Shown piece after piece: positions 1 to 64,000 of a DNA stretch of 64,000 nt. This DNA is from Pseudomonas fortuita (lineage in GTDB: Bacteria > Pseudomonadota > Gammaproteobacteria > Pseudomonadales > Pseudomonadaceae): assembly GCF_026898135.2 (NCBI RefSeq), contig NZ_CP114035.2, forward strand, positions 4,443,501 through 4,507,500, given 5' to 3'. The translations under genes and the position numbers were made by a program. Position 1 is the first letter of the stretch. The number at the start of each line of letters is the position of its first letter. The notes under the pieces are model-generated. The model ran no database searches. It was given only the letters and a program-made list of their open reading frames with translations, and had not been told where the DNA came from.

Positions 1-2070
1 AGCTGGGACGACAAGCAACTGCCACTTTCACGCCTGCTCGCCGAGTTGCGCCAGATCGGCTATGCCGCCCACCCCTACCAGCCCGACCAGGCCGCCGAGC
101 AGCTGGCCCGCGAGAACCGCAGCGCCCTGCGCCGCCTGGGCGTGGCAGGGCTGCTGTGGTTCCAGGCAATGATGGCGACCATGGCCACCTGGCCAGAATT
201 CAACATCGACCTGTCCCCCGAGTTGCACACCATCCTGCGCTGGGTGGCGCTGTTCCTGACCATTCCCATTGTGTTCTATAGCTGCGCGCCCTTTTTCAAG
301 GGCGCGGCGCGCGACCTGCGCACCCGCCACCTGACCATGGACGTTTCGGTGTCGCTGGCCATCGCCCTGGCCTTCGGCGCCGGCATCTGGACGGCCATCA
401 CCGGCAGCGGCGAGCTGTATTTCGACACAGTGGGCATGTTCGCCCTGTTCCTGCTCACCGGCCGCTACCTGGAGCGCCGCGCCCGCGAACGCACGGCTGC
501 GGCCACCGCTCAGCTGGTCAACCTGCTGCCGGCCTCGTGCCTGCGCCTGGACGCCATCGGCCGCAGCGAGCGCATCCTGCTCAGCGAATTGCACTGCGGT
601 GACACGGTGCAAGTGCTGCCCGGCGCGGTGATCCCCGCCGACGGGCGCATTGTCGAAGGCCGCTCCAGCGTGGACGAATCACTGCTCACCGGCGAATACC
701 TGCCGCAACCACGCCGGGTGGGCGAACGGGTCACCGGCGGTACGCTGAATGTCGAAAGCACCTTGAACGTGGAAGTCGAAGCACTCGGCCACGATTCGCG
801 GCTCTCGGCCATCGTCCGCCTGCTGGAGCGCGCTCAGACCGAAAAGCCGCGGCTGGCCGAAATCGCCGACCGGGCCTCGCAATGGTTCCTGCTGTTCTCG
901 CTGCTGGCTGCCGTGGCCATCGGCCTGTGGTGGTGGTACCTGGACCCTGCACGGGCCTTCTGGATCGTGCTGGCCATGCTGGTGGCCACCTGCCCTTGCG
1001 CACTGTCGCTGGCCACGCCAACGGCGCTGACCGCCGCCACCGGCAGCTTGCACAAGCTGGGCCTGCTGGTAACCCGCGGCCATGTACTGGAGGGCCTGAA
1101 CCAGATCGACACGGTGATTTTCGACAAGACCGGCACACTGACCGAAGGCCGCCTTACGTTGCGCAGCATCCGCCCGCTCGGCAACCTGCCCGCCGACCGC
1201 TGCCTGGCCCTGGCCGCCGCCCTGGAAAACCGCTCCGAACACCCGATCGCCCGCGCCTTCGGCCGCACCGCCATACCGGCCGAAAACGTGCAGACCGTGC
1301 CAGGTCTGGGCCTGGAAGGGCAAGTAGACGGCCAACGCCTGCGTATCGGCCAGGCCACCTTCGTCTGCGCCCTGAGCGCTGCGCAAATCCCCGCCGTGCC
1401 GGAACCACGCGGCCAGTGGCTGCTGCTGGGTGACCGCCACGGGCCTCTGGCGTGGTTTGGCCTGGACGACCGGCTGCGCGACGACGCACCGGCGCTGCTC
1501 GCCGCCTGCAAGGCCCGAGGCTGGCGCACGCTGCTGCTGTCGGGCGACAGTTCGCCGATGGTCGCCGAGGTGGCCGCGCAACTGGGCATCGACCAGGCCA
1601 TTGGTGGCCTGCGCCCGGACGACAAGCTGGATCGGCTGAAGGCGCTGCAGGCGGCCGGGCGCAAGGTGCTGATGCTCGGCGACGGGGTCAACGACGTGCC
1701 GGTGCTGGCCGCCGCCGACATCAGCATTGCCATGGGCAGCGCCACCGACCTTGCCAAGACCAGCGCCGACGCCGTGCTACTGTCCAACCGCCTGCAGGCA
1801 CTGGTGCAGGCCTTGGACCTGGCCCGCCGCACACGTCGCAACATCCTCGAGAACCTGCTGTGGGCCACCCTGTATAATGGCCTGATGTTGCCGTTTGCCG
1901 CGCTTGGCTGGATCACCCCGGTGTGGGCCGCCATCGGCATGTCGGTCAGCTCGCTGATCGTGGTGCTCAATGCCCTGCGCCTGACCCGCATGCCGTTGGC
2001 ATCGAACCTGCCGAAAACCGAAGCACCCCTGCCCGGGAGGAAGACACCATGCCCGCCCTCTATGTCATGA
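1..2070 (+). CDS. ccoI: Copper-transporting P1B-type ATPase CcoI/FixI, 5' part outside the window
   Basis: The frame is open from base 1, so this is the C-terminal 689 residues of a protein that begins upstream. It is an inner-membrane Cu(I) pump of the type needed to assemble the CuB centre of cbb3-type cytochrome oxidase. Visible hallmarks are the TGE actuator motif (LTGEYLP), the metal-binding CPC in a membrane helix (residue about 331 of the visible part), the phosphorylation motif DKTGTLT (about 375), the SEHPIA nucleotide-binding motif and the hinge motif GDGVND (about 560). The N-terminal heavy-metal domain must lie outside the window. The stop overlaps the start of ccoS, as expected for ccoGHIS-type operons. 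Family assignment is firm. The specific CcoI role rests on the ccoS neighbour. Confidence 0.95.
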
Positions 2071-2264
2071 TCCCCGCAGCCTTGCTGCTGGTCGGCGTGG
2101 CCGTGTACATCTTCTTTTGGGCAGTGGACAGCGGCCAGTACGACGACCTCGAAGGCCCTGCCCACAGCATCCTGTTCGACGACCAGGACCCGCGCCACCA
2201 GGCCGCGGTGAAGCCTGACGACACACCGGGCGATACCGACAAGGAACCACCACCCCGTGCCTGA
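2049..2264 (+). CDS. ccoS: Cbb3-type oxidase assembly protein CcoS
   Basis: A 71-residue protein with one N-terminal transmembrane helix ([16 protein letters not shown]), followed by the family signature [10 protein letters not shown] and an acidic, poorly ordered tail. CcoS is required for cofactor insertion into cbb3 oxidase in the inner membrane. The ATG at 2049 lies inside the end of ccoI (22 bp overlap), preceded by GGGAGGAAGACACC, a good ribosome binding site. The next gene starts 8 bp before its stop, so the three genes are translationally linked. Confidence 0.93.
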
Positions 2265-2940
2265 CCTGCTTCCCCTGCTGGGCTCGGCACTGGTCCTGGG
2301 CCTGCTTGGCGGCGGCCACTGCCTGGGCATGTGCGGCGGCCTGATGGGCGCGCTGACCCTGGCCATCCCACCGGAACAACGTAGCCGGCGCTTGCGCCTG
2401 CTGTTGGCGTACAACCTTGGGCGCATTTTCAGTTATGCCAGCGCCGGCCTGTTGCTAGGCCTGGCCGGCTGGGCGGTGGCCCGCAGCCCCGCCGCCCTGG
2501 GGCTGCGGGTGGTGGCAGCGCTGTTGTTGATTGCCATGGGGCTGTACCTGGCCGGCTGGTGGAGCGGGCTGACCCGCATCGAAGCCCTGGGGCGCGGGCT
2601 GTGGCGGCATATCCAGCCGGTGGCGTCGCGCTTGTTGCCGGTGTCCAGCCTGCCCCGGGCGTTGCTGCTGGGTGCCTTGTGGGGGTGGCTGCCGTGCGGG
2701 TTGGTCTACAGCACCCTGCTGTGGGCCGCCAGCCAGGGCAACGCCGGGTACAGCGCGGCGTTGATGCTCGCGTTCGGCCTGGGAACCTGGCCGGTGTTGC
2801 TGGCCACCGGGCTGGCTGCCGAACGGGTAAACGCCTTGTTGAGGCGCCGCAGCGTGCGTGTGGCGGGCGGTGTGCTGGTGATGCTGTTTGGGGTCTGGAC
2901 CCTGCCAGGCCCACACCAGCACTGGCTGATGGGGCATTGA
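2257..2940 (+). CDS. TauE/SafE (UreH-like) family membrane protein
   Basis: A 227-residue polytopic membrane protein that opens with GLLGGGHCLGMCGGLMGAL, the Cys/His-containing first helix typical of the UreH/CcoH-type transmembrane domain often annotated as sulfite exporter TauE/SafE. A second small-residue motif (GWLPCGLVYS) lies near residue 145. About six helices are apparent. It starts with GTG and overlaps ccoS. Proteins of this type regularly follow ccoIS in gammaproteobacteria, so a role in metal handling for cbb3 oxidase is inferred. Transport of sulfite is not shown by anything here. Confidence 0.85.
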   Translation: MPDLLPLLGSALVLGLLGGGHCLGMCGGLMGALTLAIPPEQRSRRLRLLLAYNLGRIFSYASAGLLLGLAGWAVARSPAALGLRVVAALLLIAMGLYLAGWWSGLTRIEALGRGLWRHIQPVASRLLPVSSLPRALLLGALWGWLPCGLVYSTLLWAASQGNAGYSAALMLAFGLGTWPVLLATGLAAERVNALLRRRSVRVAGGVLVMLFGVWTLPGPHQHWLMGH

Positions 2941-2941
2941 C

Positions 2942-2968
2942 GGGGGCTGCTGTGCAGCCCCAACGCCC
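2942..2968 (+). terminator. GC-rich hairpin after the ccoI-ccoS operon
   Basis: GGGGGCTGC-tgt-GCAGCCCC immediately follows the stop of the preceding gene. The stem is strong but has no run of T. This GGGGCTGC/GCAGCCCC hairpin recurs at gene ends in this window (5964, 26133, 41252), so it probably acts as a 3' end or weak terminator. Confidence 0.5.
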
Positions 2969-2982
2969 TTGATACAAATCAA
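2969..2982 (+). promoter_or_regulatory. ANR/FNR box of hemN
   Basis: TTGATACAAATCAA is a perfect match to TTGAT-N4-ATCAA. A -10 like hexamer TATAGT lies at 3005-3010, so transcription would start near 3017 and the box would be centred at about -41.5, the class II activator position. Anr is encoded two genes downstream. This predicts anaerobic induction of hemN. Confidence 0.88.
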
Positions 2983-3045
2983 CACACACCCCTACAGACA
3001 GCCATATAGTCCGGTGCACTGCTGCTCTTTCCGGGGACCGCCCTC

Positions 3046-4428
3046 ATGCTCGACGACCTACGTTGGGATACCGACCTGATCCGCCGCTACGATCTGGCCG
3101 GGCCACGCTACACCTCCTACCCGACCGCCGTGCAACTGCACAGCGAGGTGGGCTCGTTCGACCTGCTCCACGCCCTGCGCGAGAGCCGTCGAGCCGTGCG
3201 CCCCCTGTCGCTGTACGTGCATGTGCCGTTTTGCGCCAACATCTGCTACTACTGCGCCTGCAACAAGGTCATCACCAAGGACCGCGCGCGCGCCGCACCC
3301 TACCTGCAGCGCCTGGAGCAGGAAATCCAGCTGATCGCCTGCCACCTGGGCCCGCAGCAGCGTGTTGAACAGCTGCATTTTGGCGGCGGCACGCCGACGT
3401 TCCTCAGCCATGTGGAACTGCGCCAACTGATGGCCACCCTGCGTCAGCACTTCCACCTGCTGGACGACGATTCCGGCGACTACGGCATCGAGATCGACCC
3501 GCGCGAGGCCGACTGGTCGACCATGGGCCTGCTCCGCGAACTGGGCTTCAACCGCGTCAGCCTGGGCGTACAAGACCTCGACCCAGCCGTGCAGCGCGCG
3601 ATCAACCGCCTGCAGAGTCTGGAGCAGACCCGCACCCTGATCGAGGCTGCGCGCACCCTGCAGTTCCGTTCGGTCAACCTGGACCTGATCTACGGTCTGC
3701 CCAAACAAACACCCGAAGGTTTTGCCCGCACGGTCGAAGAAGTGATCCGCCTGCAGCCAGACCGCCTGTCGGTGTTCAACTATGCCCACCTGCCCGAGCG
3801 CTTCATGCCCCAACGGCGCATCGACAACAACGACCTGCCCAGCCCGGCCGCCAAGCTGGAGATGCTGCACACCACCATTGACCAGTTGACCGCCGCCGGC
3901 TACCGCTACATCGGCATGGATCACTTCGCCCTGCCGGACGACGAACTGGCCATCGCCCAGGAAGAAGGCACCCTGCAGCGCAACTTCCAGGGCTACACCA
4001 CCCACGGGCACTGCGACCTGATCGGCCTGGGCGTGTCGGCCATCAGCCAGATCGGCGACCTGTACTGCCAGAACAGCAGCGACCTCAACACCTACCAGGA
4101 CAGCCTGTCCAACGCCCAGCTGGCCACCCAGCGCGGCCTGGTATGCAACCACGACGACCGCATACGGCGGGCGGTGATCCAGCAACTGATCTGCCATTTC
4201 GAGCTGGACTTCGAGCCGATCGAACAGGCCTTCACCATCGATTTTCGCGGTTATTTCAACGAGCTCTGGCCCGAACTGCTGACCTTGCAGCGCGACGGCC
4301 TGATCAGCCTGGACGCCAAGGGCATTCGCATCCTGCCGGCTGGCCGCCTGCTGGCGCGCTCGGTGTGCATGGTGTTCGACGCCTACCTGGCGATGCACAA
4401 CCGCCAGCGTTTCTCGCGGGTTATCTGA
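3046..4428 (+). CDS. hemN: Oxygen-independent coproporphyrinogen III dehydrogenase HemN
   Basis: A 460-residue radical-SAM enzyme that converts coproporphyrinogen III to protoporphyrinogen IX without oxygen, in the cytoplasm. The sequence YVHVPFCANICYYCACNK (from about residue 56) carries the CxxxCxxC cluster ligands plus the following Cys typical of true HemN. GGGTPTFL follows near residue 111, and the C-terminal HemN domain is present. The start is supported by a purine-rich site (CCGGGGACC) and by the expected length. It sits between the cbb3 maturation genes and anr, consistent with low-oxygen heme supply, and has its own ANR box. Confidence 0.96.
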   Translation: MLDDLRWDTDLIRRYDLAGPRYTSYPTAVQLHSEVGSFDLLHALRESRRAVRPLSLYVHVPFCANICYYCACNKVITKDRARAAPYLQRLEQEIQLIACHLGPQQRVEQLHFGGGTPTFLSHVELRQLMATLRQHFHLLDDDSGDYGIEIDPREADWSTMGLLRELGFNRVSLGVQDLDPAVQRAINRLQSLEQTRTLIEAARTLQFRSVNLDLIYGLPKQTPEGFARTVEEVIRLQPDRLSVFNYAHLPERFMPQRRIDNNDLPSPAAKLEMLHTTIDQLTAAGYRYIGMDHFALPDDELAIAQEEGTLQRNFQGYTTHGHCDLIGLGVSAISQIGDLYCQNSSDLNTYQDSLSNAQLATQRGLVCNHDDRIRRAVIQQLICHFELDFEPIEQAFTIDFRGYFNELWPELLTLQRDGLISLDAKGIRILPAGRLLARSVCMVFDAYLAMHNRQRFSRVI

Positions 4429-4614
4429 AAACCGAGTCGTTCAACCGCATGGACAAGCCTCCTTGCCAGGCACACTATGGGCACACAAGGACTCCCGGCA
4501 GGACGGCTGCCGGGGTTTCGCCAGGGCGCACCATCAACGCGCACGCTGGCCTACACCCTGTGTCGTGGGTTACCCTTACGACTTATGTGTGCTTTCCCAC
4601 AAGGATCGATTCAA

Positions 4615-5349
4615 ATGTCCGAGCCAGTCAAACTGCGCCCACACAACCAGGCCCATTGCAAGGATTGCAGCCTGGCCCCCCTGTGCCTGCCTCTTTCGCT
4701 GAACCTGGAAGACATGGATGCACTGGATGAAATCGTCAAACGCGGCCGCCCGCTGAAGAAAGGCGAGTTCCTGTTCCGCCAGGGTGACAATTTCGGCTCG
4801 GTCTACGCCGTACGTTCCGGTGCCCTGAAAACTTTCAGCCTCAGCGACAGCGGCGAAGAACAGATCACCGGCTTCCACCTGCCCAGCGAGCTGGTCGGCC
4901 TGTCAGGCATGGACACCGAAGCCTACCCGGTGTCGGCCCAGGCGCAGGAAACCACTTCGGTGTGCGAAATCCCCTTCGAGCGGCTTGACGAGCTGTCGGT
5001 GCAACTGCCGCAGCTGCGTCGCCAGCTGATGCGGGTCATGAGCCGGGAAATCCGCGACGACCAGCAAATGATGCTGCTGCTGTCGAAAAAGACCGCCGAC
5101 GAGCGTATTGCCACCTTCCTGGTCAACCTGTCGGCACGCTTCCGCGCCCGCGGCTATTCGGCCAACCAGTTCCGCCTGAGCATGTCGCGCAACGAAATCG
5201 GCAACTACCTGGGCCTGGCAGTAGAAACCGTGTCGCGGGTGTTCACGCGCTTCCAGCAGAACGGCCTGCTGCGCGCCGAGGGCAAGGAAGTGCACATCCT
5301 CGACCCGATCCAGCTGTGTGCGCTGGCCGGTGGTGCAATCGAGGCCTGA
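4615..5349 (+). CDS. anr: Oxygen-sensing transcription regulator Anr (FNR family)
   Basis: A 244-residue Crp/FNR-family activator. Cys15, Cys18 and Cys24 ([10 protein letters not shown]) plus Cys117 match the four ligands of the oxygen-labile [4Fe-4S] cluster. A cyclic-nucleotide-binding-type beta-barrel occupies about 30-145, and the C-terminal helix-turn-helix ends in ETVSR, the recognition helix that reads TTGAT half-sites. The in-frame ORF extends upstream to 4477, but only the ATG at 4615, after the AAGGA at 4601, gives the family N-terminus and length. It is expected to control hemN here and the cbb3/denitrification genes elsewhere. Confidence 0.96.
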
Positions 5350-5404
5350 GGCCGGCGTATAGCGGGTATACTTTGGCATTCGTTTTCCCAGGATACCCGC
5401 AACA

Positions 5405-5953
5405 ATGCACAGCGACGCTTTCGACCTCAAAGCCCTGATCCGCCCGGTAGTGGACTTCCCCAAACCGGGCGTGATCTTTCGCGACATCACCCCGCTGTTC
5501 CAATCGCCGCGCGGGCTGCGCTATGTAGCTGACCAGTTCATCGAGCGTTATGTCGAGGCTGAGTTCAGCCACATTGGTGCCATGGACGCGCGGGGCTTCC
5601 TGATCGGCTCAATCATCGCCCACCAGTTGAACAAGCCGCTGATCCTGTTCCGCAAGCAAGGCAAGCTGCCGGCTGACGTGCTGAGCGAGGGTTACCAGAC
5701 CGAATACGGCGAAGCCTTCCTGGAAGTGCATGCCGACAGCCTGTGCGAGGGGGATTCGGTGTTGATCTTCGATGACCTGATTGCCACCGGCGGTACGCTG
5801 CTGGCTGCAGCCAACCTGGTACGCCGTACCGGGGCGCAGGTGTTCGAGGCGGCGGCGATTATCGACCTGCCGGAATTGGACGGGTCGCGTCGGTTGCAGG
5901 CGGCCGGGGTGCCTACCTTCTGCCTGACCGAGTTTTCCCTCAGCGAGTACTGA
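5405..5953 (+). CDS. apt: Adenine phosphoribosyltransferase
   Basis: A 182-residue cytoplasmic salvage enzyme that converts adenine and PRPP to AMP. The PRPP-binding motif [13 protein letters not shown] is at about residues 119-131. The N-terminal sequence ([20 protein letters not shown]) is typical of Apt. It starts 55 bp after anr. A -10 like TATACT precedes it, so a separate promoter is possible. A REP pair follows the stop. Confidence 0.96.
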
Positions 5954-5963
5954 GTTGGCTTTT

Positions 5964-6073
5964 GGGGCTGCTTTGCAGCCCATTCGCGGGACAAGCCCGC
6001 TCCCACAAAGTGAAGCATCGCTATATCGCTGTGGGAGCGGGCTTGTCCCGCGAATGGGCCGCAAAGCGGCCCC
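5964..6073. repeat. REP pair (inverted) between apt and recR
   Basis: Two inverted copies of the REP core (TTCGCGGGACAAGCCCGCTCCCACA and its complement) enclose a spacer of about 20 bp. They are flanked by GGGGCTGC/GCAGCCC arms that can fold into one long hairpin. It lies between convergent genes and may end transcription from both sides. Confidence 0.9.
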
Positions 6074-6085
6074 AGCATTTTTGAA

Positions 6086-6688
6086 TCAGAGCGAAATTGG
6101 CCGGCGCCCTGCAAAGGCATGGGCCAAGGTGCCGCCATCCACCATCTCCAGCTCGCCGCCCAGCGGTACACCATGGGCAATGCGAGACGCCACCAACCCC
6201 TTCTCGCTCAACAATTGCGCGATGTAATGCGCCGTCGCCTCCCCCTCCACCGTCGGGTTGGTCGCCAGAATCACCTCGGTGAAGGTGCCCTGCTCCTCGA
6301 TGCGTGCCATAAGCTGCGGAATGCCAATGGCCTCCGGGCCCAGGCCGTCCAGCGGCGACAGGTGCCCCTTGAGCACAAAGTAGCGGCCACGGTAGCCCGT
6401 CTGCTCCACCGCATACACATCGGTCGGCCCCTCCACCACGCACAGCTGGGTGTCGTCGCGGCGCGGGTCGGCGCACTGCGGGCACAGTTCCTGCTCGGTG
6501 AGGGTGCGACACTGGCGGCAATGCCCTACCCCTTCCATGGCCTGGGTCAAGGCCTGAGCCAGGCGCAGCCCGCCACTGCGGTCGCGCTCCAGCAATTGCA
6601 GGGCCATGCGCTGTGCGGTCTTCTGGCCAACGCCTGGCAGGATGCGCAGGCCGTCGATCAGTTGGCGGATAAGGGGGCTGAAGCTCAT
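6086..6688 (-). CDS. recR: Recombination mediator RecR
   Basis: A 200-residue protein that works with RecF/RecO to load RecA at single-stranded gaps. A helix-hairpin-helix ([16 protein letters not shown]) lies near the N-terminus. A four-Cys zinc motif ([16 protein letters not shown], about 57-72) and a Toprim segment ([14 protein letters not shown]) follow. An upstream in-frame ATG exists at 6748, but [10 protein letters not shown] at 6688 is the family start. It is downstream of ybaB on the same strand, separated by a clear terminator. Confidence 0.96.
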
Positions 6689-6825
6689 GGGAATGGCCTG
6701 ACAAATCAATAAGAGGCGGTTTATACCCAGCGGGGGCGGCGGCGTCAAATAAGGTCACCCCAAGCCTACCCGGCCTGCTGTTGCTATCACATAAAAAGCA
6801 GACCGCGCCTGGGTTGAAATCGCTC

Positions 6826-6859
6826 AAAAAAAACCGCCGCTGATATCAGCGGCGGTTTT
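6826..6859 (-). terminator. Intrinsic terminator after ybaB
   Basis: A perfect 22-bp palindrome, CCGCCGCTGATATCAGCGGCGG (6834-6855). On the minus strand it is preceded by four A and followed by a run of eight T (A-run at 6826-6833 on the plus strand). It lies just after the ybaB stop and before recR. Confidence 0.9.
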
Positions 6860-6875
6860 CGGTATCGCAATGCGC

Positions 6876-7211
6876 TTAGAACGGCATCTTGAAGCCCGGC
6901 GGCAGTTGCATGCCGGCGGTCATGCCGCCCATCTTTTCCTGGCTGCTTTGCTCGATCTTGCGCACGGCATCGTTCAGCGCGGCGGCGATCAGGTCTTCCA
7001 GCACTTCCTTGTCGTCCTCGTCGGTCGACATCAGGCTTTGGTCGATGCTGACGCGCTTGACGTCGTGACGCCCCGTCATCACCACGCTCACCAGGCCACC
7101 GCCGGACTGGCCGGTGACTTCGGCGTTGGCCAGCTCTTCCTGCATTTTCTGCATCTTTTCCTGCATCTGCTGGGCCTGCTTCATCAGGCCGGCCATGCCA
7201 CCTTTCATCAT
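6876..7211 (-). CDS. Nucleoid-associated protein, YbaB/EbfC family
   Basis: A 111-residue DNA-binding protein of the YbaB/EbfC family that forms dimers and coats DNA. The N-terminal helix ([20 protein letters not shown]) and the following [19 protein letters not shown] strands are typical. The ORF extends to 7235, but GAGG 8 nt before the ATG at 7211 favours MMKGGMAG as the start. It lies 64 bp after dnaX and before recR, the standard dnaX-ybaB-recR order. Confidence 0.95.
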
Positions 7212-7275
7212 GGGGGTATACCTCGATTGGGTCATGTGATGCGGCCCGGCGCAGGGCCAGCCGCATGGTTATCCG

Positions 7276-9345
7276 TTACTGGCCCTGTTTGGCCAGGGCC
7301 TCTACAGGCTCAATAGTATCCTGCCGCACCTTGGCACCGAACAACTTGATCATCTGCTGGATCAACGGATCCTGTTCGATAGAGGTGACCGCGTCCTGCT
7401 GGCGCTCTGCACGCTTGCGCGATGCCGCCTGGGCCGGGGTTTCCTGCTCAGGCAGGATCAGCTCGATACGCAGGTTCAGGGTGCGCCCCAGGTGCTGGTT
7501 GAGCGCTTCGTTCAGGCGACGCTGCTGGGTCGTGTTGAACAGTGCGCCTTGGCCAGGGTCCAGGTGCAGCAGCCAGTCGTCGCCATCAGCGGCAATCAGC
7601 GTACAGTTTGCCGCGATGTTGCCTGTCATCCCGGACACAGGCAACTGTGGGAATAATTCCAGCCATTGCAGGGCCAGCCCGGTGGCCGGTTTAGCTGCTG
7701 GCAGCGGCTCGGCAGCCGGCTTCGATACCTCTTCCTGCACATGTTCGGCCAACTCGTCCAGATAGCTGAAACCGACCGGGTCGCTTTCACCGCTGTAATA
7801 GTCTTCGTCCAGCGGCGGCTCATCATCGCGATCCATGCCTACGGCAGCGTAGGCGGAGGGGTCGAAAGGCGGCTCGTCGCTTGCCGCTGTGGGCTGTGGC
7901 GCCGGTGCAGGGGCAACAGGCTCGGGCGCAGGTGCGGGCACAGGTTCAGCCGCCACCGGCGCAGGTGCAACTGCCGGCTCTTCCCACGGCAGGTCGACCA
8001 CCTCCGCGACAGGCTCAGGTACCGAAATGGCCTCGATCTCGGCCTGCAGCTCGGCGTCTGGCTCGGCCTCCGGCTCATGGTCGGCTGTCGCAGGTGCAGG
8101 CACCTCCAGCTGTGGGGCCGCCGCCGCGGGTTCTGCCGGCGCGGCCGCAACAGGCGATGAAGGCCCGGCCAAGGCCGAGGCTGCCACCGGCGCTGCAGGA
8201 TCAGCTGTGGCTTGGCTGATCCCCACTGGCTTTAGCACCGGTCTCGGCGCGTCGTCGGTATCAGCCGGGCGGAACGCCAACATGCGCAGCAGGACCATCT
8301 CGAAACCACCACGCGGGTCCGGCGCCAACGGCAGGTCTCGGCGGCCGATCAGGCCCATCTGGTAATAGAACTGCACGTCCTCGGCCGGCAATGCCGAAGC
8401 CAGCGCCAGTACTCGGTCGCGGTCACCCTGGCCGTTGTCCACGGCCTCTGGCAGCGCCTGAGCAATGGCCACACGGTGCAGCACGTTAAGCATTTCGGCC
8501 AGCACGCCCGCCCAGTCCGGGCCCTGCTCGGCCAAGCTGCGCACGGCCTCCAGCAATGCCCGGGCATCGCCTTCGAGCAACGCCTGCAACACGCCGTAGA
8601 CCTGGCCGTGATCCAGGCTGCCAAGCATGGCCCGCACATCAGCGGCCAGCACCTTGCCTTCGCCAAAGGCGATGGCCTGGTCGGTGAGGCTCATGGCGTC
8701 ACGCATCGAGCCATCGGCCGCGCGGCCCAGCAGCCACAGGGCATCCGGCTCGAACGGCACGTTCTCGGCAGCCAGTACGTGGCTGAGGTGTTCAACCACC
8801 CGCTCCGGGCTCATGTTCTTCAGCGAGAACTGCAGGCAGCGCGACAGGATGGTGGCCGGCAGCTTCTGCGGGTCGGTGGTGGCGAGGATGAATTTGACGT
8901 AGGGCGGCGGCTCTTCCAGCGTCTTGAGCAAGGCGTTGAACGAGTGGGTCGACAGCATGTGCACTTCGTCGATCAGGTAGACCTTGAAGCGCCCACGGCT
9001 CGGGGCGTACTGCACGTTGTCCAGCAGCTCGCGGGTGTCCTCGACCTTGGTGCGGCTGGCGGCGTCGATCTCGATCAGGTCGACGAAACGGCCTTCGTCG
9101 ATTTCACGGCACACCGAACAGGTGCCACAGGGCGTGGAGGTGATGCCGGTTTCGCAGTTCAGGCACTTGGCGATAATACGGGCGATGGTCGTCTTGCCCA
9201 CGCCCCGGGTACCGGTGAACAGGTAGGCGTGGTGCAGGCGCTGATTGTCCAAGGCATTGATCAAGGCCTTCAGCACATGGGCTTGGCCGACCATTTCGCG
9301 GAACGAGCGCGGACGCCATTTACGTGCAAGAACCTGATAACTCAT
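7276..9345 (-). CDS. dnaX: DNA polymerase III subunit tau/gamma
   Basis: A 689-residue clamp-loader ATPase. The Walker A motif GTRGVGKT is at 45-52, zinc-binding Cys are at 61, 64, 73, 76 and 79, and a DEVHML Walker B and an SRC arginine finger (ILSRCLQF) follow. The middle (about 365-545) is a low-complexity Ala/Pro/Glu linker, followed by a C-terminal domain that in tau contacts the polymerase. I see no A-run of the E. coli slippery type in the coding strand, so if a short gamma form exists it must arise another way. Confidence 0.96.
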   Translation of the reverse strand: MSYQVLARKWRPRSFREMVGQAHVLKALINALDNQRLHHAYLFTGTRGVGKTTIARIIAKCLNCETGITSTPCGTCSVCREIDEGRFVDLIEIDAASRTKVEDTRELLDNVQYAPSRGRFKVYLIDEVHMLSTHSFNALLKTLEEPPPYVKFILATTDPQKLPATILSRCLQFSLKNMSPERVVEHLSHVLAAENVPFEPDALWLLGRAADGSMRDAMSLTDQAIAFGEGKVLAADVRAMLGSLDHGQVYGVLQALLEGDARALLEAVRSLAEQGPDWAGVLAEMLNVLHRVAIAQALPEAVDNGQGDRDRVLALASALPAEDVQFYYQMGLIGRRDLPLAPDPRGGFEMVLLRMLAFRPADTDDAPRPVLKPVGISQATADPAAPVAASALAGPSSPVAAAPAEPAAAAPQLEVPAPATADHEPEAEPDAELQAEIEAISVPEPVAEVVDLPWEEPAVAPAPVAAEPVPAPAPEPVAPAPAPQPTAASDEPPFDPSAYAAVGMDRDDEPPLDEDYYSGESDPVGFSYLDELAEHVQEEVSKPAAEPLPAAKPATGLALQWLELFPQLPVSGMTGNIAANCTLIAADGDDWLLHLDPGQGALFNTTQQRRLNEALNQHLGRTLNLRIELILPEQETPAQAASRKRAERQQDAVTSIEQDPLIQQMIKLFGAKVRQDTIEPVEALAKQGQ

Positions 9346-9469
9346 CGAAAAACCATCGTAGCCTGATAGAGCGGAAGATCGCTAATGCTAGCGGAGCGGG
9401 GGCAAAATTGCACCCTGCGCGCGTCGTCTAAGCTTTGAGGCAGGCGCGCTGTTCAGGGAGGATACGCCT

Positions 9470-10237
9470 TTGCGAAGATTGCTGGCCCTGCTGTTGCTCT
9501 GGACCACCCACAGCCTGGCTGAACAGCCGGCACTGCGCTTCTCCGTAGCGGAGAGCTGGGGCATGCCGCTGGTACGCATCGAAGGCGATCAGCCAGTGGA
9601 GGGATTGCTTTACGACCTGATGCAGGCCATGGCCAAGGAAGTGGGGGCTCGCCCCAAGTACCACGTCATGGCCCGCCTGCGCCTGGAGGAGGCCATGAGC
9701 AGCGGCGACATAGATGTGCGTTGCTACGTCAGTACCCGATGGCTCAATGACCGGCCGGGGGATTTTGTGTGGAGTATCCCGCTGATTCACCAGCGCGACG
9801 TGCTGGTTGGCCGCGCCAGCGACGACACCCCGATGCGCTTGGAGCAGCTGCCACCCCAGGCTATCGGCACGGTGCTGGGCTACACCTATTCAACCCTGCA
9901 ACCGCTGCTGGACAAGGGCCAGCTGCACCGTGAGGACAGCCGCAGCCAGTTGCTGGTGCTGCAAAAGCTGCAGGCCGGGCGGTATCGGCATGCGGTGAGC
10001 AACCAGTTGTCGTTGCAGTGGTTCAACCAGGGGTTGCCAGCTGAACAGCAATTGCAGGCGCTGGCGGTGCTGGAAGAACAGGATTTGGGGTGCATGGTGC
10101 GCAACGATCCGGCGATACCGACACAAGCGCTGTTGCGGGCGCTGGTAAGAATGAAGCAGTCGGGTGAGATCGAGCGGATTGTGCAGCGGTATGGGGGAGC
10201 GGGCGACCCGGACAATATGTCTGTGGCCCGGCCCTGA
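9470..10237 (+). CDS. Periplasmic solute-binding protein, family 3-like
   Basis: A 255-residue protein with a signal peptide (RRLLALLLLWTTHSLA, cleavage near residue 18), followed by a transporter-type substrate-binding fold. Signs of the fold are EGLLYDLMQAMAKEVG, the GDIDVRCYVSTRW lobe and IGTVLGYTYSTL at the start of lobe two. It starts with TTG after AGGGAGGATACGCC. There is no permease or ATPase gene next to it, so it could be an orphan binding protein or a sensor of polar amino acids. The substrate cannot be read from the sequence. Confidence 0.8.
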   Translation: MRRLLALLLLWTTHSLAEQPALRFSVAESWGMPLVRIEGDQPVEGLLYDLMQAMAKEVGARPKYHVMARLRLEEAMSSGDIDVRCYVSTRWLNDRPGDFVWSIPLIHQRDVLVGRASDDTPMRLEQLPPQAIGTVLGYTYSTLQPLLDKGQLHREDSRSQLLVLQKLQAGRYRHAVSNQLSLQWFNQGLPAEQQLQALAVLEEQDLGCMVRNDPAIPTQALLRALVRMKQSGEIERIVQRYGGAGDPDNMSVARP

Positions 10238-10301
10238 AATGCCCAGCAAAATGCCGGCACAACTTACTGCCCTGCTCAATTTGTGAAAGCTTGTGCAAAC
10301 C

Positions 10302-10387
10302 CTGTGGGAGCGGGCATGCCCGCGAACACCGGCATAGCCGGTGCCATCCACCGAGTAATGTTCTTCGCAGGCATGCCCGCTCCCACA
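10302..10387. repeat. REP pair
   Basis: Inverted copies of CTGTGGGAGCGGGCATGCCCGC enclose a spacer with its own small hairpin (ACCGGCATAGCCGGT). It ends about 25 bp before the MerR remnant. Confidence 0.9.
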
Positions 10388-10412
10388 AAGTTCTTAAAAG
10401 TGCGCACTCTGA

Positions 10413-10769
10413 TCGGGGGTTCGCTGTAATCGGGGCATCTGGCGCGGCCAGCGGCGGCAGTTTGCGGCTGATGTGGCAGACCGGCTGGCACTGATCGCCC
10501 TGGGGCAGGCTGCGGGGTTTTCGCTGGATGAAGTAGGGGCGATGCTGGTGGACCTGCAGGTCGACCGGCAGATGCTGATCGCCAAGGCGGACGAGCTGGA
10601 TGCGCGAATCAGGCGGTTGCAAGCGATGAGCAAGGGATTGCGGCATGCGGCGCAGTGCCCGGAGGAGGATCATCTGGCATGCCCGAAATTCCAGCGGCTG
10701 ATGAAGCTGTCGGCGGCCGGAGCATTGGGCGGAAAGCAGGCAAGAAGGAAGGCGTTCGTTGCAGACTGA
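10413..10769 (+). pseudogene. Truncated MerR-family regulator (DNA-binding N-terminus missing)
   Basis: The open frame from 10413 (just after a stop at 10410) encodes only the dimerisation and effector half of a MerR regulator. It has the end of the winged helix (GQRRQFAADVADRLALIALG), AAGFSLDEVGAMLVDL, then RIRRLQAMSKGLRHAAQCPEEDHLACPKFQRL with Cys residues typical of this subfamily. The first 30-40 residues, including the recognition helix, are absent, and no ATG or GTG gives a full-length protein. A REP pair lies directly upstream, so the 5' end may have been lost with REP insertion or deletion. Confidence 0.75.
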
Positions 10770-10795
10770 GGTTTTCCGACCCCAGAAATGGAGGC

Positions 10796-10900
10796 GGCCC
10801 CACCAGCCACACCCCGGCACTCGATGTTCCCGCTATGGCTGCTCCCTTCCGGGCCTGACCAGGTTAACGGGTAATCAATGCGGGGGGACCGATGGGGCCA
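10796..10900 (-). ncRNA. ffs: 4.5S RNA of the signal recognition particle
   Basis: On the minus strand the sequence contains the conserved SRP core CAGGCCCGGAAGGAGCAGCC with the GGAA tetraloop and the asymmetric loop that binds Ffh. The ends pair (TGGCCCCA with TGGGGCC), giving a hairpin of about 100 nt. A promoter is visible upstream, and a leader of about 28 nt is predicted, similar in size to the leader RNase P removes in E. coli. Confidence 0.93.
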
Positions 10901-10934
10901 CCACTACATGCCTCGCTGAGCAGCGAGTGGCGCC

Positions 10935-10962
10935 ATTGTACCGGTCTTGAGGGCAGATACAA
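10935..10962 (-). promoter_or_regulatory. Sigma-70-type promoter of ffs
   Basis: Minus-strand TTGTAT (10957-10962), a 16-bp spacer and TACAAT (10935-10940). The start would fall near 10928, about 28 nt before mature 4.5S RNA. A small palindrome CTCGCTGctCAGCGAG sits in the leader. Confidence 0.65.
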
Positions 10963-11034
10963 CCTCTGAGGTAGAAAAAGTCATCATTTCTCAATGACTT
11001 GTCAGGCGCATGGGCGCTGAACTGGCGCGCAAAC

Positions 11035-11122
11035 CTGTGGGAGCGGGCGCGCCCGCGAAGAAGGCGCCGCAGTGGATGGCACCGGCTTTGCCGGTGATCG
11101 CCGGCAAGCCAGCTCCTACAGG
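11035..11122. repeat. REP pair between ffs and ligA
   Basis: CTGTGGGAGCGGGCGCGCCCGCGAA, then GGCACCGGCTTTGCCGGTG, then a diverged inverted copy ending GCCGGCAAGCCAGCTCCTACAG. With ffs and its promoter this accounts for the gap between the MerR remnant and ligA. No further gene is visible there. Confidence 0.85.
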
Positions 11123-11188
11123 GACCGTACAAGCTTCTGAATCTGGGTATCGAGCCAGAATGTTGGGGTCGGGGGATAGCGCAGGGCT

Positions 11189-14645
<3,457 letters not shown>

Positions 14646-14850
14646 GTAATCCCGTGCCTCTATAAAAATATGCTTGAAAACAAAGGGTTCAAAGCCCTTT
14701 AACACGTGGCGCCAACTCTATGTTCTGACAGGCGTTTTACCCACGCAAAAAACGAGTGACATTAAGCTAGCACGACCAAAGACAACTTTACACCGTCTGT
14801 CGCACATGACGGGGGCATTTCGCTACAGAATGTGCCCGCATCGTCGCGCA

Positions 14851-17800
14851 TCAAGCGTCGACCATGGCCATGGCCGCCTCCACATCAACTGCAACAAGGC
14901 GTGAGCAACCGGGTTCATGCATGGTCACCCCCATCAATTGGTCCGCCATCTCCATGGCAATCTTGTTGTGCGTGATGTAGATGAACTGCACGCTTTCACT
15001 CATTTCCTTGACCAGGCGCGCATAGCGCCCGACGTTGGCATCGTCCAGCGGTGCATCGACCTCGTCGAGCATGCAGAACGGTGCGGGGTTCAACTTGAAG
15101 ATGGCAAACACCAGCGCCAAAGCGGTCAGTGCCTTCTCGCCGCCGGACAGCAGATGAATGGTGCTGTTCTTCTTGCCCGGGGGTCGCGCCATGATCGTCA
15201 CCCCTGTATCGAGTAAATCTTCGCCCGTCAGTTCCAGATAAGCGCTGCCACCACCGAAAACTTTTGGGAAAAGTGCCTGTAATCCGGCATTTATCTGATC
15301 AAAGGTATCCTTGAAGCGGTTGCGGGTTTCCTTGTCGATCTTGCGAATGACGTTTTCCAGGGTCTCGAGGGCTTCGACCAGGTCGGCGTCCTGCGCGTCC
15401 AGGTAACGCTTGCGCTCGGACTGCTGCTGGTATTCCTCGATGGCGGCCAGGTTGATCGCACCCAGGCGCTGGATGCGTGCTTCAAGCTGCTCCAGCTCCT
15501 GTTCGGTACCCTGCTCGCTGGCCTCGGCCTCCAGCGTGGTGAGCACGCCTTGCAGGTCGTAGCCATCGGCCAGCAGCTGTTCTTGCAAGGTCTTGCGTCG
15601 TACATCCAGCCCCTGGCACTCCAGGCGCAATTGCTCCAGTTGGCCGCGCAGCAACTGAGCTTGCTGCTCGGCCTGGGTGCGGCGCTTTTCGGCATCACGC
15701 AGTTCACGGTCGGCTTCGTCCATGTGCAGGCGGGCCAAGCGCATTTCCTCGTCCACGCTCATACGCCGCTCCAGCAGCTCTTCGAGCTTCAGGCGCAGTT
15801 CTTCCTGCGGGGCCTCGCCCTCCTCCAGGTTCAGGCTCAGTTGCTCCTGGCGCTCGGTCAGGCGCGCTGCCTGCTGCTCCAGGCGCTCCAGGGCCTGACG
15901 GGTGGAGTCGTGCTGGGCGCGCAGCGAGCCCAAGCGCACGGCCAACTGGTGGGCGTGGTCCTTGTGCTGGCGGGCCTCTTGGCGCACCCGGTCGAGGGCT
16001 TCGCGCAGGGTGTCGCGGCGGGCCATCAGTTGCTCGCGCTGCTCGGTGTCCTGGGCCATCAGCTCCAGGGCCTCCTGCAGCAGCAGGCGCGCTTCGCCTA
16101 GCTGTTCGTGCTCCACGGCGCGCTGCTCTTCAAGCTCGGCCAGTTCTTCAAGCAGGCGCCGACGGCGCAACGCGACCTGCTCGGCTCGGGCGCGACTGGC
16201 CGAGAGCCTGGCATTCAGTTCGCCATGCAGACGGTTTTCTTCCTGGGTACGGCGGCGAAGCTGTTCGCGCTGCTCTTCCTGGTCCAGCTGCTGCTCGCGC
16301 AGGGCCTGCAACTGTTGCTCAAGCTGCTCCAGTGCCGCTTCCTGCTCCTGTTGCTCCTGCCCCAGGCGCTCGATTTCCTGGCCACGCGCCAGCACGCCGC
16401 CTTCAGCTTCACCACCACGGCGCACCCGCAGGAAGTGCCGGCCAACCCAGTAGCCATCGCGGCTGACCAGGCTCTGGCCTTCGCCAAGCGACACGCGCTG
16501 CGCCAGTGCCTGGGCCAAGTCCTCCACAGGCTTGACCTGGCCCAGCCAGGGCGCCAGGTCGATGCGACCTGCGACCTTTTCCAGCAGGCTGCCAGGCAAC
16601 GATGAACCCTTGCCGCTGGCCTGCAGCAAACGCAGCTCACCTTGCTCAAGGCCTGTGAAATCGAGCGTATCGAAATCATCCACCAGCACCGCCTGCAGAT
16701 CGGCGCCAAGCACCGTTTCTACTGCCAACTCCCAACCCGGCTCTACGCGCAAGCCTTCAGCCAGGCGTGGCTGTTGCTCCAGACCTTGGCCTTGCAGCCA
16801 GCCTGCAGCACCCGCGCCCGGTTCCAGGGCGGCCTGCTGCAAGGCTTCGAGCGAGGCCAGACGACCACCCAGGCGCTGCAGGTCGCCCTGCGCCTGCTGC
16901 TGGGCCTGGGTGGCCTGTTGCAGTTGCTCGCGCGCGCCTTCCAGGCGCTCGACCACCTGTTCTTCGGACAGCTGCAATTCTTCCAGCAGCATTTCACTGC
17001 TGGCCAGTTGCTCGGCCAGTTCGAGCATGGCGGCATCCTGCGGGTCGCTCCCCAGTTGCTCGCGCTCCTCGCCCAGCTTGCGCTGGCGCTCGGCCAAACG
17101 CTCCAGGCTGGCTTCCAGCTGTTGCAGGCGCGCCTGCTGCACTTCGGCCTGGCGACGTGGTTCGGCGGAGCGGCTGTTGAAACTGTCCCACTGTTCCTGC
17201 CAGCCGTGCATGCCCGCCTCGGCTTCCTCAAGGGCCGCAGCGGCCTCTTCGGCGGCGGCCAGGGTCATTTCCTGCTCGGGCTCGAGCATGGCCAGCTCTT
17301 CGCCCAGGGTGGCCAGCAAGGTGCGGTCGTGGCCCAGGTGCGATTCGGTCTCCAGGCGCGTGCGCTCGGCTTCCTTGAAGTCGTCCTGCAACTGCCGCAG
17401 GCGCTGCTGGCCATGCTGGATACTCTGCTCGACCCGGGCAATATCACCGGCTACCGAGTAGAAGCGGCCCTGCACCTGGTTGAAGCGCTCGGATAATTCA
17501 TGATGGCCATCGCGCAGGCGCTCGATACTGGCATCGGCATTGCGCTGCTCGGCCACCAGTGCTTCATGGGACACACCCTGGTCGCCAATCACCGACTCGC
17601 GCTGGCGTACCTGTTCGTCCAGGCCGCGCCAGCGCAAGGCCGAAAGGCGTGCCTTCAACTGGCGTTCCTGCGCTTTGTACTCGCGGTACTTCTCGGCGGC
17701 CTGGGCCTGACGGTGCAGGCGCTCCAGCTGGCGCTCCAGCTCTTCGCGCAGGTCGGTCAGGCGCGCGAGGTTTTCCTGGGTGCGGCGGATGCGGTTCTCG

Positions 17801-18339
17801 GTTTCGCGGCGCCGCTCCTTGTACTTGGAGATGCCGGCCGCTTCTTCGATGAAGTTGCGCAGTTCCTCGGGCTTGGCCTCGATCAGCTTGGAGATCATGC
17901 CCTGTTCGATGATCGAATAGCTGCGTGGTCCAAGGCCGGTACCGAGGAAAATATCGGTGATGTCACGCCGCCGACACTTGGTGCCGTTGAGGTAATAGCT
18001 GTTCTGCCCGTCGCGGGTAACCTTGCGGCGGATCGAGATTTCGGCATAAGCGGCATACTCGCCGACCAGGGTGGTTTCGCTGTTGTCGAACACCAGTTCG
18101 ATGCTGGCCTGGCTGACCGGCTTGCGGCCACTGGAGCCGTTGAAGATGACGTCGGTCATCGACTCGCCGCGCAGGTTCTTTGCCGAACTCTCGCCCATCA
18201 CCCAGCGCACCGCGTCGATGATGTTGGACTTGCCACAGCCGTTGGGGCCGACCACGGCCGTCATGTTACTGGGGAAATTGACCGTGGTCGGGTCGACGAA
18301 CGACTTGAACCCGGCCAGGCGAATGCACTTCAGGCGCAT
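14851..18339 (-). CDS. smc: Chromosome segregation ATPase SMC
   Basis: A 1162-residue SMC protein. It has an N-terminal head with Walker A GPNGCGKS (31-38), a long coiled coil rich in Glu, Gln, Leu and Arg, a globular hinge around 500-620 and a second coiled coil. The C-terminal head carries the LSGGEK signature and Walker B FCMLDEVDAPLDDAN. Full length and intact. The start is 3 bp after the stop of the GntR gene, so the two are cotranscribed. About 205 bp without a gene separate it from zipA. Confidence 0.97.
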   Translation of the reverse strand: MRLKCIRLAGFKSFVDPTTVNFPSNMTAVVGPNGCGKSNIIDAVRWVMGESSAKNLRGESMTDVIFNGSSGRKPVSQASIELVFDNSETTLVGEYAAYAEISIRRKVTRDGQNSYYLNGTKCRRRDITDIFLGTGLGPRSYSIIEQGMISKLIEAKPEELRNFIEEAAGISKYKERRRETENRIRRTQENLARLTDLREELERQLERLHRQAQAAEKYREYKAQERQLKARLSALRWRGLDEQVRQRESVIGDQGVSHEALVAEQRNADASIERLRDGHHELSERFNQVQGRFYSVAGDIARVEQSIQHGQQRLRQLQDDFKEAERTRLETESHLGHDRTLLATLGEELAMLEPEQEMTLAAAEEAAAALEEAEAGMHGWQEQWDSFNSRSAEPRRQAEVQQARLQQLEASLERLAERQRKLGEEREQLGSDPQDAAMLELAEQLASSEMLLEELQLSEEQVVERLEGAREQLQQATQAQQQAQGDLQRLGGRLASLEALQQAALEPGAGAAGWLQGQGLEQQPRLAEGLRVEPGWELAVETVLGADLQAVLVDDFDTLDFTGLEQGELRLLQASGKGSSLPGSLLEKVAGRIDLAPWLGQVKPVEDLAQALAQRVSLGEGQSLVSRDGYWVGRHFLRVRRGGEAEGGVLARGQEIERLGQEQQEQEAALEQLEQQLQALREQQLDQEEQREQLRRRTQEENRLHGELNARLSASRARAEQVALRRRRLLEELAELEEQRAVEHEQLGEARLLLQEALELMAQDTEQREQLMARRDTLREALDRVRQEARQHKDHAHQLAVRLGSLRAQHDSTRQALERLEQQAARLTERQEQLSLNLEEGEAPQEELRLKLEELLERRMSVDEEMRLARLHMDEADRELRDAEKRRTQAEQQAQLLRGQLEQLRLECQGLDVRRKTLQEQLLADGYDLQGVLTTLEAEASEQGTEQELEQLEARIQRLGAINLAAIEEYQQQSERKRYLDAQDADLVEALETLENVIRKIDKETRNRFKDTFDQINAGLQALFPKVFGGGSAYLELTGEDLLDTGVTIMARPPGKKNSTIHLLSGGEKALTALALVFAIFKLNPAPFCMLDEVDAPLDDANVGRYARLVKEMSESVQFIYITHNKIAMEMADQLMGVTMHEPGCSRLVAVDVEAAMAMVDA

Positions 18340-18342
18340 CGG

Positions 18343-19002
18343 TCAGCCTCGGGCCAGCGCCGCCAGCACCAGTTCGCAGCTGCGCTGGCCGTAGGCAGTT
18401 AGCACCTCCCGGATGCGTGGCAGGTCGCGGGCGACCACGGCGTCGAGCAGGCGGGCGAACAGGTCCAGGTAATCGATCATGTTGGCCTGGCGCTGGTCCA
18501 GCGACAAATAGTAGGCACGGCTCATCGCCGGTTGCAGGTTTTCCACGGTTTCCTGCAGGAACGGGTTGTCGGCGAATGGATAGGCCGCGCGCATCACCGC
18601 GAAGCTCTCGGCGACAAACGTCTTGATGTCGAGCTGGTCATGGGCGCGCTGCAAACGCTGCTGAATATCCAGAAACGGGCGCAGGTCGGCATCGGTGCGC
18701 CATTTTTGCGCAACCGCGTTGCCCAGCAGGATGTAGAACTCGCCCATCAAGGAACACAGGCTACGCACGCTGCGCTCGTCCAGCACGGTCACGTGGGCAC
18801 CCCGGCGCGGCAAAATCGCCACCAGGTGCCGGCGCTCGAGGATCAGCAGCGCTTCGCGGACCGAGCCACGGCTGACGTTGAGGGCCAAGGTCACCTTCTG
18901 CTCCTGGATACGCTCGCCTGGCGCCAGCTCGCCGCGGATGATGCGTTCGGCCAGGTAATCGGCAATCTGCTCGGAGAGGCTGTCCGGGGCCTTGAACGTC
19001 AT
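18343..19002 (-). CDS. GntR-family (FadR/FCD type) transcription regulator
   Basis: A 219-residue regulator. It has an N-terminal winged helix (about 8-75, with LNVSRGSVREALLILERRHLV as the recognition region) and an all-helical FCD ligand domain after residue 85. GAAGGA precedes the ATG. It is divergent from xdhA and cotranscribed with smc, so control of the xdh operon is plausible by position. The operator-like sequence next to xdhA, however, resembles a RutR site rather than a GntR site. Ligand unknown. Confidence 0.9.
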   Translation of the reverse strand: MTFKAPDSLSEQIADYLAERIIRGELAPGERIQEQKVTLALNVSRGSVREALLILERRHLVAILPRRGAHVTVLDERSVRSLCSLMGEFYILLGNAVAQKWRTDADLRPFLDIQQRLQRAHDQLDIKTFVAESFAVMRAAYPFADNPFLQETVENLQPAMSRAYYLSLDQRQANMIDYLDLFARLLDAVVARDLPRIREVLTAYGQRSCELVLAALARG

Positions 19003-19179
19003 GGTTTTCCTTCAAAATCATTGAACTGGGTACAAGGGGCGGATTGTAGCGTACTTGGGCGGTAATCGCGCAGAGGGGCCAGGCGGTTTATTTGACCCGC
19101 CAGACAGCCGCGCGCCCGGCGCGATCTATGCTTGTTGTATGGGCAACGTGTTCGGCCGGGCGGCTACATGTGCAATTTC

Positions 19180-19195
19180 TTGACCTTTGAGTCAG
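19180..19195. promoter_or_regulatory. RutR-like operator upstream of xdhA
   Basis: TTGACCTTTGAGTCAG, close to the RutR consensus TTGACCA-NN-TGGTCAA, is placed 7 bp before the predicted -35 of xdhA. A near-identical site precedes the purine permease gene at 27098. Confidence 0.6.
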
Positions 19196-19202
19196 AAAAA
19201 TA

Positions 19203-19231
19203 TTGACCTGCTGGACAGGTGTTGCTTAGAG
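19203..19231 (+). promoter_or_regulatory. Candidate sigma-70 promoter of the xdh operon
   Basis: TTGACC (19203-19208), a 17-bp spacer and TTAGAG (19226-19231), about 40 bp before the xdhA start. The -35 is good and the -10 is weak, which fits an activated or regulated promoter. Confidence 0.5.
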
Positions 19232-19270
19232 TCCGCCCAACAACAATAAAACCATTGCGAGGCTATCCCC

Positions 19271-20725
19271 GTGATCCAGTTTCTCGTCAACCAGGAGCTG
19301 CATAGTGAGCACGCCCTGGACCCGAACATGACGGTGCTGCAGTACCTGCGCGAGCACCTGGGCAAACCCGGCACCAAAGAGGGCTGCGCCAGTGGTGACT
19401 GCGGCGCCTGCACCGTGGTCGTCGGCGAACTGAGCCAGGACGAGCAAGGCAACGACAGCCTGCGCTACCGCAGCCTCAACTCGTGCCTCACCTTTGTCTC
19501 GTCGCTGCACGGCAAGCAACTGATCAGCGTCGAAGGCCTCAAGCATCAGGGCCAACTGCACAGCGTGCAACAGGCCATGGCCGATTGCCACGGTTCACAA
19601 TGCGGCTTCTGCACCCCTGGCTTTGTCATGTCGCTGTTCGCCTTGCAAAAAAACAGCAGCGGCCCGGACCTGCACCAGGCCCAGGAAGCCCTGGCCGGTA
19701 ACCTGTGCCGTTGCACCGGCTACCGCCCCATCCTCGAAGCCGCCGAGCAGAGCTGCCGCCAGCCCTGTCGCGACCAGTTCGATGCCCAGCAGGCGCAAAC
19801 CATCAGCCGCCTCAAGGCCATTGCACCGACCCAGACCGGCGAGCTGAACAGCGGCGACAAGCGTTGCCTGGTGCCGCTGACCGTGGCCGACCTGGCCGAC
19901 CTGTACAGTTCACACCCCGAAGCCCGCTTGCTGGCCGGCGGTACCGACCTGGCCCTGGAAGTGACCCAGTTCCACAGGACGTTGCCGGTGATGATCTATG
20001 TCGGCCACGTGGCCGAGCTCAAACGCATCGAAAAAACTGCCAGCCACCTGGAAATCGGCGCTGCCACCCCGCTCACCGACTGCTACGGCGCACTCCACGA
20101 GGAATACCCGGACTTCGGCGACCTGCTGCACCGCTTCGCCTCGCTGCAGATCCGCAACCAGGGCACGCTGGGCGGCAATATTGGCAACGCCTCGCCCATC
20201 GGCGACTCGCCTCCCCTGCTGATTGCCCTGGACGCGCAGATCGTACTGCGCCAAGGCGAGCGCCAGCGCACCATGGCGCTGGAAGACTACTTCATCGATT
20301 ACCGCATCACCGCCCGCCAGGACAGCGAGTTCATCGAGAAGATCATCGTGCCTCGCGCCACCAATGACTGGGCGTTCCGCGCCTACAAAGTGTCCAAGCG
20401 CCTGGACGACGACATTTCTGCCGTGTGCGCGGCCTTCAACCTCAGCATCGAAAACGGCGTGGTCAGCGGTGTGCGCATCGCCTTCGGCGGCATGGCGGCC
20501 ATCCCTAAACGGGCCCGCGCCTGCGAAGCAGCGCTGCGCGGCAAGCCGTGGAACCAGGCCGCCATCGAGCGGGCCTGCCAGGCCCTGGCCGAGGATTTCA
20601 CCCCGCTCAGCGACTTCCGCGCCAGCAAGGAATACCGCCTGCTGACCGCACAAAACCTGCTGCGCAAGTACTTCATCGAACAGCAAACGCCGCACATCGA
20701 AACCCGGGTGACCGCTTATGTCTAA
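19271..20725 (+). CDS. xdhA: Xanthine dehydrogenase small subunit
   Basis: A 484-residue iron-sulfur and FAD subunit that passes electrons from the molybdenum centre to NAD+. The [2Fe-2S] ferredoxin domain has Cys39, Cys44, Cys47 and a fourth Cys near 72. The second cluster domain carries CGFC and CRC pairs (about 115-150). An FAD-binding domain begins near 195 (LLAGGTDLALEVTQ) and includes LGGNIGNASPIGD. The GTG start after GCGAGGC gives the family N-terminus. The stop overlaps the xdhB start by 8 bp. Confidence 0.96.
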   Translation: MIQFLVNQELHSEHALDPNMTVLQYLREHLGKPGTKEGCASGDCGACTVVVGELSQDEQGNDSLRYRSLNSCLTFVSSLHGKQLISVEGLKHQGQLHSVQQAMADCHGSQCGFCTPGFVMSLFALQKNSSGPDLHQAQEALAGNLCRCTGYRPILEAAEQSCRQPCRDQFDAQQAQTISRLKAIAPTQTGELNSGDKRCLVPLTVADLADLYSSHPEARLLAGGTDLALEVTQFHRTLPVMIYVGHVAELKRIEKTASHLEIGAATPLTDCYGALHEEYPDFGDLLHRFASLQIRNQGTLGGNIGNASPIGDSPPLLIALDAQIVLRQGERQRTMALEDYFIDYRITARQDSEFIEKIIVPRATNDWAFRAYKVSKRLDDDISAVCAAFNLSIENGVVSGVRIAFGGMAAIPKRARACEAALRGKPWNQAAIERACQALAEDFTPLSDFRASKEYRLLTAQNLLRKYFIEQQTPHIETRVTAYV

Positions 20726-23117
20726 CCATCACGTAGCCAAGAGCCAGGCCGAGATGGCCGAGCTGTTCAGCCAGGACCTGACCACCGGGGTTGGCCGCAG
20801 CGTCAAGCACGACAGCGCCGACAAGCATGTATCTGGCGAGGCGCTGTACATTGACGACCGCCTGGAATTCCCCAACCAGCTGCACGTCTATGCGCGCACC
20901 GCCGACCGCGCCCATGCGCGTATCCTGCGCATCGACACCACGCCGTGCTATGCCTTCGAGGGTGTGCGCATCGCCATCACCCACGAGGACATCCCCGGCC
21001 TGAAAGACATCGGCCCGGTGGTGGCCGGTGACCCGCTGCTGGCCATCGACAAGGTCGAGTTCTTCGGCCAGCCGGTGCTTGCCGTTGCGGCCCGTGACCT
21101 TGAAACCGCGCGCCGCGCGGCCATGGCCGCCATCGTCGAATACGAAGACCTGGAGCCGGTGCTGGATGTGGTCGATGCGCTGCGCAAGAAGCACTTCGTG
21201 CTCGACAGCCACACCCACCAGCGCGGTGATTCAGCTACCGCCCTGGCCAGCGCCCCGCACCGCATTCAGGGCACCCTGCACATCGGCGGCCAGGAACACT
21301 TCTACCTGGAAACCCAGATTTCCTCGGTAATGCCCACCGAAGACGGCGGCATGATCGTCTACTGCTCCACGCAAAACCCCACCGAAGTGCAGAAACTGGT
21401 CGCCGAAGTGCTCGACGTGCCGATGAACAAGGTGGTGCTGGACATGCGCCGCATGGGTGGCGGGTTTGGCGGCAAGGAAACCCAGGCCGCCAGCCCTGCC
21501 TGCCTGTGCGCGGTGGTGGCGCGTCTGACCGGGCAGCCGACCAAGATGCGCCTGCCACGGGTCGAAGACATGACCATGACCGGCAAACGCCACCCGTTCT
21601 ATGTCGAATACGATGTGGGCTTCGACGACAACGGCCGCCTGCACGGCATCAATTTCGACCTGGCCGGCAACTGCGGATACTCGCCCGACCTCTCCGGCTC
21701 GATCGTCGACCGCGCCATGTTCCACTCCGACAATGCCTACTACCTGGGCGATGCCACCGTGCATGGCCACCGCTGCAAGACCAACACCGCCTCCAACACC
21801 GCCTACCGCGGCTTTGGCGGCCCGCAGGGCATGGTCGCCATCGAGCAGGTGATGGACCATATCGCCCGCCACCTGGGCAGTGACCCCCTGGCCGTGCGCA
21901 AGGCCAACTACTACGGCAAGACCGAACGCAACGTTACCCACTACTACCAGACCGTCGAGCACAACATGCTCGAAGAGATGACCGCCGAGCTGGAGGCCAG
22001 CAGCGACTACGCCGAGCGACGCGAGTCGATCCGGCGCTTCAACGCCAACAGCCCGATCCTGAAGAAAGGCCTGGCGCTGACGCCGGTCAAGTTCGGCATC
22101 TCGTTCACCGCCACCTTCCTCAACCAGGCCGGTGCGCTGATCCATATCTACACCGATGGCAGCATTCACCTTAACCACGGCGGCACCGAGATGGGCCAGG
22201 GCCTGAACACCAAGGTGGCACAGGTGGTGGCGCAGATCTTCCAGGTGGATTTCAGCCGCATCCAGATCACCGCCACCAATACCGACAAGGTTCCCAATAC
22301 CTCGCCGACCGCCGCCTCCAGTGGTGCCGACCTGAACGGCAAGGCAGCGCAAAACGCTGCCGAAATCCTCAAGCGGCGCCTGACCGAGTTCGCCGCACGG
22401 CACTATCAGGTGACCGAGGAAGATGTCGAATTCCGCAACGGCCATGTACGCGTGCGCGACCAGATCGTCAGCTTCGAGCAACTGGTGCAGCAGGCGTACT
22501 TCGCCCAGGTGTCGCTGTCCAGCACCGGTTTCTACCGCACGCCGAAAATCTTCTACGACCGCAGCCAGGCACGCGGCCGGCCGTTCTACTACTTCGCCTT
22601 TGGCGCCGCCTGCGTGGAGGTGATCGTCGATACCCTGACCGGCGAATACAAGATGCTGCGCGCCGACATCCTGCACGACGTGGGCGATTCGCTGAACCCG
22701 GCCATCGACATCGGCCAGGTGGAAGGCGGCTTCATCCAGGGTATGGGCTGGCTCACCACCGAAGAACTGGTGTGGAACGCCAAGGGCAAACTGATGACCA
22801 ACGGCCCGGCCAGCTACAAGATCCCGGCAGTCGCCGATATGCCGCTGGACCTGCGGGTGAAGCTGGTGGAAAACCGCAAGAACCCGGAAGACACCGTGTT
22901 CCACTCCAAGGCCGTGGGCGAGCCGCCGTTCATGCTCGGCATTGCGGCCTGGTGTGCGATCAAGGATGCCGTGGCCAGCCTGGCTGACTACCGCGTGCAG
23001 CCGAACATTGACGCGCCGGCGACACCGGAACGGGTGCTGTGGGGTTGTGAACAGATGCGCAAGGTAGTGGCTGCAGCGCAACCTGAAGCCCCAGAGTTGG
23101 AAACTGTGACTCAGTAA
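20718..23117 (+). CDS. xdhB: Xanthine dehydrogenase molybdenum-binding subunit
   Basis: A 799-residue subunit carrying the molybdopterin site, which oxidises hypoxanthine and xanthine to urate. Visible motifs are GRSVKHDSADKHVSGEALYI at the N-terminus, the pterin-contacting MGGGFGGKETQ (about 248), YRGFGGPQG (about 362) and the catalytic Glu region KAVGEPPFMLG (about 735). It is translationally coupled to xdhA and followed 50 bp later by xdhC. Full length. Confidence 0.96.
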   Translation: MSNHHVAKSQAEMAELFSQDLTTGVGRSVKHDSADKHVSGEALYIDDRLEFPNQLHVYARTADRAHARILRIDTTPCYAFEGVRIAITHEDIPGLKDIGPVVAGDPLLAIDKVEFFGQPVLAVAARDLETARRAAMAAIVEYEDLEPVLDVVDALRKKHFVLDSHTHQRGDSATALASAPHRIQGTLHIGGQEHFYLETQISSVMPTEDGGMIVYCSTQNPTEVQKLVAEVLDVPMNKVVLDMRRMGGGFGGKETQAASPACLCAVVARLTGQPTKMRLPRVEDMTMTGKRHPFYVEYDVGFDDNGRLHGINFDLAGNCGYSPDLSGSIVDRAMFHSDNAYYLGDATVHGHRCKTNTASNTAYRGFGGPQGMVAIEQVMDHIARHLGSDPLAVRKANYYGKTERNVTHYYQTVEHNMLEEMTAELEASSDYAERRESIRRFNANSPILKKGLALTPVKFGISFTATFLNQAGALIHIYTDGSIHLNHGGTEMGQGLNTKVAQVVAQIFQVDFSRIQITATNTDKVPNTSPTAASSGADLNGKAAQNAAEILKRRLTEFAARHYQVTEEDVEFRNGHVRVRDQIVSFEQLVQQAYFAQVSLSSTGFYRTPKIFYDRSQARGRPFYYFAFGAACVEVIVDTLTGEYKMLRADILHDVGDSLNPAIDIGQVEGGFIQGMGWLTTEELVWNAKGKLMTNGPASYKIPAVADMPLDLRVKLVENRKNPEDTVFHSKAVGEPPFMLGIAAWCAIKDAVASLADYRVQPNIDAPATPERVLWGCEQMRKVVAAAQPEAPELETVTQ

Positions 23118-23167
23118 CGCCGCTCCTACACAAAGCCGACCGCGTTGCACTGAAGAGGATCTGCATC

Positions 23168-24013
23168 ATGCACCAATGGATCAACGCCCTCGCCGACCAC
23201 CAGTCCCGTGGTGAAGCGTGCGTGCTGGTGACCATCATCGAGGAGCGCGGCTCGACCCCGCGCAACGCAGGCTCGAAGATGGTGGTCAGCGCCAGCGGCC
23301 TGTTCGACACCATCGGCGGCGGCCACCTGGAATACAAGGCGCTGCACATCGCCCGGCAAATGCTCGAAGAGCAGCGCACCACGCCGCACCTGGAGCGCTT
23401 CAGCCTCGGCGCCAGCCTGGGCCAGTGCTGCGGCGGCGTGACCGTGCTGCTGTTCGAGCCGATGGCCGCCGTGCAGGCGCAGATCGCCGTGTTCGGCGCG
23501 GGCCATGTCGGCCGGGCTCTGGTACCCTTGCTCGCCGCGCTGCCCTGCCGGGTGCGCTGGATCGATTCGCGCGAACAGGAATTCCCCGAGCTCATCCCCA
23601 ACGGGGTGACCAAGGTCGTCAGTGAGGAACCGGTCGACGAAGTCGCAGGCCTGCCACCAGGCTGCTACTGCATTGTCATGACCCACAACCACCAGCTCGA
23701 CCTGGAGCTGACCGCCGCCATTCTCAAGCGCAACGATTTCACCTGGTTCGGCCTAATCGGCTCGAAGACCAAACGGGTCAAGTTCGAGCACCGCTTGCGC
23801 GAGCGCGGCTACGACGAGGCCGTGCTGGCGCGTATGCGCTGCCCGATGGGCCTGCCCGAGGTAAAGGGCAAGCTGCCCATCGAGATCGCCGTGTCCATCG
23901 CCGGCGAAATCATCGCCACCTACAACGCCTGCTTCGGCCAGCACGACGCTGCGGCCAATGCCGGCCCCATTGCCCAGTTGCTGCCGCCCTCCCGGCGCAG
24001 CCAAGCTATTTGA
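23168..24013 (+). CDS. xdhC: XdhC, molybdenum cofactor insertion/sulfuration chaperone
   Basis: A 281-residue accessory protein that binds molybdenum cofactor and delivers the sulfurated form to XdhB. Features are EERGSTPRNAGSKMVV near the N-terminus, the conserved LGQCCGG Cys pair and a Rossmann segment (AVFGAGHVGRAL) in the C-terminal half. GAAGAGG precedes the ATG. It is the third gene of the xdh operon and ends 10 bp before guaD. Confidence 0.94.
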   Translation: MHQWINALADHQSRGEACVLVTIIEERGSTPRNAGSKMVVSASGLFDTIGGGHLEYKALHIARQMLEEQRTTPHLERFSLGASLGQCCGGVTVLLFEPMAAVQAQIAVFGAGHVGRALVPLLAALPCRVRWIDSREQEFPELIPNGVTKVVSEEPVDEVAGLPPGCYCIVMTHNHQLDLELTAAILKRNDFTWFGLIGSKTKRVKFEHRLRERGYDEAVLARMRCPMGLPEVKGKLPIEIAVSIAGEIIATYNACFGQHDAAANAGPIAQLLPPSRRSQAI

Positions 24014-24023
24014 CGAGTGTGTT

Positions 24024-25328
24024 ATGACCGTTACCCGTAAAGCCTACCGCGCCGCCATCCTGCACAGCATCGCCGACCCGGCCGAGGTGGGCCTGGAGGC
24101 TTCCCATGAGTACTTCGAAGACGGCCTGCTGGTGGTCGACGATGGCCGCATCAGCGCCATTGGCCACGCCAGCGAACTGCTGCCGACCCTGGACGCAGGC
24201 ATCCCGGTGGAGCACTACCAGGACGCGCTGATCACCCCAGGCTTTATCGACACCCATATCCATTTCCCGCAAACCGGCATGATCGGCTCCTACGGCGAGC
24301 AATTACTGGACTGGTTGAACACTTACACCTTCCCCTGCGAAAAGCAGTTCGCCGACAAAGCGCACGCCGACCAGGTGGCGAAAATCTTCCTCAAGGAACT
24401 GCTGCGCAACGGCACCACCACTGCATTGGTGTTCGGCAGCGTGCACCCGGAATCGGTCAACGCCCTGTTCGAAGAGGCCGAGCGCCTGGACCTGCGCCTG
24501 ATCGCCGGCAAGGTGATGATGGACCGCAACGCGCCGGACTACCTGACCGACACCGCCGAATCCGGTTACGCCGACAGCAAAGCGCTGATCGAGCGCTGGC
24601 ATGGCAAGGGCCGCCTGCACTACGCGGTTACCCCGCGTTTCGCCCCGACCAGCACGCCTGAACAGCTGGCACTGGCTGGTCAGTTGCTGAAGGAACACCC
24701 CGGCGTGTACATGCACACGCACCTGTCGGAAAACCTCAAGGAAATCGACTGGGTCAAGTCGCTGTTCCCCGAGCAGAAGGGTTACCTGGACGTGTACGAC
24801 CACTTCGAGCTGCTGGGCGAGCGCTCGGTGTTTGCCCACGGCGTGCACCTGTGCGACGACGAATGCCAGCGCCTGGCCGAAACCGGCTCGGCCGTGGCCT
24901 TCTGCCCCACTTCCAACCTGTTCCTGGGCAGCGGCTTGTTCAACCTGCCCCAGGCCGAGCGCTTCAAAGTCAATGTGGGCCTGGGTACCGACGTCGGCGC
25001 CGGCACCAGCTTCTCGCTGCTCAACACCCTGAACGAAGCGTACAAGGTGATGCAGCTGCAGGGCGCGCGCCTGCACCCGTACAAGTCGCTGTACCTGGCC
25101 ACCCTCGGCGGCGCCCGCGCCCTGCGCCTGGACGACCGCATCGGCAGCCTGCGCCCGGGCAACGATGCCGACTTCGTGGTGCTGGACTACAAGGCCACGC
25201 CGCTGCTGGACTACCGCATTCAGCAGTCCAACAGCATCGAAGAGACCCTGTTTGTGCTCACCACCCTGGGCGACGACCGCACTGTGCGTGAAACCTACGC
25301 TGCAGGGCGTTGCGTGCACCAGCGCTAA
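24024..25328 (+). CDS. guaD: Guanine deaminase
   Basis: A 434-residue zinc amidohydrolase that converts guanine to xanthine and so feeds xanthine dehydrogenase. Metal and catalytic residues are visible in [12 protein letters not shown] (about 73), THLSEN (about 233), FAHGVHL (about 271) and GTDVGAG (about 323). An in-frame start exists at 23958, but [10 protein letters not shown] at 24024 gives the family N-terminus. It is the last gene of the xdh operon and is convergent with the aquaporin gene, overlapping its 3' end by 4 bp. Confidence 0.95.
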
Positions 25329-26023
25329 GGTTCTTTGGCAAGCCCCCGGTAAAGCGCGCCGCCGATAGCAGCACCAATAAGCGGCGCCACCCAGAACAGC
25401 CACAGCTGTTGCAGGGCCCAGCCGCCGACGAACAAGGCCGGCCCCGTGCTACGCGCGGGGTTGACCGAGGTATTGGTCACCGGAATGGAGATCAGGTGGA
25501 TCAGGGTCAGGGCCAGGCCGATGGCAATCGGTGCAAAACCTGCCGGCGCCCGCGAATCGGTCGCGCCCATGATCACCACCAGGAACATCGCCGTCATCAC
25601 CACTTCACTGATGAACCCCGCCCCCAGCGTATAACCGCCGGGCGAGTGGTCGGCGTAGCCGTTTGAAGCCAATCCCGAAGACAACTCGAAACCGGCCTTG
25701 CCGCTGGCGATGAGGTAGATCACCCCGGCCGCCAGGATGGCGCCAATCACCTGCGCGATCACGTAGGGCAGCAGCTCTTTGGCCGGAAAGCGCCCACCCA
25801 CCACCAGCCCGAACGACACGGCAGGGTTGAGGTGACAGCCAGAGATATGGCCGATGGCGAAGGCCATGGTCAGCACTGTGAGGCCGAAGGCGAAGGCGAC
25901 ACCGAGCACACCGATGCCGAGAGGGGAACTGGCTGCGAGTACTGCACTGCCACAGCCGCCAAGCACTAACCAGAAGGTGCCGATCAGCTCGGCACCCATA
26001 CGTTTACCCAAAGACATGCTCAT
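25325..26023 (-). CDS. aqpZ: Aquaporin Z-like water/small-solute channel
   Basis: A 232-residue MIP-family channel with six helices. The two pore motifs are present as HLNPAVSFG (about 62) and [12 protein letters not shown] (about 185). The narrow-pore residues look like a water channel (AqpZ type) rather than a glycerol facilitator, by resemblance. The start at 26023 has GAGGA 8 nt upstream. The ORF extension to 26092 has no such site. The position between guaD and gclR could reflect urea or water movement, but this is only context. Confidence 0.93.
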
Positions 26024-26132
26024 GAACCCATTCCTCAAGAAGTTGAACGCAACGAATGCGCAAGCCCAACTGCTTGATGAAGGTTTGCTCACAAGAATTT
26101 AGCAGACCTTTGGCTGATGGCCAGAAATGACT

Positions 26133-26153
26133 GGGGGCTGCAAAGCAGCCCCC
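26133..26153 (-). terminator. GC-rich hairpin after gclR
   Basis: GGGGGCTGC-aaa-GCAGCCCCC, a perfect 9-bp stem, lies 20 bp after the gclR stop on the minus strand. There is no T-run. Confidence 0.5.
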
Positions 26154-26173
26154 TTCAATCACCTTGCAAACGA

Positions 26174-26929
26174 TCAACCCTTCGCTGAAACCTTGGGCTT
26201 TTTCAGCAAATGCGAGAACACCGCATGCAGATCGTCCGAGGCACTCTCCTCGTCCAGGTTCAGCTTGCTGTCAATGTGGTCCATGTGGTGCATCATCAAG
26301 CTTACGGCCTGCTCGGCATCACGCGCCTCGATGGCATCGATCAGCTGCATGTGCTCATCGTACGAACAATGCGAGCGGTTGCCGCTTTCGTACTGGGCAA
26401 TGATCAGTGAGGTTTGCGACACCAGGCTGCGCTGGAAGCTCACCAGGGGTGCATTGCCCGCCGCTTCGGCCAGCTTGAGGTGGAACTCGCCGGAAAGACG
26501 AATACCGGCACCGCGGTCACCGCGCGAGAAACTGTCGCGCTCCTCACGCACCATCTGCCGCAGCTCGTTGAGTTGATCCAGGGTGGCGTGCTGCACGGCC
26601 AGTTCGGTGATGGCCCGCTCCACCATGCGTCGCGAGAAGAACACCTGGCGCGCCTCTTCCACCGTCGGGCTGGCCACCACTGCACCGCGGTTCGGCCGCA
26701 GCAGCACCACGCTTTCGTGGGCCAGGCGCGACAGGGCGCGGCGGATGATGGTGCGGCTGACGCCGAAGATTTCGCCCAGCGCTTCCTCGCTCAACTTGGT
26801 GCCCGGCGCCAGGCGCTGCTCGAGGATCGCCTCGAAAATGTGCGCGTAGACGATATCGTCCTGGGTACCGCTGCGGCCGGCCTTGCCGACACGTGCAGGT
26901 TTCTTCAGAGGTTGCAGCTGTTCGTTCAT
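26174..26929 (-). CDS. gclR: GntR-family regulator, GclR-like
   Basis: A 251-residue FCD-type GntR regulator. Residues 1-22 form a basic tail, the winged helix follows (about 25-90, GEIFGVSRTIIRRALSRLAHE), then the helical FCD domain with metal-ligand-like Asp/His positions (FHLKLAEAAG ... YDEHMQLIDAIEARDA). Sequence and place match the P. putida repressor known as GclR, which controls the glyoxylate carboligase operon. The TTGTAYACAA palindrome before this gene, before the purine permease, hiuH, puuE, gcl and the NCS1 permease is its probable operator. The symbol rests on recalled synteny. MNEQLQ at 26929 is preferred over the upstream start at 26965, which would include the operator. Confidence 0.72.
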   Translation of the reverse strand: MNEQLQPLKKPARVGKAGRSGTQDDIVYAHIFEAILEQRLAPGTKLSEEALGEIFGVSRTIIRRALSRLAHESVVLLRPNRGAVVASPTVEEARQVFFSRRMVERAITELAVQHATLDQLNELRQMVREERDSFSRGDRGAGIRLSGEFHLKLAEAAGNAPLVSFQRSLVSQTSLIIAQYESGNRSHCSYDEHMQLIDAIEARDAEQAVSLMMHHMDHIDSKLNLDEESASDDLHAVFSHLLKKPKVSAKG

Positions 26930-26964
26930 GGGCTCTCGAGGCACGAAGAGAAAGTATGGCGCCA

Positions 26965-26974
26965 TTGTACACAG
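26965..26974. promoter_or_regulatory. GclR-type operator upstream of gclR
   Basis: TTGTACACAG, one mismatch from TTGTACACAA, lies 36 bp before the gclR start, suggesting autoregulation. Confidence 0.55.
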
Positions 26975-27063
26975 GCTGAGGCGATTCCGCAGGGGGCGTT
27001 TTACCTATATAGCCGTTGTACGACGCATTGCGCACACAAAACATAAAACATTATTTGCATTCT

Positions 27064-27073
27064 TTGTACACAA
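27064..27073. promoter_or_regulatory. GclR-type operator in the gclR-purine permease gap
   Basis: TTGTACACAA within the longer near-palindrome TTTGTACACAAA. It is placed to act on both divergent genes. Confidence 0.68.
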
Positions 27074-27097
27074 AAGCATAATCCACCGAGCAACTTC

Positions 27098-27113
27098 TTG
27101 ACCCATGAGTCAA
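27098..27113. promoter_or_regulatory. RutR-like operator upstream of the purine permease
   Basis: TTGACCCATGAGTCAA is a nearly perfect palindrome with a CATG centre. It shares TTGACC-N4-AGTCA with the site before xdhA. Confidence 0.65.
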
Positions 27114-27212
27114 CAAAACGGTCAGACGTCTGCCTTCCCTCGCGGAGCCGCCAAGTGCATTGCGCAGGAAACTGGCTCCATAACAACAAGAAAGACTTGA
27201 GGAGTACCTGCT

Positions 27213-28562
27213 GTGGAAAGCCGCAAATCCGAAGCCCCTACGCTGGATCTCGCCCCACCACTCGAAACGAGCTGGCTGGAGCGGATTTTCAAACTCAAGC
27301 AACACGGCAGCACCGTCAAAACCGAAATGATCGCCGGGGTGACCACCTTCATCACCATGGCCTACATCATCTTCGTCAACCCCAACATCATGGCCGACGC
27401 CGGCATCGACCATGGTGCCGCCTTCGTCGCCACCTGCATCGCCGCCGCGCTGGGCTGCCTGCTGATGGGCCTGTACGCCAACTGGCCGGTGGGCCTGGCA
27501 CCGGGCATGGGGCTTAACGCCTTCTTCACCTACACCGTGGTCGGCACCATGGGCTACAACTGGGAAACGGCACTGGGGGCAGTGTTTGTCTCGGGCGTGC
27601 TGTTCATGTTCCTGACCTTGTCGAAAGTGCGCGAATGGTTGCTCAACAGCATCCCGGTCAGCCTGCGCCATGCCATGGGGGCCGGCGTCGGATTGTTTCT
27701 CGGGCTGATCGGCCTGAAGACGGCAGGCATCATCGTCGACAGCCCCGCCACCCTGATCAAGCTGGGCTCGCTGCATGAGCCGGGGCCGCTGCTGGCGGCC
27801 GGGTGCTTTCTGCTGATTGCCATCCTCAGCTACAAGCGGGTATTCGGCGCGATCCTGATCAGCATCATTGGCGTCACCCTGGCAGGCTGGGGCCTGGGCC
27901 TGGTCACGTTTGGCGGGGTGATGTCGATGCCGCCAAGCCTGGCACCGACCTGGATGGCCATGGACGTGGCCGGGGTGTTCAACGTCAGCATGATCAGCGT
28001 GGTGCTGGCGTTTCTGTTCGTGCACATGTTCGACACGGCTGGCACTTTGATGGGGGTGGCGCAACGGGCCAACCTGGTGGCGCCGGACGGGCGTATCGAA
28101 AACCTGTCGAAGGCACTGAAGGCCGATAGTGCTTCGAGTGTGTTCGGGGCCGTGGTCGGCGTGCCGCCGGTCACCAGCTATGTGGAAAGTGCTGCAGGTG
28201 TCGCCGCAGGTGGCCGTACGGGCCTTACGGCAGTGGTGGTCGGCCTGCTGTTCATCGCCGCGATGTTCTTCGCCCCACTGGCCGGGATGATTCCGCCCTA
28301 TGCAACGGCGGGGGCGCTGATCTATGTAGCGATGCTGATGATGGGCAGCATGGCGCACATACACTGGGATGAGGCTACCGACAGCATTCCGGCGATTGTC
28401 ACGGTGATCATGATGCCGCTGACTTTCTCGGTCGCCGACGGCATTGCCCTGGGCTTTATTAGCTACGTGGCGCTGAAGGCGGGTACCGGTAAGTACAAGG
28501 AAATCTCAGCCAGCCTGTGGGTGCTGTGCGCGATCTTTATTGCAAAGTTCGTGTTCCTCTGA
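27213..28562 (+). CDS. NCS2 purine permease of the AzgA type
   Basis: A 449-residue polytopic membrane protein. EMIAGVTTFITMAYIIFVNP (about 34), GLAPGMGLNAFF (about 93) and TSYVESAAGVAAGGRTG (about 310) are typical of AzgA/PbuG adenine, guanine and hypoxanthine permeases. The start is GTG after GAGGAG. Upstream lie one GclR-type and one RutR-type palindrome. Located between guaD and hiuH, it probably supplies purine bases to the catabolic genes around it. The exact base cannot be told from sequence. Confidence 0.9.
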   Translation: MESRKSEAPTLDLAPPLETSWLERIFKLKQHGSTVKTEMIAGVTTFITMAYIIFVNPNIMADAGIDHGAAFVATCIAAALGCLLMGLYANWPVGLAPGMGLNAFFTYTVVGTMGYNWETALGAVFVSGVLFMFLTLSKVREWLLNSIPVSLRHAMGAGVGLFLGLIGLKTAGIIVDSPATLIKLGSLHEPGPLLAAGCFLLIAILSYKRVFGAILISIIGVTLAGWGLGLVTFGGVMSMPPSLAPTWMAMDVAGVFNVSMISVVLAFLFVHMFDTAGTLMGVAQRANLVAPDGRIENLSKALKADSASSVFGAVVGVPPVTSYVESAAGVAAGGRTGLTAVVVGLLFIAAMFFAPLAGMIPPYATAGALIYVAMLMMGSMAHIHWDEATDSIPAIVTVIMMPLTFSVADGIALGFISYVALKAGTGKYKEISASLWVLCAIFIAKFVFL

Positions 28563-28575
28563 GCAGGCGTTCATT

Positions 28576-28606
28576 AAAAAGGGCGTTTCGGCGCCCGTTC
28601 ATTTTT
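28576..28606. terminator. Bidirectional terminator between the purine permease and the RHS gene
   Basis: GGGCG-tttcgg-CGCCC (28581-28596) with five A before it and ATTTTT after it. It works on both strands and ends both convergent genes. The minus-strand form (stem then TTTTT) is the stronger. Confidence 0.8.
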
Positions 28607-29309
28607 ATCTAATCGGTGCGGGTATTTTCGCGAAGATACCGGTTCGAGGAAGTCGAGCCCGTGTCGCTCCTTCCGGAACCTCTTCACGCACCCTGACAAC
28701 GTCAAATGCGGGCTCTCTCACAACCACTACATCAAACACATCCTTTTTATAACCAATGCCGGGAACCAAGCTCATATCGTCGCTTGCAACTACCGCCAAG
28801 ACGATACCGTCGGGGTGGACGTCAGCGTATTTTTGGGCATGATCACGGCTTGGCGCAACATAGAACCCCGGCCCTTGAGCTTGTCTATGAACCTCTGAAT
28901 GCCCTGACGATAGACCTTTGTGCAGCGAGGGCAGCTCTTTGCGACTCGTCCCATGCCACCCCAGTAATTGTGTAAATTTCACCTCGCGGGAAACCGCAGT
29001 CATCGTTTCCACTCGCTTAGGCGTCTGTAGAGCGCTCGCCAGCATTCTCCAAATGCTATGACCGCTTGGGTCCTGGTAATTCACCGGGTCCCCTTGGCAA
29101 TAGGCATAGGCGTTGAAGCCACCTCGATCGAACGGACTCAGATTGTCCGGGCTATTGAACCGCATCAAAGAGGGGTTGAATGCTCGATAACCGTTACCCA
29201 AATGGTAATGTCCGGTGACTGGATCCCGCCGATCACCCTCGAAACCGAGCACACCCTGGCTAGGCAAGTGATAGCCATAAGGCGAATATACATTTTTTGC
29301 GTTCACCAA
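28605..29309 (-). CDS. Orphan RHS-core protein with ADP-ribosyltransferase-like C-terminus
   Basis: A 234-residue protein. Residues 1-90 are the end of an RHS repeat: YSPYGYHLP, GNGYRAFNPSLMRFNSPD, LSPFDRGGFNAYAYCQGDPVNYQDPSG, the conserved junction after which RHS toxins vary. The C-terminal part contains GWHGTSRKELPSLHKGL and QGPGFYVAPSRDHAQKYAD, spaced like the His and Tyr strands of PARP/diphtheria-toxin-type ADP-ribosyltransferases. This is inferred from pattern only. There is no signal peptide and no long RHS shell. TTG at 29309 has GAGGA 6 nt upstream. GTG at 29306 is the alternative. Base composition is visibly lower in GC than the flanking genes, suggesting transfer. No immunity gene was found beside it. 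Confidence 0.75.
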   Translation of the reverse strand: MVNAKNVYSPYGYHLPSQGVLGFEGDRRDPVTGHYHLGNGYRAFNPSLMRFNSPDNLSPFDRGGFNAYAYCQGDPVNYQDPSGHSIWRMLASALQTPKRVETMTAVSREVKFTQLLGWHGTSRKELPSLHKGLSSGHSEVHRQAQGPGFYVAPSRDHAQKYADVHPDGIVLAVVASDDMSLVPGIGYKKDVFDVVVVREPAFDVVRVREEVPEGATRARLPRTGIFAKIPAPIR

Positions 29310-29426
29310 GCGTGGTCCTCAAGTACGAGTTGTGCACTTGATCATTACAGACACCGCCAAATGCGACTACTGACAAAAATGTGAGTCGAAGGGTTGTTTC
29401 ACTTCACTATGTAAATACAGCAGACG

Positions 29427-29456
29427 AAAAAAAGCCCGCCAGTGTGAGAGCGGGCC
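29427..29456 (-). terminator. Intrinsic terminator of hiuH
   Basis: On the minus strand GCCCGC-tctcacactg-GCGGGC is followed by seven T (A-run at 29427-29433). It begins about 33 bp after the hiuH stop. Confidence 0.88.
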
Positions 29457-29488
29457 AAAGGACCTACGAAGATTCTTCTAGCGACCAA

Positions 29489-29842
29489 CTAGCTTCCACG
29501 ATAGGTCGAATAGCTGTACGGCGAGATCAGCAGCGGCACGTGATAGTGCTCCTGCGACTCGTCGATGCCAAAGCGCAGCACAACAACATCCAGAAACGCC
29601 TGGGTCGGCAGTTGCACGCCACGGGCGCGGTAGTAATCACCCGCGCTGAATTGCAACTGATACACCCCGGTGCGGTAGTCGTCACCCTGCAGCAGCGGCG
29701 CGTCGACGCGGCCATCGCTATTGGTCAGGGCGGTGTTCACCAGCTCCAGCTGCTGGCCTTCGACGCGGTACAGCTCGACCTTGATCGAGCTGCCCGGGCA
29801 GCCATGCGCGGCATCCAGTACGTGTGTGGTCAAACGTCCCAT
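29489..29842 (-). CDS. hiuH: 5-hydroxyisourate hydrolase (transthyretin-like)
   Basis: A 117-residue cytoplasmic enzyme that hydrolyses 5-hydroxyisourate, the product of urate oxidation, to OHCU. The N-terminal LTTHVLDAAHGCPGS supplies the catalytic His. The C-terminus ends in the diagnostic YRGS motif (SPYSYSTYRGS). The ORF extends to 29863, but AGAGG fits MGRLTT at 29842. It is divergent from puuE, with GclR-type palindromes near each gene. Confidence 0.96.
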   Translation of the reverse strand: MGRLTTHVLDAAHGCPGSSIKVELYRVEGQQLELVNTALTNSDGRVDAPLLQGDDYRTGVYQLQFSAGDYYRARGVQLPTQAFLDVVVLRFGIDESQEHYHVPLLISPYSYSTYRGS

Positions 29843-29950
29843 TGCGTGTCGCCTCTTGTTCAATCTGTGGGCAAAAAATACTCAGCCATCGCACCAGCAT
29901 AGCGCCTGCGGCAGGCGGGAATGACGCCATTAAGACATTCCATCGCTAAA

Positions 29951-29960
29951 TTGTACACAA
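29951..29960. promoter_or_regulatory. GclR-type operator upstream of hiuH
   Basis: TTGTACACAA within AAATTGTACACAATTT, about 110 bp before hiuH and on the hiuH side of the 399-bp gap to puuE. Apart from this site, the one at 30156 and a small CGCCTGC/GCAGGCG dyad at 29903-29917, I see no gene in the gap. Confidence 0.68.
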
Positions 29961-30155
29961 TTTTTTGAACCCATCTGTCGCCCCCAGCGTTTCGTGCCCT
30001 TAAACGACCCACCGGTCGCAAATACAGGCACCGTAACGAGGCAAACGTCATTAGCTGACCAATCAGGCAGGTTTCTTGCACTGTGTTGCAAGGTCGCTGC
30101 GCGGCGACAAAAGGAAAGAAATGCGGAAAAACAGGCTTACAAAAGATTTCAGAAG

Positions 30156-30165
30156 TTGTATACAA
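30156..30165. promoter_or_regulatory. GclR-type operator upstream of puuE
   Basis: TTGTATACAA, a perfect palindrome, 76 bp before the puuE start. A likely repressor site for the puuE-uraD-allA operon. Confidence 0.7.
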
Positions 30166-30241
30166 TCAGCCCATCCGGTGGTGCGACATACCGACGCGGC
30201 CCGCCCACCACCCGCACTAACGCACAAGAAGGAAGACTGCA

Positions 30242-31168
30242 GTGAGCGCTGACTACCCTCGCGACCTGATCGGTTACGGCAACAACCCTCCTCACCCGCA
30301 ATGGCCGGGCAACGCTCGCATCGCGCTGTCTTTCGTCCTCAATTACGAGGAAGGTGGCGAACGCAACATCCTGCACGGTGACAAAGAGTCCGAAGCCTTC
30401 CTGTCCGAGATGGTCGCTGCCCAGCCGCTGCAGGGCCAGCGCAACATGAGCATGGAGTCGCTGTACGAATACGGCAGCCGTGCTGGCGTGTGGCGCCTGC
30501 TGAAGCTGTTCAAGGACAGCGGCGTGCCACTGACCGTCTTCGCCGTGGCCATGGCCGCCCAGCGCCACCCCGACGTGATCCGCGCCATGGCCGAAGCCGG
30601 CCACGAGATCTGCAGCCACGGCTACCGCTGGATCGACTACCAGAACATGGACGAGGCCCAGGAGCGCGAGCACATGCTCGAAGCCATCCGCATCCTCACC
30701 GAACTCACCGGCGAGCGCCCGGTAGGCTGGTACACCGGCCGCACCGGCCCGAACACCCGCCGCCTGGTGATGGAAGAAGGTGGTTTCCTGTACGACAGCG
30801 ACACCTACGACGACGACCTGCCCTACTGGGAGCCGAACAACCCCACCGGCAAGCCGCACCTGGTGATCCCCTACACCCTGGACACCAACGACATGCGCTT
30901 CACCCAGGTACAGGGTTTCAACTGCGGCGAGCAGTTCTTCCAGTACCTGAAAGACGCCTTTGATGTGCTGTACGCCGAAGGCGCCGAAGCACCGAAAATG
31001 CTGTCCATCGGCCTGCACTGCCGCCTGGTCGGCCGCCCGGCACGCCTGGCTGCACTCAAGCGCTTCGTCGATTACGCAAAAAGCCATGACCAGGTCTGGT
31101 TCGCCCGTCGCGTGGATATCGCCCGCCACTGGCACGCCACCCACCCGTACAAGAAAGAGAACGCCTGA
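30242..31168 (+). CDS. puuE: Allantoinase PuuE
   Basis: A 308-residue polysaccharide-deacetylase-fold enzyme that opens allantoin to allantoate. This is the cofactor-independent PuuE type, not the metal amidohydrolase AllB. Seen are DLIGYGNNPPHPQWP at the N-terminus, LSFVLNYEEGGERNIL and the NodB-like HEICSHGYRWIDYQ (about 121). It starts with GTG after AGAAGGAAG and is the first gene of puuE-uraD-allA. The stop overlaps the uraD ATG. Confidence 0.95.
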   Translation: MSADYPRDLIGYGNNPPHPQWPGNARIALSFVLNYEEGGERNILHGDKESEAFLSEMVAAQPLQGQRNMSMESLYEYGSRAGVWRLLKLFKDSGVPLTVFAVAMAAQRHPDVIRAMAEAGHEICSHGYRWIDYQNMDEAQEREHMLEAIRILTELTGERPVGWYTGRTGPNTRRLVMEEGGFLYDSDTYDDDLPYWEPNNPTGKPHLVIPYTLDTNDMRFTQVQGFNCGEQFFQYLKDAFDVLYAEGAEAPKMLSIGLHCRLVGRPARLAALKRFVDYAKSHDQVWFARRVDIARHWHATHPYKKENA

Positions 31169-31683
31169 TGACCGCCTTCAACACCCTCAAGCCCTCCGCC
31201 CTGAGCCGTGACGCCTTCGTCGAGGCCTTCGCCGACATCTACGAGCACTCGCCTTGGGTTGCCGAAAAAGCCTACGACCTGGGTCAGCTGAGCGAGCTGG
31301 ACGAGATCGAAGCGCTGCACCAGCGCATGAGCGACATCCTGCTCAGCGCCAACCACGCCGACCAGCTGGCGCTGATCAATGCTCACCCGGACCTGGCCGG
31401 CAAGGCCGCCATCCAGGGCGAGCTGACCGAATCGAGCACTAACGAACAGGCCGGCGCCGGTATCCACCAGTGCACCGCCGAAGAGTTCGCCCGCTTCACC
31501 GAGCTGAACGATGCCTACAAGGCCAAGTTCCAGTTCCCGTTCATCATGGCGGTGAAGGGCAGCAACCGGCACCAGATCCTCGCCGCCTTTGAAAAGCGCA
31601 TTCACAACGATGCCGATGCCGAATTCAAGGAAGCCCTGGCGCAGATCAACCTGATCGCCCTGTTCCGCCTGCTGCAGTTGTAA
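31168..31683 (+). CDS. uraD: OHCU decarboxylase UraD
   Basis: A 171-residue all-helical enzyme that decarboxylates OHCU to (S)-allantoin. The catalytic His lies in INAHPDLAG (about 70-78), followed by the conserved ELTESSTNEQAGAG and the motif KFQFPFIMAVKG (about 125). It overlaps puuE by 1 bp. The product goes directly to PuuE. In P. aeruginosa an allantoicase gene lies between this gene and allA. Here the gap is only 48 bp. Confidence 0.96.
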   Translation: MTAFNTLKPSALSRDAFVEAFADIYEHSPWVAEKAYDLGQLSELDEIEALHQRMSDILLSANHADQLALINAHPDLAGKAAIQGELTESSTNEQAGAGIHQCTAEEFARFTELNDAYKAKFQFPFIMAVKGSNRHQILAAFEKRIHNDADAEFKEALAQINLIALFRLLQL

Positions 31684-31731
31684 ACGGCAGCCGAACCTTT
31701 TCAGTACAACGAATATATAAGAGAGACCCGC

Positions 31732-32235
31732 ATGCGCACCCTGATGATCGAGCCCCTGACCAAAGAAGCCTTCGCCCAGTTCGGAGACGTGATCGAAACC
31801 GACGGCAGCGACCACTTCATGATCAACAACGGCTCGACCATGCGCTTCCACAAGCTCGCCACGGTCGAGACCGCCGAGCCCGAAGACAAGGCGATCATCA
31901 GCATCTTCCGCGCCGACGCGCTGGACATGCCGCTGACCGTGCGCATGCTGGAACGCCATCCGCTGGGCAGCCAGGCTTTCATCCCGCTGCTCGGCAACCC
32001 CTTTCTGATCGTGGTCGCGCCCGTTGGCGATGCACCTGTATCAGGCTTGGTCCGCGCCTTCCGCAGTAATGGCAGGCAGGGCATCAATTACCATCGCGGC
32101 GTTTGGCACCACCCGGTGCTCACGATCGAAAAGCGGGATGATTTCCTGGTGGTTGATCGCAGTGGTTCTGGCAACAACTGCGATGAGCATTACTTCACCG
32201 AGGAACAGATGCTGATCCTCAATCCCCACCAATAA
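31732..32235 (+). CDS. allA: Ureidoglycolate lyase AllA
   Basis: A 167-residue cupin-fold enzyme that splits ureidoglycolate to glyoxylate and urea, the exit point to the gcl genes and the urea transporter. N-terminal MIEPLTKEAFAQFGDVIE and FMINNGSTMRFH are typical, and the motif YHRGVWHHP (about 121) carries active-site His residues. AGAGAG precedes the ATG. Confidence 0.95.
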   Translation: MRTLMIEPLTKEAFAQFGDVIETDGSDHFMINNGSTMRFHKLATVETAEPEDKAIISIFRADALDMPLTVRMLERHPLGSQAFIPLLGNPFLIVVAPVGDAPVSGLVRAFRSNGRQGINYHRGVWHHPVLTIEKRDDFLVVDRSGSGNNCDEHYFTEEQMLILNPHQ

Positions 32236-32278
32236 GAAAAGGTCGATCATCGCAAGGTGATCGGCAGAGGTACATACT

Positions 32279-33607
32279 GTGGAAGCACACCTTCACGAAT
32301 GGCTGAACCTGAGCATTCGCTGGGTTCACATGATCACCGGTGTCGCCTGGATCGGTGCATCGTTCTACTTCGTCTGGCTGGAGAACCACCTGAACCGAAG
32401 CAACCCGCGCGATGGGTTGTCGGGTGATCTCTGGGCGATTCACGGCGGTGGTATCTACCACCTGGAGAAATACAAACTCGCGCCCCCGAAAATGCCCGAG
32501 AACCTGCACTGGTTCAAATGGGAAGCCTACTTTACCTGGATGTCCGGTATCGCCCTGCTGTGCGTGGTGTTCTACTGGAACCCGGCCTTGTACCTGCTGG
32601 CACCTGGCAGCACCCTGAGCGGTGCCGAAGGCGTGGCCATCGGTATCGGCTCGCTGATCGCTGGCTGGTTCATCTACGACTTCCTGTGCGACTCGCCCCT
32701 GGGCAAGAAGCCAGCGCTGCTCGGCGGTGTGCTGTTCGTGCTGATCATCGCCGCCTGCTGGGGCTTCAGCCTGGTGTTCAGCGGCCGTGGTGCATACCTG
32801 CACACCGGCGCGATCATCGGCACCATCATGGTCGGTAACGTGTTCCGCATCATCATGCCGGCCCAGCGCCAGCTGGTGGCGGCGATCGAGAACAACCAGA
32901 CACCCGACCCGGTACTGCCGGCCAAGGGCCTGCTGCGCTCGCGTCACAACAACTACTTCACCCTGCCGGTGCTGTTCATCATGATCAGCAACCATTTCCC
33001 GAGCACCTACGGTAGCCAGTACAACTGGCTGATCCTGGCTGGTATCGCAGTAGCCGCGGTTCTGATCCGCCACTACTTCAACACCCGCCACGACAGCAAC
33101 AAGTACGCCTGGACCCTGCCGGTCGGCGCCCTGGCGATGATCTGCCTGGCCTACGTCACCGGTCCGAAACCGATGGCCGTAAGCCCTGAGCAAGCCGCAG
33201 CGAAAGTCGAGTACCAGCCGCTGCCTGCGACTGCCGTCGGTGGCAAGACCGCTGCCGAGCAGCGCGCCGAAGACGCCGCCAAGGCTGCCGAAGCGCCGGC
33301 TGCACCTGCGCAAGCACCGGCCCAGGCCGCTGCCCAGGCCGGCGGTGGCGACTTCGACAAGATCCACAATGTCATCCAGGAACGCTGCACCGTGTGCCAC
33401 TCGTCCAAGCCGACCAGCCCACTGTTCAGCGCCGCCCCTGCCGGCGTGATGTTCGACACCCCGCAGCAGATCCAGGCCCAGGCCGCGCGCATCCAGGCGC
33501 AAGCGGTCGCCAGCCAGATCATGCCGCTGGGCAACATCACCCAGATGACCACCGAAGAGCGCAAGCTCGTCGGCGACTGGATCGCCAAAGGCGCCCAGGT
33601 CAACTGA
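32279..33607 (+). CDS. puuD: Membrane urate oxidase PuuD with C-terminal cytochrome c domain
   Basis: A 442-residue protein. Residues 1-300 form the membrane domain of the urate_ox_N (DUF989) family, with about eight helices and conserved His residues. An Ala/Pro-rich linker (about 315-350) joins a cytochrome c-type domain with the heme-binding CTVCH at Cys370-Cys373-His374. Family members oxidise urate to 5-hydroxyisourate and pass electrons to the respiratory chain instead of making hydrogen peroxide. It links XdhB to HiuH and is in line with puuE-uraD-allA (43 bp gap). GTG start. Confidence 0.92.
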   Translation: MEAHLHEWLNLSIRWVHMITGVAWIGASFYFVWLENHLNRSNPRDGLSGDLWAIHGGGIYHLEKYKLAPPKMPENLHWFKWEAYFTWMSGIALLCVVFYWNPALYLLAPGSTLSGAEGVAIGIGSLIAGWFIYDFLCDSPLGKKPALLGGVLFVLIIAACWGFSLVFSGRGAYLHTGAIIGTIMVGNVFRIIMPAQRQLVAAIENNQTPDPVLPAKGLLRSRHNNYFTLPVLFIMISNHFPSTYGSQYNWLILAGIAVAAVLIRHYFNTRHDSNKYAWTLPVGALAMICLAYVTGPKPMAVSPEQAAAKVEYQPLPATAVGGKTAAEQRAEDAAKAAEAPAAPAQAPAQAAAQAGGGDFDKIHNVIQERCTVCHSSKPTSPLFSAAPAGVMFDTPQQIQAQAARIQAQAVASQIMPLGNITQMTTEERKLVGDWIAKGAQVN

Positions 33608-33625
33608 TAGCACCTCGCCAGCCAA

Positions 33626-33683
33626 CCCGCTCCCAGGGGGATCACCTCCCCTGTGGGAGCGGGCTTGCCCGCGAAGAGGCCGG
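33626..33683. repeat. REP element with a degraded partner
   Basis: CTGTGGGAGCGGGCTTGCCCGCGAAGAGGCCGG with a partial inverted copy CCCGCTCCCAGGGG about 15 bp before it. Confidence 0.8.
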
Positions 33684-33771
33684 TAGCCCCGGCCTCAAAG
33701 CTTCATGTGTTACGCAACAAGCAAGCATCGAGCGTCAGCATTCACAGCGGGAAATCCAAGCTTCTTCCTGA

Positions 33772-33799
33772 AGCTTGCCGCTTGGAGCTTGTCGCTTGG
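33772..33799 (+). repeat. Tandem 14-bp direct repeat
   Basis: AGCTTGCCGCTTGG followed at once by AGCTTGTCGCTTGG (one difference), about 35 bp before the start of the urate permease gene. Confidence 0.75.
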
Positions 33800-33832
33800 A
33801 TCCGAGAATAAAAACAAAACTCGAGGTGCTGC

Positions 33833-35188
33833 ATGTCCGAGTCACGCAAGGCGTATATTCCCATTGCGCCGCCGCGCGAACCCTTGCCCCTGTTCCAACT
33901 GTTCCTGGTTGGCCTGCAACACGTTCTGCTGATGTACGGTGGCGCGATTGCCGTGCCGTTGATCATCGGCCAAGCCGCCGGGTTGTCCCGTGAAGAAGTC
34001 GCTTTCCTGATCAACGCCGACCTGCTGGTCGCTGGCGTCGCCACCATTATCCAGTCGTTCGGTATCGGCCCGGTGGGCATCCGCATGCCGGTGATGATGG
34101 GTGCCAGTTTCGCTGCCGTCGGCAGCATGGTGGCCATGGCCGGCATGCCCGGCGTAGGCCTGCAGGGGATCTTCGGCGCGACCATCGCCGCCGGGTTCTT
34201 CGGCATGCTGATCGCGCCGTTCATGTCCAAAGTCGTGCGCTTCTTCCCGCCGCTGGTCACCGGTACGGTGATCACCTCGATTGGCCTGTCGCTGTTCCCG
34301 GTGGCGGTCAACTGGGCCGGTGGCGGCCATGAAGCCGAAACCTTCGGCTCGCCCATCTACCTGCTGGTGGCCGGTCTGGTGCTGGCGGTGATATTGCTGA
34401 TCAACCGCTTCATGCGCGGCTTCTGGGTCAACGTGTCGGTACTGGTAGGCATGGGCCTTGGCTACATCCTGGCCGGCTCCATCGGCATGGTCGACCTGTC
34501 TGGCCTGAAAGACGCTCCGTGGTTGCAGGTGGTAACCCCACTGCACTTCGGCATGCCGACCTTCAGCCTGGCGCCGATCCTGTCGATGTGCCTGGTGGTG
34601 GTGATCATCTTCGTCGAGTCCACCGGCATGTTCCTGGCCCTGGGCAAGGTGACTGATCGCGAAGTCACGCCAGGGATGCTGCGTCGCGGGCTGCTGTGCG
34701 ATGCCGGTGCATCGTTCATTGCCGGCTTCTTCAACACCTTCACCCACTCCTCGTTCGCCCAGAACATCGGCCTGGTGCAGATGACCGGGGTGCGCTGCCG
34801 CTTTGTCACCATCGTGGCCGGTGCATTGCTGATCCTGCTCAGCCTGCTGCCCAAGGCGGCCTTCCTGATTGCCTCGATCCCGCCTGCGGTACTGGGCGGT
34901 GCCTCCATTGCCATGTTCGGCATGGTCACCGCCACCGGGATCAAGATTCTTCAGGAGGCGGACATCGGCGACCGCCGCAACCAGTTGCTGGTGGCGGTGA
35001 GCGTCGGCTTCGGGTTGATTCCCGTGGTGCGTCCTGAGTTCTTTGCCCAGATGCCGCAGTGGATGGAACCCATCACCCACAGTGGTATCGCCATGGCCAC
35101 GGTCAGTGCCCTGGTGTTGAACGTCCTGTTCAACATCCTCGGTGGCGCCGACCGCGCGGTGCACAACGACGTCTGTCACCAGCATTGA
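33833..35188 (+). CDS. NCS2 uric acid/xanthine-type permease
   Basis: A 451-residue membrane transporter with the NCS2 layout: GLQHVLLMYGGAIAVP in helix 1 (about 25), GPVGIRMPVMMGASFAAVG (about 80), FVESTGMFLALG (about 260) and NTFTHSSFAQNIGLVQMTGVRCRF (about 300). It belongs to the branch of xanthine and uric acid permeases (UacT/YgfU-like), not AzgA. GAGGTGCTGC precedes the ATG. Placed right after puuD, urate is the most likely substrate. No GclR-type or RutR-type site was found upstream. Confidence 0.88.
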   Translation: MSESRKAYIPIAPPREPLPLFQLFLVGLQHVLLMYGGAIAVPLIIGQAAGLSREEVAFLINADLLVAGVATIIQSFGIGPVGIRMPVMMGASFAAVGSMVAMAGMPGVGLQGIFGATIAAGFFGMLIAPFMSKVVRFFPPLVTGTVITSIGLSLFPVAVNWAGGGHEAETFGSPIYLLVAGLVLAVILLINRFMRGFWVNVSVLVGMGLGYILAGSIGMVDLSGLKDAPWLQVVTPLHFGMPTFSLAPILSMCLVVVIIFVESTGMFLALGKVTDREVTPGMLRRGLLCDAGASFIAGFFNTFTHSSFAQNIGLVQMTGVRCRFVTIVAGALLILLSLLPKAAFLIASIPPAVLGGASIAMFGMVTATGIKILQEADIGDRRNQLLVAVSVGFGLIPVVRPEFFAQMPQWMEPITHSGIAMATVSALVLNVLFNILGGADRAVHNDVCHQH

Positions 35189-35194
35189 GCCTGC

Positions 35195-35217
35195 AGGGGC
35201 GGCGCATTGCCGCCCCT
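35195..35217 (+). terminator. Hairpin after the urate permease gene
   Basis: AGGGGCGGC-gcatt-GCCGCCCCT, a 9-bp perfect stem 6 bp after the stop, without a T-run. Confidence 0.55.
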
Positions 35218-35328
35218 CACCTACACCTGCAGTAACCGCTACGCCGTCGACCCGCCGGAATGGGTCGCCCGGGGTGCTTTTGCGCCAAAAAAACCGCCAA
35301 CAAAAACAATAAGTCCGGGAATCACAAC

Positions 35329-36114
35329 ATGAAGCGCATCACCACGTCCCTGTTGTTGGGCAGCAGCCTGCTGGCCACCCTACCCTCGCATGCAGGCGAA
35401 TGGCTGCAATGGCATGGCGAAAGCCTGACATACCTGTATGGCAAGGACTTCAAGGTCAACCCTGATATCCAACAGACCATCACGTTCGAGCACGCCAACA
35501 AATGGAAGTACGGCGACACCTTCATGTTCGTCGACAAGATCTTCTACAACGGCAAAGCCGACGCCAGCAAAGGCGTGACCACCTACTACGGCGAGTTCAG
35601 CCCGCGCCTGTCGTTCGGCAAGATCTTCGACCAGAAGCTGGCCTTCGGCCCGATCAAGGACGTGCTGCTGGCCATGACCTACGAGCGTGGCGAAGGCGAC
35701 AACGAAGCCTACCTGATCGGCCCCGGCTTTGACCTGAACATCCCCGGCTTCAACTATTTCACCCTCAACTTCTACGTGCGCAACACCGAAGGCAGCCGCC
35801 CAGGCGACAACGTCTGGCAGATCACCCCCGGCTGGTCCTACACCATCCCGGTGGGCAGGTCGGACATTCTGATCGACGGTTACATGGACTGGGTCCCCGA
35901 CAACGACCAGACACGTCGGGGCACCTACCACGCCAACCTGCACTTCAACCCGCAGGTCAAATACGACCTGGGCAAGGCGCTGAACCTGGGCGCCAAGCAG
36001 CTGTACGTGGGCTTTGAGTACAGCTACTGGAAGGACAAATATGGCATCGATAGCCGCGGCAACCTGGAGAGCAACCAGAGTGTCGCCAGTGCGCTAATCA
36101 AAGTACACTTCTAA
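35329..36114 (+). CDS. Tsx-like nucleoside/base-specific outer-membrane channel (copy 1)
   Basis: A 261-residue outer-membrane protein with a signal peptide (KRITTSLLLGSSLLATLPSHA, cleavage before GEW). Alternating amphipathic strands rich in Tyr and Trp follow, and the protein ends in a Phe (IKVHF), the usual signal for beta-barrel assembly. The motif pattern (LTYLYGKDFKVNP, FMFVDKIFYNG, YLIGPGFDLNIPG) fits the nucleoside-specific channel Tsx family. ATG at 35329 gives the signal peptide, and the longer frame start does not. With copy 2, it probably admits purines or urate to the periplasm. Confidence 0.88.
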   Translation: MKRITTSLLLGSSLLATLPSHAGEWLQWHGESLTYLYGKDFKVNPDIQQTITFEHANKWKYGDTFMFVDKIFYNGKADASKGVTTYYGEFSPRLSFGKIFDQKLAFGPIKDVLLAMTYERGEGDNEAYLIGPGFDLNIPGFNYFTLNFYVRNTEGSRPGDNVWQITPGWSYTIPVGRSDILIDGYMDWVPDNDQTRRGTYHANLHFNPQVKYDLGKALNLGAKQLYVGFEYSYWKDKYGIDSRGNLESNQSVASALIKVHF

Positions 36115-36238
36115 GAAGCTGACCAAACGCACAAGTTTGACACAGCACGCTCCAGGACGGAGCACTTGAGGCGCGGCGCGCAAGCCAGTAATCTGCGCGC
36201 CCCCTCGATCAGGGCAGAACGGATTCTGCCTGCGTTTA

Positions 36239-36254
36239 CTGACCGCTCAGTCAA
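36239..36254. promoter_or_regulatory. Weak RutR-like operator upstream of Tsx-like copy 2
   Basis: CTGACCGCTCAGTCAA keeps TGACC-N4-AGTCAA with the spacing of the xdhA and purine permease sites, but it is less symmetric. Apart from this, the 353-bp gap between the two Tsx-like genes shows no gene. Confidence 0.35.
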
Positions 36255-36467
36255 TGAATACGGGCGGTTGGCCAACGTGTTGCCAGCCTGAAAGACCCTT
36301 TTCATCCGTTCAGAACGAAGTCGAGCAGGAAGGTTTTGCCAACCCGGAAAAGTTGGCCCAACCCTTGCCAAACAGCTGTGGCCTATCGAAAAAAGCTGAC
36401 TCGCAAGACAACAAAAGCGCCATCAACGAGCGCTGACAACAGATCAATCAAGGGAGCGACACTCGCA

Positions 36468-37250
36468 ATGCGTACCATCAACAGCCTGATCCTCGCCGGC
36501 GGCCTGCTGGCCTGCGGCACCACCTTCGGCGGCGACCTGCTGCAATGGCAGAACAACAGCCTGACTTACCTGTGGGGCAAGAACTTCAAGGTCAACCCGG
36601 CCATTCAGCAAACCGTCACGTTCGAACACGCCGATGGCTGGAAGTACGGAGACAATTTCATCTTTGTCGACAAGATCTTCTACCAAGGCCAGAAAGATGC
36701 CGGCAACGGCCCGAACACCTATTACGGTGAGATCAGCCCACGCCTGTCGTTCAACAAGATCTTCGACCAGAAGGTCGAGTTCGGCCCGGTCAAGGATGTG
36801 CTGCTGGCGATGACCTACGAGTTTGGCGAGGGTGACACCGAGTCGTACCTGATCGGCCCAGGTTTCGACCTGGCCATTCCCGGCTTCGACTACTTCCAGC
36901 TGAACTTCTACAACCGCACCACCGACGGCAGCCGCGCGGGCGACAACGTATGGCAGATCACCCCGGTATGGTCGTACACCATCCCGGTGGGCGATTCCGA
37001 TGTGCTGATTGATGGCTTCATGGACTGGGTGGTGGACAACGACGAAAACCGCCGCGGTACCTACCACGCCAACCTGCATTTCAACCCGCAGATCAAGTAT
37101 GACCTGGGCAAGGCGCTGCACCTGGGCGAGAAACAACTGTATGTGGGTGTGGAATACGACTACTGGAAAAACAAATATGGCATCAAGGACAGCGATGCCT
37201 TTACCACCGACCAGAACACCATGAGTTTCCTGGTAAAAGTGCACTTCTGA
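36468..37250 (+). CDS. Tsx-like outer-membrane channel (copy 2)
   Basis: A 260-residue paralogue of the preceding gene, alike along the whole length (LTYLWGKNFKVNPAIQQTVT, FIFVDKIFYQG, YLIGPGFDLAIPG) and ending in VKVHF. The signal peptide spans about residues 1-23 (RTINSLILAGGLLACGTTFGG). The ATG follows AGGGAG. Tandem duplication is evident. Divergence is spread evenly, so it is not recent. Confidence 0.88.
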   Translation: MRTINSLILAGGLLACGTTFGGDLLQWQNNSLTYLWGKNFKVNPAIQQTVTFEHADGWKYGDNFIFVDKIFYQGQKDAGNGPNTYYGEISPRLSFNKIFDQKVEFGPVKDVLLAMTYEFGEGDTESYLIGPGFDLAIPGFDYFQLNFYNRTTDGSRAGDNVWQITPVWSYTIPVGDSDVLIDGFMDWVVDNDENRRGTYHANLHFNPQIKYDLGKALHLGEKQLYVGVEYDYWKNKYGIKDSDAFTTDQNTMSFLVKVHF

Positions 37251-37260
37251 TGCGCTGAAA

Positions 37261-37296
37261 CGTGACAGCGCGTTGTATTTTTAACGCGTTGTCACG
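37261..37296. repeat. Long dyad after Tsx-like copy 2
   Basis: CGTGACAGCGCGTT-gtattttt-AACGCGTTGTCACG: a 14-bp stem (one G:U) and 8-nt loop, 10 bp after the stop. It lacks a T-run after the stem on either strand. It may be a terminator of transcripts trimmed to the stem or a protein-binding site. Confidence 0.7.
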
Positions 37297-37508
37297 TGCA
37301 ATTCCATGCGCATCATGTAAGTAATTTCCTACAGCGGATTCAGATAGTTCTTAATTGCATTAAGGCTCGCCTTAAAAAAACACAGCATCAAGACAATCAA
37401 CAACACATCAAATAGCACAATAGCCCCCTCTGTTTTGACAATTTTTTTGCACTCCGCCCTTTAGCATGCTTGTCTTCTGCATTCAAAAAAAGAAAACAGG
37501 CCTACTTA

Positions 37509-39452
37509 ATGCGCACCTCCCTCACCGCCCCCTGGCGGTATCTTCTGTTAGTTTGCTCACTGTGGTTTGGCATTTTCCTGCTGACCCGCCTGATATTGCT
37601 GGCTACCCATCTGGATGAAGTCCATGGCGACTACCTCTCACTGCTCTTCAGTGGGGCCCTTTACGACCTGAGCTTCCTCACCTACGCCGCACTGCCGCTG
37701 GGGTTGTACCTGGCAGTGTGCCCGGCCGCCTTGTGGCGCACACGCTGGCACCACCGGCTGATGAACGGGGTGCTGGTCGTCAGCCTGTTCGTGATGCTGT
37801 TCGTCGCCGTGGCCGAGTGGCTGTTCTGGGACGAGTTCGGGGTACGCTTCAACTTCATCGCCGTCGACTACCTGGTGTACTCCAAGGAGGTGCTGGACAA
37901 CATCCGCGAGTCCTACCCGCTACCGACCCTGTTGGGCTGTATTGCCGTGGTTGCGGTGCTGCTTGCCCTGATCCTGCACAAACCACTGGCCCGGGCGCTG
38001 GCAGCGCCCAGCGCCAACCTGCGCCAGCGCCTGGGCGGTATTGCGCTGCTGGCAGTGCTAGGCGGGCTGAGCGCGCTGCTGGTCGACCAGCAGTTCCCCC
38101 GCGGCCAGGGCGGCAATGCCTACCAGCGCGAGTTGGCCAGTAACGGACCGTATCAGTTCTTTGCCGCGTTCCGTAACAACGAACTCGACTACACCCAGTT
38201 CTATGCCAGCCTCGACGCAGCACAAGCCGGTGCGCAGATGCACCAGGAACTGGCCGAGCCCAACGCACGGTTCCAGGCCAGCGAGCCCGAGGACATTCGC
38301 CGCCACATCAGCGCCAGCGGCGAGCCACGCAAGCCCAACATCATCCTGGTCACCATCGAGAGCTTCAGCGCCAAGTACATGGGCAGCAACGGCGACCCGC
38401 GCAACCTCACGCCCAACCTGGATGCCTTGCGCCGCGAGAGCCTGTACTTCAACAACTTCTATGCCACCGGCACCCGTACCGATCGCGGCCTGGAGGCCAT
38501 TACCCTGTCGATTCCGCCAACGCCGGGGCGCTCCATTGTCAAACGCATCGGCCGTGAAAGCGGCTACGGCAGCCTCGGCCAGCAACTGGCTGCAGTCGGC
38601 TATGACCCCGTGTTCGTCTATGGTGGGCGCGGATACTTCGACAACATGAACGCCTTCTTCAGCGGCAACGGTTACCGCATCGTCGACCAAAGCAGCGTGG
38701 ATGAAAGCGAAATCGGCTTCAAGAATGCCTGGGGCATGGCCGATGAAGACCTGTATCGGCAGGCGCTGAAACTGGCCGATGCCGACCATGCCAAGCAGCA
38801 GCCGTTCTTGCTACAACTGATGACCACCTCCAACCACCGCCCTTATACCTACCCGGACGGCCGCATCGACATCCCCTCGGGCGACGGCCGCGAAGGTGCC
38901 GTGAAGTACACCGACCATGCCATCGCCCAGTTCCTGCGCGAGGCCAAGGGCAAGCCGTGGTTTGACAATACGTTGTTCGTCTTCGTCGCCGACCACACCG
39001 CCGGTAGCGCCGGCGTGGAAGACTTGCCGGTGAGCAATTACCAGATTCCGCTGTGGATCTATGCACCCAAACTGATCGCCCCGCGCGAAGACGCACAACT
39101 GGCCAGCCAGATCGACCTTGCACCGACCTTGCTCGGCCTGCTCAACCTCAGCTACACCTCAACCTTCTTTGGCCGCGACCTGTTGGGTGAGGATGCCTTG
39201 CCGCCACGGGTCTTGATCGGCAACTACCAGCACTTGGGGCTGTTCGACGGCAAGGACCTGGCGATCCTCAGCCCACGCGGCGGCATGCGGGTGCACCAGG
39301 ATGCCTTGGGCAACAGCCGGGAAATGGCAGCCACCAGCGACAACCCGCTGATCCGCCGGGCTATCGCGTACTACCAGAGTGCGGCAAACGACTTCAGCAA
39401 AGGGCTGCTGGCCTGGAAACCACAGGATCAAGGTGCGGTGGTAGAACAATAA
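37509..39452 (+). CDS. LTA-synthase-like membrane sulfatase
   Basis: A 647-residue inner-membrane enzyme with five N-terminal helices (about 10-200) and a periplasmic sulfatase-fold domain from about 280. Motifs are KPNIILVTIESFSAKYMG, the nucleophile Thr region ATGTRTDRGLEA (about 330) and a C-terminal metal site VFVADHTAG. The family includes lipoteichoic acid synthase and Gram-negative phosphoglycerol or phosphoethanolamine transferases. The Gram-negative substrate is probably periplasmic glucan or lipid, not resolved here. ATG at 37509 (AGG 8 nt before) is preferred over a TTG at 37470. A low-GC leader of about 250 bp precedes it. Confidence 0.9.
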   Translation: MRTSLTAPWRYLLLVCSLWFGIFLLTRLILLATHLDEVHGDYLSLLFSGALYDLSFLTYAALPLGLYLAVCPAALWRTRWHHRLMNGVLVVSLFVMLFVAVAEWLFWDEFGVRFNFIAVDYLVYSKEVLDNIRESYPLPTLLGCIAVVAVLLALILHKPLARALAAPSANLRQRLGGIALLAVLGGLSALLVDQQFPRGQGGNAYQRELASNGPYQFFAAFRNNELDYTQFYASLDAAQAGAQMHQELAEPNARFQASEPEDIRRHISASGEPRKPNIILVTIESFSAKYMGSNGDPRNLTPNLDALRRESLYFNNFYATGTRTDRGLEAITLSIPPTPGRSIVKRIGRESGYGSLGQQLAAVGYDPVFVYGGRGYFDNMNAFFSGNGYRIVDQSSVDESEIGFKNAWGMADEDLYRQALKLADADHAKQQPFLLQLMTTSNHRPYTYPDGRIDIPSGDGREGAVKYTDHAIAQFLREAKGKPWFDNTLFVFVADHTAGSAGVEDLPVSNYQIPLWIYAPKLIAPREDAQLASQIDLAPTLLGLLNLSYTSTFFGRDLLGEDALPPRVLIGNYQHLGLFDGKDLAILSPRGGMRVHQDALGNSREMAATSDNPLIRRAIAYYQSAANDFSKGLLAWKPQDQGAVVEQ

Positions 39453-39480
39453 ACCCGTGAGCCAACAACGCGGTATATGG

Positions 39481-39523
39481 CACCGGCTTTGCCGGTGTTC
39501 GCGGGCTTGCCCGCTGCCACAGG
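39481..39523. repeat. Partial REP element
   Basis: CACCGGCTTTGCCGGTG followed by TTCGCGGGCTTGCCCGCTGCCACAGG, a single copy. Confidence 0.75.
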
Positions 39524-39582
39524 GTTAAAGCTGTTTCTGAGGTTTGCAGTGTACTTGTGGGCAAAGCCCCGGCCCTGCAGCC

Positions 39583-40497
39583 TCATGTGCCCGGCCGGAT
39601 CGCCCGCCACAATTTGCCGGCAATCGCTACCACCGCCAGTACCACGGCACCGGCCACCACCCCGACAAGACCGTTTAGCAGCGCCCCGGTCAGGGCGCCA
39701 CCGCGCCCCTCGCTGAACGCTTCGATGGCGTGATGCAGCGGCTCGATGCCATGCACCAGAATCCCACCGCCGACCAAAAACATCGCCGCCGTGCCGATCA
39801 CCGACAGGCTCTTCATCATGTAGGGCGCAGCCCGCAGGATGCCGTTGCCGACGGCCTGGGTCACGCTCGACGCCTTTTGGGTCATCCACAACCCCAGGTC
39901 ATCGAGCTTGACGATACCCGCCACCAGCCCGTATACGCCGATGGTCATGACGATGGCGATGCCCGACAGCACGATGATCTGCTGGCTCAGCGGCGCATCG
40001 GCCACGGTACCCAGGGTAATGGCAATGATCTCGGCCGACAGGATGAAGTCGGTGCGCACCGCGCCCTTGATCTTGGCCTTCTCGAAGGCCACCAGGTCGA
40101 CATTGGCATCAGCCACGGCTTCCTTTCGCGCCTTGTGCTGCGCGTCGTCCTCTTCCTTGCTGTGCAAGAACTTGTGCGCCAGCTTCTCGAAGCCTTCGAA
40201 GCACAGGTAGGCACCACCGATCATCAACAGCGGCGTCACTGCCCACGGAATGAACGCGCTGATCAGCAGCGCCGCCGGCACCAGAATTGCCTTGTTGACG
40301 AATGACCCCTTGGCCACCGCCCACACCACCGGGACCTCCCGCTCGGCACGCACACCGGTAACCTGCTGAGCGTTCAGCGCCAGGTCATCGCCCAGCACAC
40401 CTGCAGTTTTTTTTGCCGCCACCTTGGTCATTAGCGAGACGTCATCAAGCACCGTGGCGATGTCGTCGATCAGTACCAGTAGACTGCTTCCTGCCAT
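39583..40497 (-). CDS. DUF808 (YedI-type) inner-membrane protein
   Basis: A 304-residue membrane protein matching DUF808: [40 protein letters not shown] at the N-terminus is diagnostic. Several long hydrophobic helices and a charged loop ([18 protein letters not shown]) follow. The function of the family is not established. It is divergent from the RutR-like gene. Confidence 0.9.
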
Positions 40498-40629
40498 GTT
40501 TGCCTGTATCCCGATAAGTGTGTGCCACGGATTCTAGCCCAAAGCCGCTGCCTTGAGCGCCCGTCGAGCCCGGTGCTACCATGCCCGATCCCTCTTAGAG
40601 GTGGCCAGACACGAGGAAGATCCCTGACC

Positions 40630-41241
40630 ATGAGCACCATTCGCGAGCGCAACAAGGAACTGATCCTGCGCGCGGCCAGCGAGGAATTCGCCGACAAGGG
40701 CTTCGCCGCCACCAAGACCAGCGATATCGCGGCCAAGGCCGGCCTGCCCAAGCCGAACGTGTATTACTACTTCAAGTCCAAGGACAACCTCTACCGCGAG
40801 GTCCTGGAAAGCATCATCGCGCCAATCATGCAGGCGTCGACGCCGTTCAATGCCGACGGCGACCCGAAGGAAGTATTGAGTGCGTACATTCGTTCGAAGA
40901 TCCGCATTTCGCGCGACCTGCCACACGCCTCCAAGGTTTTTGCCAGCGAGATCATGCACGGCGCCCCGCACCTGTCGCCGAACCAGGTAGAGCAGCTGAA
41001 CGAACAGGCCCGGCACAACATCGAGTGCATCCAGCGCTGGATCGACCGCGGGCAGATCGCCCACGTGGATGCGCACCACCTGATGTTCAGCATCTGGGCG
41101 GCGACACAGACCTATGCAGATTTTGACTGGCAGATTTCTGCGGTGACCGGCAAGGCCAAGCTGGCCGACAGCGATTATGACGCGGCAGCCGAGACCATCA
41201 TCCGCATGGTCTTGAAAGGCTGTGAGCCTGAAGCAGCCTGA
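40630..41241 (+). CDS. TetR-family regulator, RutR-like
   Basis: A 203-residue regulator. The N-terminal HTH spans about 10-55 (TKTSDIAAKAGLPKPNVYYYF). The ligand domain resembles E. coli RutR, with YIRSKIRISRDLPHASKVFASEI, EIMHGAPHL and HLMFSIWAATQTYADFDWQ matching in order. RutR senses pyrimidine bases and binds TTGACCA-NN-TGGTCAA. Close matches to that site precede xdhA, the purine permease and the NCS1 permease in this window, so this is the leading candidate regulator. GAGGAAG supports the ATG at 40630. No site was found before the gene itself. Confidence 0.85.
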   Translation: MSTIRERNKELILRAASEEFADKGFAATKTSDIAAKAGLPKPNVYYYFKSKDNLYREVLESIIAPIMQASTPFNADGDPKEVLSAYIRSKIRISRDLPHASKVFASEIMHGAPHLSPNQVEQLNEQARHNIECIQRWIDRGQIAHVDAHHLMFSIWAATQTYADFDWQISAVTGKAKLADSDYDAAAETIIRMVLKGCEPEAA

Positions 41242-41251
41242 CAGGGCCAGT

Positions 41252-41358
41252 GGGGCTGCTTTGCAGCCCAATCGCCGGCAAGCCAGCTCCCACAGGATTT
41301 CCACAGTTCCTGATCACTGTGGTGTACCTGTGGGAGCTGGCTTGCCGGCGCTGTGGCC
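41252..41358. repeat. REP pair with flanking GGGGCTGC hairpin
   Basis: GGGGCTGCTTTGCAGCCC, then GCCGGCAAGCCAGCTCCCACAGG and its inverted copy about 30 bp later. Confidence 0.9.
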
Positions 41359-41376
41359 AAATCAGGCCACAGCGAT

Positions 41377-41817
41377 TTAGGCTGCTACACCCGCATCCGC
41401 CTTCATACCCACCTCCTCGATTGCACTGATTGCACACTGCTCGTCGATATCCGACGTATCGCCGCTGATCCCTACCGCACCCAGCACCTTGCCGTCCTGA
41501 TCACGGATCAGCACGCCCCCCGGCGCCGGCACCACCGGCCGCTCGCCCATCCCGTTCAATGCGGCAAAAAACGCCGGCCGTTGCTGCGCATCCAGCGCCA
41601 GCAAGCGCGATCCCTTGCCCAGGGCAATCGCCCCCCAGGCTTTGCCAGTGGCCACCTCAGGCCGGATCAGGCTGGCGCCGTCCTCACGCTGAAGCGCCAG
41701 CAGGTGCCCGCCGGCATCCAGCACCGCCACGGTCAGTGGCGCGGCATTGATCTTGCGGCCCGCCGCCAGTGCGGCGTTCACCAGGCTGACAGCGACTTTC
41801 AGGTTCAAGACGTTCAT
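41377..41817 (-). CDS. GlcG/HbpS-family small protein
   Basis: A 146-residue protein of the GlcG/HbpS/PduO-C family: LTVAVLDAGGHLLALQREDGA (about 30-50), AWGAIALGKGS, then GGVLIRDQDGKVLGAVGISG and ending in a helix with a Cys and conserved Glu (DEQCAISAIEE). Family members bind heme or cofactors or are of unknown role. GAGGA supports the start at 41817. The upstream extension to 41940 is out of place because it contains the operator. It shares a 257-bp gap and two GclR-type operators with the divergent gcl operon, so it is probably coregulated with glyoxylate use. Confidence 0.85.
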   Translation of the reverse strand: MNVLNLKVAVSLVNAALAAGRKINAAPLTVAVLDAGGHLLALQREDGASLIRPEVATGKAWGAIALGKGSRLLALDAQQRPAFFAALNGMGERPVVPAPGGVLIRDQDGKVLGAVGISGDTSDIDEQCAISAIEEVGMKADAGVAA

Positions 41818-41899
41818 GGAAAGGTCCTCTTCTTGTTGTGAGAAGCCCTGAGGGCAGTTGAAAACCGATAGGGCAAATAGAACACAACGAAAGGCATTT

Positions 41900-41909
41900 T
41901 TGTATACAA
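41900..41909. promoter_or_regulatory. GclR-type operator, GlcG-like gene side
   Basis: TTGTATACAA, a perfect palindrome, 83 bp upstream of the GlcG-like gene. Confidence 0.72.
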
Positions 41910-42039
41910 TATTTTGAAACGATCGTATGCGATGGCGCAAATAGCCGTTTTCACGGCCGCTCTGACGAATCCTGGCCCACCCGATGAAAACCCATTGACC
42001 TGAGCCGCCAGCCGTGAATACACTCTATCGCAAAGCAAG

Positions 42040-42049
42040 TTGTATACAA
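42040..42049. promoter_or_regulatory. GclR-type operator, gcl side
   Basis: TTGTATACAA, a perfect palindrome, 25 bp upstream of the gcl start codon and so probably at or just after the transcription start: a repressor position. Confidence 0.75.
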
Positions 42050-42074
42050 TTACAAAATCGATGAGGCACAACCC

Positions 42075-43850
42075 ATGAGCAAAATGAGAGCAATCGATGC
42101 AGCCGTTCTGGTCATGCGCCGTGAAGGTGTAGATACCGCGTTCGGCATCCCAGGGGCTGCCATCAACCCGTTGTACTCGGCCCTGAAGAAAGTCGGTGGC
42201 ATCGATCACGTCCTCGCTCGCCACGTCGAAGGTGCCTCGCACATGGCCGAGGGCTACACCCGTGCCAACCCGGGCAACATCGGCGTGTGCATCGGCACTT
42301 CCGGGCCAGCCGGCACCGACATGGTCACCGGCCTGTACAGCGCCTCGGCCGACTCCATCCCGATCCTCTGCATCACCGGCCAGGCCCCGCGTGCACGCCT
42401 GCACAAAGAAGACTTCCAGGCCGTCGACATCACCAGCATCGTCAAGCCGGTGACCAAGTGGGCAACCACCGTTCTGGAGCCAGGCCAGGTGCCTTACGCC
42501 TTCCAGAAGGCCTTCTATGAAATGCGCACCGGCCGCCCAGGCCCGGTACTGATCGACCTGCCGTTCGACGTGCAGATGGCCGAAATCGAATTCGACATCG
42601 ACGCCTACGAGCCGCTGGCCGTCAACAAGCCGTCCGCCACTCGCGTACAGGCTGAAAAAGCCCTGGCCCTGCTCAACGACGCCGAGCGTCCGCTGCTGGT
42701 AGCCGGTGGCGGCATCATCAACGCCGATGCCAGCGACAAGCTGGTCGAGTTCGCCGAACTGACCGGCGTACCGGTAATCCCGACCCTGATGGGCTGGGGC
42801 ACCATCCCGGACGACCACGCACAAATGGTCGGCATGGTCGGGCTGCAAACTTCGCACCGCTACGGCAACGCCACCCTGCTCAAATCCGACCTGGTGTTCG
42901 GTATCGGTAACCGCTGGGCCAACCGCCACACCGGCTCCGTCGATGTCTACACCGAAGGCCGCAAGTTCGTGCACGTCGACATCGAACCGACCCAGATCGG
43001 CCGCGTATTCACCCCGGACCTGGGTATCGTGTCCGACGCCGGCAAGGCCCTGGACGTGTTTCTGGAAGTGGCCCGCGAGTGGAAAGCCGCTGGCAAACTG
43101 AAAGACCGTGCTGCCTGGCTGGAAGACTGCCAGCAGCGCAAAGCCAGCCTGCAACGCAAAACCCACTTCGACAACGTGCCGGTCAAGCCGCAGCGCGTGT
43201 ACGAAGAGATGAACCAGGTATTCGGCAAGGACACCACCTACGTCAGCACCATCGGTCTGTCGCAGATTGCCGGCGCGCAGTTCCTGCACGTTTACAAGCC
43301 ACGCCACTGGATCAACTGCGGCCAGGCCGGCCCGCTGGGCTGGACCATTCCTGCCGCACTGGGTGTAGTGAAAGCAGACCCGAAACGCAAGGTGGTCGCG
43401 CTGTCGGGTGACTACGACTTCCAGTTCATGATCGAAGAACTGGCAGTTGGCGCGCAGTTCAACCTGCCGTACGTCCACGTACTGGTGAACAACGCCTACC
43501 TGGGTCTGATCCGTCAGGCGCAGCGTGGCTTCGACATGGATTACTGTGTACAACTGGCGTTCGAGAACATCAACTCGACCGACGCCGCCACCTACGGTGT
43601 CGACCACGTTGCAGTGGTCGAAGGCCTGGGCTGCAAGGCCATTCGCGTATTCGAGCCGGCTGAGATCGCCCCTGCCCTGCTCAAGGCACAGAAGATGGCC
43701 GAAGAGTTCCGCGTGCCGGTCGTGGTCGAAGTGATCCTCGAGCGCGTGACCAACATTTCCATGGGCACCGAGATCAACGCGGTCAACGAGTTCGAAGACC
43801 TGGCGCTGGTCGGCAACGACGCGCCAACCGCCATCTCGATGCTGGACTGA
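42075..43850 (+). CDS. gcl: Glyoxylate carboligase
   Basis: A 591-residue thiamin diphosphate enzyme that joins two glyoxylate to tartronate semialdehyde and CO2. Val51 (RHVEGA) stands where other ThDP enzymes have a catalytic Glu, the hallmark of Gcl. An FAD-binding middle domain and the ThDP motif [16 protein letters not shown] (about 442) follow. It is the first gene of gcl-hyi-glxR-ttuD-pykF, which also serves ethylene glycol and glycolate use in P. putida. Confidence 0.96.
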
Positions 43851-43859
43851 TCGCCTGAC

Positions 43860-43882
43860 GCCCCCAGGCACGCCCTGGGGGC
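43860..43882 (+). other. Intra-operon hairpin between gcl and hyi
   Basis: GCCCCCAGG-cacgc-CCTGGGGGC, a 9-bp perfect stem in the 54-bp gap. No T-run follows, so it more likely sets the gcl to hyi mRNA ratio or protects a 3' end than ends transcription fully. Confidence 0.6.
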
Positions 43883-43904
43883 CTTCAACGCAAGGAGACA
43901 ACTC

Positions 43905-44729
43905 ATGCCTCGCTTCGCTGCCAACCTGTCCATGCTGTTCACCGAACAGGACTTCCTGGCCCGCTTCAAGGCTGCCGCCGATGCTGGTTTCAGCGGCGTC
44001 GAATACCTGTTCCCGTATGACTTCAGCGCTGCCGACATCAAGCAGCAGCTAGAAGCCAACGGCCTGACCCAGGTGCTGTTCAACCTGCCTGCTGGCGACT
44101 GGGCCAAGGGTGAGCGCGGTATCACCTGCCACCCCGACCGCATCGAAGAGTTCCGTGCCGGTGTCGACAAGGCCATCGAGTACGCCAAGGTGCTGGGCAA
44201 TACCCAGGTCAACGCCCTGGCCGGCATTCGCCCACAAGGCCCGGACTGCGCCACCGTGCGCAAGACCTTCGTGGAGAACCTGCGCTACGCCGCCGACAAG
44301 CTCAAGGCTGCCGGTATTCGTCTGGTCATGGAAATGATCAACACCCGCGACATCCCGGGCTTCTACCTGAACACCACCCAGCAGGCGCTGGAAATCCAGG
44401 CTGAAGTGGGCAGTGACAACCTGTTCCTGCAGTACGACATCTACCACATGCAGATCATGGAAGGTGACCTGGCTCGCACCATGGAAACCAACCTGCAGCT
44501 GATCAACCACATTCAGCTGGCCGACAACCCGGGCCGTCACGAGCCTGGTACTGGCGAAATCAACTACCGCTTCTTGTTCGAGCACCTGGACCGCATTGGC
44601 TACCAGGGCTGGGTGGGCGCGGAGTACAAGCCCAAGACCACCACCGAAGCGGGCCTGGGCTGGCTGAAAACCCATGTGGGAGCGGGCTTGTCCCGCGAAA
44701 GCGCCCGCAAAGACACCTCCATTGCCTGA
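43905..44729 (+). CDS. hyi: Hydroxypyruvate isomerase
   Basis: A 274-residue TIM-barrel enzyme that interconverts hydroxypyruvate and tartronate semialdehyde. Typical motifs are GFSGVEYLFPYDF (about 27), VMEMINTRDIPGFYLN (about 141) and GAEYKPKTTTEAGLGWLK (about 243). The C-terminus is abnormal: after GWLKTH the last 16-17 residues (VGAGLSRESARKDTSIA) are translated from a REP element. Relatives normally end near residue 260. The catalytic part is intact. Confidence 0.94.
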   Translation: MPRFAANLSMLFTEQDFLARFKAAADAGFSGVEYLFPYDFSAADIKQQLEANGLTQVLFNLPAGDWAKGERGITCHPDRIEEFRAGVDKAIEYAKVLGNTQVNALAGIRPQGPDCATVRKTFVENLRYAADKLKAAGIRLVMEMINTRDIPGFYLNTTQQALEIQAEVGSDNLFLQYDIYHMQIMEGDLARTMETNLQLINHIQLADNPGRHEPGTGEINYRFLFEHLDRIGYQGWVGAEYKPKTTTEAGLGWLKTHVGAGLSRESARKDTSIA

Positions 44730-44764
44730 CCGATCACATTCGTGGGGCAAGCCCGCTCCCACAG
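44675..44764. repeat. REP pair straddling the hyi stop codon
   Basis: TGTGGGAGCGGGCTTGTCCCGCGAA lies inside hyi (from 44675), and the inverted partner TTCGTGGGGCAAGCCCGCTCCCACAG lies after the stop (to 44764). Confidence 0.9.
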
Positions 44765-44818
44765 GGTTTTGTGGCAGCCCCGCAGTCAGGTATCAACAAA
44801 TATAAGAGGCACATTATC

Positions 44819-45712
44819 ATGGCTAAAATCGGTTTCATCGGCACCGGCATCATGGGCAAGCCCATGGCCCAAAACCTGCAAAAAGCAGGTCACAGCCTGT
44901 TCGTTTCAACCCACCACGACGCCGCGCCAGCCGACCTGATCGCCGCCGGTGCAGTGGCCCTGGCCAACCCGAAAGAAGTTGCCCAGGAAGCCGAATTCAT
45001 CATCGTCATGGTGCCGGACACCCCGCAAGTGGAAGCCGTACTGTTCGGTGAAAACGGCGTTGCCGAAGGCGTGGGCCCGAACAAGGTCGTGATCGACATG
45101 AGCTCGATCTCGCCTACCGCCACCAAAGCGTTCGCCGAAAAAATCAAGGCAACCGGCGCAGCCTACCTGGACGCCCCGGTGTCCGGTGGTGAAGTCGGCG
45201 CCAAGGCCGCGACCCTGAGCATCATGGTCGGTGGCTGCCCGAAAGCCTTCGAGCGCACCCTGCCGCTGTTCGAAGCCATGGGCAAGAACATCACCCGCGT
45301 GGGTGGTAACGGTGACGGCCAGACCGCCAAGGTTGCCAACCAGATCATCGTTGCCCTGAACATCCAGGCCGTGGCCGAAGCCCTGCTGTTTGCCGCCAAG
45401 AACGGCGCCGACCCGGCCAAGGTGCGTGAAGCACTGATGGGCGGCTTTGCTTCGTCGAAAATCCTCGAAGTGCACGCAGAGCGCATGATCAAAGGCACCT
45501 TCGACCCAGGCTTCCGCATCAACCTGCACCAGAAAGACCTGAACCTTGCCCTGCAAGGCGCCAAGGAACTGGGCATCAACCTGCCCAACACCTCCAATGC
45601 CCAGCAAGTGTTCAACACCTGCCAGGCCCTGGGTGGCGGTAACTGGGACCACTCGGCGCTGATCAAAGGCCTGGAGCACATGGCCAACTTCTCGATCCGC
45701 GGCGACAAGTAA
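44819..45712 (+). CDS. glxR: Tartronate semialdehyde reductase
   Basis: A 297-residue beta-hydroxyacid dehydrogenase that reduces tartronate semialdehyde to D-glycerate with NAD(P)H. A Rossmann motif GFIGTGIMGKPMA is at the N-terminus. The substrate motif DAPVSGGEVGA is at about 118 and the catalytic Lys is in GGNGDGQTAKVANQ (about 171). AAGAGG precedes the ATG at 44819. An in-frame start at 44771 lacks support. Confidence 0.95.
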   Translation: MAKIGFIGTGIMGKPMAQNLQKAGHSLFVSTHHDAAPADLIAAGAVALANPKEVAQEAEFIIVMVPDTPQVEAVLFGENGVAEGVGPNKVVIDMSSISPTATKAFAEKIKATGAAYLDAPVSGGEVGAKAATLSIMVGGCPKAFERTLPLFEAMGKNITRVGGNGDGQTAKVANQIIVALNIQAVAEALLFAAKNGADPAKVREALMGGFASSKILEVHAERMIKGTFDPGFRINLHQKDLNLALQGAKELGINLPNTSNAQQVFNTCQALGGGNWDHSALIKGLEHMANFSIRGDK

Positions 45713-45811
45713 GTTGTAGACCGTACCGGCCTCTTCGCGGCGGTTCGGCGCGAAAAAGCCAACACCGCTGAACCTGCGACCACAGGTTCAGCGGGAGCAC
45801 CGAGCAACACC

Positions 45812-45856
45812 CGCCCCTGGTTCGGCCTGCACGGAGGCAGTTCCAGGGGCGTTTTT
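45812..45856 (+). terminator. Terminator-like hairpin between glxR and ttuD
   Basis: CGCCCCTGG (45812-45820) pairs with CCAGGGGCG (45843-45851) and is followed by TTTTT. It has the form of an intrinsic terminator inside the operon, before ttuD. Confidence 0.75.
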
Positions 45857-45890
45857 GGTTTTGCAGAACAACAATAACTGGGAGCCTGCC

Positions 45891-47165
45891 ATGTCGGTCG
45901 ATCCGCAAAAAATTCTCCGCGAGCTGTTCGACACAGCCATCGCTGCCGCCCACCCCCGCCAAGTCCTCGAACCCTACCTGCCCGCCGACCGTAGCGGCCG
46001 GGTCATCGTCATCGGCGCCGGCAAGGCCGCAGCCGCCATGGCCGAAGTGGTCGAGAAAAGCTGGCAGGGCGAAGTTTCCGGCCTGGTCGTGACCCGTTAC
46101 GGCCACGGTGCCAACTGCCAGAAGATCGAGGTGGTCGAAGCCGCCCACCCGGTCCCCGACGCCGCCGGCCTGGCGGTAGCCAAGCGCGTGCTGGAGCTGG
46201 TCAGCAACCTCAATGAAGACGACCGCGTCATCTTCCTGCTGTCTGGCGGTGGTTCCGCCCTGCTGGCACTGCCGGCCGAGGGCCTTACCCTGGCCGACAA
46301 GCAACAGATCAACAAGGCACTGCTCAAATCCGGCGCCACCATCGGCGAGATGAACTGCGTGCGCAAGCACCTCTCGGCGATCAAGGGCGGCCGCCTGGCC
46401 AAGGCCTGCTGGCCGGCCACGGTCTACACCTATGCCATTTCCGATGTACCGGGCGACCTTGCCACCGTGATCGCCTCTGGCCCCACCGTGGCCGACCCGA
46501 GCACGTCGGCTGACGCCCTGGCTATTTTGAAACGCTACAACATCGAAGCGCCCAAAGCAGTCATCGACTGGCTGAACAACCCGGCTTCGGAAACCGTCAA
46601 GTCCGATGACCCGGCCCTGGCTCGCAGCCACTTCCAGCTGATTGCCAAACCCCAGCAATCGCTCGAAGCCGCTGCGGTAAAAGCCCGACAGGCAGGTTTC
46701 AGCCCGCTGATCCTCGGCGACCTGGAAGGCGAATCACGCGAGGTGGCCAAGGTGCACGCCGGTATCGCCCGGCAGATCGTCCAGCATGGCCAGCCACTGA
46801 AGGCACCCTGCGTGATCCTGTCAGGCGGCGAAACCACTGTGACCGTACGCGGCAATGGCCGTGGCGGGCGCAACGCCGAGTTCCTGCTCAGCCTCACTGA
46901 AAGCCTGAAAGGCCTCGCGGGCGTATACGCCTTGGCCGGCGACACCGACGGCATCGATGGCTCGGAAGAAAACGCCGGTGCCTTCATGACCCCAGGCAGC
47001 TACGCCCGCGCCGAGGCCCTGGGCCTGTCGGCCAGCGACGAGCTGGACAACAACAACGGCTATGGCTATTTCGCCGCGCTGGATGCGCTGATCGTCACCG
47101 AACCGACCCGCACCAACGTCAACGACTTCCGCGCCATCCTGATCCTCGAGACTGCCCAATCATGA
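45891..47165 (+). CDS. ttuD: Glycerate 2-kinase, MOFRL/DUF4147 family (usually annotated hydroxypyruvate reductase TtuD)
   Basis: A 424-residue protein with the DUF4147 plus C-terminal MOFRL domains: VIVIGAGKAAAAMAEVVE (about 36), FLLSGGGSALLALP (about 117), then ILSGGETTVTVRGNGRGGRNAEFLL (about 307) and DGIDGSEENAGAF. The historical name TtuD (hydroxypyruvate reductase) is attached to this family, but its better characterised activity is ATP-dependent phosphorylation of glycerate to 2-phosphoglycerate. That activity is the step needed between GlxR and PykF here. Its stop overlaps the pykF start (ATGA). Confidence 0.9.
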   Translation: MSVDPQKILRELFDTAIAAAHPRQVLEPYLPADRSGRVIVIGAGKAAAAMAEVVEKSWQGEVSGLVVTRYGHGANCQKIEVVEAAHPVPDAAGLAVAKRVLELVSNLNEDDRVIFLLSGGGSALLALPAEGLTLADKQQINKALLKSGATIGEMNCVRKHLSAIKGGRLAKACWPATVYTYAISDVPGDLATVIASGPTVADPSTSADALAILKRYNIEAPKAVIDWLNNPASETVKSDDPALARSHFQLIAKPQQSLEAAAVKARQAGFSPLILGDLEGESREVAKVHAGIARQIVQHGQPLKAPCVILSGGETTVTVRGNGRGGRNAEFLLSLTESLKGLAGVYALAGDTDGIDGSEENAGAFMTPGSYARAEALGLSASDELDNNNGYGYFAALDALIVTEPTRTNVNDFRAILILETAQS

Positions 47166-48577
47166 CGCCTGATAAAAAAGTAAAGATCCTCGCCACCCTC
47201 GGCCCTGCGATCAACGGCATCGACGACATCCGCCAACTGGTCGAAGCCGGGGTGAACATCTTCCGCCTCAACTTCAGCCACGGCGAACACGCTGACCACG
47301 CCCTGCGTTACCAGTGGATCCGCGAAGTGGAGCAGCAACTGAACTACCCGCTGGGTATCCTCATGGACCTGCAGGGGCCTAAGCTGCGCGTGGGCCGCTT
47401 CGCTGAAGGCAAGGTGCAGCTGCAACGCGGCCAGGCCCTGCGCCTGGACCTGGACAAGACCCCGGGCGACAGCCGTCGGGTCAACCTGCCACACCCTGAA
47501 ATCATCGCAGCCCTTGAGCCCGGCATGGACCTTTTGCTGGACGACGGCAAGCTGCGCCTGCGCGTCACCGCCAAGCACAACGACGCCATCGACACTGAAG
47601 TGCTGAACGGTGGCGAGTTGTCCGACCGCAAGGGCGTCAACGTACCGCAAGCAGTACTCGACCTGTCCCCGCTCACCGAAAAGGACCGCCGCGACCTGGC
47701 CTTTGGCCTGGAACTGGGCGTGGACTGGGTGGCCCTGTCGTTTGTACAGCGCCCTGAGGACATCGTTGAAGCCCGCCAGCTGATTGGCGACCGTGCCTAC
47801 CTGATGGCCAAGATCGAGAAGCCGTCGGCAGTCGAACAACTGCAAGCCATCGCCGAACTGGCAGACGCAATCATGGTGGCCCGCGGTGACCTTGGCGTGG
47901 AAGTGCCGGCCGAAAGCGTGCCGCAAATCCAGAAGCGCATCATCAGCACCTGCCGCCAGCTGGGCAAACCGGTGGTGGTGGCCACGCAGATGCTCGAGTC
48001 CATGCGTTTCTCCCCAGCGCCGACCCGGGCCGAAGTCACCGACGTGGCCAACGCCGTGGCCGAAGGTGCCGATGCGGTCATGTTGTCGGCTGAGACTGCC
48101 TCGGGTGACTACCCGTTGGAAGCCGTGCAGATGATGAGCAAGATCATACGCCAGGTGGAAAACGGCCCGGACTACCAGGCCCAGCTCGACGTTGGCCGGC
48201 CAAAAGCCGAGGCCACCGTGTCGGACGCCATCAGCTGCGCCATCCGCCGCATCAGCGGCATCCTGCCGGTGGCGGTGCTGGTCAACTACAGCGAGTCGGG
48301 CGCCTCGACCCTGCGCGCTGCACGCGAGCGGCCACGGGCACCGATCCTCAACCTGACACCGAACCTGAACACCGCGCGCCGCCTCAGCGTGGCCTGGGGC
48401 GTGCATTCGGTGGTCAACGACCGCCTGCGTCAGGTGGACGAGGTGGTTTCCACCGCCCTGGAGATTGCCCAGGCGCAAGGCATGGCCAGCCGTGGCGACA
48501 CGCTGCTGATCACTGCCGGTGTGCCTTTCGGCAAGCCAGGCTCGACTAACACGCTGCGGATCGAGACTTTGATCTGA
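47162..48577 (+). CDS. pykF: Pyruvate kinase
   Basis: A 471-residue enzyme that converts phosphoenolpyruvate and ADP to pyruvate and ATP. Motifs are KILATLGPAING and RLNFSHG at the N-terminus, MDLQGPKLRVG (about 67), the catalytic Lys segment LMAKIEKPSAVEQL (about 217) and MVARGDLGVEVP (about 238). It is coupled to ttuD by a 4-bp overlap and ends the route glyoxylate to pyruvate. Pseudomonads carry another pyruvate kinase elsewhere, so this copy is probably dedicated to the glyoxylate operon. Confidence 0.95.
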   Translation: MTPDKKVKILATLGPAINGIDDIRQLVEAGVNIFRLNFSHGEHADHALRYQWIREVEQQLNYPLGILMDLQGPKLRVGRFAEGKVQLQRGQALRLDLDKTPGDSRRVNLPHPEIIAALEPGMDLLLDDGKLRLRVTAKHNDAIDTEVLNGGELSDRKGVNVPQAVLDLSPLTEKDRRDLAFGLELGVDWVALSFVQRPEDIVEARQLIGDRAYLMAKIEKPSAVEQLQAIAELADAIMVARGDLGVEVPAESVPQIQKRIISTCRQLGKPVVVATQMLESMRFSPAPTRAEVTDVANAVAEGADAVMLSAETASGDYPLEAVQMMSKIIRQVENGPDYQAQLDVGRPKAEATVSDAISCAIRRISGILPVAVLVNYSESGASTLRAARERPRAPILNLTPNLNTARRLSVAWGVHSVVNDRLRQVDEVVSTALEIAQAQGMASRGDTLLITAGVPFGKPGSTNTLRIETLI

Positions 48578-48583
48578 TCCAAA

Positions 48584-48675
48584 GGCCCTTTCGCGGGGCA
48601 AGCCCGCTCCCACAAGTACGCCGCTGTCCCAAGGAAAGCGCTTTACCTGTGGGCGCGGGCCTGCCCCGCGAATGG
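48584..48675. repeat. REP pair after pykF
   Basis: TTTCGCGGGGCAAGCCCGCTCCCACAAG and a diverged inverted copy (CTGTGGGCGCGGGCCTGCCCCGCGAA). Confidence 0.88.
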
Positions 48676-48772
48676 AGGGCAAAGCCCTCCCCTTGCACCA
48701 CGACAACAAACCTGCGGAAAAACGAGGCCCAAAGAGGCCCACCGCTCCCCCATCAACCTCACTGACTGCCCC

Positions 48773-49648
48773 ATGTACACCAAAAATTTCGTCAACCCGT
48801 GCCCTGACTGGGCCACGGCGTTACTCAACGGCTTCAGCCAGGTGCTGCTGCTGCGCAACCCCCTGTGCGGCCTGTGCTGCCTGCTGGCCATCCTGCTGAC
48901 CGCGCCCGACCTGGTCGGCGGCGCCCTGCTCGGCGCCCTGGCCGGCCTGCTCACCGCCCAGGCCCGCGGCTACGACCGCGCCGACCGCCAGGCCGGGCTG
49001 TACTGCTACAACGGCGTGCTGATCGGCATCCTGATCAGCGCCGTGTTGCCCTGGTCGGTCATGCTGCCGCCGCTGATCATCGCTGCCGGCGGGCTGTCCA
49101 GCATCATTACCCACCAGTGGCGCAAGCGCGGCGGCAAACTGCTGATCGCCTACACCGCGCCGTTTGTGCTGCTGGGCTGGGCCACCCTGCTGATCACCAG
49201 CCCCGCCCCCAGCGGCTTCGTCGAAGCCGACCCGCTGCAGGCCTTGGCGCGTGGTGTGGGTCAGATCTTCCTGCTCGACCAGCCCTGGGCCGGCTTGCTG
49301 ATCATTGTCGGCATGTTCATTGCCAACCCCTATGCGGCAATGTGGGCTGTGATCGGCTCGGCCATCGGTGGCGGTGTGGCGCTGCTCGCCGATCAGGCGC
49401 AAGGTGCCTGGTTGGGGCTATACGGTTTCAACGCAGCCTTGGCGGCACTGGCCTTCAGCAGACAAGGTGAAAAGCCGTGGGTGACGCTGCTGGCGATTGC
49501 CCTGGCCTTGCTGCTGCAACCGCTATTCAAGCTGCTGCCGGTTCCTGGCCTGACCGCGCCCTTTGTCGCCGCCTGTTGGCTGATGCATGTAGCGGGTCAC
49601 CTAGGTCACAGGACACAGAAAGACAGCTCACATCAATTACCGAACTGA
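48773..49648 (+). CDS. Urea transporter (UT family)
   Basis: A 291-residue membrane protein with the internal two-fold repeat of UT/Yut urea channels. The signature appears as YNGVLIGILISAVLP (about 80) in the first half and in a weaker second copy, with LLRNPLCGLCCLLAILL near the start and LLDQPWAGLLIIVGMFIANPYAAMWAVIGSAIGG (split here by position, about 163-196). It fits beside a pathway that releases urea at the AllA step. Its 3' end overlaps the convergent RHS gene by 16 bp. Confidence 0.88.
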   Translation: MYTKNFVNPCPDWATALLNGFSQVLLLRNPLCGLCCLLAILLTAPDLVGGALLGALAGLLTAQARGYDRADRQAGLYCYNGVLIGILISAVLPWSVMLPPLIIAAGGLSSIITHQWRKRGGKLLIAYTAPFVLLGWATLLITSPAPSGFVEADPLQALARGVGQIFLLDQPWAGLLIIVGMFIANPYAAMWAVIGSAIGGGVALLADQAQGAWLGLYGFNAALAALAFSRQGEKPWVTLLAIALALLLQPLFKLLPVPGLTAPFVAACWLMHVAGHLGHRTQKDSSHQLPN

Positions 49649-50391
49649 CTGGGGGCTGCAGATATCCACTCCGTCTCTGACGGCTGCCTAATGGGGGCTG
49701 GATCGGGTGCCGAGGACATACTCTTTGGTAGGCCCCGGGGCGGAAGTGGGGGCGGTCGCGAGGGCGGAGGAAGAGGATGAAGAGGCTTCGGAAGACGGCG
49801 TAGCGCTAGCTGCTCATCGATCTTCCTCTGCAGCGCTAGATTCTGTTCTTGAAGGCGAGCATTGTCCGCTTGAGATCGCTCCAACTGTTTCCGAGTAGCG
49901 CCCAGACCAGCAACCTTCGCCACCGTAAACCGTCCATCCTTCCCTTTGGAAATCTCGTATCCAGCATTACCAATACCCAAGCTGTAAGCTTCAGACCTGT
50001 TCTCGAAATATTTCTTCACTCCCGGTTTGAAAGCGCTCGGTATGCCTAAGCGCTTAAACTCAGCAGTTAGCCCAGTTTTCATACTTTTCATCTGACCTGA
50101 CGGGTCAGAGCTGTTTATCGGATCACCCTCACAATAACAGTAAGCATTCAGCCCACCCTGCCCAAAAGGGCTTAAACCATCCGGGCTGTGAAAGCGCATA
50201 AAAATGGGGCTATAAAATCGGTGGCCATTGCCCAGCGCATAGGCTTGCAAGGTACCATCGTGCCTTTCGCCATTGAAACCTACTGAAGGAATCGGCCAAT
50301 TCAGTGAATACCCATAAGCTGTGTATGACCGTATCCACTTCGCCTGACCACCCTCGACAGCGATTTGCTCGGGTAACTGTCCATTGTTCAT
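49633..50391 (-). CDS. Orphan RHS-core protein with coiled-coil and Pro-rich C-terminus
   Basis: A 252-residue protein. Residues 30-100 form the RHS core end (YTAYGYSLN, GNGHRFYSPIFMRFHSPD, LSPFGQGGLNAYCYCEGDP, SSDPSGQ). The variable part has a Lys-rich globular segment (110-175), a coiled coil (ERSQADNARLQEQNLALQRK) and a Pro-rich tail with a Trp near the end. I do not recognise a catalytic motif. The core is clearly related to that at 28605-29309, but the tail is not. GC content is lower than that of its neighbours. No immunity-like gene adjoins. Confidence 0.7.
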   Translation of the reverse strand: MNNGQLPEQIAVEGGQAKWIRSYTAYGYSLNWPIPSVGFNGERHDGTLQAYALGNGHRFYSPIFMRFHSPDGLSPFGQGGLNAYCYCEGDPINSSDPSGQMKSMKTGLTAEFKRLGIPSAFKPGVKKYFENRSEAYSLGIGNAGYEISKGKDGRFTVAKVAGLGATRKQLERSQADNARLQEQNLALQRKIDEQLALRRLPKPLHPLPPPSRPPPLPPRGLPKSMSSAPDPAPIRQPSETEWISAAPSQFGN

Positions 50392-50536
50392 TTCATACTC
50401 GCCTGATGCCCCCTGACCCTAAGCTATTCTGGTCCAGCCAATCCGATCCGGAAAACTAGCAATTTTAACAGCTCATTCGTTGCAGCCTTGGGCAAAGACC
50501 CTCTAGGCTCACTGCTTCGTTTTCGGAACACAAACC

Positions 50537-51358
50537 ATGTCCCCTCCGCTATCCCTGCGCGAACGCCTCTACATCATGGTCTTCCAGACCGACACCGTAG
50601 CCGGTCGCCGCTTCGACAAAATCCTCTTGTTGATCATCCTCGCCAGCCTGGTCACTGTCATCCTCGACAGCATTGACGAAGTGCACCAGGGCTACTCCGG
50701 CGTGCTGGCGGCCATCGAATGGGGCTTTACTGCCGTTTTCCTGGCCGAGTACATCACCCGCCTGTACTGCTCGCCCAAGCCCTTGCGCTATGCCTTCAGT
50801 TTTTATGGCCTGGTCGACCTGCTGGCGATCGTCCCCGGGATCATCGCCCTGTACTACAGCGACGCCCAGTACCTGCTGATCATCCGGGTCATCCGCATGC
50901 TGCGGATCTTCCGCGTGCTCAAGCTCAGCCCGTACCTCAAGCAGGCCAACTACCTGATGGAGGCGCTGCGCGGTAGCAAGCAGAAGATCATCGTGTTCCT
51001 GGTCAGCGTATCGACCCTGGTAACGGTGTTCGGCACGCTGATGTATGTGATCGAAGGCCCGGAACATGGGTTTACCAGCATCCCCAAAGGCATCTACTGG
51101 GCCATCGTCACCCTCACCACCGTGGGCTTTGGCGATATCGTGCCAAAGACGCCGCTTGGGCAGGTGTTGTCGTCGCTGGTGATGATTACCGGTTACTCGA
51201 TCATTGCTGTGCCGACCGGCATCTTTACCGCCGAACTGGCCAATGCCATGCGCGGGGAGCAGCTGCAGCATGATTGCCCGACGTGTCACAAGAAGACGCA
51301 TGAGCATGGGGCGGCGTTCTGTTCCCGGTGTGGGAATGGGCTGTTTCCCAAACAATGA
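50537..51358 (+). CDS. Voltage-gated-type potassium channel with C-terminal zinc ribbon
   Basis: A 273-residue inner-membrane channel of the Ion_trans family with six helices. S4 contains spaced Arg residues (LLIIRVIRMLRIFRVLKL, about 113), and the pore has the K+ filter TLTTVGFGDIVP (about 193). After S6 a short cytoplasmic tail carries two CxxC pairs (CPTCHKKTHEHGAAFCSRCG, about 248), a probable zinc ribbon. It has no RCK domain. Confidence 0.9.
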   Translation: MSPPLSLRERLYIMVFQTDTVAGRRFDKILLLIILASLVTVILDSIDEVHQGYSGVLAAIEWGFTAVFLAEYITRLYCSPKPLRYAFSFYGLVDLLAIVPGIIALYYSDAQYLLIIRVIRMLRIFRVLKLSPYLKQANYLMEALRGSKQKIIVFLVSVSTLVTVFGTLMYVIEGPEHGFTSIPKGIYWAIVTLTTVGFGDIVPKTPLGQVLSSLVMITGYSIIAVPTGIFTAELANAMRGEQLQHDCPTCHKKTHEHGAAFCSRCGNGLFPKQ

Positions 51359-51371
51359 TGCTGCCTGTACT

Positions 51372-51466
51372 GGCCCTTTCGCGGGCACGCCCGCTCCCAC
51401 AGATACCGTGCAATTTTCAGGTTTGTGGTGGTCCTGTGGGAGCGGGCGAGCCCGCGAAGAGGCCGG
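51372..51466. repeat. REP pair
   Basis: GGCCCTTTCGCGGGCACGCCCGCTCCCACAG and its inverted copy (CTGTGGGAGCGGGCGAGCCCGCGAAGAGGCC). Confidence 0.9.
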
Positions 51467-51575
51467 GACTGGCAACGGCATAACCAAAGTGTTTTTTGTT
51501 CTTTATCCCGCTTCAAGCCACCCGCTATAGTCGCTGGCACTCTGCCCCAAAACCCTTCAAGAACAAGGAAGCAAC

Positions 51576-52574
51576 GTGAAAAAACTCTTCACCGCCTCGC
51601 TGCTCGCCGCAGGCCTGGCCCTGGGCAACCTCGCCCAGGCCGCCCCCACCCTGCTGAACGTTTCCTACGACGTGATGCGCGACTTCTACAAGGACTACAA
51701 CCCGGCCTTCCAGAAGCACTGGGAAGCCGAGCACAAAGAGAAGGTCAACGTGCAAATGTCCTTCGGCGGCTCGAGCAAACAGGCGCGTGCGGTAATCGAT
51801 GGCCTGCCAGCCGATGTCATCACCATGAACATGGCCACCGATATCAACGCCTTGGTCGACAATGGCAAGCTGGTGCCGGATAACTGGGTCACCCGCCTGC
51901 CGAACAACAGCGCGCCGTTCACCTCGGCCACTGTGTTCATCGTGCGCAAGGGCAACCCAAAAGCCCTGAAAGACTGGCCCGACCTGCTCAAGGACGGCGT
52001 GCAGGTGATCGTGCCCAACCCGAAAACGTCGGGTAACGGCCGCTACACCTACTTGTCGGCCTGGGGCTATGTGCTCAAGCAAGGCGGCGACGAGGCCAAA
52101 GCCCGTGATTTCGTTGGCAAGTTGTTCAAACAGGCGCCAGTGCTGGACACCGGTGGCCGTGCCGCCACCACCACCTTCATGACCAACCAGATTGGTGATG
52201 TGCTGGTCACCTTCGAGAACGAAGCCGAAATGATCGCCCGCGAGTTCGGGCGCGACCAGTTCGAAGTGGTCTACCCAAGCGTGTCGGCCGAAGCCGAGCC
52301 ACCTGTCACTGTGGTCGACAAGGTCGTGGCGAAGAAAGGTACCCAGGCTGTGGCCGAGGAATACCTGAAGTACCTGTGGTCGCCAGCAGCCCAGGAGATC
52401 GCCGCCACCAACTACCTGCGCCCGCGTGATGCGACGGTACTGGCCAAGTACACCGACCGCTTCCCCAAAGTGGAATTCCTGTCGGTGGAGAAGACCTTCG
52501 GTGACTGGCGCACCGTGCAGAAGACCCACTTCAACGATGGTGGCGTGTTCGACCAGATCTATACCGGCCAGTAA
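51576..52574 (+). CDS. sbp: Sulfate/thiosulfate-binding periplasmic protein
   Basis: A 332-residue binding protein with a signal peptide (KKLFTASLLAAGLALGNLAQA, cleavage before APT). The family motifs are LNVSYDVMRDFYKDYN, SFGGSSKQARAVIDGLPADV (about 62) and PKTSGNGRYTYLSAWGY (about 149). It binds sulfate for a CysTWA-type importer. Those genes are not in the window, so it is a lone copy. An A/G-rich AACAAGGAAGCAAC precedes the ATG. Confidence 0.94.
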   Translation: MKKLFTASLLAAGLALGNLAQAAPTLLNVSYDVMRDFYKDYNPAFQKHWEAEHKEKVNVQMSFGGSSKQARAVIDGLPADVITMNMATDINALVDNGKLVPDNWVTRLPNNSAPFTSATVFIVRKGNPKALKDWPDLLKDGVQVIVPNPKTSGNGRYTYLSAWGYVLKQGGDEAKARDFVGKLFKQAPVLDTGGRAATTTFMTNQIGDVLVTFENEAEMIAREFGRDQFEVVYPSVSAEAEPPVTVVDKVVAKKGTQAVAEEYLKYLWSPAAQEIAATNYLRPRDATVLAKYTDRFPKVEFLSVEKTFGDWRTVQKTHFNDGGVFDQIYTGQ

Positions 52575-52584
52575 TTGATGCAGG

Positions 52585-52622
52585 CAGGTACTGCACAATG
52601 CCCGCAGCGTGTGCAGTACCTG
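52585..52622 (+). terminator. Hairpin after sbp
   Basis: CAGGTACTGCAC (52585-52596) and GTGCAGTACCTG (52611-52622) form a perfect 12-bp stem with a 14-nt loop, 10 bp after the stop. There is no T-run, and it runs directly into a REP element. Confidence 0.6.
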
Positions 52623-52652
52623 TAGGAGCTGGCTTGCCGGCGATAGGGCCAG
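52619..52652. repeat. Single REP element
   Basis: CCTGTAGGAGCTGGCTTGCCGGCGATAGGGCC, GCCGGC variant, no inverted partner nearby. Confidence 0.85.
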
Positions 52653-52747
52653 TTGCTTTGACACACTTCTTCGAACTTTCTTCATCAACCGACAATCAGT
52701 TCCTTGAGTAACCCTGCCCCGCTCACCCCGGCCCAAGGAGTACTCCA

Positions 52748-54772
52748 GTGCTGCGCTTTCTCTCAACCCTGCTGCTCGGCTGCCTGCTGAGCACCCACCT
52801 GCTTGCCGCTGACCCCGCCCCCACCGAAGAACAACCCGCCGAACCCGCACCGGTCTTGCAAGGCGGCCTGCTGGGCGCCCTGGCCGACGGCCTGGACAGC
52901 GCCGCACAGGAACTCGACCTTGATGCCCATCTGGTTGATGCCTGGCGCCTGCGCACCGACCGCGCCGCCAAGGAAGTCGAGCGCCTGGTTGACCGGCACT
53001 CGGCCGACGACTCGCTGCATCTGATCGGCAACTTCATCCTGCTTACCCTGACTTGGGCCGCCAGCTTCGCCGCATTCACCAGCCTCGGCCGGTGGGTCGC
53101 CAACCGCGCTTCAGGCAAGCCCTGGCTACGCGAACGCAAGCGCGCCAGCAGCCTGCTCGGCTACTTGCTGCCCTATACCCTGCCGGCATTGGCCAGCTTA
53201 CCGCTGACACTGTACGCCAGCCGCTTTCTCGACCCGTCGGTAGCGCGCGCACTGGGCCTGAGCCTGGCCTACGCCACCAGCAGCGGCCTGTTCTCGACCT
53301 CGATCATCCTGTGCCTGGTGACCCTGTTCGACGCCGGCCACAAACGCGCCGCTGTGGCGGTAATCAAACGCCTGGCCCCCCGCCCGCTGTTCATGATCGG
53401 CTTTCTCGCTGCCTGGAGCGATGCCCTGACCAGCCCACAGATTGCCCGCCAGCTTGGCGGCAACATCACCGCCAGCGTCGCCGTGGCCACCGGCCTGATT
53501 GCCACCTTCATCTTCGCCAGCCTGGTGGTCCGCCTGCGCCGCCCGGTCGCGCACCTGATCCGCAACCGCGCCTTCAAGGACCGCGTGCAGCATCGCGCGG
53601 TGCAGGAAACCCTGCGGATCTTTTCGGTGCTGTGGTATTTGCCGATCCTGCTGATGATCCTGGTGTCGGCCATTCACCTGATCGGCGCCGGCGAAGAAAG
53701 CCAGAAAGCATTGCAGAAGGCCTTGCTGACCACAGTGCTACTGGTCTCCACGGTGTTTGTCAGCACACTATTGCAACACCTGCTGGCACCGCGCGACGCA
53801 GATGCCGGGCAACGGGTACGGCCCTACAGGGAACTGCTGCGCAGCCTGGCCCACGCGCTGCTGCGCATCGCCATGGCAGTGGCCTTCATCGAACTGCTGG
53901 GGCGCATCTGGGGCGTTTCGGTGATCGGCTTTGCGCTAAGCAACAGCCTCGGTCAGGCCATCAGCAATTCGCTGTCGAGTATCGGCCTGATCCTGCTGGT
54001 CACCTGGCTGCTGTGGGTGGTGCTCGATACTGCCATTCAGGAAGCGCTCAAGCCTGCGGTGGGGCGGCGCGCATCGCGCCAGCCGAGTACCCGGGTACGG
54101 ACCATCCTGCCGATGCTGCGCAACGCCATCAAGGTCATCCTCATCGTCATCTGCACCATCACCACCATGGCCAACCTGGGGATCAACGTCGCGCCTCTGC
54201 TCGCCGGTGCCGGGGTGATCGGCCTGGCCATCGGCTTCGGCTCGCAGCAACTGGTGCAGGATGTGATTACCGGGTTGTTCATTCTGATCGAGGACACCAT
54301 TTCCATCGGCGATTGGGTCGTGCTTGACTCCGGCCATGCCGGTACCGTCGAGAGCCTGACGATCCGTACGTTGCGCCTGCGCGATGGCAAAGGCTTTGTG
54401 CACTCGGTGCCGTTCGGTCAGATCAAAGCGGTTACCAACCAGTCGCGGCAGTTCGCCTATGCGTTCTTCTCGGTGCAGTTCACCTACGACAGTGATGTGG
54501 ATGCGTCACTGGCACTTATCCATGAAGTGGGCAAGTCGATCAGCGAAGACCCGCTGCTACGCATCAACCTGCAAGGGCCGCTGCAGGTGTTCGGGGTGGA
54601 CCGCATGGACCTGAACGGGTTTGTGCTGACGGCGCAGTTCCGCACCATTTCCGGCGGGCAATATGCGGTGAGCCGAGCGTTCAACGAGCGGCTGAAGAAG
54701 CGGGTGGACCAGACCGACAACGTCAGTTTTGCCCAGGTGTACCCGCTGCCGCTGCAGGCCCTGGGGGCTTGA
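52748..54772 (+). CDS. Large MscS-family mechanosensitive channel
   Basis: A 674-residue inner-membrane protein with a signal peptide (to about residue 21, LLAADPAPT), a periplasmic segment of about 75 residues and then many helices. The C-terminal MscS core has a pore helix and beta domain: GAGVIGLAIGFGSQQLVQDV (about 488), FILIEDTISIGDWV and VPFGQIKAVTNQSR. The layout resembles YbiO/YnaI-like extended MscS relatives. The GTG start follows AAGGAG at 7 nt, a strong site. It probably releases solutes under osmotic downshock. Confidence 0.9.
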   Translation: MLRFLSTLLLGCLLSTHLLAADPAPTEEQPAEPAPVLQGGLLGALADGLDSAAQELDLDAHLVDAWRLRTDRAAKEVERLVDRHSADDSLHLIGNFILLTLTWAASFAAFTSLGRWVANRASGKPWLRERKRASSLLGYLLPYTLPALASLPLTLYASRFLDPSVARALGLSLAYATSSGLFSTSIILCLVTLFDAGHKRAAVAVIKRLAPRPLFMIGFLAAWSDALTSPQIARQLGGNITASVAVATGLIATFIFASLVVRLRRPVAHLIRNRAFKDRVQHRAVQETLRIFSVLWYLPILLMILVSAIHLIGAGEESQKALQKALLTTVLLVSTVFVSTLLQHLLAPRDADAGQRVRPYRELLRSLAHALLRIAMAVAFIELLGRIWGVSVIGFALSNSLGQAISNSLSSIGLILLVTWLLWVVLDTAIQEALKPAVGRRASRQPSTRVRTILPMLRNAIKVILIVICTITTMANLGINVAPLLAGAGVIGLAIGFGSQQLVQDVITGLFILIEDTISIGDWVVLDSGHAGTVESLTIRTLRLRDGKGFVHSVPFGQIKAVTNQSRQFAYAFFSVQFTYDSDVDASLALIHEVGKSISEDPLLRINLQGPLQVFGVDRMDLNGFVLTAQFRTISGGQYAVSRAFNERLKKRVDQTDNVSFAQVYPLPLQALGA

Positions 54773-54784
54773 TGCTGCCAGCAC

Positions 54785-54880
54785 TGGCCCTATCGCCGGC
54801 AAGCCAGCTCCCACAGGACCCCACCACATTCAGGGTTGTGCTGCCCCTTGTGGGAGCTGGCTTGCCGGCGATAGGGCCGG
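54785..54880. repeat. REP pair
   Basis: TGGCCCTATCGCCGGCAAGCCAGCTCCCACAGG and its inverted copy, between convergent genes. Confidence 0.92.
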
Positions 54881-54891
54881 TACTGGCAACT

Positions 54892-55818
54892 TCAGGTCTG
54901 GCGGAATACCAAGGCCTTGAGCCCCCCGGCCGGGTCCACATCCGGAAACTCCGGCGGGTTTTCCAGCCGCTCGACAAACGCCAGCGATGGCGCCTGCTCA
55001 GCCATCCCCTCGATCAGAAACTCCGGCCCGATCGCCGGGTCGTTGACACACGCCAGCACCGTTCCACCGGCGCTCAGCAACTCTGGCAAACGCCGCAGGA
55101 TCTTCGCGTAATCCTGGGTCAGCACGAAGCTGCCACGCTGGAAGGTTGGCGGGTCAATGATGATCAAGTCATAAGGCCCGTACTTGCGCACCTTGCCCCA
55201 CGACTTGAACAGCTCATGCCCCAGATACGCCACCCGCGATGCGTCATGGCCATTGAGGCGGTGGTTGTCCCGACCCCGTGCCAGCGCCGACTTGGCCATG
55301 TCCAGGTTCACCACCTGCTCGGCGCCCCCGGCAATCGCTGCTACCGAGAAGCCGCAGGTGTAGGCGAACAGGTTCAGCACGCGCTTGCCCGCCGCCTGCT
55401 CGCGCACCCAGCGGCGGCCATAGCGCATGTCGAGAAACAGGCCGATATTTTGCCGCACCCCCAGGTCCAGCAAGTAGGACAGGCCGTCCTCGACCACCTC
55501 ACGTTGCTGACACGGCTCACCCAGCAGCCACTGACCAGGGCTGTCGGGCAAGTAGCGGTGCTGGATGAGGATGGCTTGGCCGGCCCATTGCGGGCACTGG
55601 GCCAGGTTGCGCAGCATGGCTTCCAGTTCGGCCAGTTGGCCCTCGGGCAGCTCGCGGAAGAGGGCTACCGAGAGCACGCCTTGCAGCCAGTCGACAGTGA
55701 CCTGCTCCAGGCCTGCCCAGCAGCGGCCACGGCCATGGAACAGGCGGCGGGTTTCCTGCGGGGCAGGGTCGAGGGCGGCGAGCAGGTGTTGCTCCAAGGT
55801 GTGAATCGGGGAAGTCAT
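54892..55818 (-). CDS. Class I SAM-dependent methyltransferase, RlmI/RlmK-like
   Basis: A 308-residue protein. An N-terminal substrate domain (about 1-110) is followed by LGVRQNIGLFLDMR, the SAM-binding motif VLNLFAYTCGFSVAAI (about 146), the acidic loop NLDMAKSALARGRDNHRLNG and the catalytic IIIDPPTFQRG (about 223). The DPPxF motif points to modification of a base, most likely in 23S rRNA. The exact site is not known from sequence. Confidence 0.85.
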   Translation of the reverse strand: MTSPIHTLEQHLLAALDPAPQETRRLFHGRGRCWAGLEQVTVDWLQGVLSVALFRELPEGQLAELEAMLRNLAQCPQWAGQAILIQHRYLPDSPGQWLLGEPCQQREVVEDGLSYLLDLGVRQNIGLFLDMRYGRRWVREQAAGKRVLNLFAYTCGFSVAAIAGGAEQVVNLDMAKSALARGRDNHRLNGHDASRVAYLGHELFKSWGKVRKYGPYDLIIIDPPTFQRGSFVLTQDYAKILRRLPELLSAGGTVLACVNDPAIGPEFLIEGMAEQAPSLAFVERLENPPEFPDVDPAGGLKALVFRQT

Positions 55819-55857
55819 GGTGGGTCGCAGGCTGGCAAAAGCGGCATTCTACCTTGA

Positions 55858-55953
55858 GGGCCTCTTCACGGGTAAACCCGCTCCCACAGGGACCCCACAG
55901 TATTCAGAGCTACGGTGATCCTGTGGTAGCGGGTTTACCCGCGAAGAGGCCGG
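55858..55953. repeat. REP pair
   Basis: GGGCCTCTTCACGGGTAAACCCGCTCCCACAGG with inverted copy ending GGGTTTACCCGCGAAGAGGCCGG. Confidence 0.92.
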
Positions 55954-55963
55954 CAAGGTCACT

Positions 55964-56860
55964 TCAATTCTTGGCTGCAAGCCGCGCCGGCCGGAACCAC
56001 CATCCCTGCTGCATCCCCGCCGCTGCCAGCAGAATCAGCCCTACCCCCAGCCATTGCAGCGGCACCAAGCGGTGCCCGAAGGCCACCCAGTCCACCAGAA
56101 TCGCAGCAATCGGGTAAATGAATGACAGCGCCCCCGTCAACGCCGTGGGCAAACGCTGAATGGCACTGTACAGCAGCACATACATGAGGCCGGTGTGGAC
56201 GATGCCCAGCATCAACAGGCTGGCCAGCGCTGGCACTTCACCCGGCAATCCGCCGAGCTTGACCCACGGCGCCAGCACCAGTACACCCGTCGTTACCTGA
56301 ATCAACGCGATCAGGTGAGGTGGCGTGCCTTTCAGCCGCTTGATGATCAACGCCGCAATGGCATACAAAAACGCCGCACCCAGTGCCAGGGCAATGCCCA
56401 GCAAGTATTCCTCACCGCCGCCCTGCCCCGCACCATGGGCGCTGACGATGGCCAACATGCCGAGGAACGCCACGCTAAGCCATGTAAGCTTGGCCAGTGT
56501 GATCTTTTCGCCCAGAAACAGCGCTGCCAGCCCCACCAGCATGAACGGCTGCACGTTGTACACCGCGGTCCCGATGGCGATCGACGCACGGGAATACGAG
56601 GCAAACAGCAGCAGCCAGTTGCCGACAATGGCCACGCCGCTGGCGATCGCCAACAGGAACGCCGTGCGGCTGATGACTCCGGCCCGCAAAAAGCCGAAAG
56701 CGGCGCAAATCACCAGCAGGGTCACGGCACCGAACACGCAGCGCCAGAACACCACCTCGAGCACCGGCTGCCCCGACACCAGCACGAACCAGCCGATGGT
56801 CCCGGAAATCAGCATGGCGGCGACCATTTCCAGCGAGCCACGGCGCAACGAACTGTCCAT
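55964..56860 (-). CDS. EamA/DMT-family transporter
   Basis: A 298-residue inner-membrane protein with ten predicted helices in two EamA repeats (first about 8-140, second about 150-285). FLGEKITLAKLTWLSVAFLGM and the equivalent end of repeat two (RLVPLQWLGVGLILLAAAGM) mark the two copies. The substrate is unknown; metabolite or amino-acid export is usual. The start at 56860 has GGGAGG 6 nt upstream. The longer start at 56896 has none. It is divergent from an Lrp-family gene, its probable regulator. Confidence 0.88.
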   Translation of the reverse strand: MDSSLRRGSLEMVAAMLISGTIGWFVLVSGQPVLEVVFWRCVFGAVTLLVICAAFGFLRAGVISRTAFLLAIASGVAIVGNWLLLFASYSRASIAIGTAVYNVQPFMLVGLAALFLGEKITLAKLTWLSVAFLGMLAIVSAHGAGQGGGEEYLLGIALALGAAFLYAIAALIIKRLKGTPPHLIALIQVTTGVLVLAPWVKLGGLPGEVPALASLLMLGIVHTGLMYVLLYSAIQRLPTALTGALSFIYPIAAILVDWVAFGHRLVPLQWLGVGLILLAAAGMQQGWWFRPARLAAKN

Positions 56861-56993
56861 CTCACACCTCCCGTTGTTGATGGCAACAGTATGCAAAGGT
56901 TACAGCTCAGCCTTCCAGCGGATAACCAAGGCAGATTTGCAGCCTTGCCTTTACTATCAAGGCAAATTACGCGAATTACCTGACGAGGTGACC

Positions 56994-57431
56994 ATGACCG
57001 ATGCCATCGACCAACTGTTGATCAATGCACTGATGGAAGACTCGCGCCGCTCGCTCAAAGCCCTGGCGCAAGTCAGCGGGCTGTCCGCGCCCAGCGTCAG
57101 CGAGCGCCTGCGCCGCCTGGAAGAGCGCGGTGTGCTGCGCGGTTACACCGTGGAGGTCGATCCGCGCGCCTTTGGTTACCAGTTACAGGCCATCGTGCGC
57201 ATCCGCCCACTGCCGGGCCAGCTGCAGGAGGTAGAACGGCAAATCATCGCCATCCCCGAGTTCACCGAGTGCGACAAGGTCACCGGGGAGGACTGTTTCA
57301 TTGCCCGGTTGCATGTGCGCTCGATGGAGCAACTGGACACCCTGCTCGACCGCATCAATGTGCTGGCCGAGACCAACACCGCCATCATCAAGAAAAGCCC
57401 GGTGAAGCGGCGATTGCCGCCAATGGAATGA
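56994..57431 (+). CDS. Lrp/AsnC-family transcription regulator
   Basis: A 145-residue regulator: an N-terminal HTH (DQLLINALMEDSRRSLKALA, then VSGLSAPSVSERLRRLEERG) and a C-terminal RAM ligand domain. GAGG 6 nt before the ATG at 56994 fixes the start. The 133-bp gap to the EamA gene is short and divergent, suggesting it controls that exporter in response to a small molecule such as an amino acid. Confidence 0.93.
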   Translation: MTDAIDQLLINALMEDSRRSLKALAQVSGLSAPSVSERLRRLEERGVLRGYTVEVDPRAFGYQLQAIVRIRPLPGQLQEVERQIIAIPEFTECDKVTGEDCFIARLHVRSMEQLDTLLDRINVLAETNTAIIKKSPVKRRLPPME

Positions 57432-57444
57432 ATTCGCCTGTCCC

Positions 57445-57537
57445 GGCCTCTTCGCGGGTAAACCCGCTCCCACAAGTACTGCACCAGATTTGGGCTTGTG
57501 ATGAACCCTGTGGGAACGGGTTTACCCGCGAAGAGGC
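57445..57537. repeat. REP pair
   Basis: GGCCTCTTCGCGGGTAAACCCGCTCCCACAAG and inverted copy. It occupies the start of the 555-bp gap before the NCS1 permease. Confidence 0.92.
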
Positions 57538-57562
57538 TAGCGCAGAAAAACCTGACGATTTT

Positions 57563-57572
57563 TTGTACACAT
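57563..57572. promoter_or_regulatory. Weak GclR-type operator, distal to the NCS1 permease
   Basis: TTGTACACAT, one mismatch from the palindrome, within TTTTTTGTACACATAAA. Confidence 0.45.
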
Positions 57573-57652
57573 AAATGTCACCATAAGTGCCATTTTTGTG
57601 TGCACTTTCTTCAGAAACGCCCCATTGCGTTACACACTACCCGCAACTAATT

Positions 57653-57668
57653 TTGACCATTCGATCAA
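57653..57668. promoter_or_regulatory. RutR-like operator upstream of the NCS1 permease
   Basis: TTGACCATTCGATCAA matches TTGACCA-NN-TGGTCAA at 12 of 14 defined positions. A second, weaker GGTCAA half-site follows at about 57705. Confidence 0.6.
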
Positions 57669-57732
57669 CTAAATAGTCGACAGAAAATTTAAACCTGTTC
57701 ATTCGGTCAATTTATACCTCACTTATTTCATT

Positions 57733-57757
57733 AACTTATCTTTCAAAAAGATAAGTT
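57733..57757. repeat. Perfect inverted repeat in the permease leader region
   Basis: AACTTATCTTT-caa-AAAGATAAGTT: an 11-bp perfect stem, AT-rich, about 230 bp before the NCS1 permease. It resembles a regulator site or RNA hairpin. No T-run follows. Confidence 0.75.
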
Positions 57758-57822
57758 CGAAATGTCCATCTGTTACAACTTCCTTTCCCCTGGCATGGAA
57801 CTCGCTTTTGTGTGTTCGTGTT

Positions 57823-57832
57823 TTGTATACAA
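57823..57832. promoter_or_regulatory. GclR-type operator upstream of the NCS1 permease
   Basis: TTGTATACAA, a perfect palindrome, about 155 bp before the start codon. Confidence 0.68.
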
Positions 57833-57986
57833 CTTAAACAAAACATAAATACACAAGAACCCGCCACGCCGGTCCAAAACCGGCCGCCGCGCCCAGAACC
57901 CTGTGATGCCAAGCTGCACCGACGAGGTGGCGAGCCCGTGCGCATGCCCGCTCATCGCAGTCAAAGTGCATCAGGAGCCCGCCGGA

Positions 57987-59519
57987 ATGAGTAGCAGCCT
58001 CGACCTTGCCCCTGAACTATCCGTCGCCAGCACCCACCCCGCTTCCAACCTTGTTGGCGAGGTGCCGCAACTGGCGCTGAGCCCGCGCCTGCACAACCGC
58101 GACCTTGCCCCGACACGCACCGAAGGGCGGCGCTGGGGTGGCTACAGCATCTTCGCGTTGTGGACAAACGATGTGCACAATATTGCCAACTACTCCTTCG
58201 CCATGGGCTTGTTCGCCCTTGGCCTGGGTGGCTGGCAGATTTTGCTGTCGCTGGCCATTGGCGCAGCGCTGGTGTACTTCTTCATGAACCTGTCCGGCTA
58301 TATGGGGCAGAAAACCGGGGTGCCGTTCCCGGTCATCAGCCGCATTGCCTTCGGCATCCACGGCGCACAGATACCGGCGCTGATCCGCGCAGTCATTGCC
58401 ATTGCCTGGTTCGGCATCCAGACCTACCTGGCCTCGGTGGTGCTGCGTGTGCTGCTTACAGCCGTGTGGCCGCAAGTGGCGGCCTACGACCACGACAGCA
58501 TCCTCGGCCTGTCGAGCCTGGGCTGGGCGTGCTTCGTGTCGATCTGGCTGGTGCAGCTGGTGATCCTGGCCTACGGCATGGAGATGGTGCGCCGCTACGA
58601 GGCCTTCGCCGGCCCGGTGATCCTGCTGACCGTTGCCGCCCTGGCGGTGTTCATGTACGTCAAGGCCGACGCGCGCATCGCCTGGTCGGTCTCCGAGCCA
58701 CTGACCGGCGTTGATATGTGGCGCAACATCTTCGCTGGCGGCGCATTGTGGCTGGCGATCTACGGCACCCTGGTACTGAACTTCTGTGATTTCGCCCGCT
58801 CCTCGCCGTGCCGCAAGACCATCCGCGTCGGCAACTTCTGGGGCCTGCCGGTGAACATACTGGTGTTTGCCGTGATCACCGTGGTGCTGTGCGGCGCGCA
58901 GTTCCAGATCAACGGCCAGATCATCGACAGCCCGACCCAGATCGTCGCCGCCATCCCCAGCACGCTGTTCCTGGTACTGGGCTGCGTAGCCTTCCTGATT
59001 GTCACCGTGGCGGTGAACATCATGGCCAACTTCGTCGCCCCGGCTTTCGTGCTCAGCAACCTGGCGCCACGCCACCTGAACTTCCGCCGCGCGGGGCTAA
59101 TCAGCGCCACCCTGGCGGTGCTGATCCTGCCGTGGAACCTCTACAACAGTCCGCTGGTGATCGTGTACTTCCTGTCCGGCCTGGGCGCCCTGCTCGGCCC
59201 GCTGTACGGGGTGATCATGTCCGACTACTGGTTGCTGCGCAAAGGCTGCATCAACGTGCCGGAGCTGTACACCGAGCACCCGACCGGCGCCTACCACTAC
59301 AGCAAGGGCATCAACCTGCGCGCCGTGGCCGCCTTCGTGCCTGCTGCGTTGCTGGCCATCGTGCTGGCCCTGGTACCCCATTTCCACAGCGTGGCCCCGT
59401 TCTCCTGGCTGATCGGTGCTGGCATCGCCGCCGTCCTGTACCTGCTGATCGCACCACGCAACCGCCACTACCACGACGTCAGCGGCGAATGCATCGCCGT
59501 CGACCACAGCAGCCATTGA
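57987..59519 (+). CDS. NCS1-family permease, probably allantoin/hydantoin type
   Basis: A 510-residue transporter with about twelve helices. ALWTNDVHNIANYSFAMGLF (about 55) and FPVISRIAFGIHGAQIPALI are the NCS1 signature for hydantoin, allantoin and base transporters. The ATG at 57987 (AGGAG 9 nt before) is preferred over a frame start at 57903. Upstream are GclR-type and RutR-type sites. The next gene is a racemase-family protein. Allantoin or a related ureide is the likely substrate by context. Confidence 0.88.
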   Translation: MSSSLDLAPELSVASTHPASNLVGEVPQLALSPRLHNRDLAPTRTEGRRWGGYSIFALWTNDVHNIANYSFAMGLFALGLGGWQILLSLAIGAALVYFFMNLSGYMGQKTGVPFPVISRIAFGIHGAQIPALIRAVIAIAWFGIQTYLASVVLRVLLTAVWPQVAAYDHDSILGLSSLGWACFVSIWLVQLVILAYGMEMVRRYEAFAGPVILLTVAALAVFMYVKADARIAWSVSEPLTGVDMWRNIFAGGALWLAIYGTLVLNFCDFARSSPCRKTIRVGNFWGLPVNILVFAVITVVLCGAQFQINGQIIDSPTQIVAAIPSTLFLVLGCVAFLIVTVAVNIMANFVAPAFVLSNLAPRHLNFRRAGLISATLAVLILPWNLYNSPLVIVYFLSGLGALLGPLYGVIMSDYWLLRKGCINVPELYTEHPTGAYHYSKGINLRAVAAFVPAALLAIVLALVPHFHSVAPFSWLIGAGIAAVLYLLIAPRNRHYHDVSGECIAVDHSSH

Positions 59520-59535
59520 TCAGGGAGGACTGCCC

Positions 59536-60264
59536 ATGCGTATTCTGATCGCCAACGTCAACACCACCGAAGCCATCACCGAAGCCATTGCCCAACAGGC
59601 CCGTGCAGTAGCCGCACCCGGTACCGAAATCGTGGGGCTTACCCCTTGGTTCGGCGCCGAGTCGGTGGAAGGCAACTTCGAAAGCTACCTGGCTGCCATT
59701 GCGGTGATGGACCGGGTGCTCGCCTACGAAGGTCCTTACGACGCCGTGATCCAGGCCGGTTACGGCGAACACGGCCGCGAAGGCCTGCAGGAACTGCTGA
59801 ACGTGCCGGTGGTGGACATTACCGATGCGGCCGCCAGCACCGCGATGTACCTGGGCCATGCTTATTCCGTGGTAACCACCCTGGACCGCACCGTGCCACT
59901 GATCGAAGACCGTCTGAAGCTGTCTGGCCTTTATGACCGCTGTGCCTCGGTGCGGGCCAGCGGGCTGGCGGTGCTGGAGCTGGAAGCCGACCCGCAGCGG
60001 GCTGTGGAGGCGATTGTCGAGCAGGCCGAACGCGCCGTGCATGACGACAAGGCCGAAGTGATTTGCCTGGGTTGCGGCGGCATGGCCGGGCTGGACGAGC
60101 AGATCCGCCAGCGCACCGGCGTGCCGGTGGTGGATGGGGTGAGCGCAGCGGTGACCATTGCCGAATCGCTGGTGCGTATGGGCTTGAGCACCTCCAAGGT
60201 GCGCACCTATGCCACACCGCGGGTGAAGAAAGTGGTGGGTTGGCCGATGCGCCTAGGCCGCTGA
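59536..60264 (+). CDS. Asp/Glu/hydantoin racemase-family protein
   Basis: A 242-residue protein of the PF01177 family. MRILIANVNTTEAITEAI, the VPVVDITDAAASTAM segment (about 95) and the second active-site Cys region VICLGCGGMAGLDEQI (about 175) are conserved. The position of the first catalytic Cys (IACF in hydantoin racemases) reads AGYGEHG, so that Cys is absent. It follows the NCS1 permease by 16 bp. Allantoin racemase is tempting by context, but the missing Cys argues for caution. Confidence 0.85.
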   Translation: MRILIANVNTTEAITEAIAQQARAVAAPGTEIVGLTPWFGAESVEGNFESYLAAIAVMDRVLAYEGPYDAVIQAGYGEHGREGLQELLNVPVVDITDAAASTAMYLGHAYSVVTTLDRTVPLIEDRLKLSGLYDRCASVRASGLAVLELEADPQRAVEAIVEQAERAVHDDKAEVICLGCGGMAGLDEQIRQRTGVPVVDGVSAAVTIAESLVRMGLSTSKVRTYATPRVKKVVGWPMRLGR

Positions 60265-60283
60265 TCCTTCATTGGCCTGTACT

Positions 60284-60379
60284 GGCCTCTTCGCGGGCTT
60301 GCCCGCTCCCACAGGGACCTCACTGTTCTCAAAGATTGTGCGGCACCTGTGGGAGCGGGCAAGCCCGCGAAGAGGCCGG
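60284..60379. repeat. REP pair
   Basis: GGCCTCTTCGCGGGCTTGCCCGCTCCCACAGG and inverted copy, between convergent genes. Confidence 0.93.
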
Positions 60380-60384
60380 TACTA

Positions 60385-61578
60385 TCAACCCATCATCTCG
60401 ACCAAGCGCTGCGCACTGCCACAGGCCAGTGTAAACCCCAACGCCCCATGCCCCAGGTTCAGCCACAGGTTGCGATACACCGTCCCCCCTATGATCGGCA
60501 CCCCGGTCGGTGTCGCCGGTCGCATGCCCGCCCACTCCACCGCCTGCCCATAATCCGCAGCCATCGGTAATGTCTCCAGCGCCAGCCGTCGCATGCTCTG
60601 CAACCTGCGCTTTTCCACCGATTCGTCGAACCCGACAATGTCCACCATCGCCGCTACCCGCAGCTGCTGCCCCAGGCGGGCATAGACGATCTTGCGTTCA
60701 TAGTCGGTAAGGCTCACTTCCGGTGCCCGATGCCCAGTGCTGATCGGTGCCGTCAGGCTGTAGCCCTTCAGCGGGTAGACCGGTATCTGCACCCCCGGTA
60801 ATGCCAAGCTTGGGCCACGATGCCCGGCACACAGCACCAACTGTTCCACGGCCAGTTGCTCGTTGCCCAGTTGCAGCGCTACGACCTGGTCCTGGCGCCG
60901 TACCAGCTGCGTCACTGGCCGCCCAAGCAGGAAACGGCATTGCCCCGAAGCGCGCAACAGTGCCTCCAGGCGCTGGCAGAACAAGTGGCAATCGCCCACC
61001 TCTTCATCCGCTGTGAACACGCCACCCACAAACGGTGCGCCCTCCAGGGCGGGTTCCAGCGCGCGCAACTCGGCTGCTGCCAGCACCCGCTGGCTGGCCG
61101 GGTCCGTCAACTGAGCCCGGCCATGGGCAAAGGCCCGCTCGCTGCGAAAAGCCACCAGCTTGCCATTGCGCCGCCAGTTGAAATCACCCAGGTTCTGGTC
61201 CTCGCGCCATTGCGCCAGCACGGCCTGGCTGCGCAGCGCCAGCTCCAGCAGCTGCTCGGCATTTCGGCGATTGACGCTGCGCCGGCAAGCCAGGGTGAAT
61301 GCCAACAACCAGCGCCACTGCGCCGGGTCCAGGCGCAAGCGCAGGCGCAGCGGCGACTCGCCCTGCAATAGCCAACCCAATGCCTGCCACGGCACCCCGG
61401 CATCAGCCAGCGGCGCCACATAGCGATAGGACAATTGCCCGCCATTGGCGAAGCTGGTCGCCGACGCCAAGCTGTCGCGGGCCTCGATCAAATCAACCGA
61501 CCGCCCTTCACGAACAAGCGCGTAAGCCGTCGCCAGGCCAACCACCCCGCCCCCGATTACCGTTACCCGCTGCTTCAT
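60385..61578 (-). CDS. DadA-like FAD-dependent D-amino acid dehydrogenase
   Basis: A 397-residue oxidoreductase. The FAD-binding dinucleotide fold VTVIGGGVVGLATAYALVREG is at the N-terminus. DAGVPWQALGWLLQGESPL and PVYPLKGYSLT (about 260) match D-amino acid dehydrogenases, and the C-terminal WAGMRPATPTGVPIIG with LGHGALGFTLACG closes the FAD site. GGGA precedes the ATG at 61578. The position after the racemase does not prove a pathway link, since the two are convergent. Confidence 0.88.
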   Translation of the reverse strand: MKQRVTVIGGGVVGLATAYALVREGRSVDLIEARDSLASATSFANGGQLSYRYVAPLADAGVPWQALGWLLQGESPLRLRLRLDPAQWRWLLAFTLACRRSVNRRNAEQLLELALRSQAVLAQWREDQNLGDFNWRRNGKLVAFRSERAFAHGRAQLTDPASQRVLAAAELRALEPALEGAPFVGGVFTADEEVGDCHLFCQRLEALLRASGQCRFLLGRPVTQLVRRQDQVVALQLGNEQLAVEQLVLCAGHRGPSLALPGVQIPVYPLKGYSLTAPISTGHRAPEVSLTDYERKIVYARLGQQLRVAAMVDIVGFDESVEKRRLQSMRRLALETLPMAADYGQAVEWAGMRPATPTGVPIIGGTVYRNLWLNLGHGALGFTLACGSAQRLVEMMG

Positions 61579-61622
61579 CGCGCTTCCCTGTGGTGGCTTC
61601 CTGGCCAAACAGTACCAGCGGA

Positions 61623-62285
61623 TCAGGTCGGGCAGCTATGCGCACCGTCATTCAGGCCCTGGCGCACGTTGCGGCTGAGCAGGCTAGCCTTGCCGTCGTG
61701 CCAGGTCAGGGTCAGTACATAGAGGGTGTCGAAGTCATCGCCGTTCCAGTCCTGGGTGATCACCCGCTCTTCACCCAAGGCCTTGCCGGCCACCGTGTTG
61801 ATCAGTTCAGGCAGGTAGCCGTGGGACCAGGCGGTGTAGATGGTCGCGTTGCGGTATTTGTCGCTCAGTAATTCATCGGCCAGTTCATCGGTGTCGTTGG
61901 CGCCGTAGTCGATATTCACCGGCAAGCCGAGGCGGATGGCGCTAGGGGTGATGGTCATCAGCGGGCGGATGTAGCTGTAGCTTTCGTCCTTGCTGCCTTC
62001 CTCGACCTGCCGCGAAGGGTTGGCGGCAAACACGTAGTCTGCATTACCGAAGCGCTCTGGCAGCAAGGTTGCCAGGTCCAGTGCGCGATTGAGGCCCTGG
62101 CAGTTCAACTGGCCAAGCCCCTCACCCGGCTTCTCCGCATGGCGCAGGAACACCAGGGTCTGTGTGCCATCCACCGGTTGAGCCCGGCTGTCGACAGCCT
62201 CCAGCGCCAGCGGTACGCCGACGACCGTGAGTGCCAGGCTCAGTACCAGATGGCGACGACGGCGGAAGAATGTGGGCAACTTCAT
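61623..62285 (-). CDS. Histidine phosphatase-superfamily protein
   Basis: A 220-residue protein with an N-terminal hydrophobic helix (HLVLSLALTVVGVPLALEA) after a basic cluster (FFRRRR), so probably membrane-anchored or exported. The catalytic His is in LVFLRHAEKPG (about 46), and a second His is in AWSHGYLPELI. The start at 62285 puts the basic cluster next to the helix. Substrate unknown. Confidence 0.82.
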   Translation of the reverse strand: MKLPTFFRRRRHLVLSLALTVVGVPLALEAVDSRAQPVDGTQTLVFLRHAEKPGEGLGQLNCQGLNRALDLATLLPERFGNADYVFAANPSRQVEEGSKDESYSYIRPLMTITPSAIRLGLPVNIDYGANDTDELADELLSDKYRNATIYTAWSHGYLPELINTVAGKALGEERVITQDWNGDDFDTLYVLTLTWHDGKASLLSRNVRQGLNDGAHSCPT

Positions 62286-62492
62286 CAAGGCAGGCTCGTG
62301 TGGCAGAGAAAATCGGGTTGACCCGCCACATCGCCCCATCGGTTGCAGGGCGCCCTTGCAGTAAATGCCATCCTTGGCAACGAGTGAGCGTCAGAGTGCC
62401 CTGAACCCGTTTGGTTCCTCCCTGGAGGTGGATGCCGTTCCCTAGGCAAGCCTAGATTAGGGGATGGGTGTTGCTAAATTATGTCCGGTGCT

Positions 62493-62831
62493 TCAATCAT
62501 CCCGCGTCAGCACTTCCAGCAATTCGATCTCAAAGGTCAGGTCCGAGCCAGGCGGTATCGCCCCCACGCTGCGCTCGCCATAGCCCAAGTGTGCTGGAAC
62601 CTGCAGTTTGCGCTTGCCGCCAACGCGCATCCCCATCAGGCCCTGATCCCAACCTTTGATCACTCGACCGGTACCAATAACGCACTGGAACGGCTTGCCG
62701 CGTGACCAGGACGAGTCGAACTCGCTGCCATCAGCCAGCCAGCCAGTGTACTGGGTGGTGATCAGGGCGCCCTTGACGGCGGCTTTGCCTTCACCCTCGA
62801 CCAGGTCGATGATCTGCAGTTCTTGGCTCAC
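62493..62831 (-). CDS. FKBP-type peptidyl-prolyl isomerase
   Basis: A 112-residue single-domain FKBP. TTQYTGWLADGSEFDSSW, VIKGWDQGLMGMRVGGKRKL and GYGERSVGAIPPGSDLTFEI give the full active-site pattern. Two GTG codons stand 6 bp apart. The second, at 62831, lies 7 nt after GGAG and is the likelier start, while 62837 would add two residues. Cytoplasmic folding helper. Confidence 0.93.
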   Translation of the reverse strand: MSQELQIIDLVEGEGKAAVKGALITTQYTGWLADGSEFDSSWSRGKPFQCVIGTGRVIKGWDQGLMGMRVGGKRKLQVPAHLGYGERSVGAIPPGSDLTFEIELLEVLTRDD

Positions 62832-62913
62832 AGGCACACTCCAACGCTGAAAAACAAAGCCGCCCTTTTCTCAGGAATGCACGGGTTTGGCAAGAAGGAT
62901 CGACAGGCCACTT

Positions 62914-63321
62914 TTAACTGCTCTGCTCAAACACTTCTTGACCGGTCAGCTCTTTGGTCTGGTTGGCAAAGCAGTACCAGGCGGGCTTCTGCTCGACAAA
63001 AATCTGCAGATCGAAATCCCACTCCTGATCCCCATCCAGCAGGCCGACCGGCACCGCATGGAAGTCATTGGACTTCAGCCGGTAATACAGGTGCGTGCCG
63101 CATTGGCCGCAAAACCCTCGCTGCGCCCAGTCGGACGAATCGTAGACATTGGGGGTACGCCCTTCGATGACCGGCGGCTGGCTGCAATGCACCACCAGCA
63201 ACGGGCCGCCGGTCCACTTGCGGCACATGCTGCAATGGCAGGCGCTGATATGGGTGTTGTCGACGGTGACCTTGAGCGTGGTGGCGCCGCACAGGCAGGT
63301 GCCTTGTTTTTCCAGGGCCAT
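62914..63321 (-). CDS. GFA/CENP-V-family zinc protein
   Basis: A 135-residue protein of the glutathione-dependent formaldehyde-activating (GFA) fold. The zinc-binding Cys are in GTCLCGATTL, ACHCSMCRKWTG and FCGQCGTHLYYR. AAGGAG 6 nt before the ATG at 63321 fixes the start. The formaldehyde activity is doubtful for most of this family, so the function is open. Confidence 0.88.
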   Translation of the reverse strand: MALEKQGTCLCGATTLKVTVDNTHISACHCSMCRKWTGGPLLVVHCSQPPVIEGRTPNVYDSSDWAQRGFCGQCGTHLYYRLKSNDFHAVPVGLLDGDQEWDFDLQIFVEQKPAWYCFANQTKELTGQEVFEQSS

Positions 63322-63382
63322 GGCTGGCTCCTTGAGCGGAAGATGGGCCAGCAATTATAGATGCCAGCTGCAACGCGGTCGG

Positions 63383-63497
63383 TGTAGGAGCGGCCTTGTG
63401 TCGCGATCGGGCTGCAAAGCAGCCCCTTGGGTGATGCATCTACGCGAAAGCCGAGGGGCGCGCGTTGCGCCGCGCGCGACACAAGGCCGCGCCTACA
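63383..63497. repeat. Second-type REP-like inverted pair
   Basis: TGTAGGAGCGGCCTTGTGTCGCG and inverted CGCGACACAAGGCCGCGCCTACA, with an internal GGGCTGCAAAGCAGCCC hairpin. The core (GCGGCCTTGTGTCGC) differs from all others in the window and is likely a separate REP family. Confidence 0.85.
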
Positions 63498-63514
63498 AAG
63501 GATCGCGTGAAGCG

Positions 63515-64000
63515 TCAGATGTACACAGTGCCGCGCAGGTACAACGCCGCCCGCCCGCTGATGATCACCCGGCCATTGCCCGGTACTTCGCACAGCAGCT
63601 GCCCTTTACGTGCACCGCCCTGCTCGCAGCTGAGCACCTGCTTGCCCAGGCGCTCAGCCCACACCGGCGCCAGCGAGGTGTGTGCCGAGCCAGTGACCGG
63701 GTCTTCATTCACGCCGACCCGCGGGCCGAACCAGCGGGTGACAAAATCAAAGCCACGCCCTGCAGCCGTCACGGCAATGCCGCGCACGTCGAAGGCCGAA
63801 AGTGCCACAAAGTCAGGCTTTAACGTATCGAGCAACAGGGCGTCATCAATCACGACGACGTAGTCATCGCTACGGTACACCGCCTGTGCCTGGCTCAGGC
63901 CCAGCGCTTGCAACAGGCCCGCCGGGGTTTCCACGATGCCCGGCTGTTTGGCCGGGAAATCCATGGCCAGCAACCCGTCAGCGCCACGGCTGACAAGCAA
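63515..64000 (-). CDS. PhzF-family isomerase-like protein, N-terminal part outside the window
   Basis: The frame is open to the window end, giving the C-terminal 161 residues or so. FGPRVGVNEDPVTGSAHTSL is the PhzF family signature (Asp/Pro/Gly/Ser around the active site), and ARKGQLLCEV and IISGRAALYLRGTVYI end the second half of the fold. Family members isomerise or epimerise small aromatic or amino-acid substrates. The real phenazine enzyme is not implied. Confidence 0.88.
   Translation of the reverse strand: MLVSRGADGLLAMDFPAKQPGIVETPAGLLQALGLSQAQAVYRSDDYVVVIDDALLLDTLKPDFVALSAFDVRGIAVTAAGRGFDFVTRWFGPRVGVNEDPVTGSAHTSLAPVWAERLGKQVLSCEQGGARKGQLLCEVPGNGRVIISGRAALYLRGTVYI

What the first reader, a model, noticed from the sequence alone, without database searches (positions are those of the whole stretch)
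26965..57832. A repeated palindrome TTGTAYACAA marks a purine-allantoin-glyoxylate regulon spread over 31 kb
Eight copies were found, all in gene-start regions of the catabolic block: 26965 (one mismatch) and 27064 between gclR and the purine permease, 29951 before hiuH, 30156 before puuE, 41900 and 42040 between the GlcG-like gene and gcl, and 57563 (one mismatch) and 57823 before the NCS1 permease. Four of them are perfect TTGTATACAA. The GntR-type GclR-like gene lies within the set and has its own site. GclR control of gcl in P. putida is established. Extension to hiuH, puuE, the purine permease and the NCS1 permease is inference from the sites.
Basis: partly seen in the sequence, partly recalled or inferred. 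Interest (0 to 1): 0.72.

Follow-up and report, generated by a model that had tools for sequence, protein, structure and literature searches.

The report
Purine-to-glyoxylate regulon with paired operators
A short DNA palindrome marks the switches that one repressor probably uses to control purine breakdown, uptake and purine-sensing genes in soil pseudomonads, and at one promoter its two copies keep a spacing that suggests the repressor bends the DNA into a loop.

Summary
Observation confirmed: six perfect TTGTAYACAA places and two near-copies as stated; two further one-mismatch copies lie inside genes. The host genome has 11 TTGTATACAA, about 1 expected. Among 119 congeners, nine without a close GclR have 0-1; 101 with GclR, puuE and gcl average 7.9. 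The puuE site is perfect in 20 of 20 relatives read. Of 90 gcl starts read, 81 have an operator pair; the nine without all lie beside a LysR gene. The regulon reaches outside the window: two more nucleobase permeases, the purine chemoreceptor gene mcpH, perhaps azurin.

New here: operator spacing at gcl runs from 106 to 160 bp in steps of about one helical turn. Two operators kept on one face of the helix suggest a repression loop, as proposed for the related repressor Atu1419.

Not shown: binding by GclR, its inducer, its oligomeric state. Three genomes without a close GclR keep a puuE site, which counts against strict dependence; the hiuH-puuE pair is not phased.

The parts
26174..26929 (-). 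gclR, FCD-type GntR repressor gene (taken as the ortholog of P. putida PP_4283 from gene order and family)
   Evidence: Pfam FCD and GntR domains; start at 26929 from the alignment of 16 orthologs, where M1 is invariant
26965..26974 (.). gclR-proximal operator, TTGTACACAG, about 35 bp upstream of the gclR start
   Evidence: same 10-mer in 5 of 5 putida-group relatives read, 97-99 bp from the next site
27064..27073 (.). operator TTGTACACAA between gclR and the permease gene
   Evidence: a site at this place in the same five relatives
27213..28562 (+). permease gene of the xanthine/uracil family
   Evidence: PF00860, 165 bits, no NCBIfam hit; orthologs in G017, G083 and G106 carry a perfect site upstream, also G023
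29489..29863 (-). hiuH, hydroxyisourate hydrolase
   Evidence: TIGR02962, PF00576
29951..29960 (.). hiuH-proximal operator TTGTACACAA
   Evidence: a site within one mismatch of TTGTATACAA in 15 of 20 relatives read
30156..30165 (.). puuE operator TTGTATACAA
   Evidence: perfect in 20 of 20 relatives read
30242..33607 (+). puuE-uraD-allA-puuD: allantoinase, OHCU decarboxylase, ureidoglycolate lyase, urate oxidase
   Evidence: TIGR03212, TIGR03164, NF002949; PF06181
41900..41909 (.). gcl distal operator O2, TTGTATACAA
41995..42024 (+). predicted sigma-70 promoter of gcl, TTGACC-18-TACACT
   Evidence: sequence; conserved letters in this stretch in 81 aligned promoters and ten shown in full; not mapped by experiment
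42040..42049 (.). gcl proximal operator O1, TTGTATACAA, just past the predicted start of transcription
   Evidence: -35 to -37 from ATG in 81 of 81 promoters with a pair
42075..48577 (+). gcl-hyi-glxR-ttuD-pyk: glyoxylate to pyruvate
   Evidence: TIGR01504, TIGR03234, TIGR01505, glycerate 2-kinase and pyruvate kinase models
57563..57572 (.). weak site TTGTACACAT upstream of the NCS1 permease
   Evidence: conservation not tested
57791..57805 (+). sigma-54-like element TGGCATGGAACTCGC, two mismatches
   Evidence: CbrB ChIP target PP4309 is annotated as an NCS1 transporter
57823..57832 (.). NCS1 permease operator TTGTATACAA
   Evidence: NCS1 relatives in G017, G102 and G083 (78-82% identical) carry it
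57903..60264 (+). NCS1 nucleobase/allantoin-type permease and Asp/Glu/hydantoin racemase genes

Best explanation
The palindrome is the operator of GclR, an FCD-type GntR repressor. GclR controls uptake of nucleobases and ureides (four permease genes, two of them in the window), degradation of urate through allantoin to glyoxylate (hiuH, puuE operon), use of that glyoxylate (gcl operon), its own gene and, outside the window, the purine chemoreceptor gene mcpH. At gcl it sits on two operators, one just past the predicted transcription start and one about 13 turns upstream, on the same face of the helix, and probably holds the promoter in a closed loop. A purine-degradation intermediate, rather than glyoxylate itself, probably releases it. 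Shown here: sites, conservation, co-distribution, phased spacing. Shown in the literature: gclR loss switches the gcl pathway on. Inferred: binding, looping, inducer.
For: TTGTATACAA 11 versus about 1 expected in the genome. Counts in 119 congeners: 0-1 in nine without a close GclR, mean 7.9 (range 2-13) in 101 with GclR, puuE and gcl, reversed control mean 0.41. puuE site in 20 of 20, hiuH site in 15 of 20 relatives read. Operator pair in 81 of 90 gcl starts read; none within 300 bp in the other nine, all LysR-linked. Pair spacing in one-turn steps. mcpH: 8-mer core 35-67 bp before ATG in 9 of 10 orthologs and at -46 in the host. Second NCS1 and an NCS2 permease outside the window. Literature: gclR loss or deletion enables growth on ethylene glycol (passages); deleting the GntR gene in GO16, where the glycol-linked gcl lies beside a LysR gene, has no effect on glycol growth (section read). 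Residues matching the listed DNA contacts of Atu1419 are invariant in the 16 GclR aligned.
Against: G026, G043 and G050 have puuE and no close GclR, yet keep TTGTATACAA, TTGTATACAT and TTGTATACAA upstream of puuE. They carry only weaker GclR homologs (best E 2e-42, 1e-57, 2e-40), so another protein may read the site or GclR was lost recently. TTGTACACAA is not enriched genome-wide, nor is the 8-mer core. The hiuH-puuE pair is not phased (R 0.42, p 0.07), so looping is argued for gcl only. One spacing difference between close promoters, 147 against 160, is not a whole turn. No oligomeric state, no footprint, no expression data seen for the other genes. Several host sites have no evident link to purines (hemE, lpd, VOC gene, an unnamed gene at 4517159).
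Confidence: 0.75

Rival explanations
1. Same regulon, but no loop: GclR dimers bind O1 and O2 separately; O2 is kept in phase for another reason, such as contact with an activator or with RNA polymerase bound at the promoter.
For: The Atu1419 paper says that all GntR regulators studied before it were dimeric (passage). Several regulon promoters show one operator only within two mismatches. A conserved AT-rich stretch lies just upstream of O2, which could be an activator site.
Against: The spacing changes by about whole turns in separate lineages while both operators stay. The related Atu1419 is a tetramer for which looping is proposed and which was examined on two-site DNA by electron microscopy (passages).
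Confidence: 0.22
2. Another protein, for example an FCD paralog about 50% identical to GclR, is the main reader of the palindrome.
For: Sites at puuE persist in three genomes without a close GclR; the host has such a paralog at 2087080-2087712.
Against: No site within one mismatch in the 8 kb around that paralog. Palindrome number follows GclR. gclR mutants derepress the gcl pathway (passages).
Confidence: 0.08
3. The palindromes are chance matches in AT-rich spacers.
For: TTGTACACAA alone and the 8-mer TGTATACA are not enriched in the genome.
Against: Shuffles, reversed control, conservation at orthologous promoters.
Confidence: 0.01

Closest known systems
GclR (PP_4283) of Pseudomonas putida KT2440
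   Same: Same gene order (12 kb from the gcl cluster, near xanthine genes) and same gcl operon; loss of gclR switches on the gcl pathway.
   Different: In the passages read and listings seen here, no operator sequence, no wider target list, no looping is given.
Atu1419 of Agrobacterium fabrum (tetrameric FCD/VanR GntR repressor)
   Same: FCD GntR repressor; 10-bp palindrome ATGTATACAT with the same TGTATACA core; two palindromes per promoter region; DNA looping proposed (passages).
   Different: Weak sequence similarity to GclR (6z74, E 8e-6 with a profile; that 6z74 is Atu1419 is recalled). Separations there 190 and 109 bp; controls hydroxycinnamate degradation genes, effector methylenetetrahydrofolate.
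AraR of Bacillus subtilis
   Same: GntR-type DNA-binding domain and DNA looping, known to me from a reference title seen and from recall.
   Different: Different effector domain and operator (recalled).
Lac repressor-type loops
   Same: One operator at the start of transcription, one about 100 bp away, spacing in whole turns (recalled).
   Different: Unrelated protein family (recalled).
E. coli AllR-controlled allantoin/glyoxylate genes
   Same: One regulator over allantoin and glyoxylate (gcl) genes (recalled, not opened).
   Different: IclR-family regulator, other operator (recalled).
CbrAB carbon-limitation system of P. putida
   Same: The 61 selected CbrB ChIP targets include PP4283, PP4309 (NCS1) and PP4643 (xanthine/uracil permease), which seem to be three of the palindrome promoters here (table read).
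   Different: Gene correspondence is inferred from annotation and gene order, not from sequence.

Membership tests
FCD-type GntR regulators | N-terminal GntR winged helix and C-terminal FCD domain | tested here: met
   PF00392 62.4 bits (cut-off 27), PF07729 84.3 bits (cut-off 24.3)
FCD-type GntR regulators | DNA-contact residues Glu, Arg, Thr, Arg of the recognition region, as listed for Atu1419 | tested here: met
   E48, R59, T60, R63 invariant in 16 of 16 GclR; register from the alignment with FadR 1hw1 and the same residue spacing as the contacts listed; GclR was not aligned with Atu1419 residue by residue
FCD-type GntR regulators | binds a short palindrome with TGT...ACA half-sites | not testable with these tools
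   sites found, binding not tested
Looping tetrameric repressors (Atu1419 type) | tetramer in solution | not testable with these tools
   structure prediction never started; it would not show the oligomer anyway
Looping tetrameric repressors (Atu1419 type) | two operators at one promoter with preserved helical phase (phase is my own criterion; I saw no such test in the Atu1419 passages) | tested here: met
   gcl: R 0.80 at 10.5 bp for 13 lineage values picked by me from the tree; a fraction 0.0002 of 5000 jittered sets as high
Looping tetrameric repressors (Atu1419 type) | same phase rule at other target promoters | tested here: not met
   hiuH-puuE pair 178-206 bp, R 0.42, p 0.07; these sites may serve two divergent promoters
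GclR regulon | target promoters lose the palindrome where GclR is missing | tested here: inconclusive
   counts are 0-1 in 9 of 9 genomes, but 3 of 3 that keep puuE keep a puuE site

The most novel reading that the evidence does not exclude
GclR is a looping repressor that listens to a purine-degradation intermediate and not to glyoxylate, and it couples chemotaxis toward purines (mcpH), nucleobase uptake, urate degradation and glyoxylate use in one switch. This would explain why P. putida KT2440 does not grow on ethylene glycol although it has the enzymes: its glyoxylate genes answer to a purine signal.
Probability: 0.4. Interest if true: 0.68.

Novelty: new member of a known kind. Interest (0 to 1): 0.55.

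Why it matters
gclR has been deleted or lost in several P. putida strains built or evolved to use ethylene glycol from plastic. If GclR also governs purine uptake, urate degradation and purine chemotaxis, those strains carry wider changes than assumed. The phased operator pair gives a direct, cheap test for looping by an FCD GntR repressor; the Atu1419 paper calls its protein the first tetrameric GntR regulator. The regulon also narrows the search for the inducer to purine-pathway compounds.

Tried and rejected
Host sites outside the window near hemE, lpd, an unnamed gene at 4517159 (flagellar-type by eye only; no NCBIfam hit), a small ORF at 307847 and ccoN (COX1 family): not counted as regulon. 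In the 51 loci held from seven distant genomes (most of their 57 TTGTATACAA places), hemE, lpd, the 4517159 gene and the 307847 ORF have no match, ccoN has one (G113), the VOC gene one (G027). Azurin site (host 5681201): azurin stands 87-100 bp from a perfect palindrome in 4 of 7 (G017, G102, G083, G023), the LOG-family gene on the other side in only 2 of these 4; so azurin is the likelier target, but no purine link is known to me and it is left as a candidate. An earlier listing had been cut to five hits per locus and had hidden azurin in G083. 8-oxoguanine deaminase (site ATGTATACAA on its strand, 88 bp upstream): a like site (CTGTATACAA) in G057 only, none within two mismatches in G009, G015, G027; 14 of 18 genomes searched have no ortholog at the threshold: inconclusive. 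gdhA site: not followed. A sigma-54 element next to the NCS2 permease site seen by eye has the wrong spacing and is not claimed. Helical phase at hiuH-puuE: tested, not found. The 8-mer TGTATACA as a genome-wide marker: rejected, 21 found against about 20-21 expected; reversed control 7. Structure prediction of GclR: queue full at each of eight attempts.

Ascertainment. Of the 81 gcl promoters measured, 70 had been picked by a pattern that requires a perfect pair with a gap of 112-142 bp, and 11 came from 19 further genomes that had gcl but did not match it; so 'pair' is partly a selection, while the spread of spacings outside that range comes from the 11. The 12 other genomes that match were not fetched (G011, G023, G035, G036, G038, G048, G062, G074, G075, G085, G094, G096). 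G060 has gcl cut by a contig end, and the second gcl of G024 was not read. mcpH was noticed because four genomes (G102, G023, G027, G106) had perfect sites there; of the six other orthologs, found by protein search, two have the perfect 10-mer, three the 8-mer core, one TTGTATCCAA. The draw of 14 distinct spacings treats neighbouring values as independent; the lineage-wise test is the one to use, and its 13 values were picked by me from a rough tree. Literature listings were cut: 20 of 29 papers shown, 10 of 25.
Full report
The sites. Six are perfect TTGTAYACAA; two have one mismatch. Two more one-mismatch copies, at 43544 and 58158, lie inside the gcl and NCS1 genes and were not listed. The genes beside the sites are as named: GntR/FCD regulator, a permease of the xanthine/uracil family, hiuH (minus strand), puuE operon with uraD, allA and urate oxidase puuD, gcl-hyi-glxR-ttuD-pyk, NCS1 permease with a racemase.

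More than chance. The host genome (6.31 Mb) has 11 TTGTATACAA and 4 TTGTACACAA places. The first form is expected about once, the second about four times over both orientations (models trained on fetched host stretches only). So the perfect palindrome is strongly enriched; the other form is not, and its two copies in the window rest on where they are and on conservation.

Spread over the genus. In 119 genomes of the genus, the number of TTGTATACAA was compared with the presence of GclR, gcl and puuE. Six genomes lacking all three have 0-1 copies (mean 0.33); three with puuE but no close GclR have 0-1; nine with GclR and puuE but no gcl at E<=1e-250 have 1-9 (mean 2.6); 101 with all three have 2-13 (mean 7.9). 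The reversed pattern averages 0.41. The genomes are related, so the rank test is not a clean probability.

Against a strict reading: the three genomes with puuE but no close GclR (G026, G043, G050) still have a site upstream of puuE (TTGTATACAA, TTGTATACAT, TTGTATACAA). They have weaker GclR homologs. Either a paralog reads the site or GclR was lost recently.

Conservation by promoter. In 20 relatives whose gclR-puuE region was read, the puuE site is perfect in 20, and a hiuH-proximal site is present in 15; it is missing in G066, G056, G091, G110 and G112. A site between gclR and the permease, or upstream of gclR, is present in 15 of 20; the five without it are G066, G018, G056, G091 and G112, where no permease was found beside gclR. 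The weak site at 26965 is identical in 5 of 5 putida-group relatives, 97-99 bp from its partner. With the gclR start placed at 26929, it sits about as far from its start codon as O1 does from that of gcl.

The gcl pair. Of 90 gcl starts read, 81 have a palindrome at -35 to -37 from ATG and a second one upstream; nine have none within 300 bp. Seventy of the 81 had been picked by a pair pattern, 11 came from 19 genomes that did not match it. The nine, including the host's second gcl at 3612784, each lie beside a divergent LysR-family gene. This fits a 2026 paper on P. umsongensis GO16 (PMC13357446, section 15 read): its glycol-linked gcl lies by the LysR gene ttdR, and deleting the GntR gene there had no effect on growth with ethylene glycol.

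Spacing. The distance from O2 to O1 is 106 (1 genome), 116 (1), 126 (1), 127 (1), 128 (9), 130 (1), 137 (1), 138 (25), 139 (12), 140 (22), 147 (2), 149 (1), 150 (3) and 160 (1) bp. A rough tree from flanking sequence puts one-turn differences in separate branches: G088 at 130 among relatives at 140; G006 and G070 at 127-128 beside G077 and G044 at 138; a clade at 126-128 beside one at 139; G083 and G051 at 116 and 106; G027 at 139 beside three at 150. One difference does not fit (G041 at 147 beside G042 at 160). With 13 lineage values, the resultant at 10.5 bp is 0.80 and at best 0.83 at 10.8 bp; of 5000 sets jittered by up to 8 bp, a fraction 0.0002 and 0.0000 did as well. A predicted sigma-70 promoter, TTGACC-18-TACACT, lies between the operators with O1 just past the expected start. 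Two operators that may drift apart by whole turns, but seldom by half turns, are what a repression loop predicts. The hiuH-puuE pair shows no such phase (R 0.42, p 0.07); there, each site may serve its own promoter.

Outside the window. In the host, perfect sites also stand upstream of a second NCS1 permease (1953867) and an NCS2 xanthine-type permease (5314490). In seven distant genomes (57 TTGTATACAA places, most of them read), gcl and puuE have one in 7 of 7 (two of the puuE cases by coordinates only), the NCS2 permease in 4, NCS1 in 3, mcpH in 4, azurin in 4. Azurin was not expected; in the host and these four it lies 87-114 bp from the site. Why a copper protein should belong here I cannot say.

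The purine chemoreceptor. The mcpH gene of the host matches the ligand domain of P. putida McpH (PDB 8bmv, E 1e-160) and has the five residues of the published purine motif (motif seen in passages of PMC11245519). At -46 it has GTGTATACAC. Of 18 genomes searched, 10 have an ortholog at E<=1e-150; 9 of the 10 have the 8-mer TGTATACA at -35 to -67, six of them the perfect 10-mer; the tenth has TTGTATCCAA. In four of the ten (G061, G027, G106, G063), motif residue D169 is N; the published D169N mutant bound adenine 80 times more weakly, so purine sensing may be weaker there.

What is known. Passages read: gclR deletion or loss-of-function mutations switch on the gcl pathway and allow growth on ethylene glycol (PMC11166783, PMC9206389; also PMC6978631). 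CbrB ChIP-seq (PMC6296734, section 5 part 1 read) lists PP4283, PP4309 and PP4643 among 61 targets: a GntR regulator, an NCS1 transporter and a xanthine/uracil permease, most likely three of the promoters here, though I matched them by annotation and order only. Atu1419 (PMC7797058, passages) is a tetrameric FCD GntR repressor with the palindrome ATGTATACAT, for which looping is proposed. A comparative study of GntR motifs (PMC4494728, passages) holds neither TTGTATACAA nor allantoin in its main text. Searches for the operator, for TGTATACA with GntR, and for these locus tags listed no paper that describes GclR operators, regulon or loop (13 and 81 cut short); the library lacks most subscription papers, and I did not see the original GclR paper (Li et al. 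2019).

Mechanism. GclR bound to O1 and O2 would hold the gcl promoter shut; at other promoters it would act from operators near the start. A small molecule bound to the FCD domain would release it. Since wild-type KT2440 oxidises ethylene glycol yet keeps gcl off unless gclR is lost, glyoxylate is probably not an effective inducer; a urate or ureide intermediate fits the gene set better. This last step is inference.

Noticed in passing
28605-29309 and 49633-50391: Two orphan Rhs-core genes sit on the minus strand inside the catabolic block, one between the permease and hiuH; both match the RHS repeat-associated core model and no Pfam family at E 0.001.
   Followed up: partly
41875-41887: A stretch AAATAGAACACAA just upstream of O2 is conserved across the 81 gcl promoters; possible site of another regulator.
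   Followed up: no
L022 2888-3235 (host 5681201): A perfect palindrome upstream of azurin is kept in four of seven distant genomes; the LOG-family gene on its other side is kept in only two of the four.
   Followed up: partly
host genome 3612784-3614556: A second gcl (87% identical) with a divergent LysR gene and no GclR palindrome.
   Followed up: yes
L240, L241, L243, L244, L245 upstream of mcpH: By eye, sigma-54-like elements (GG-N10-GC) directly follow the palindrome in five mcpH orthologs.
   Followed up: no
window 26174-26929, residues 222-240 of GclR: A tail beyond the FCD match (KLNLD...SDDLHAVFSHL) is almost invariant in 16 orthologs; could be an oligomerisation element.
   Followed up: no
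57440-57540: Inverted GCGGGTAAACCCGC-type repeats (REP-like, recalled) upstream of the NCS1 promoter (sequence).
   Followed up: no
host 2360338 and 767599: One-mismatch palindromes stand upstream of an 8-oxoguanine deaminase gene and of an NADP-glutamate dehydrogenase gene; the first is not conserved beyond G057.
   Followed up: partly
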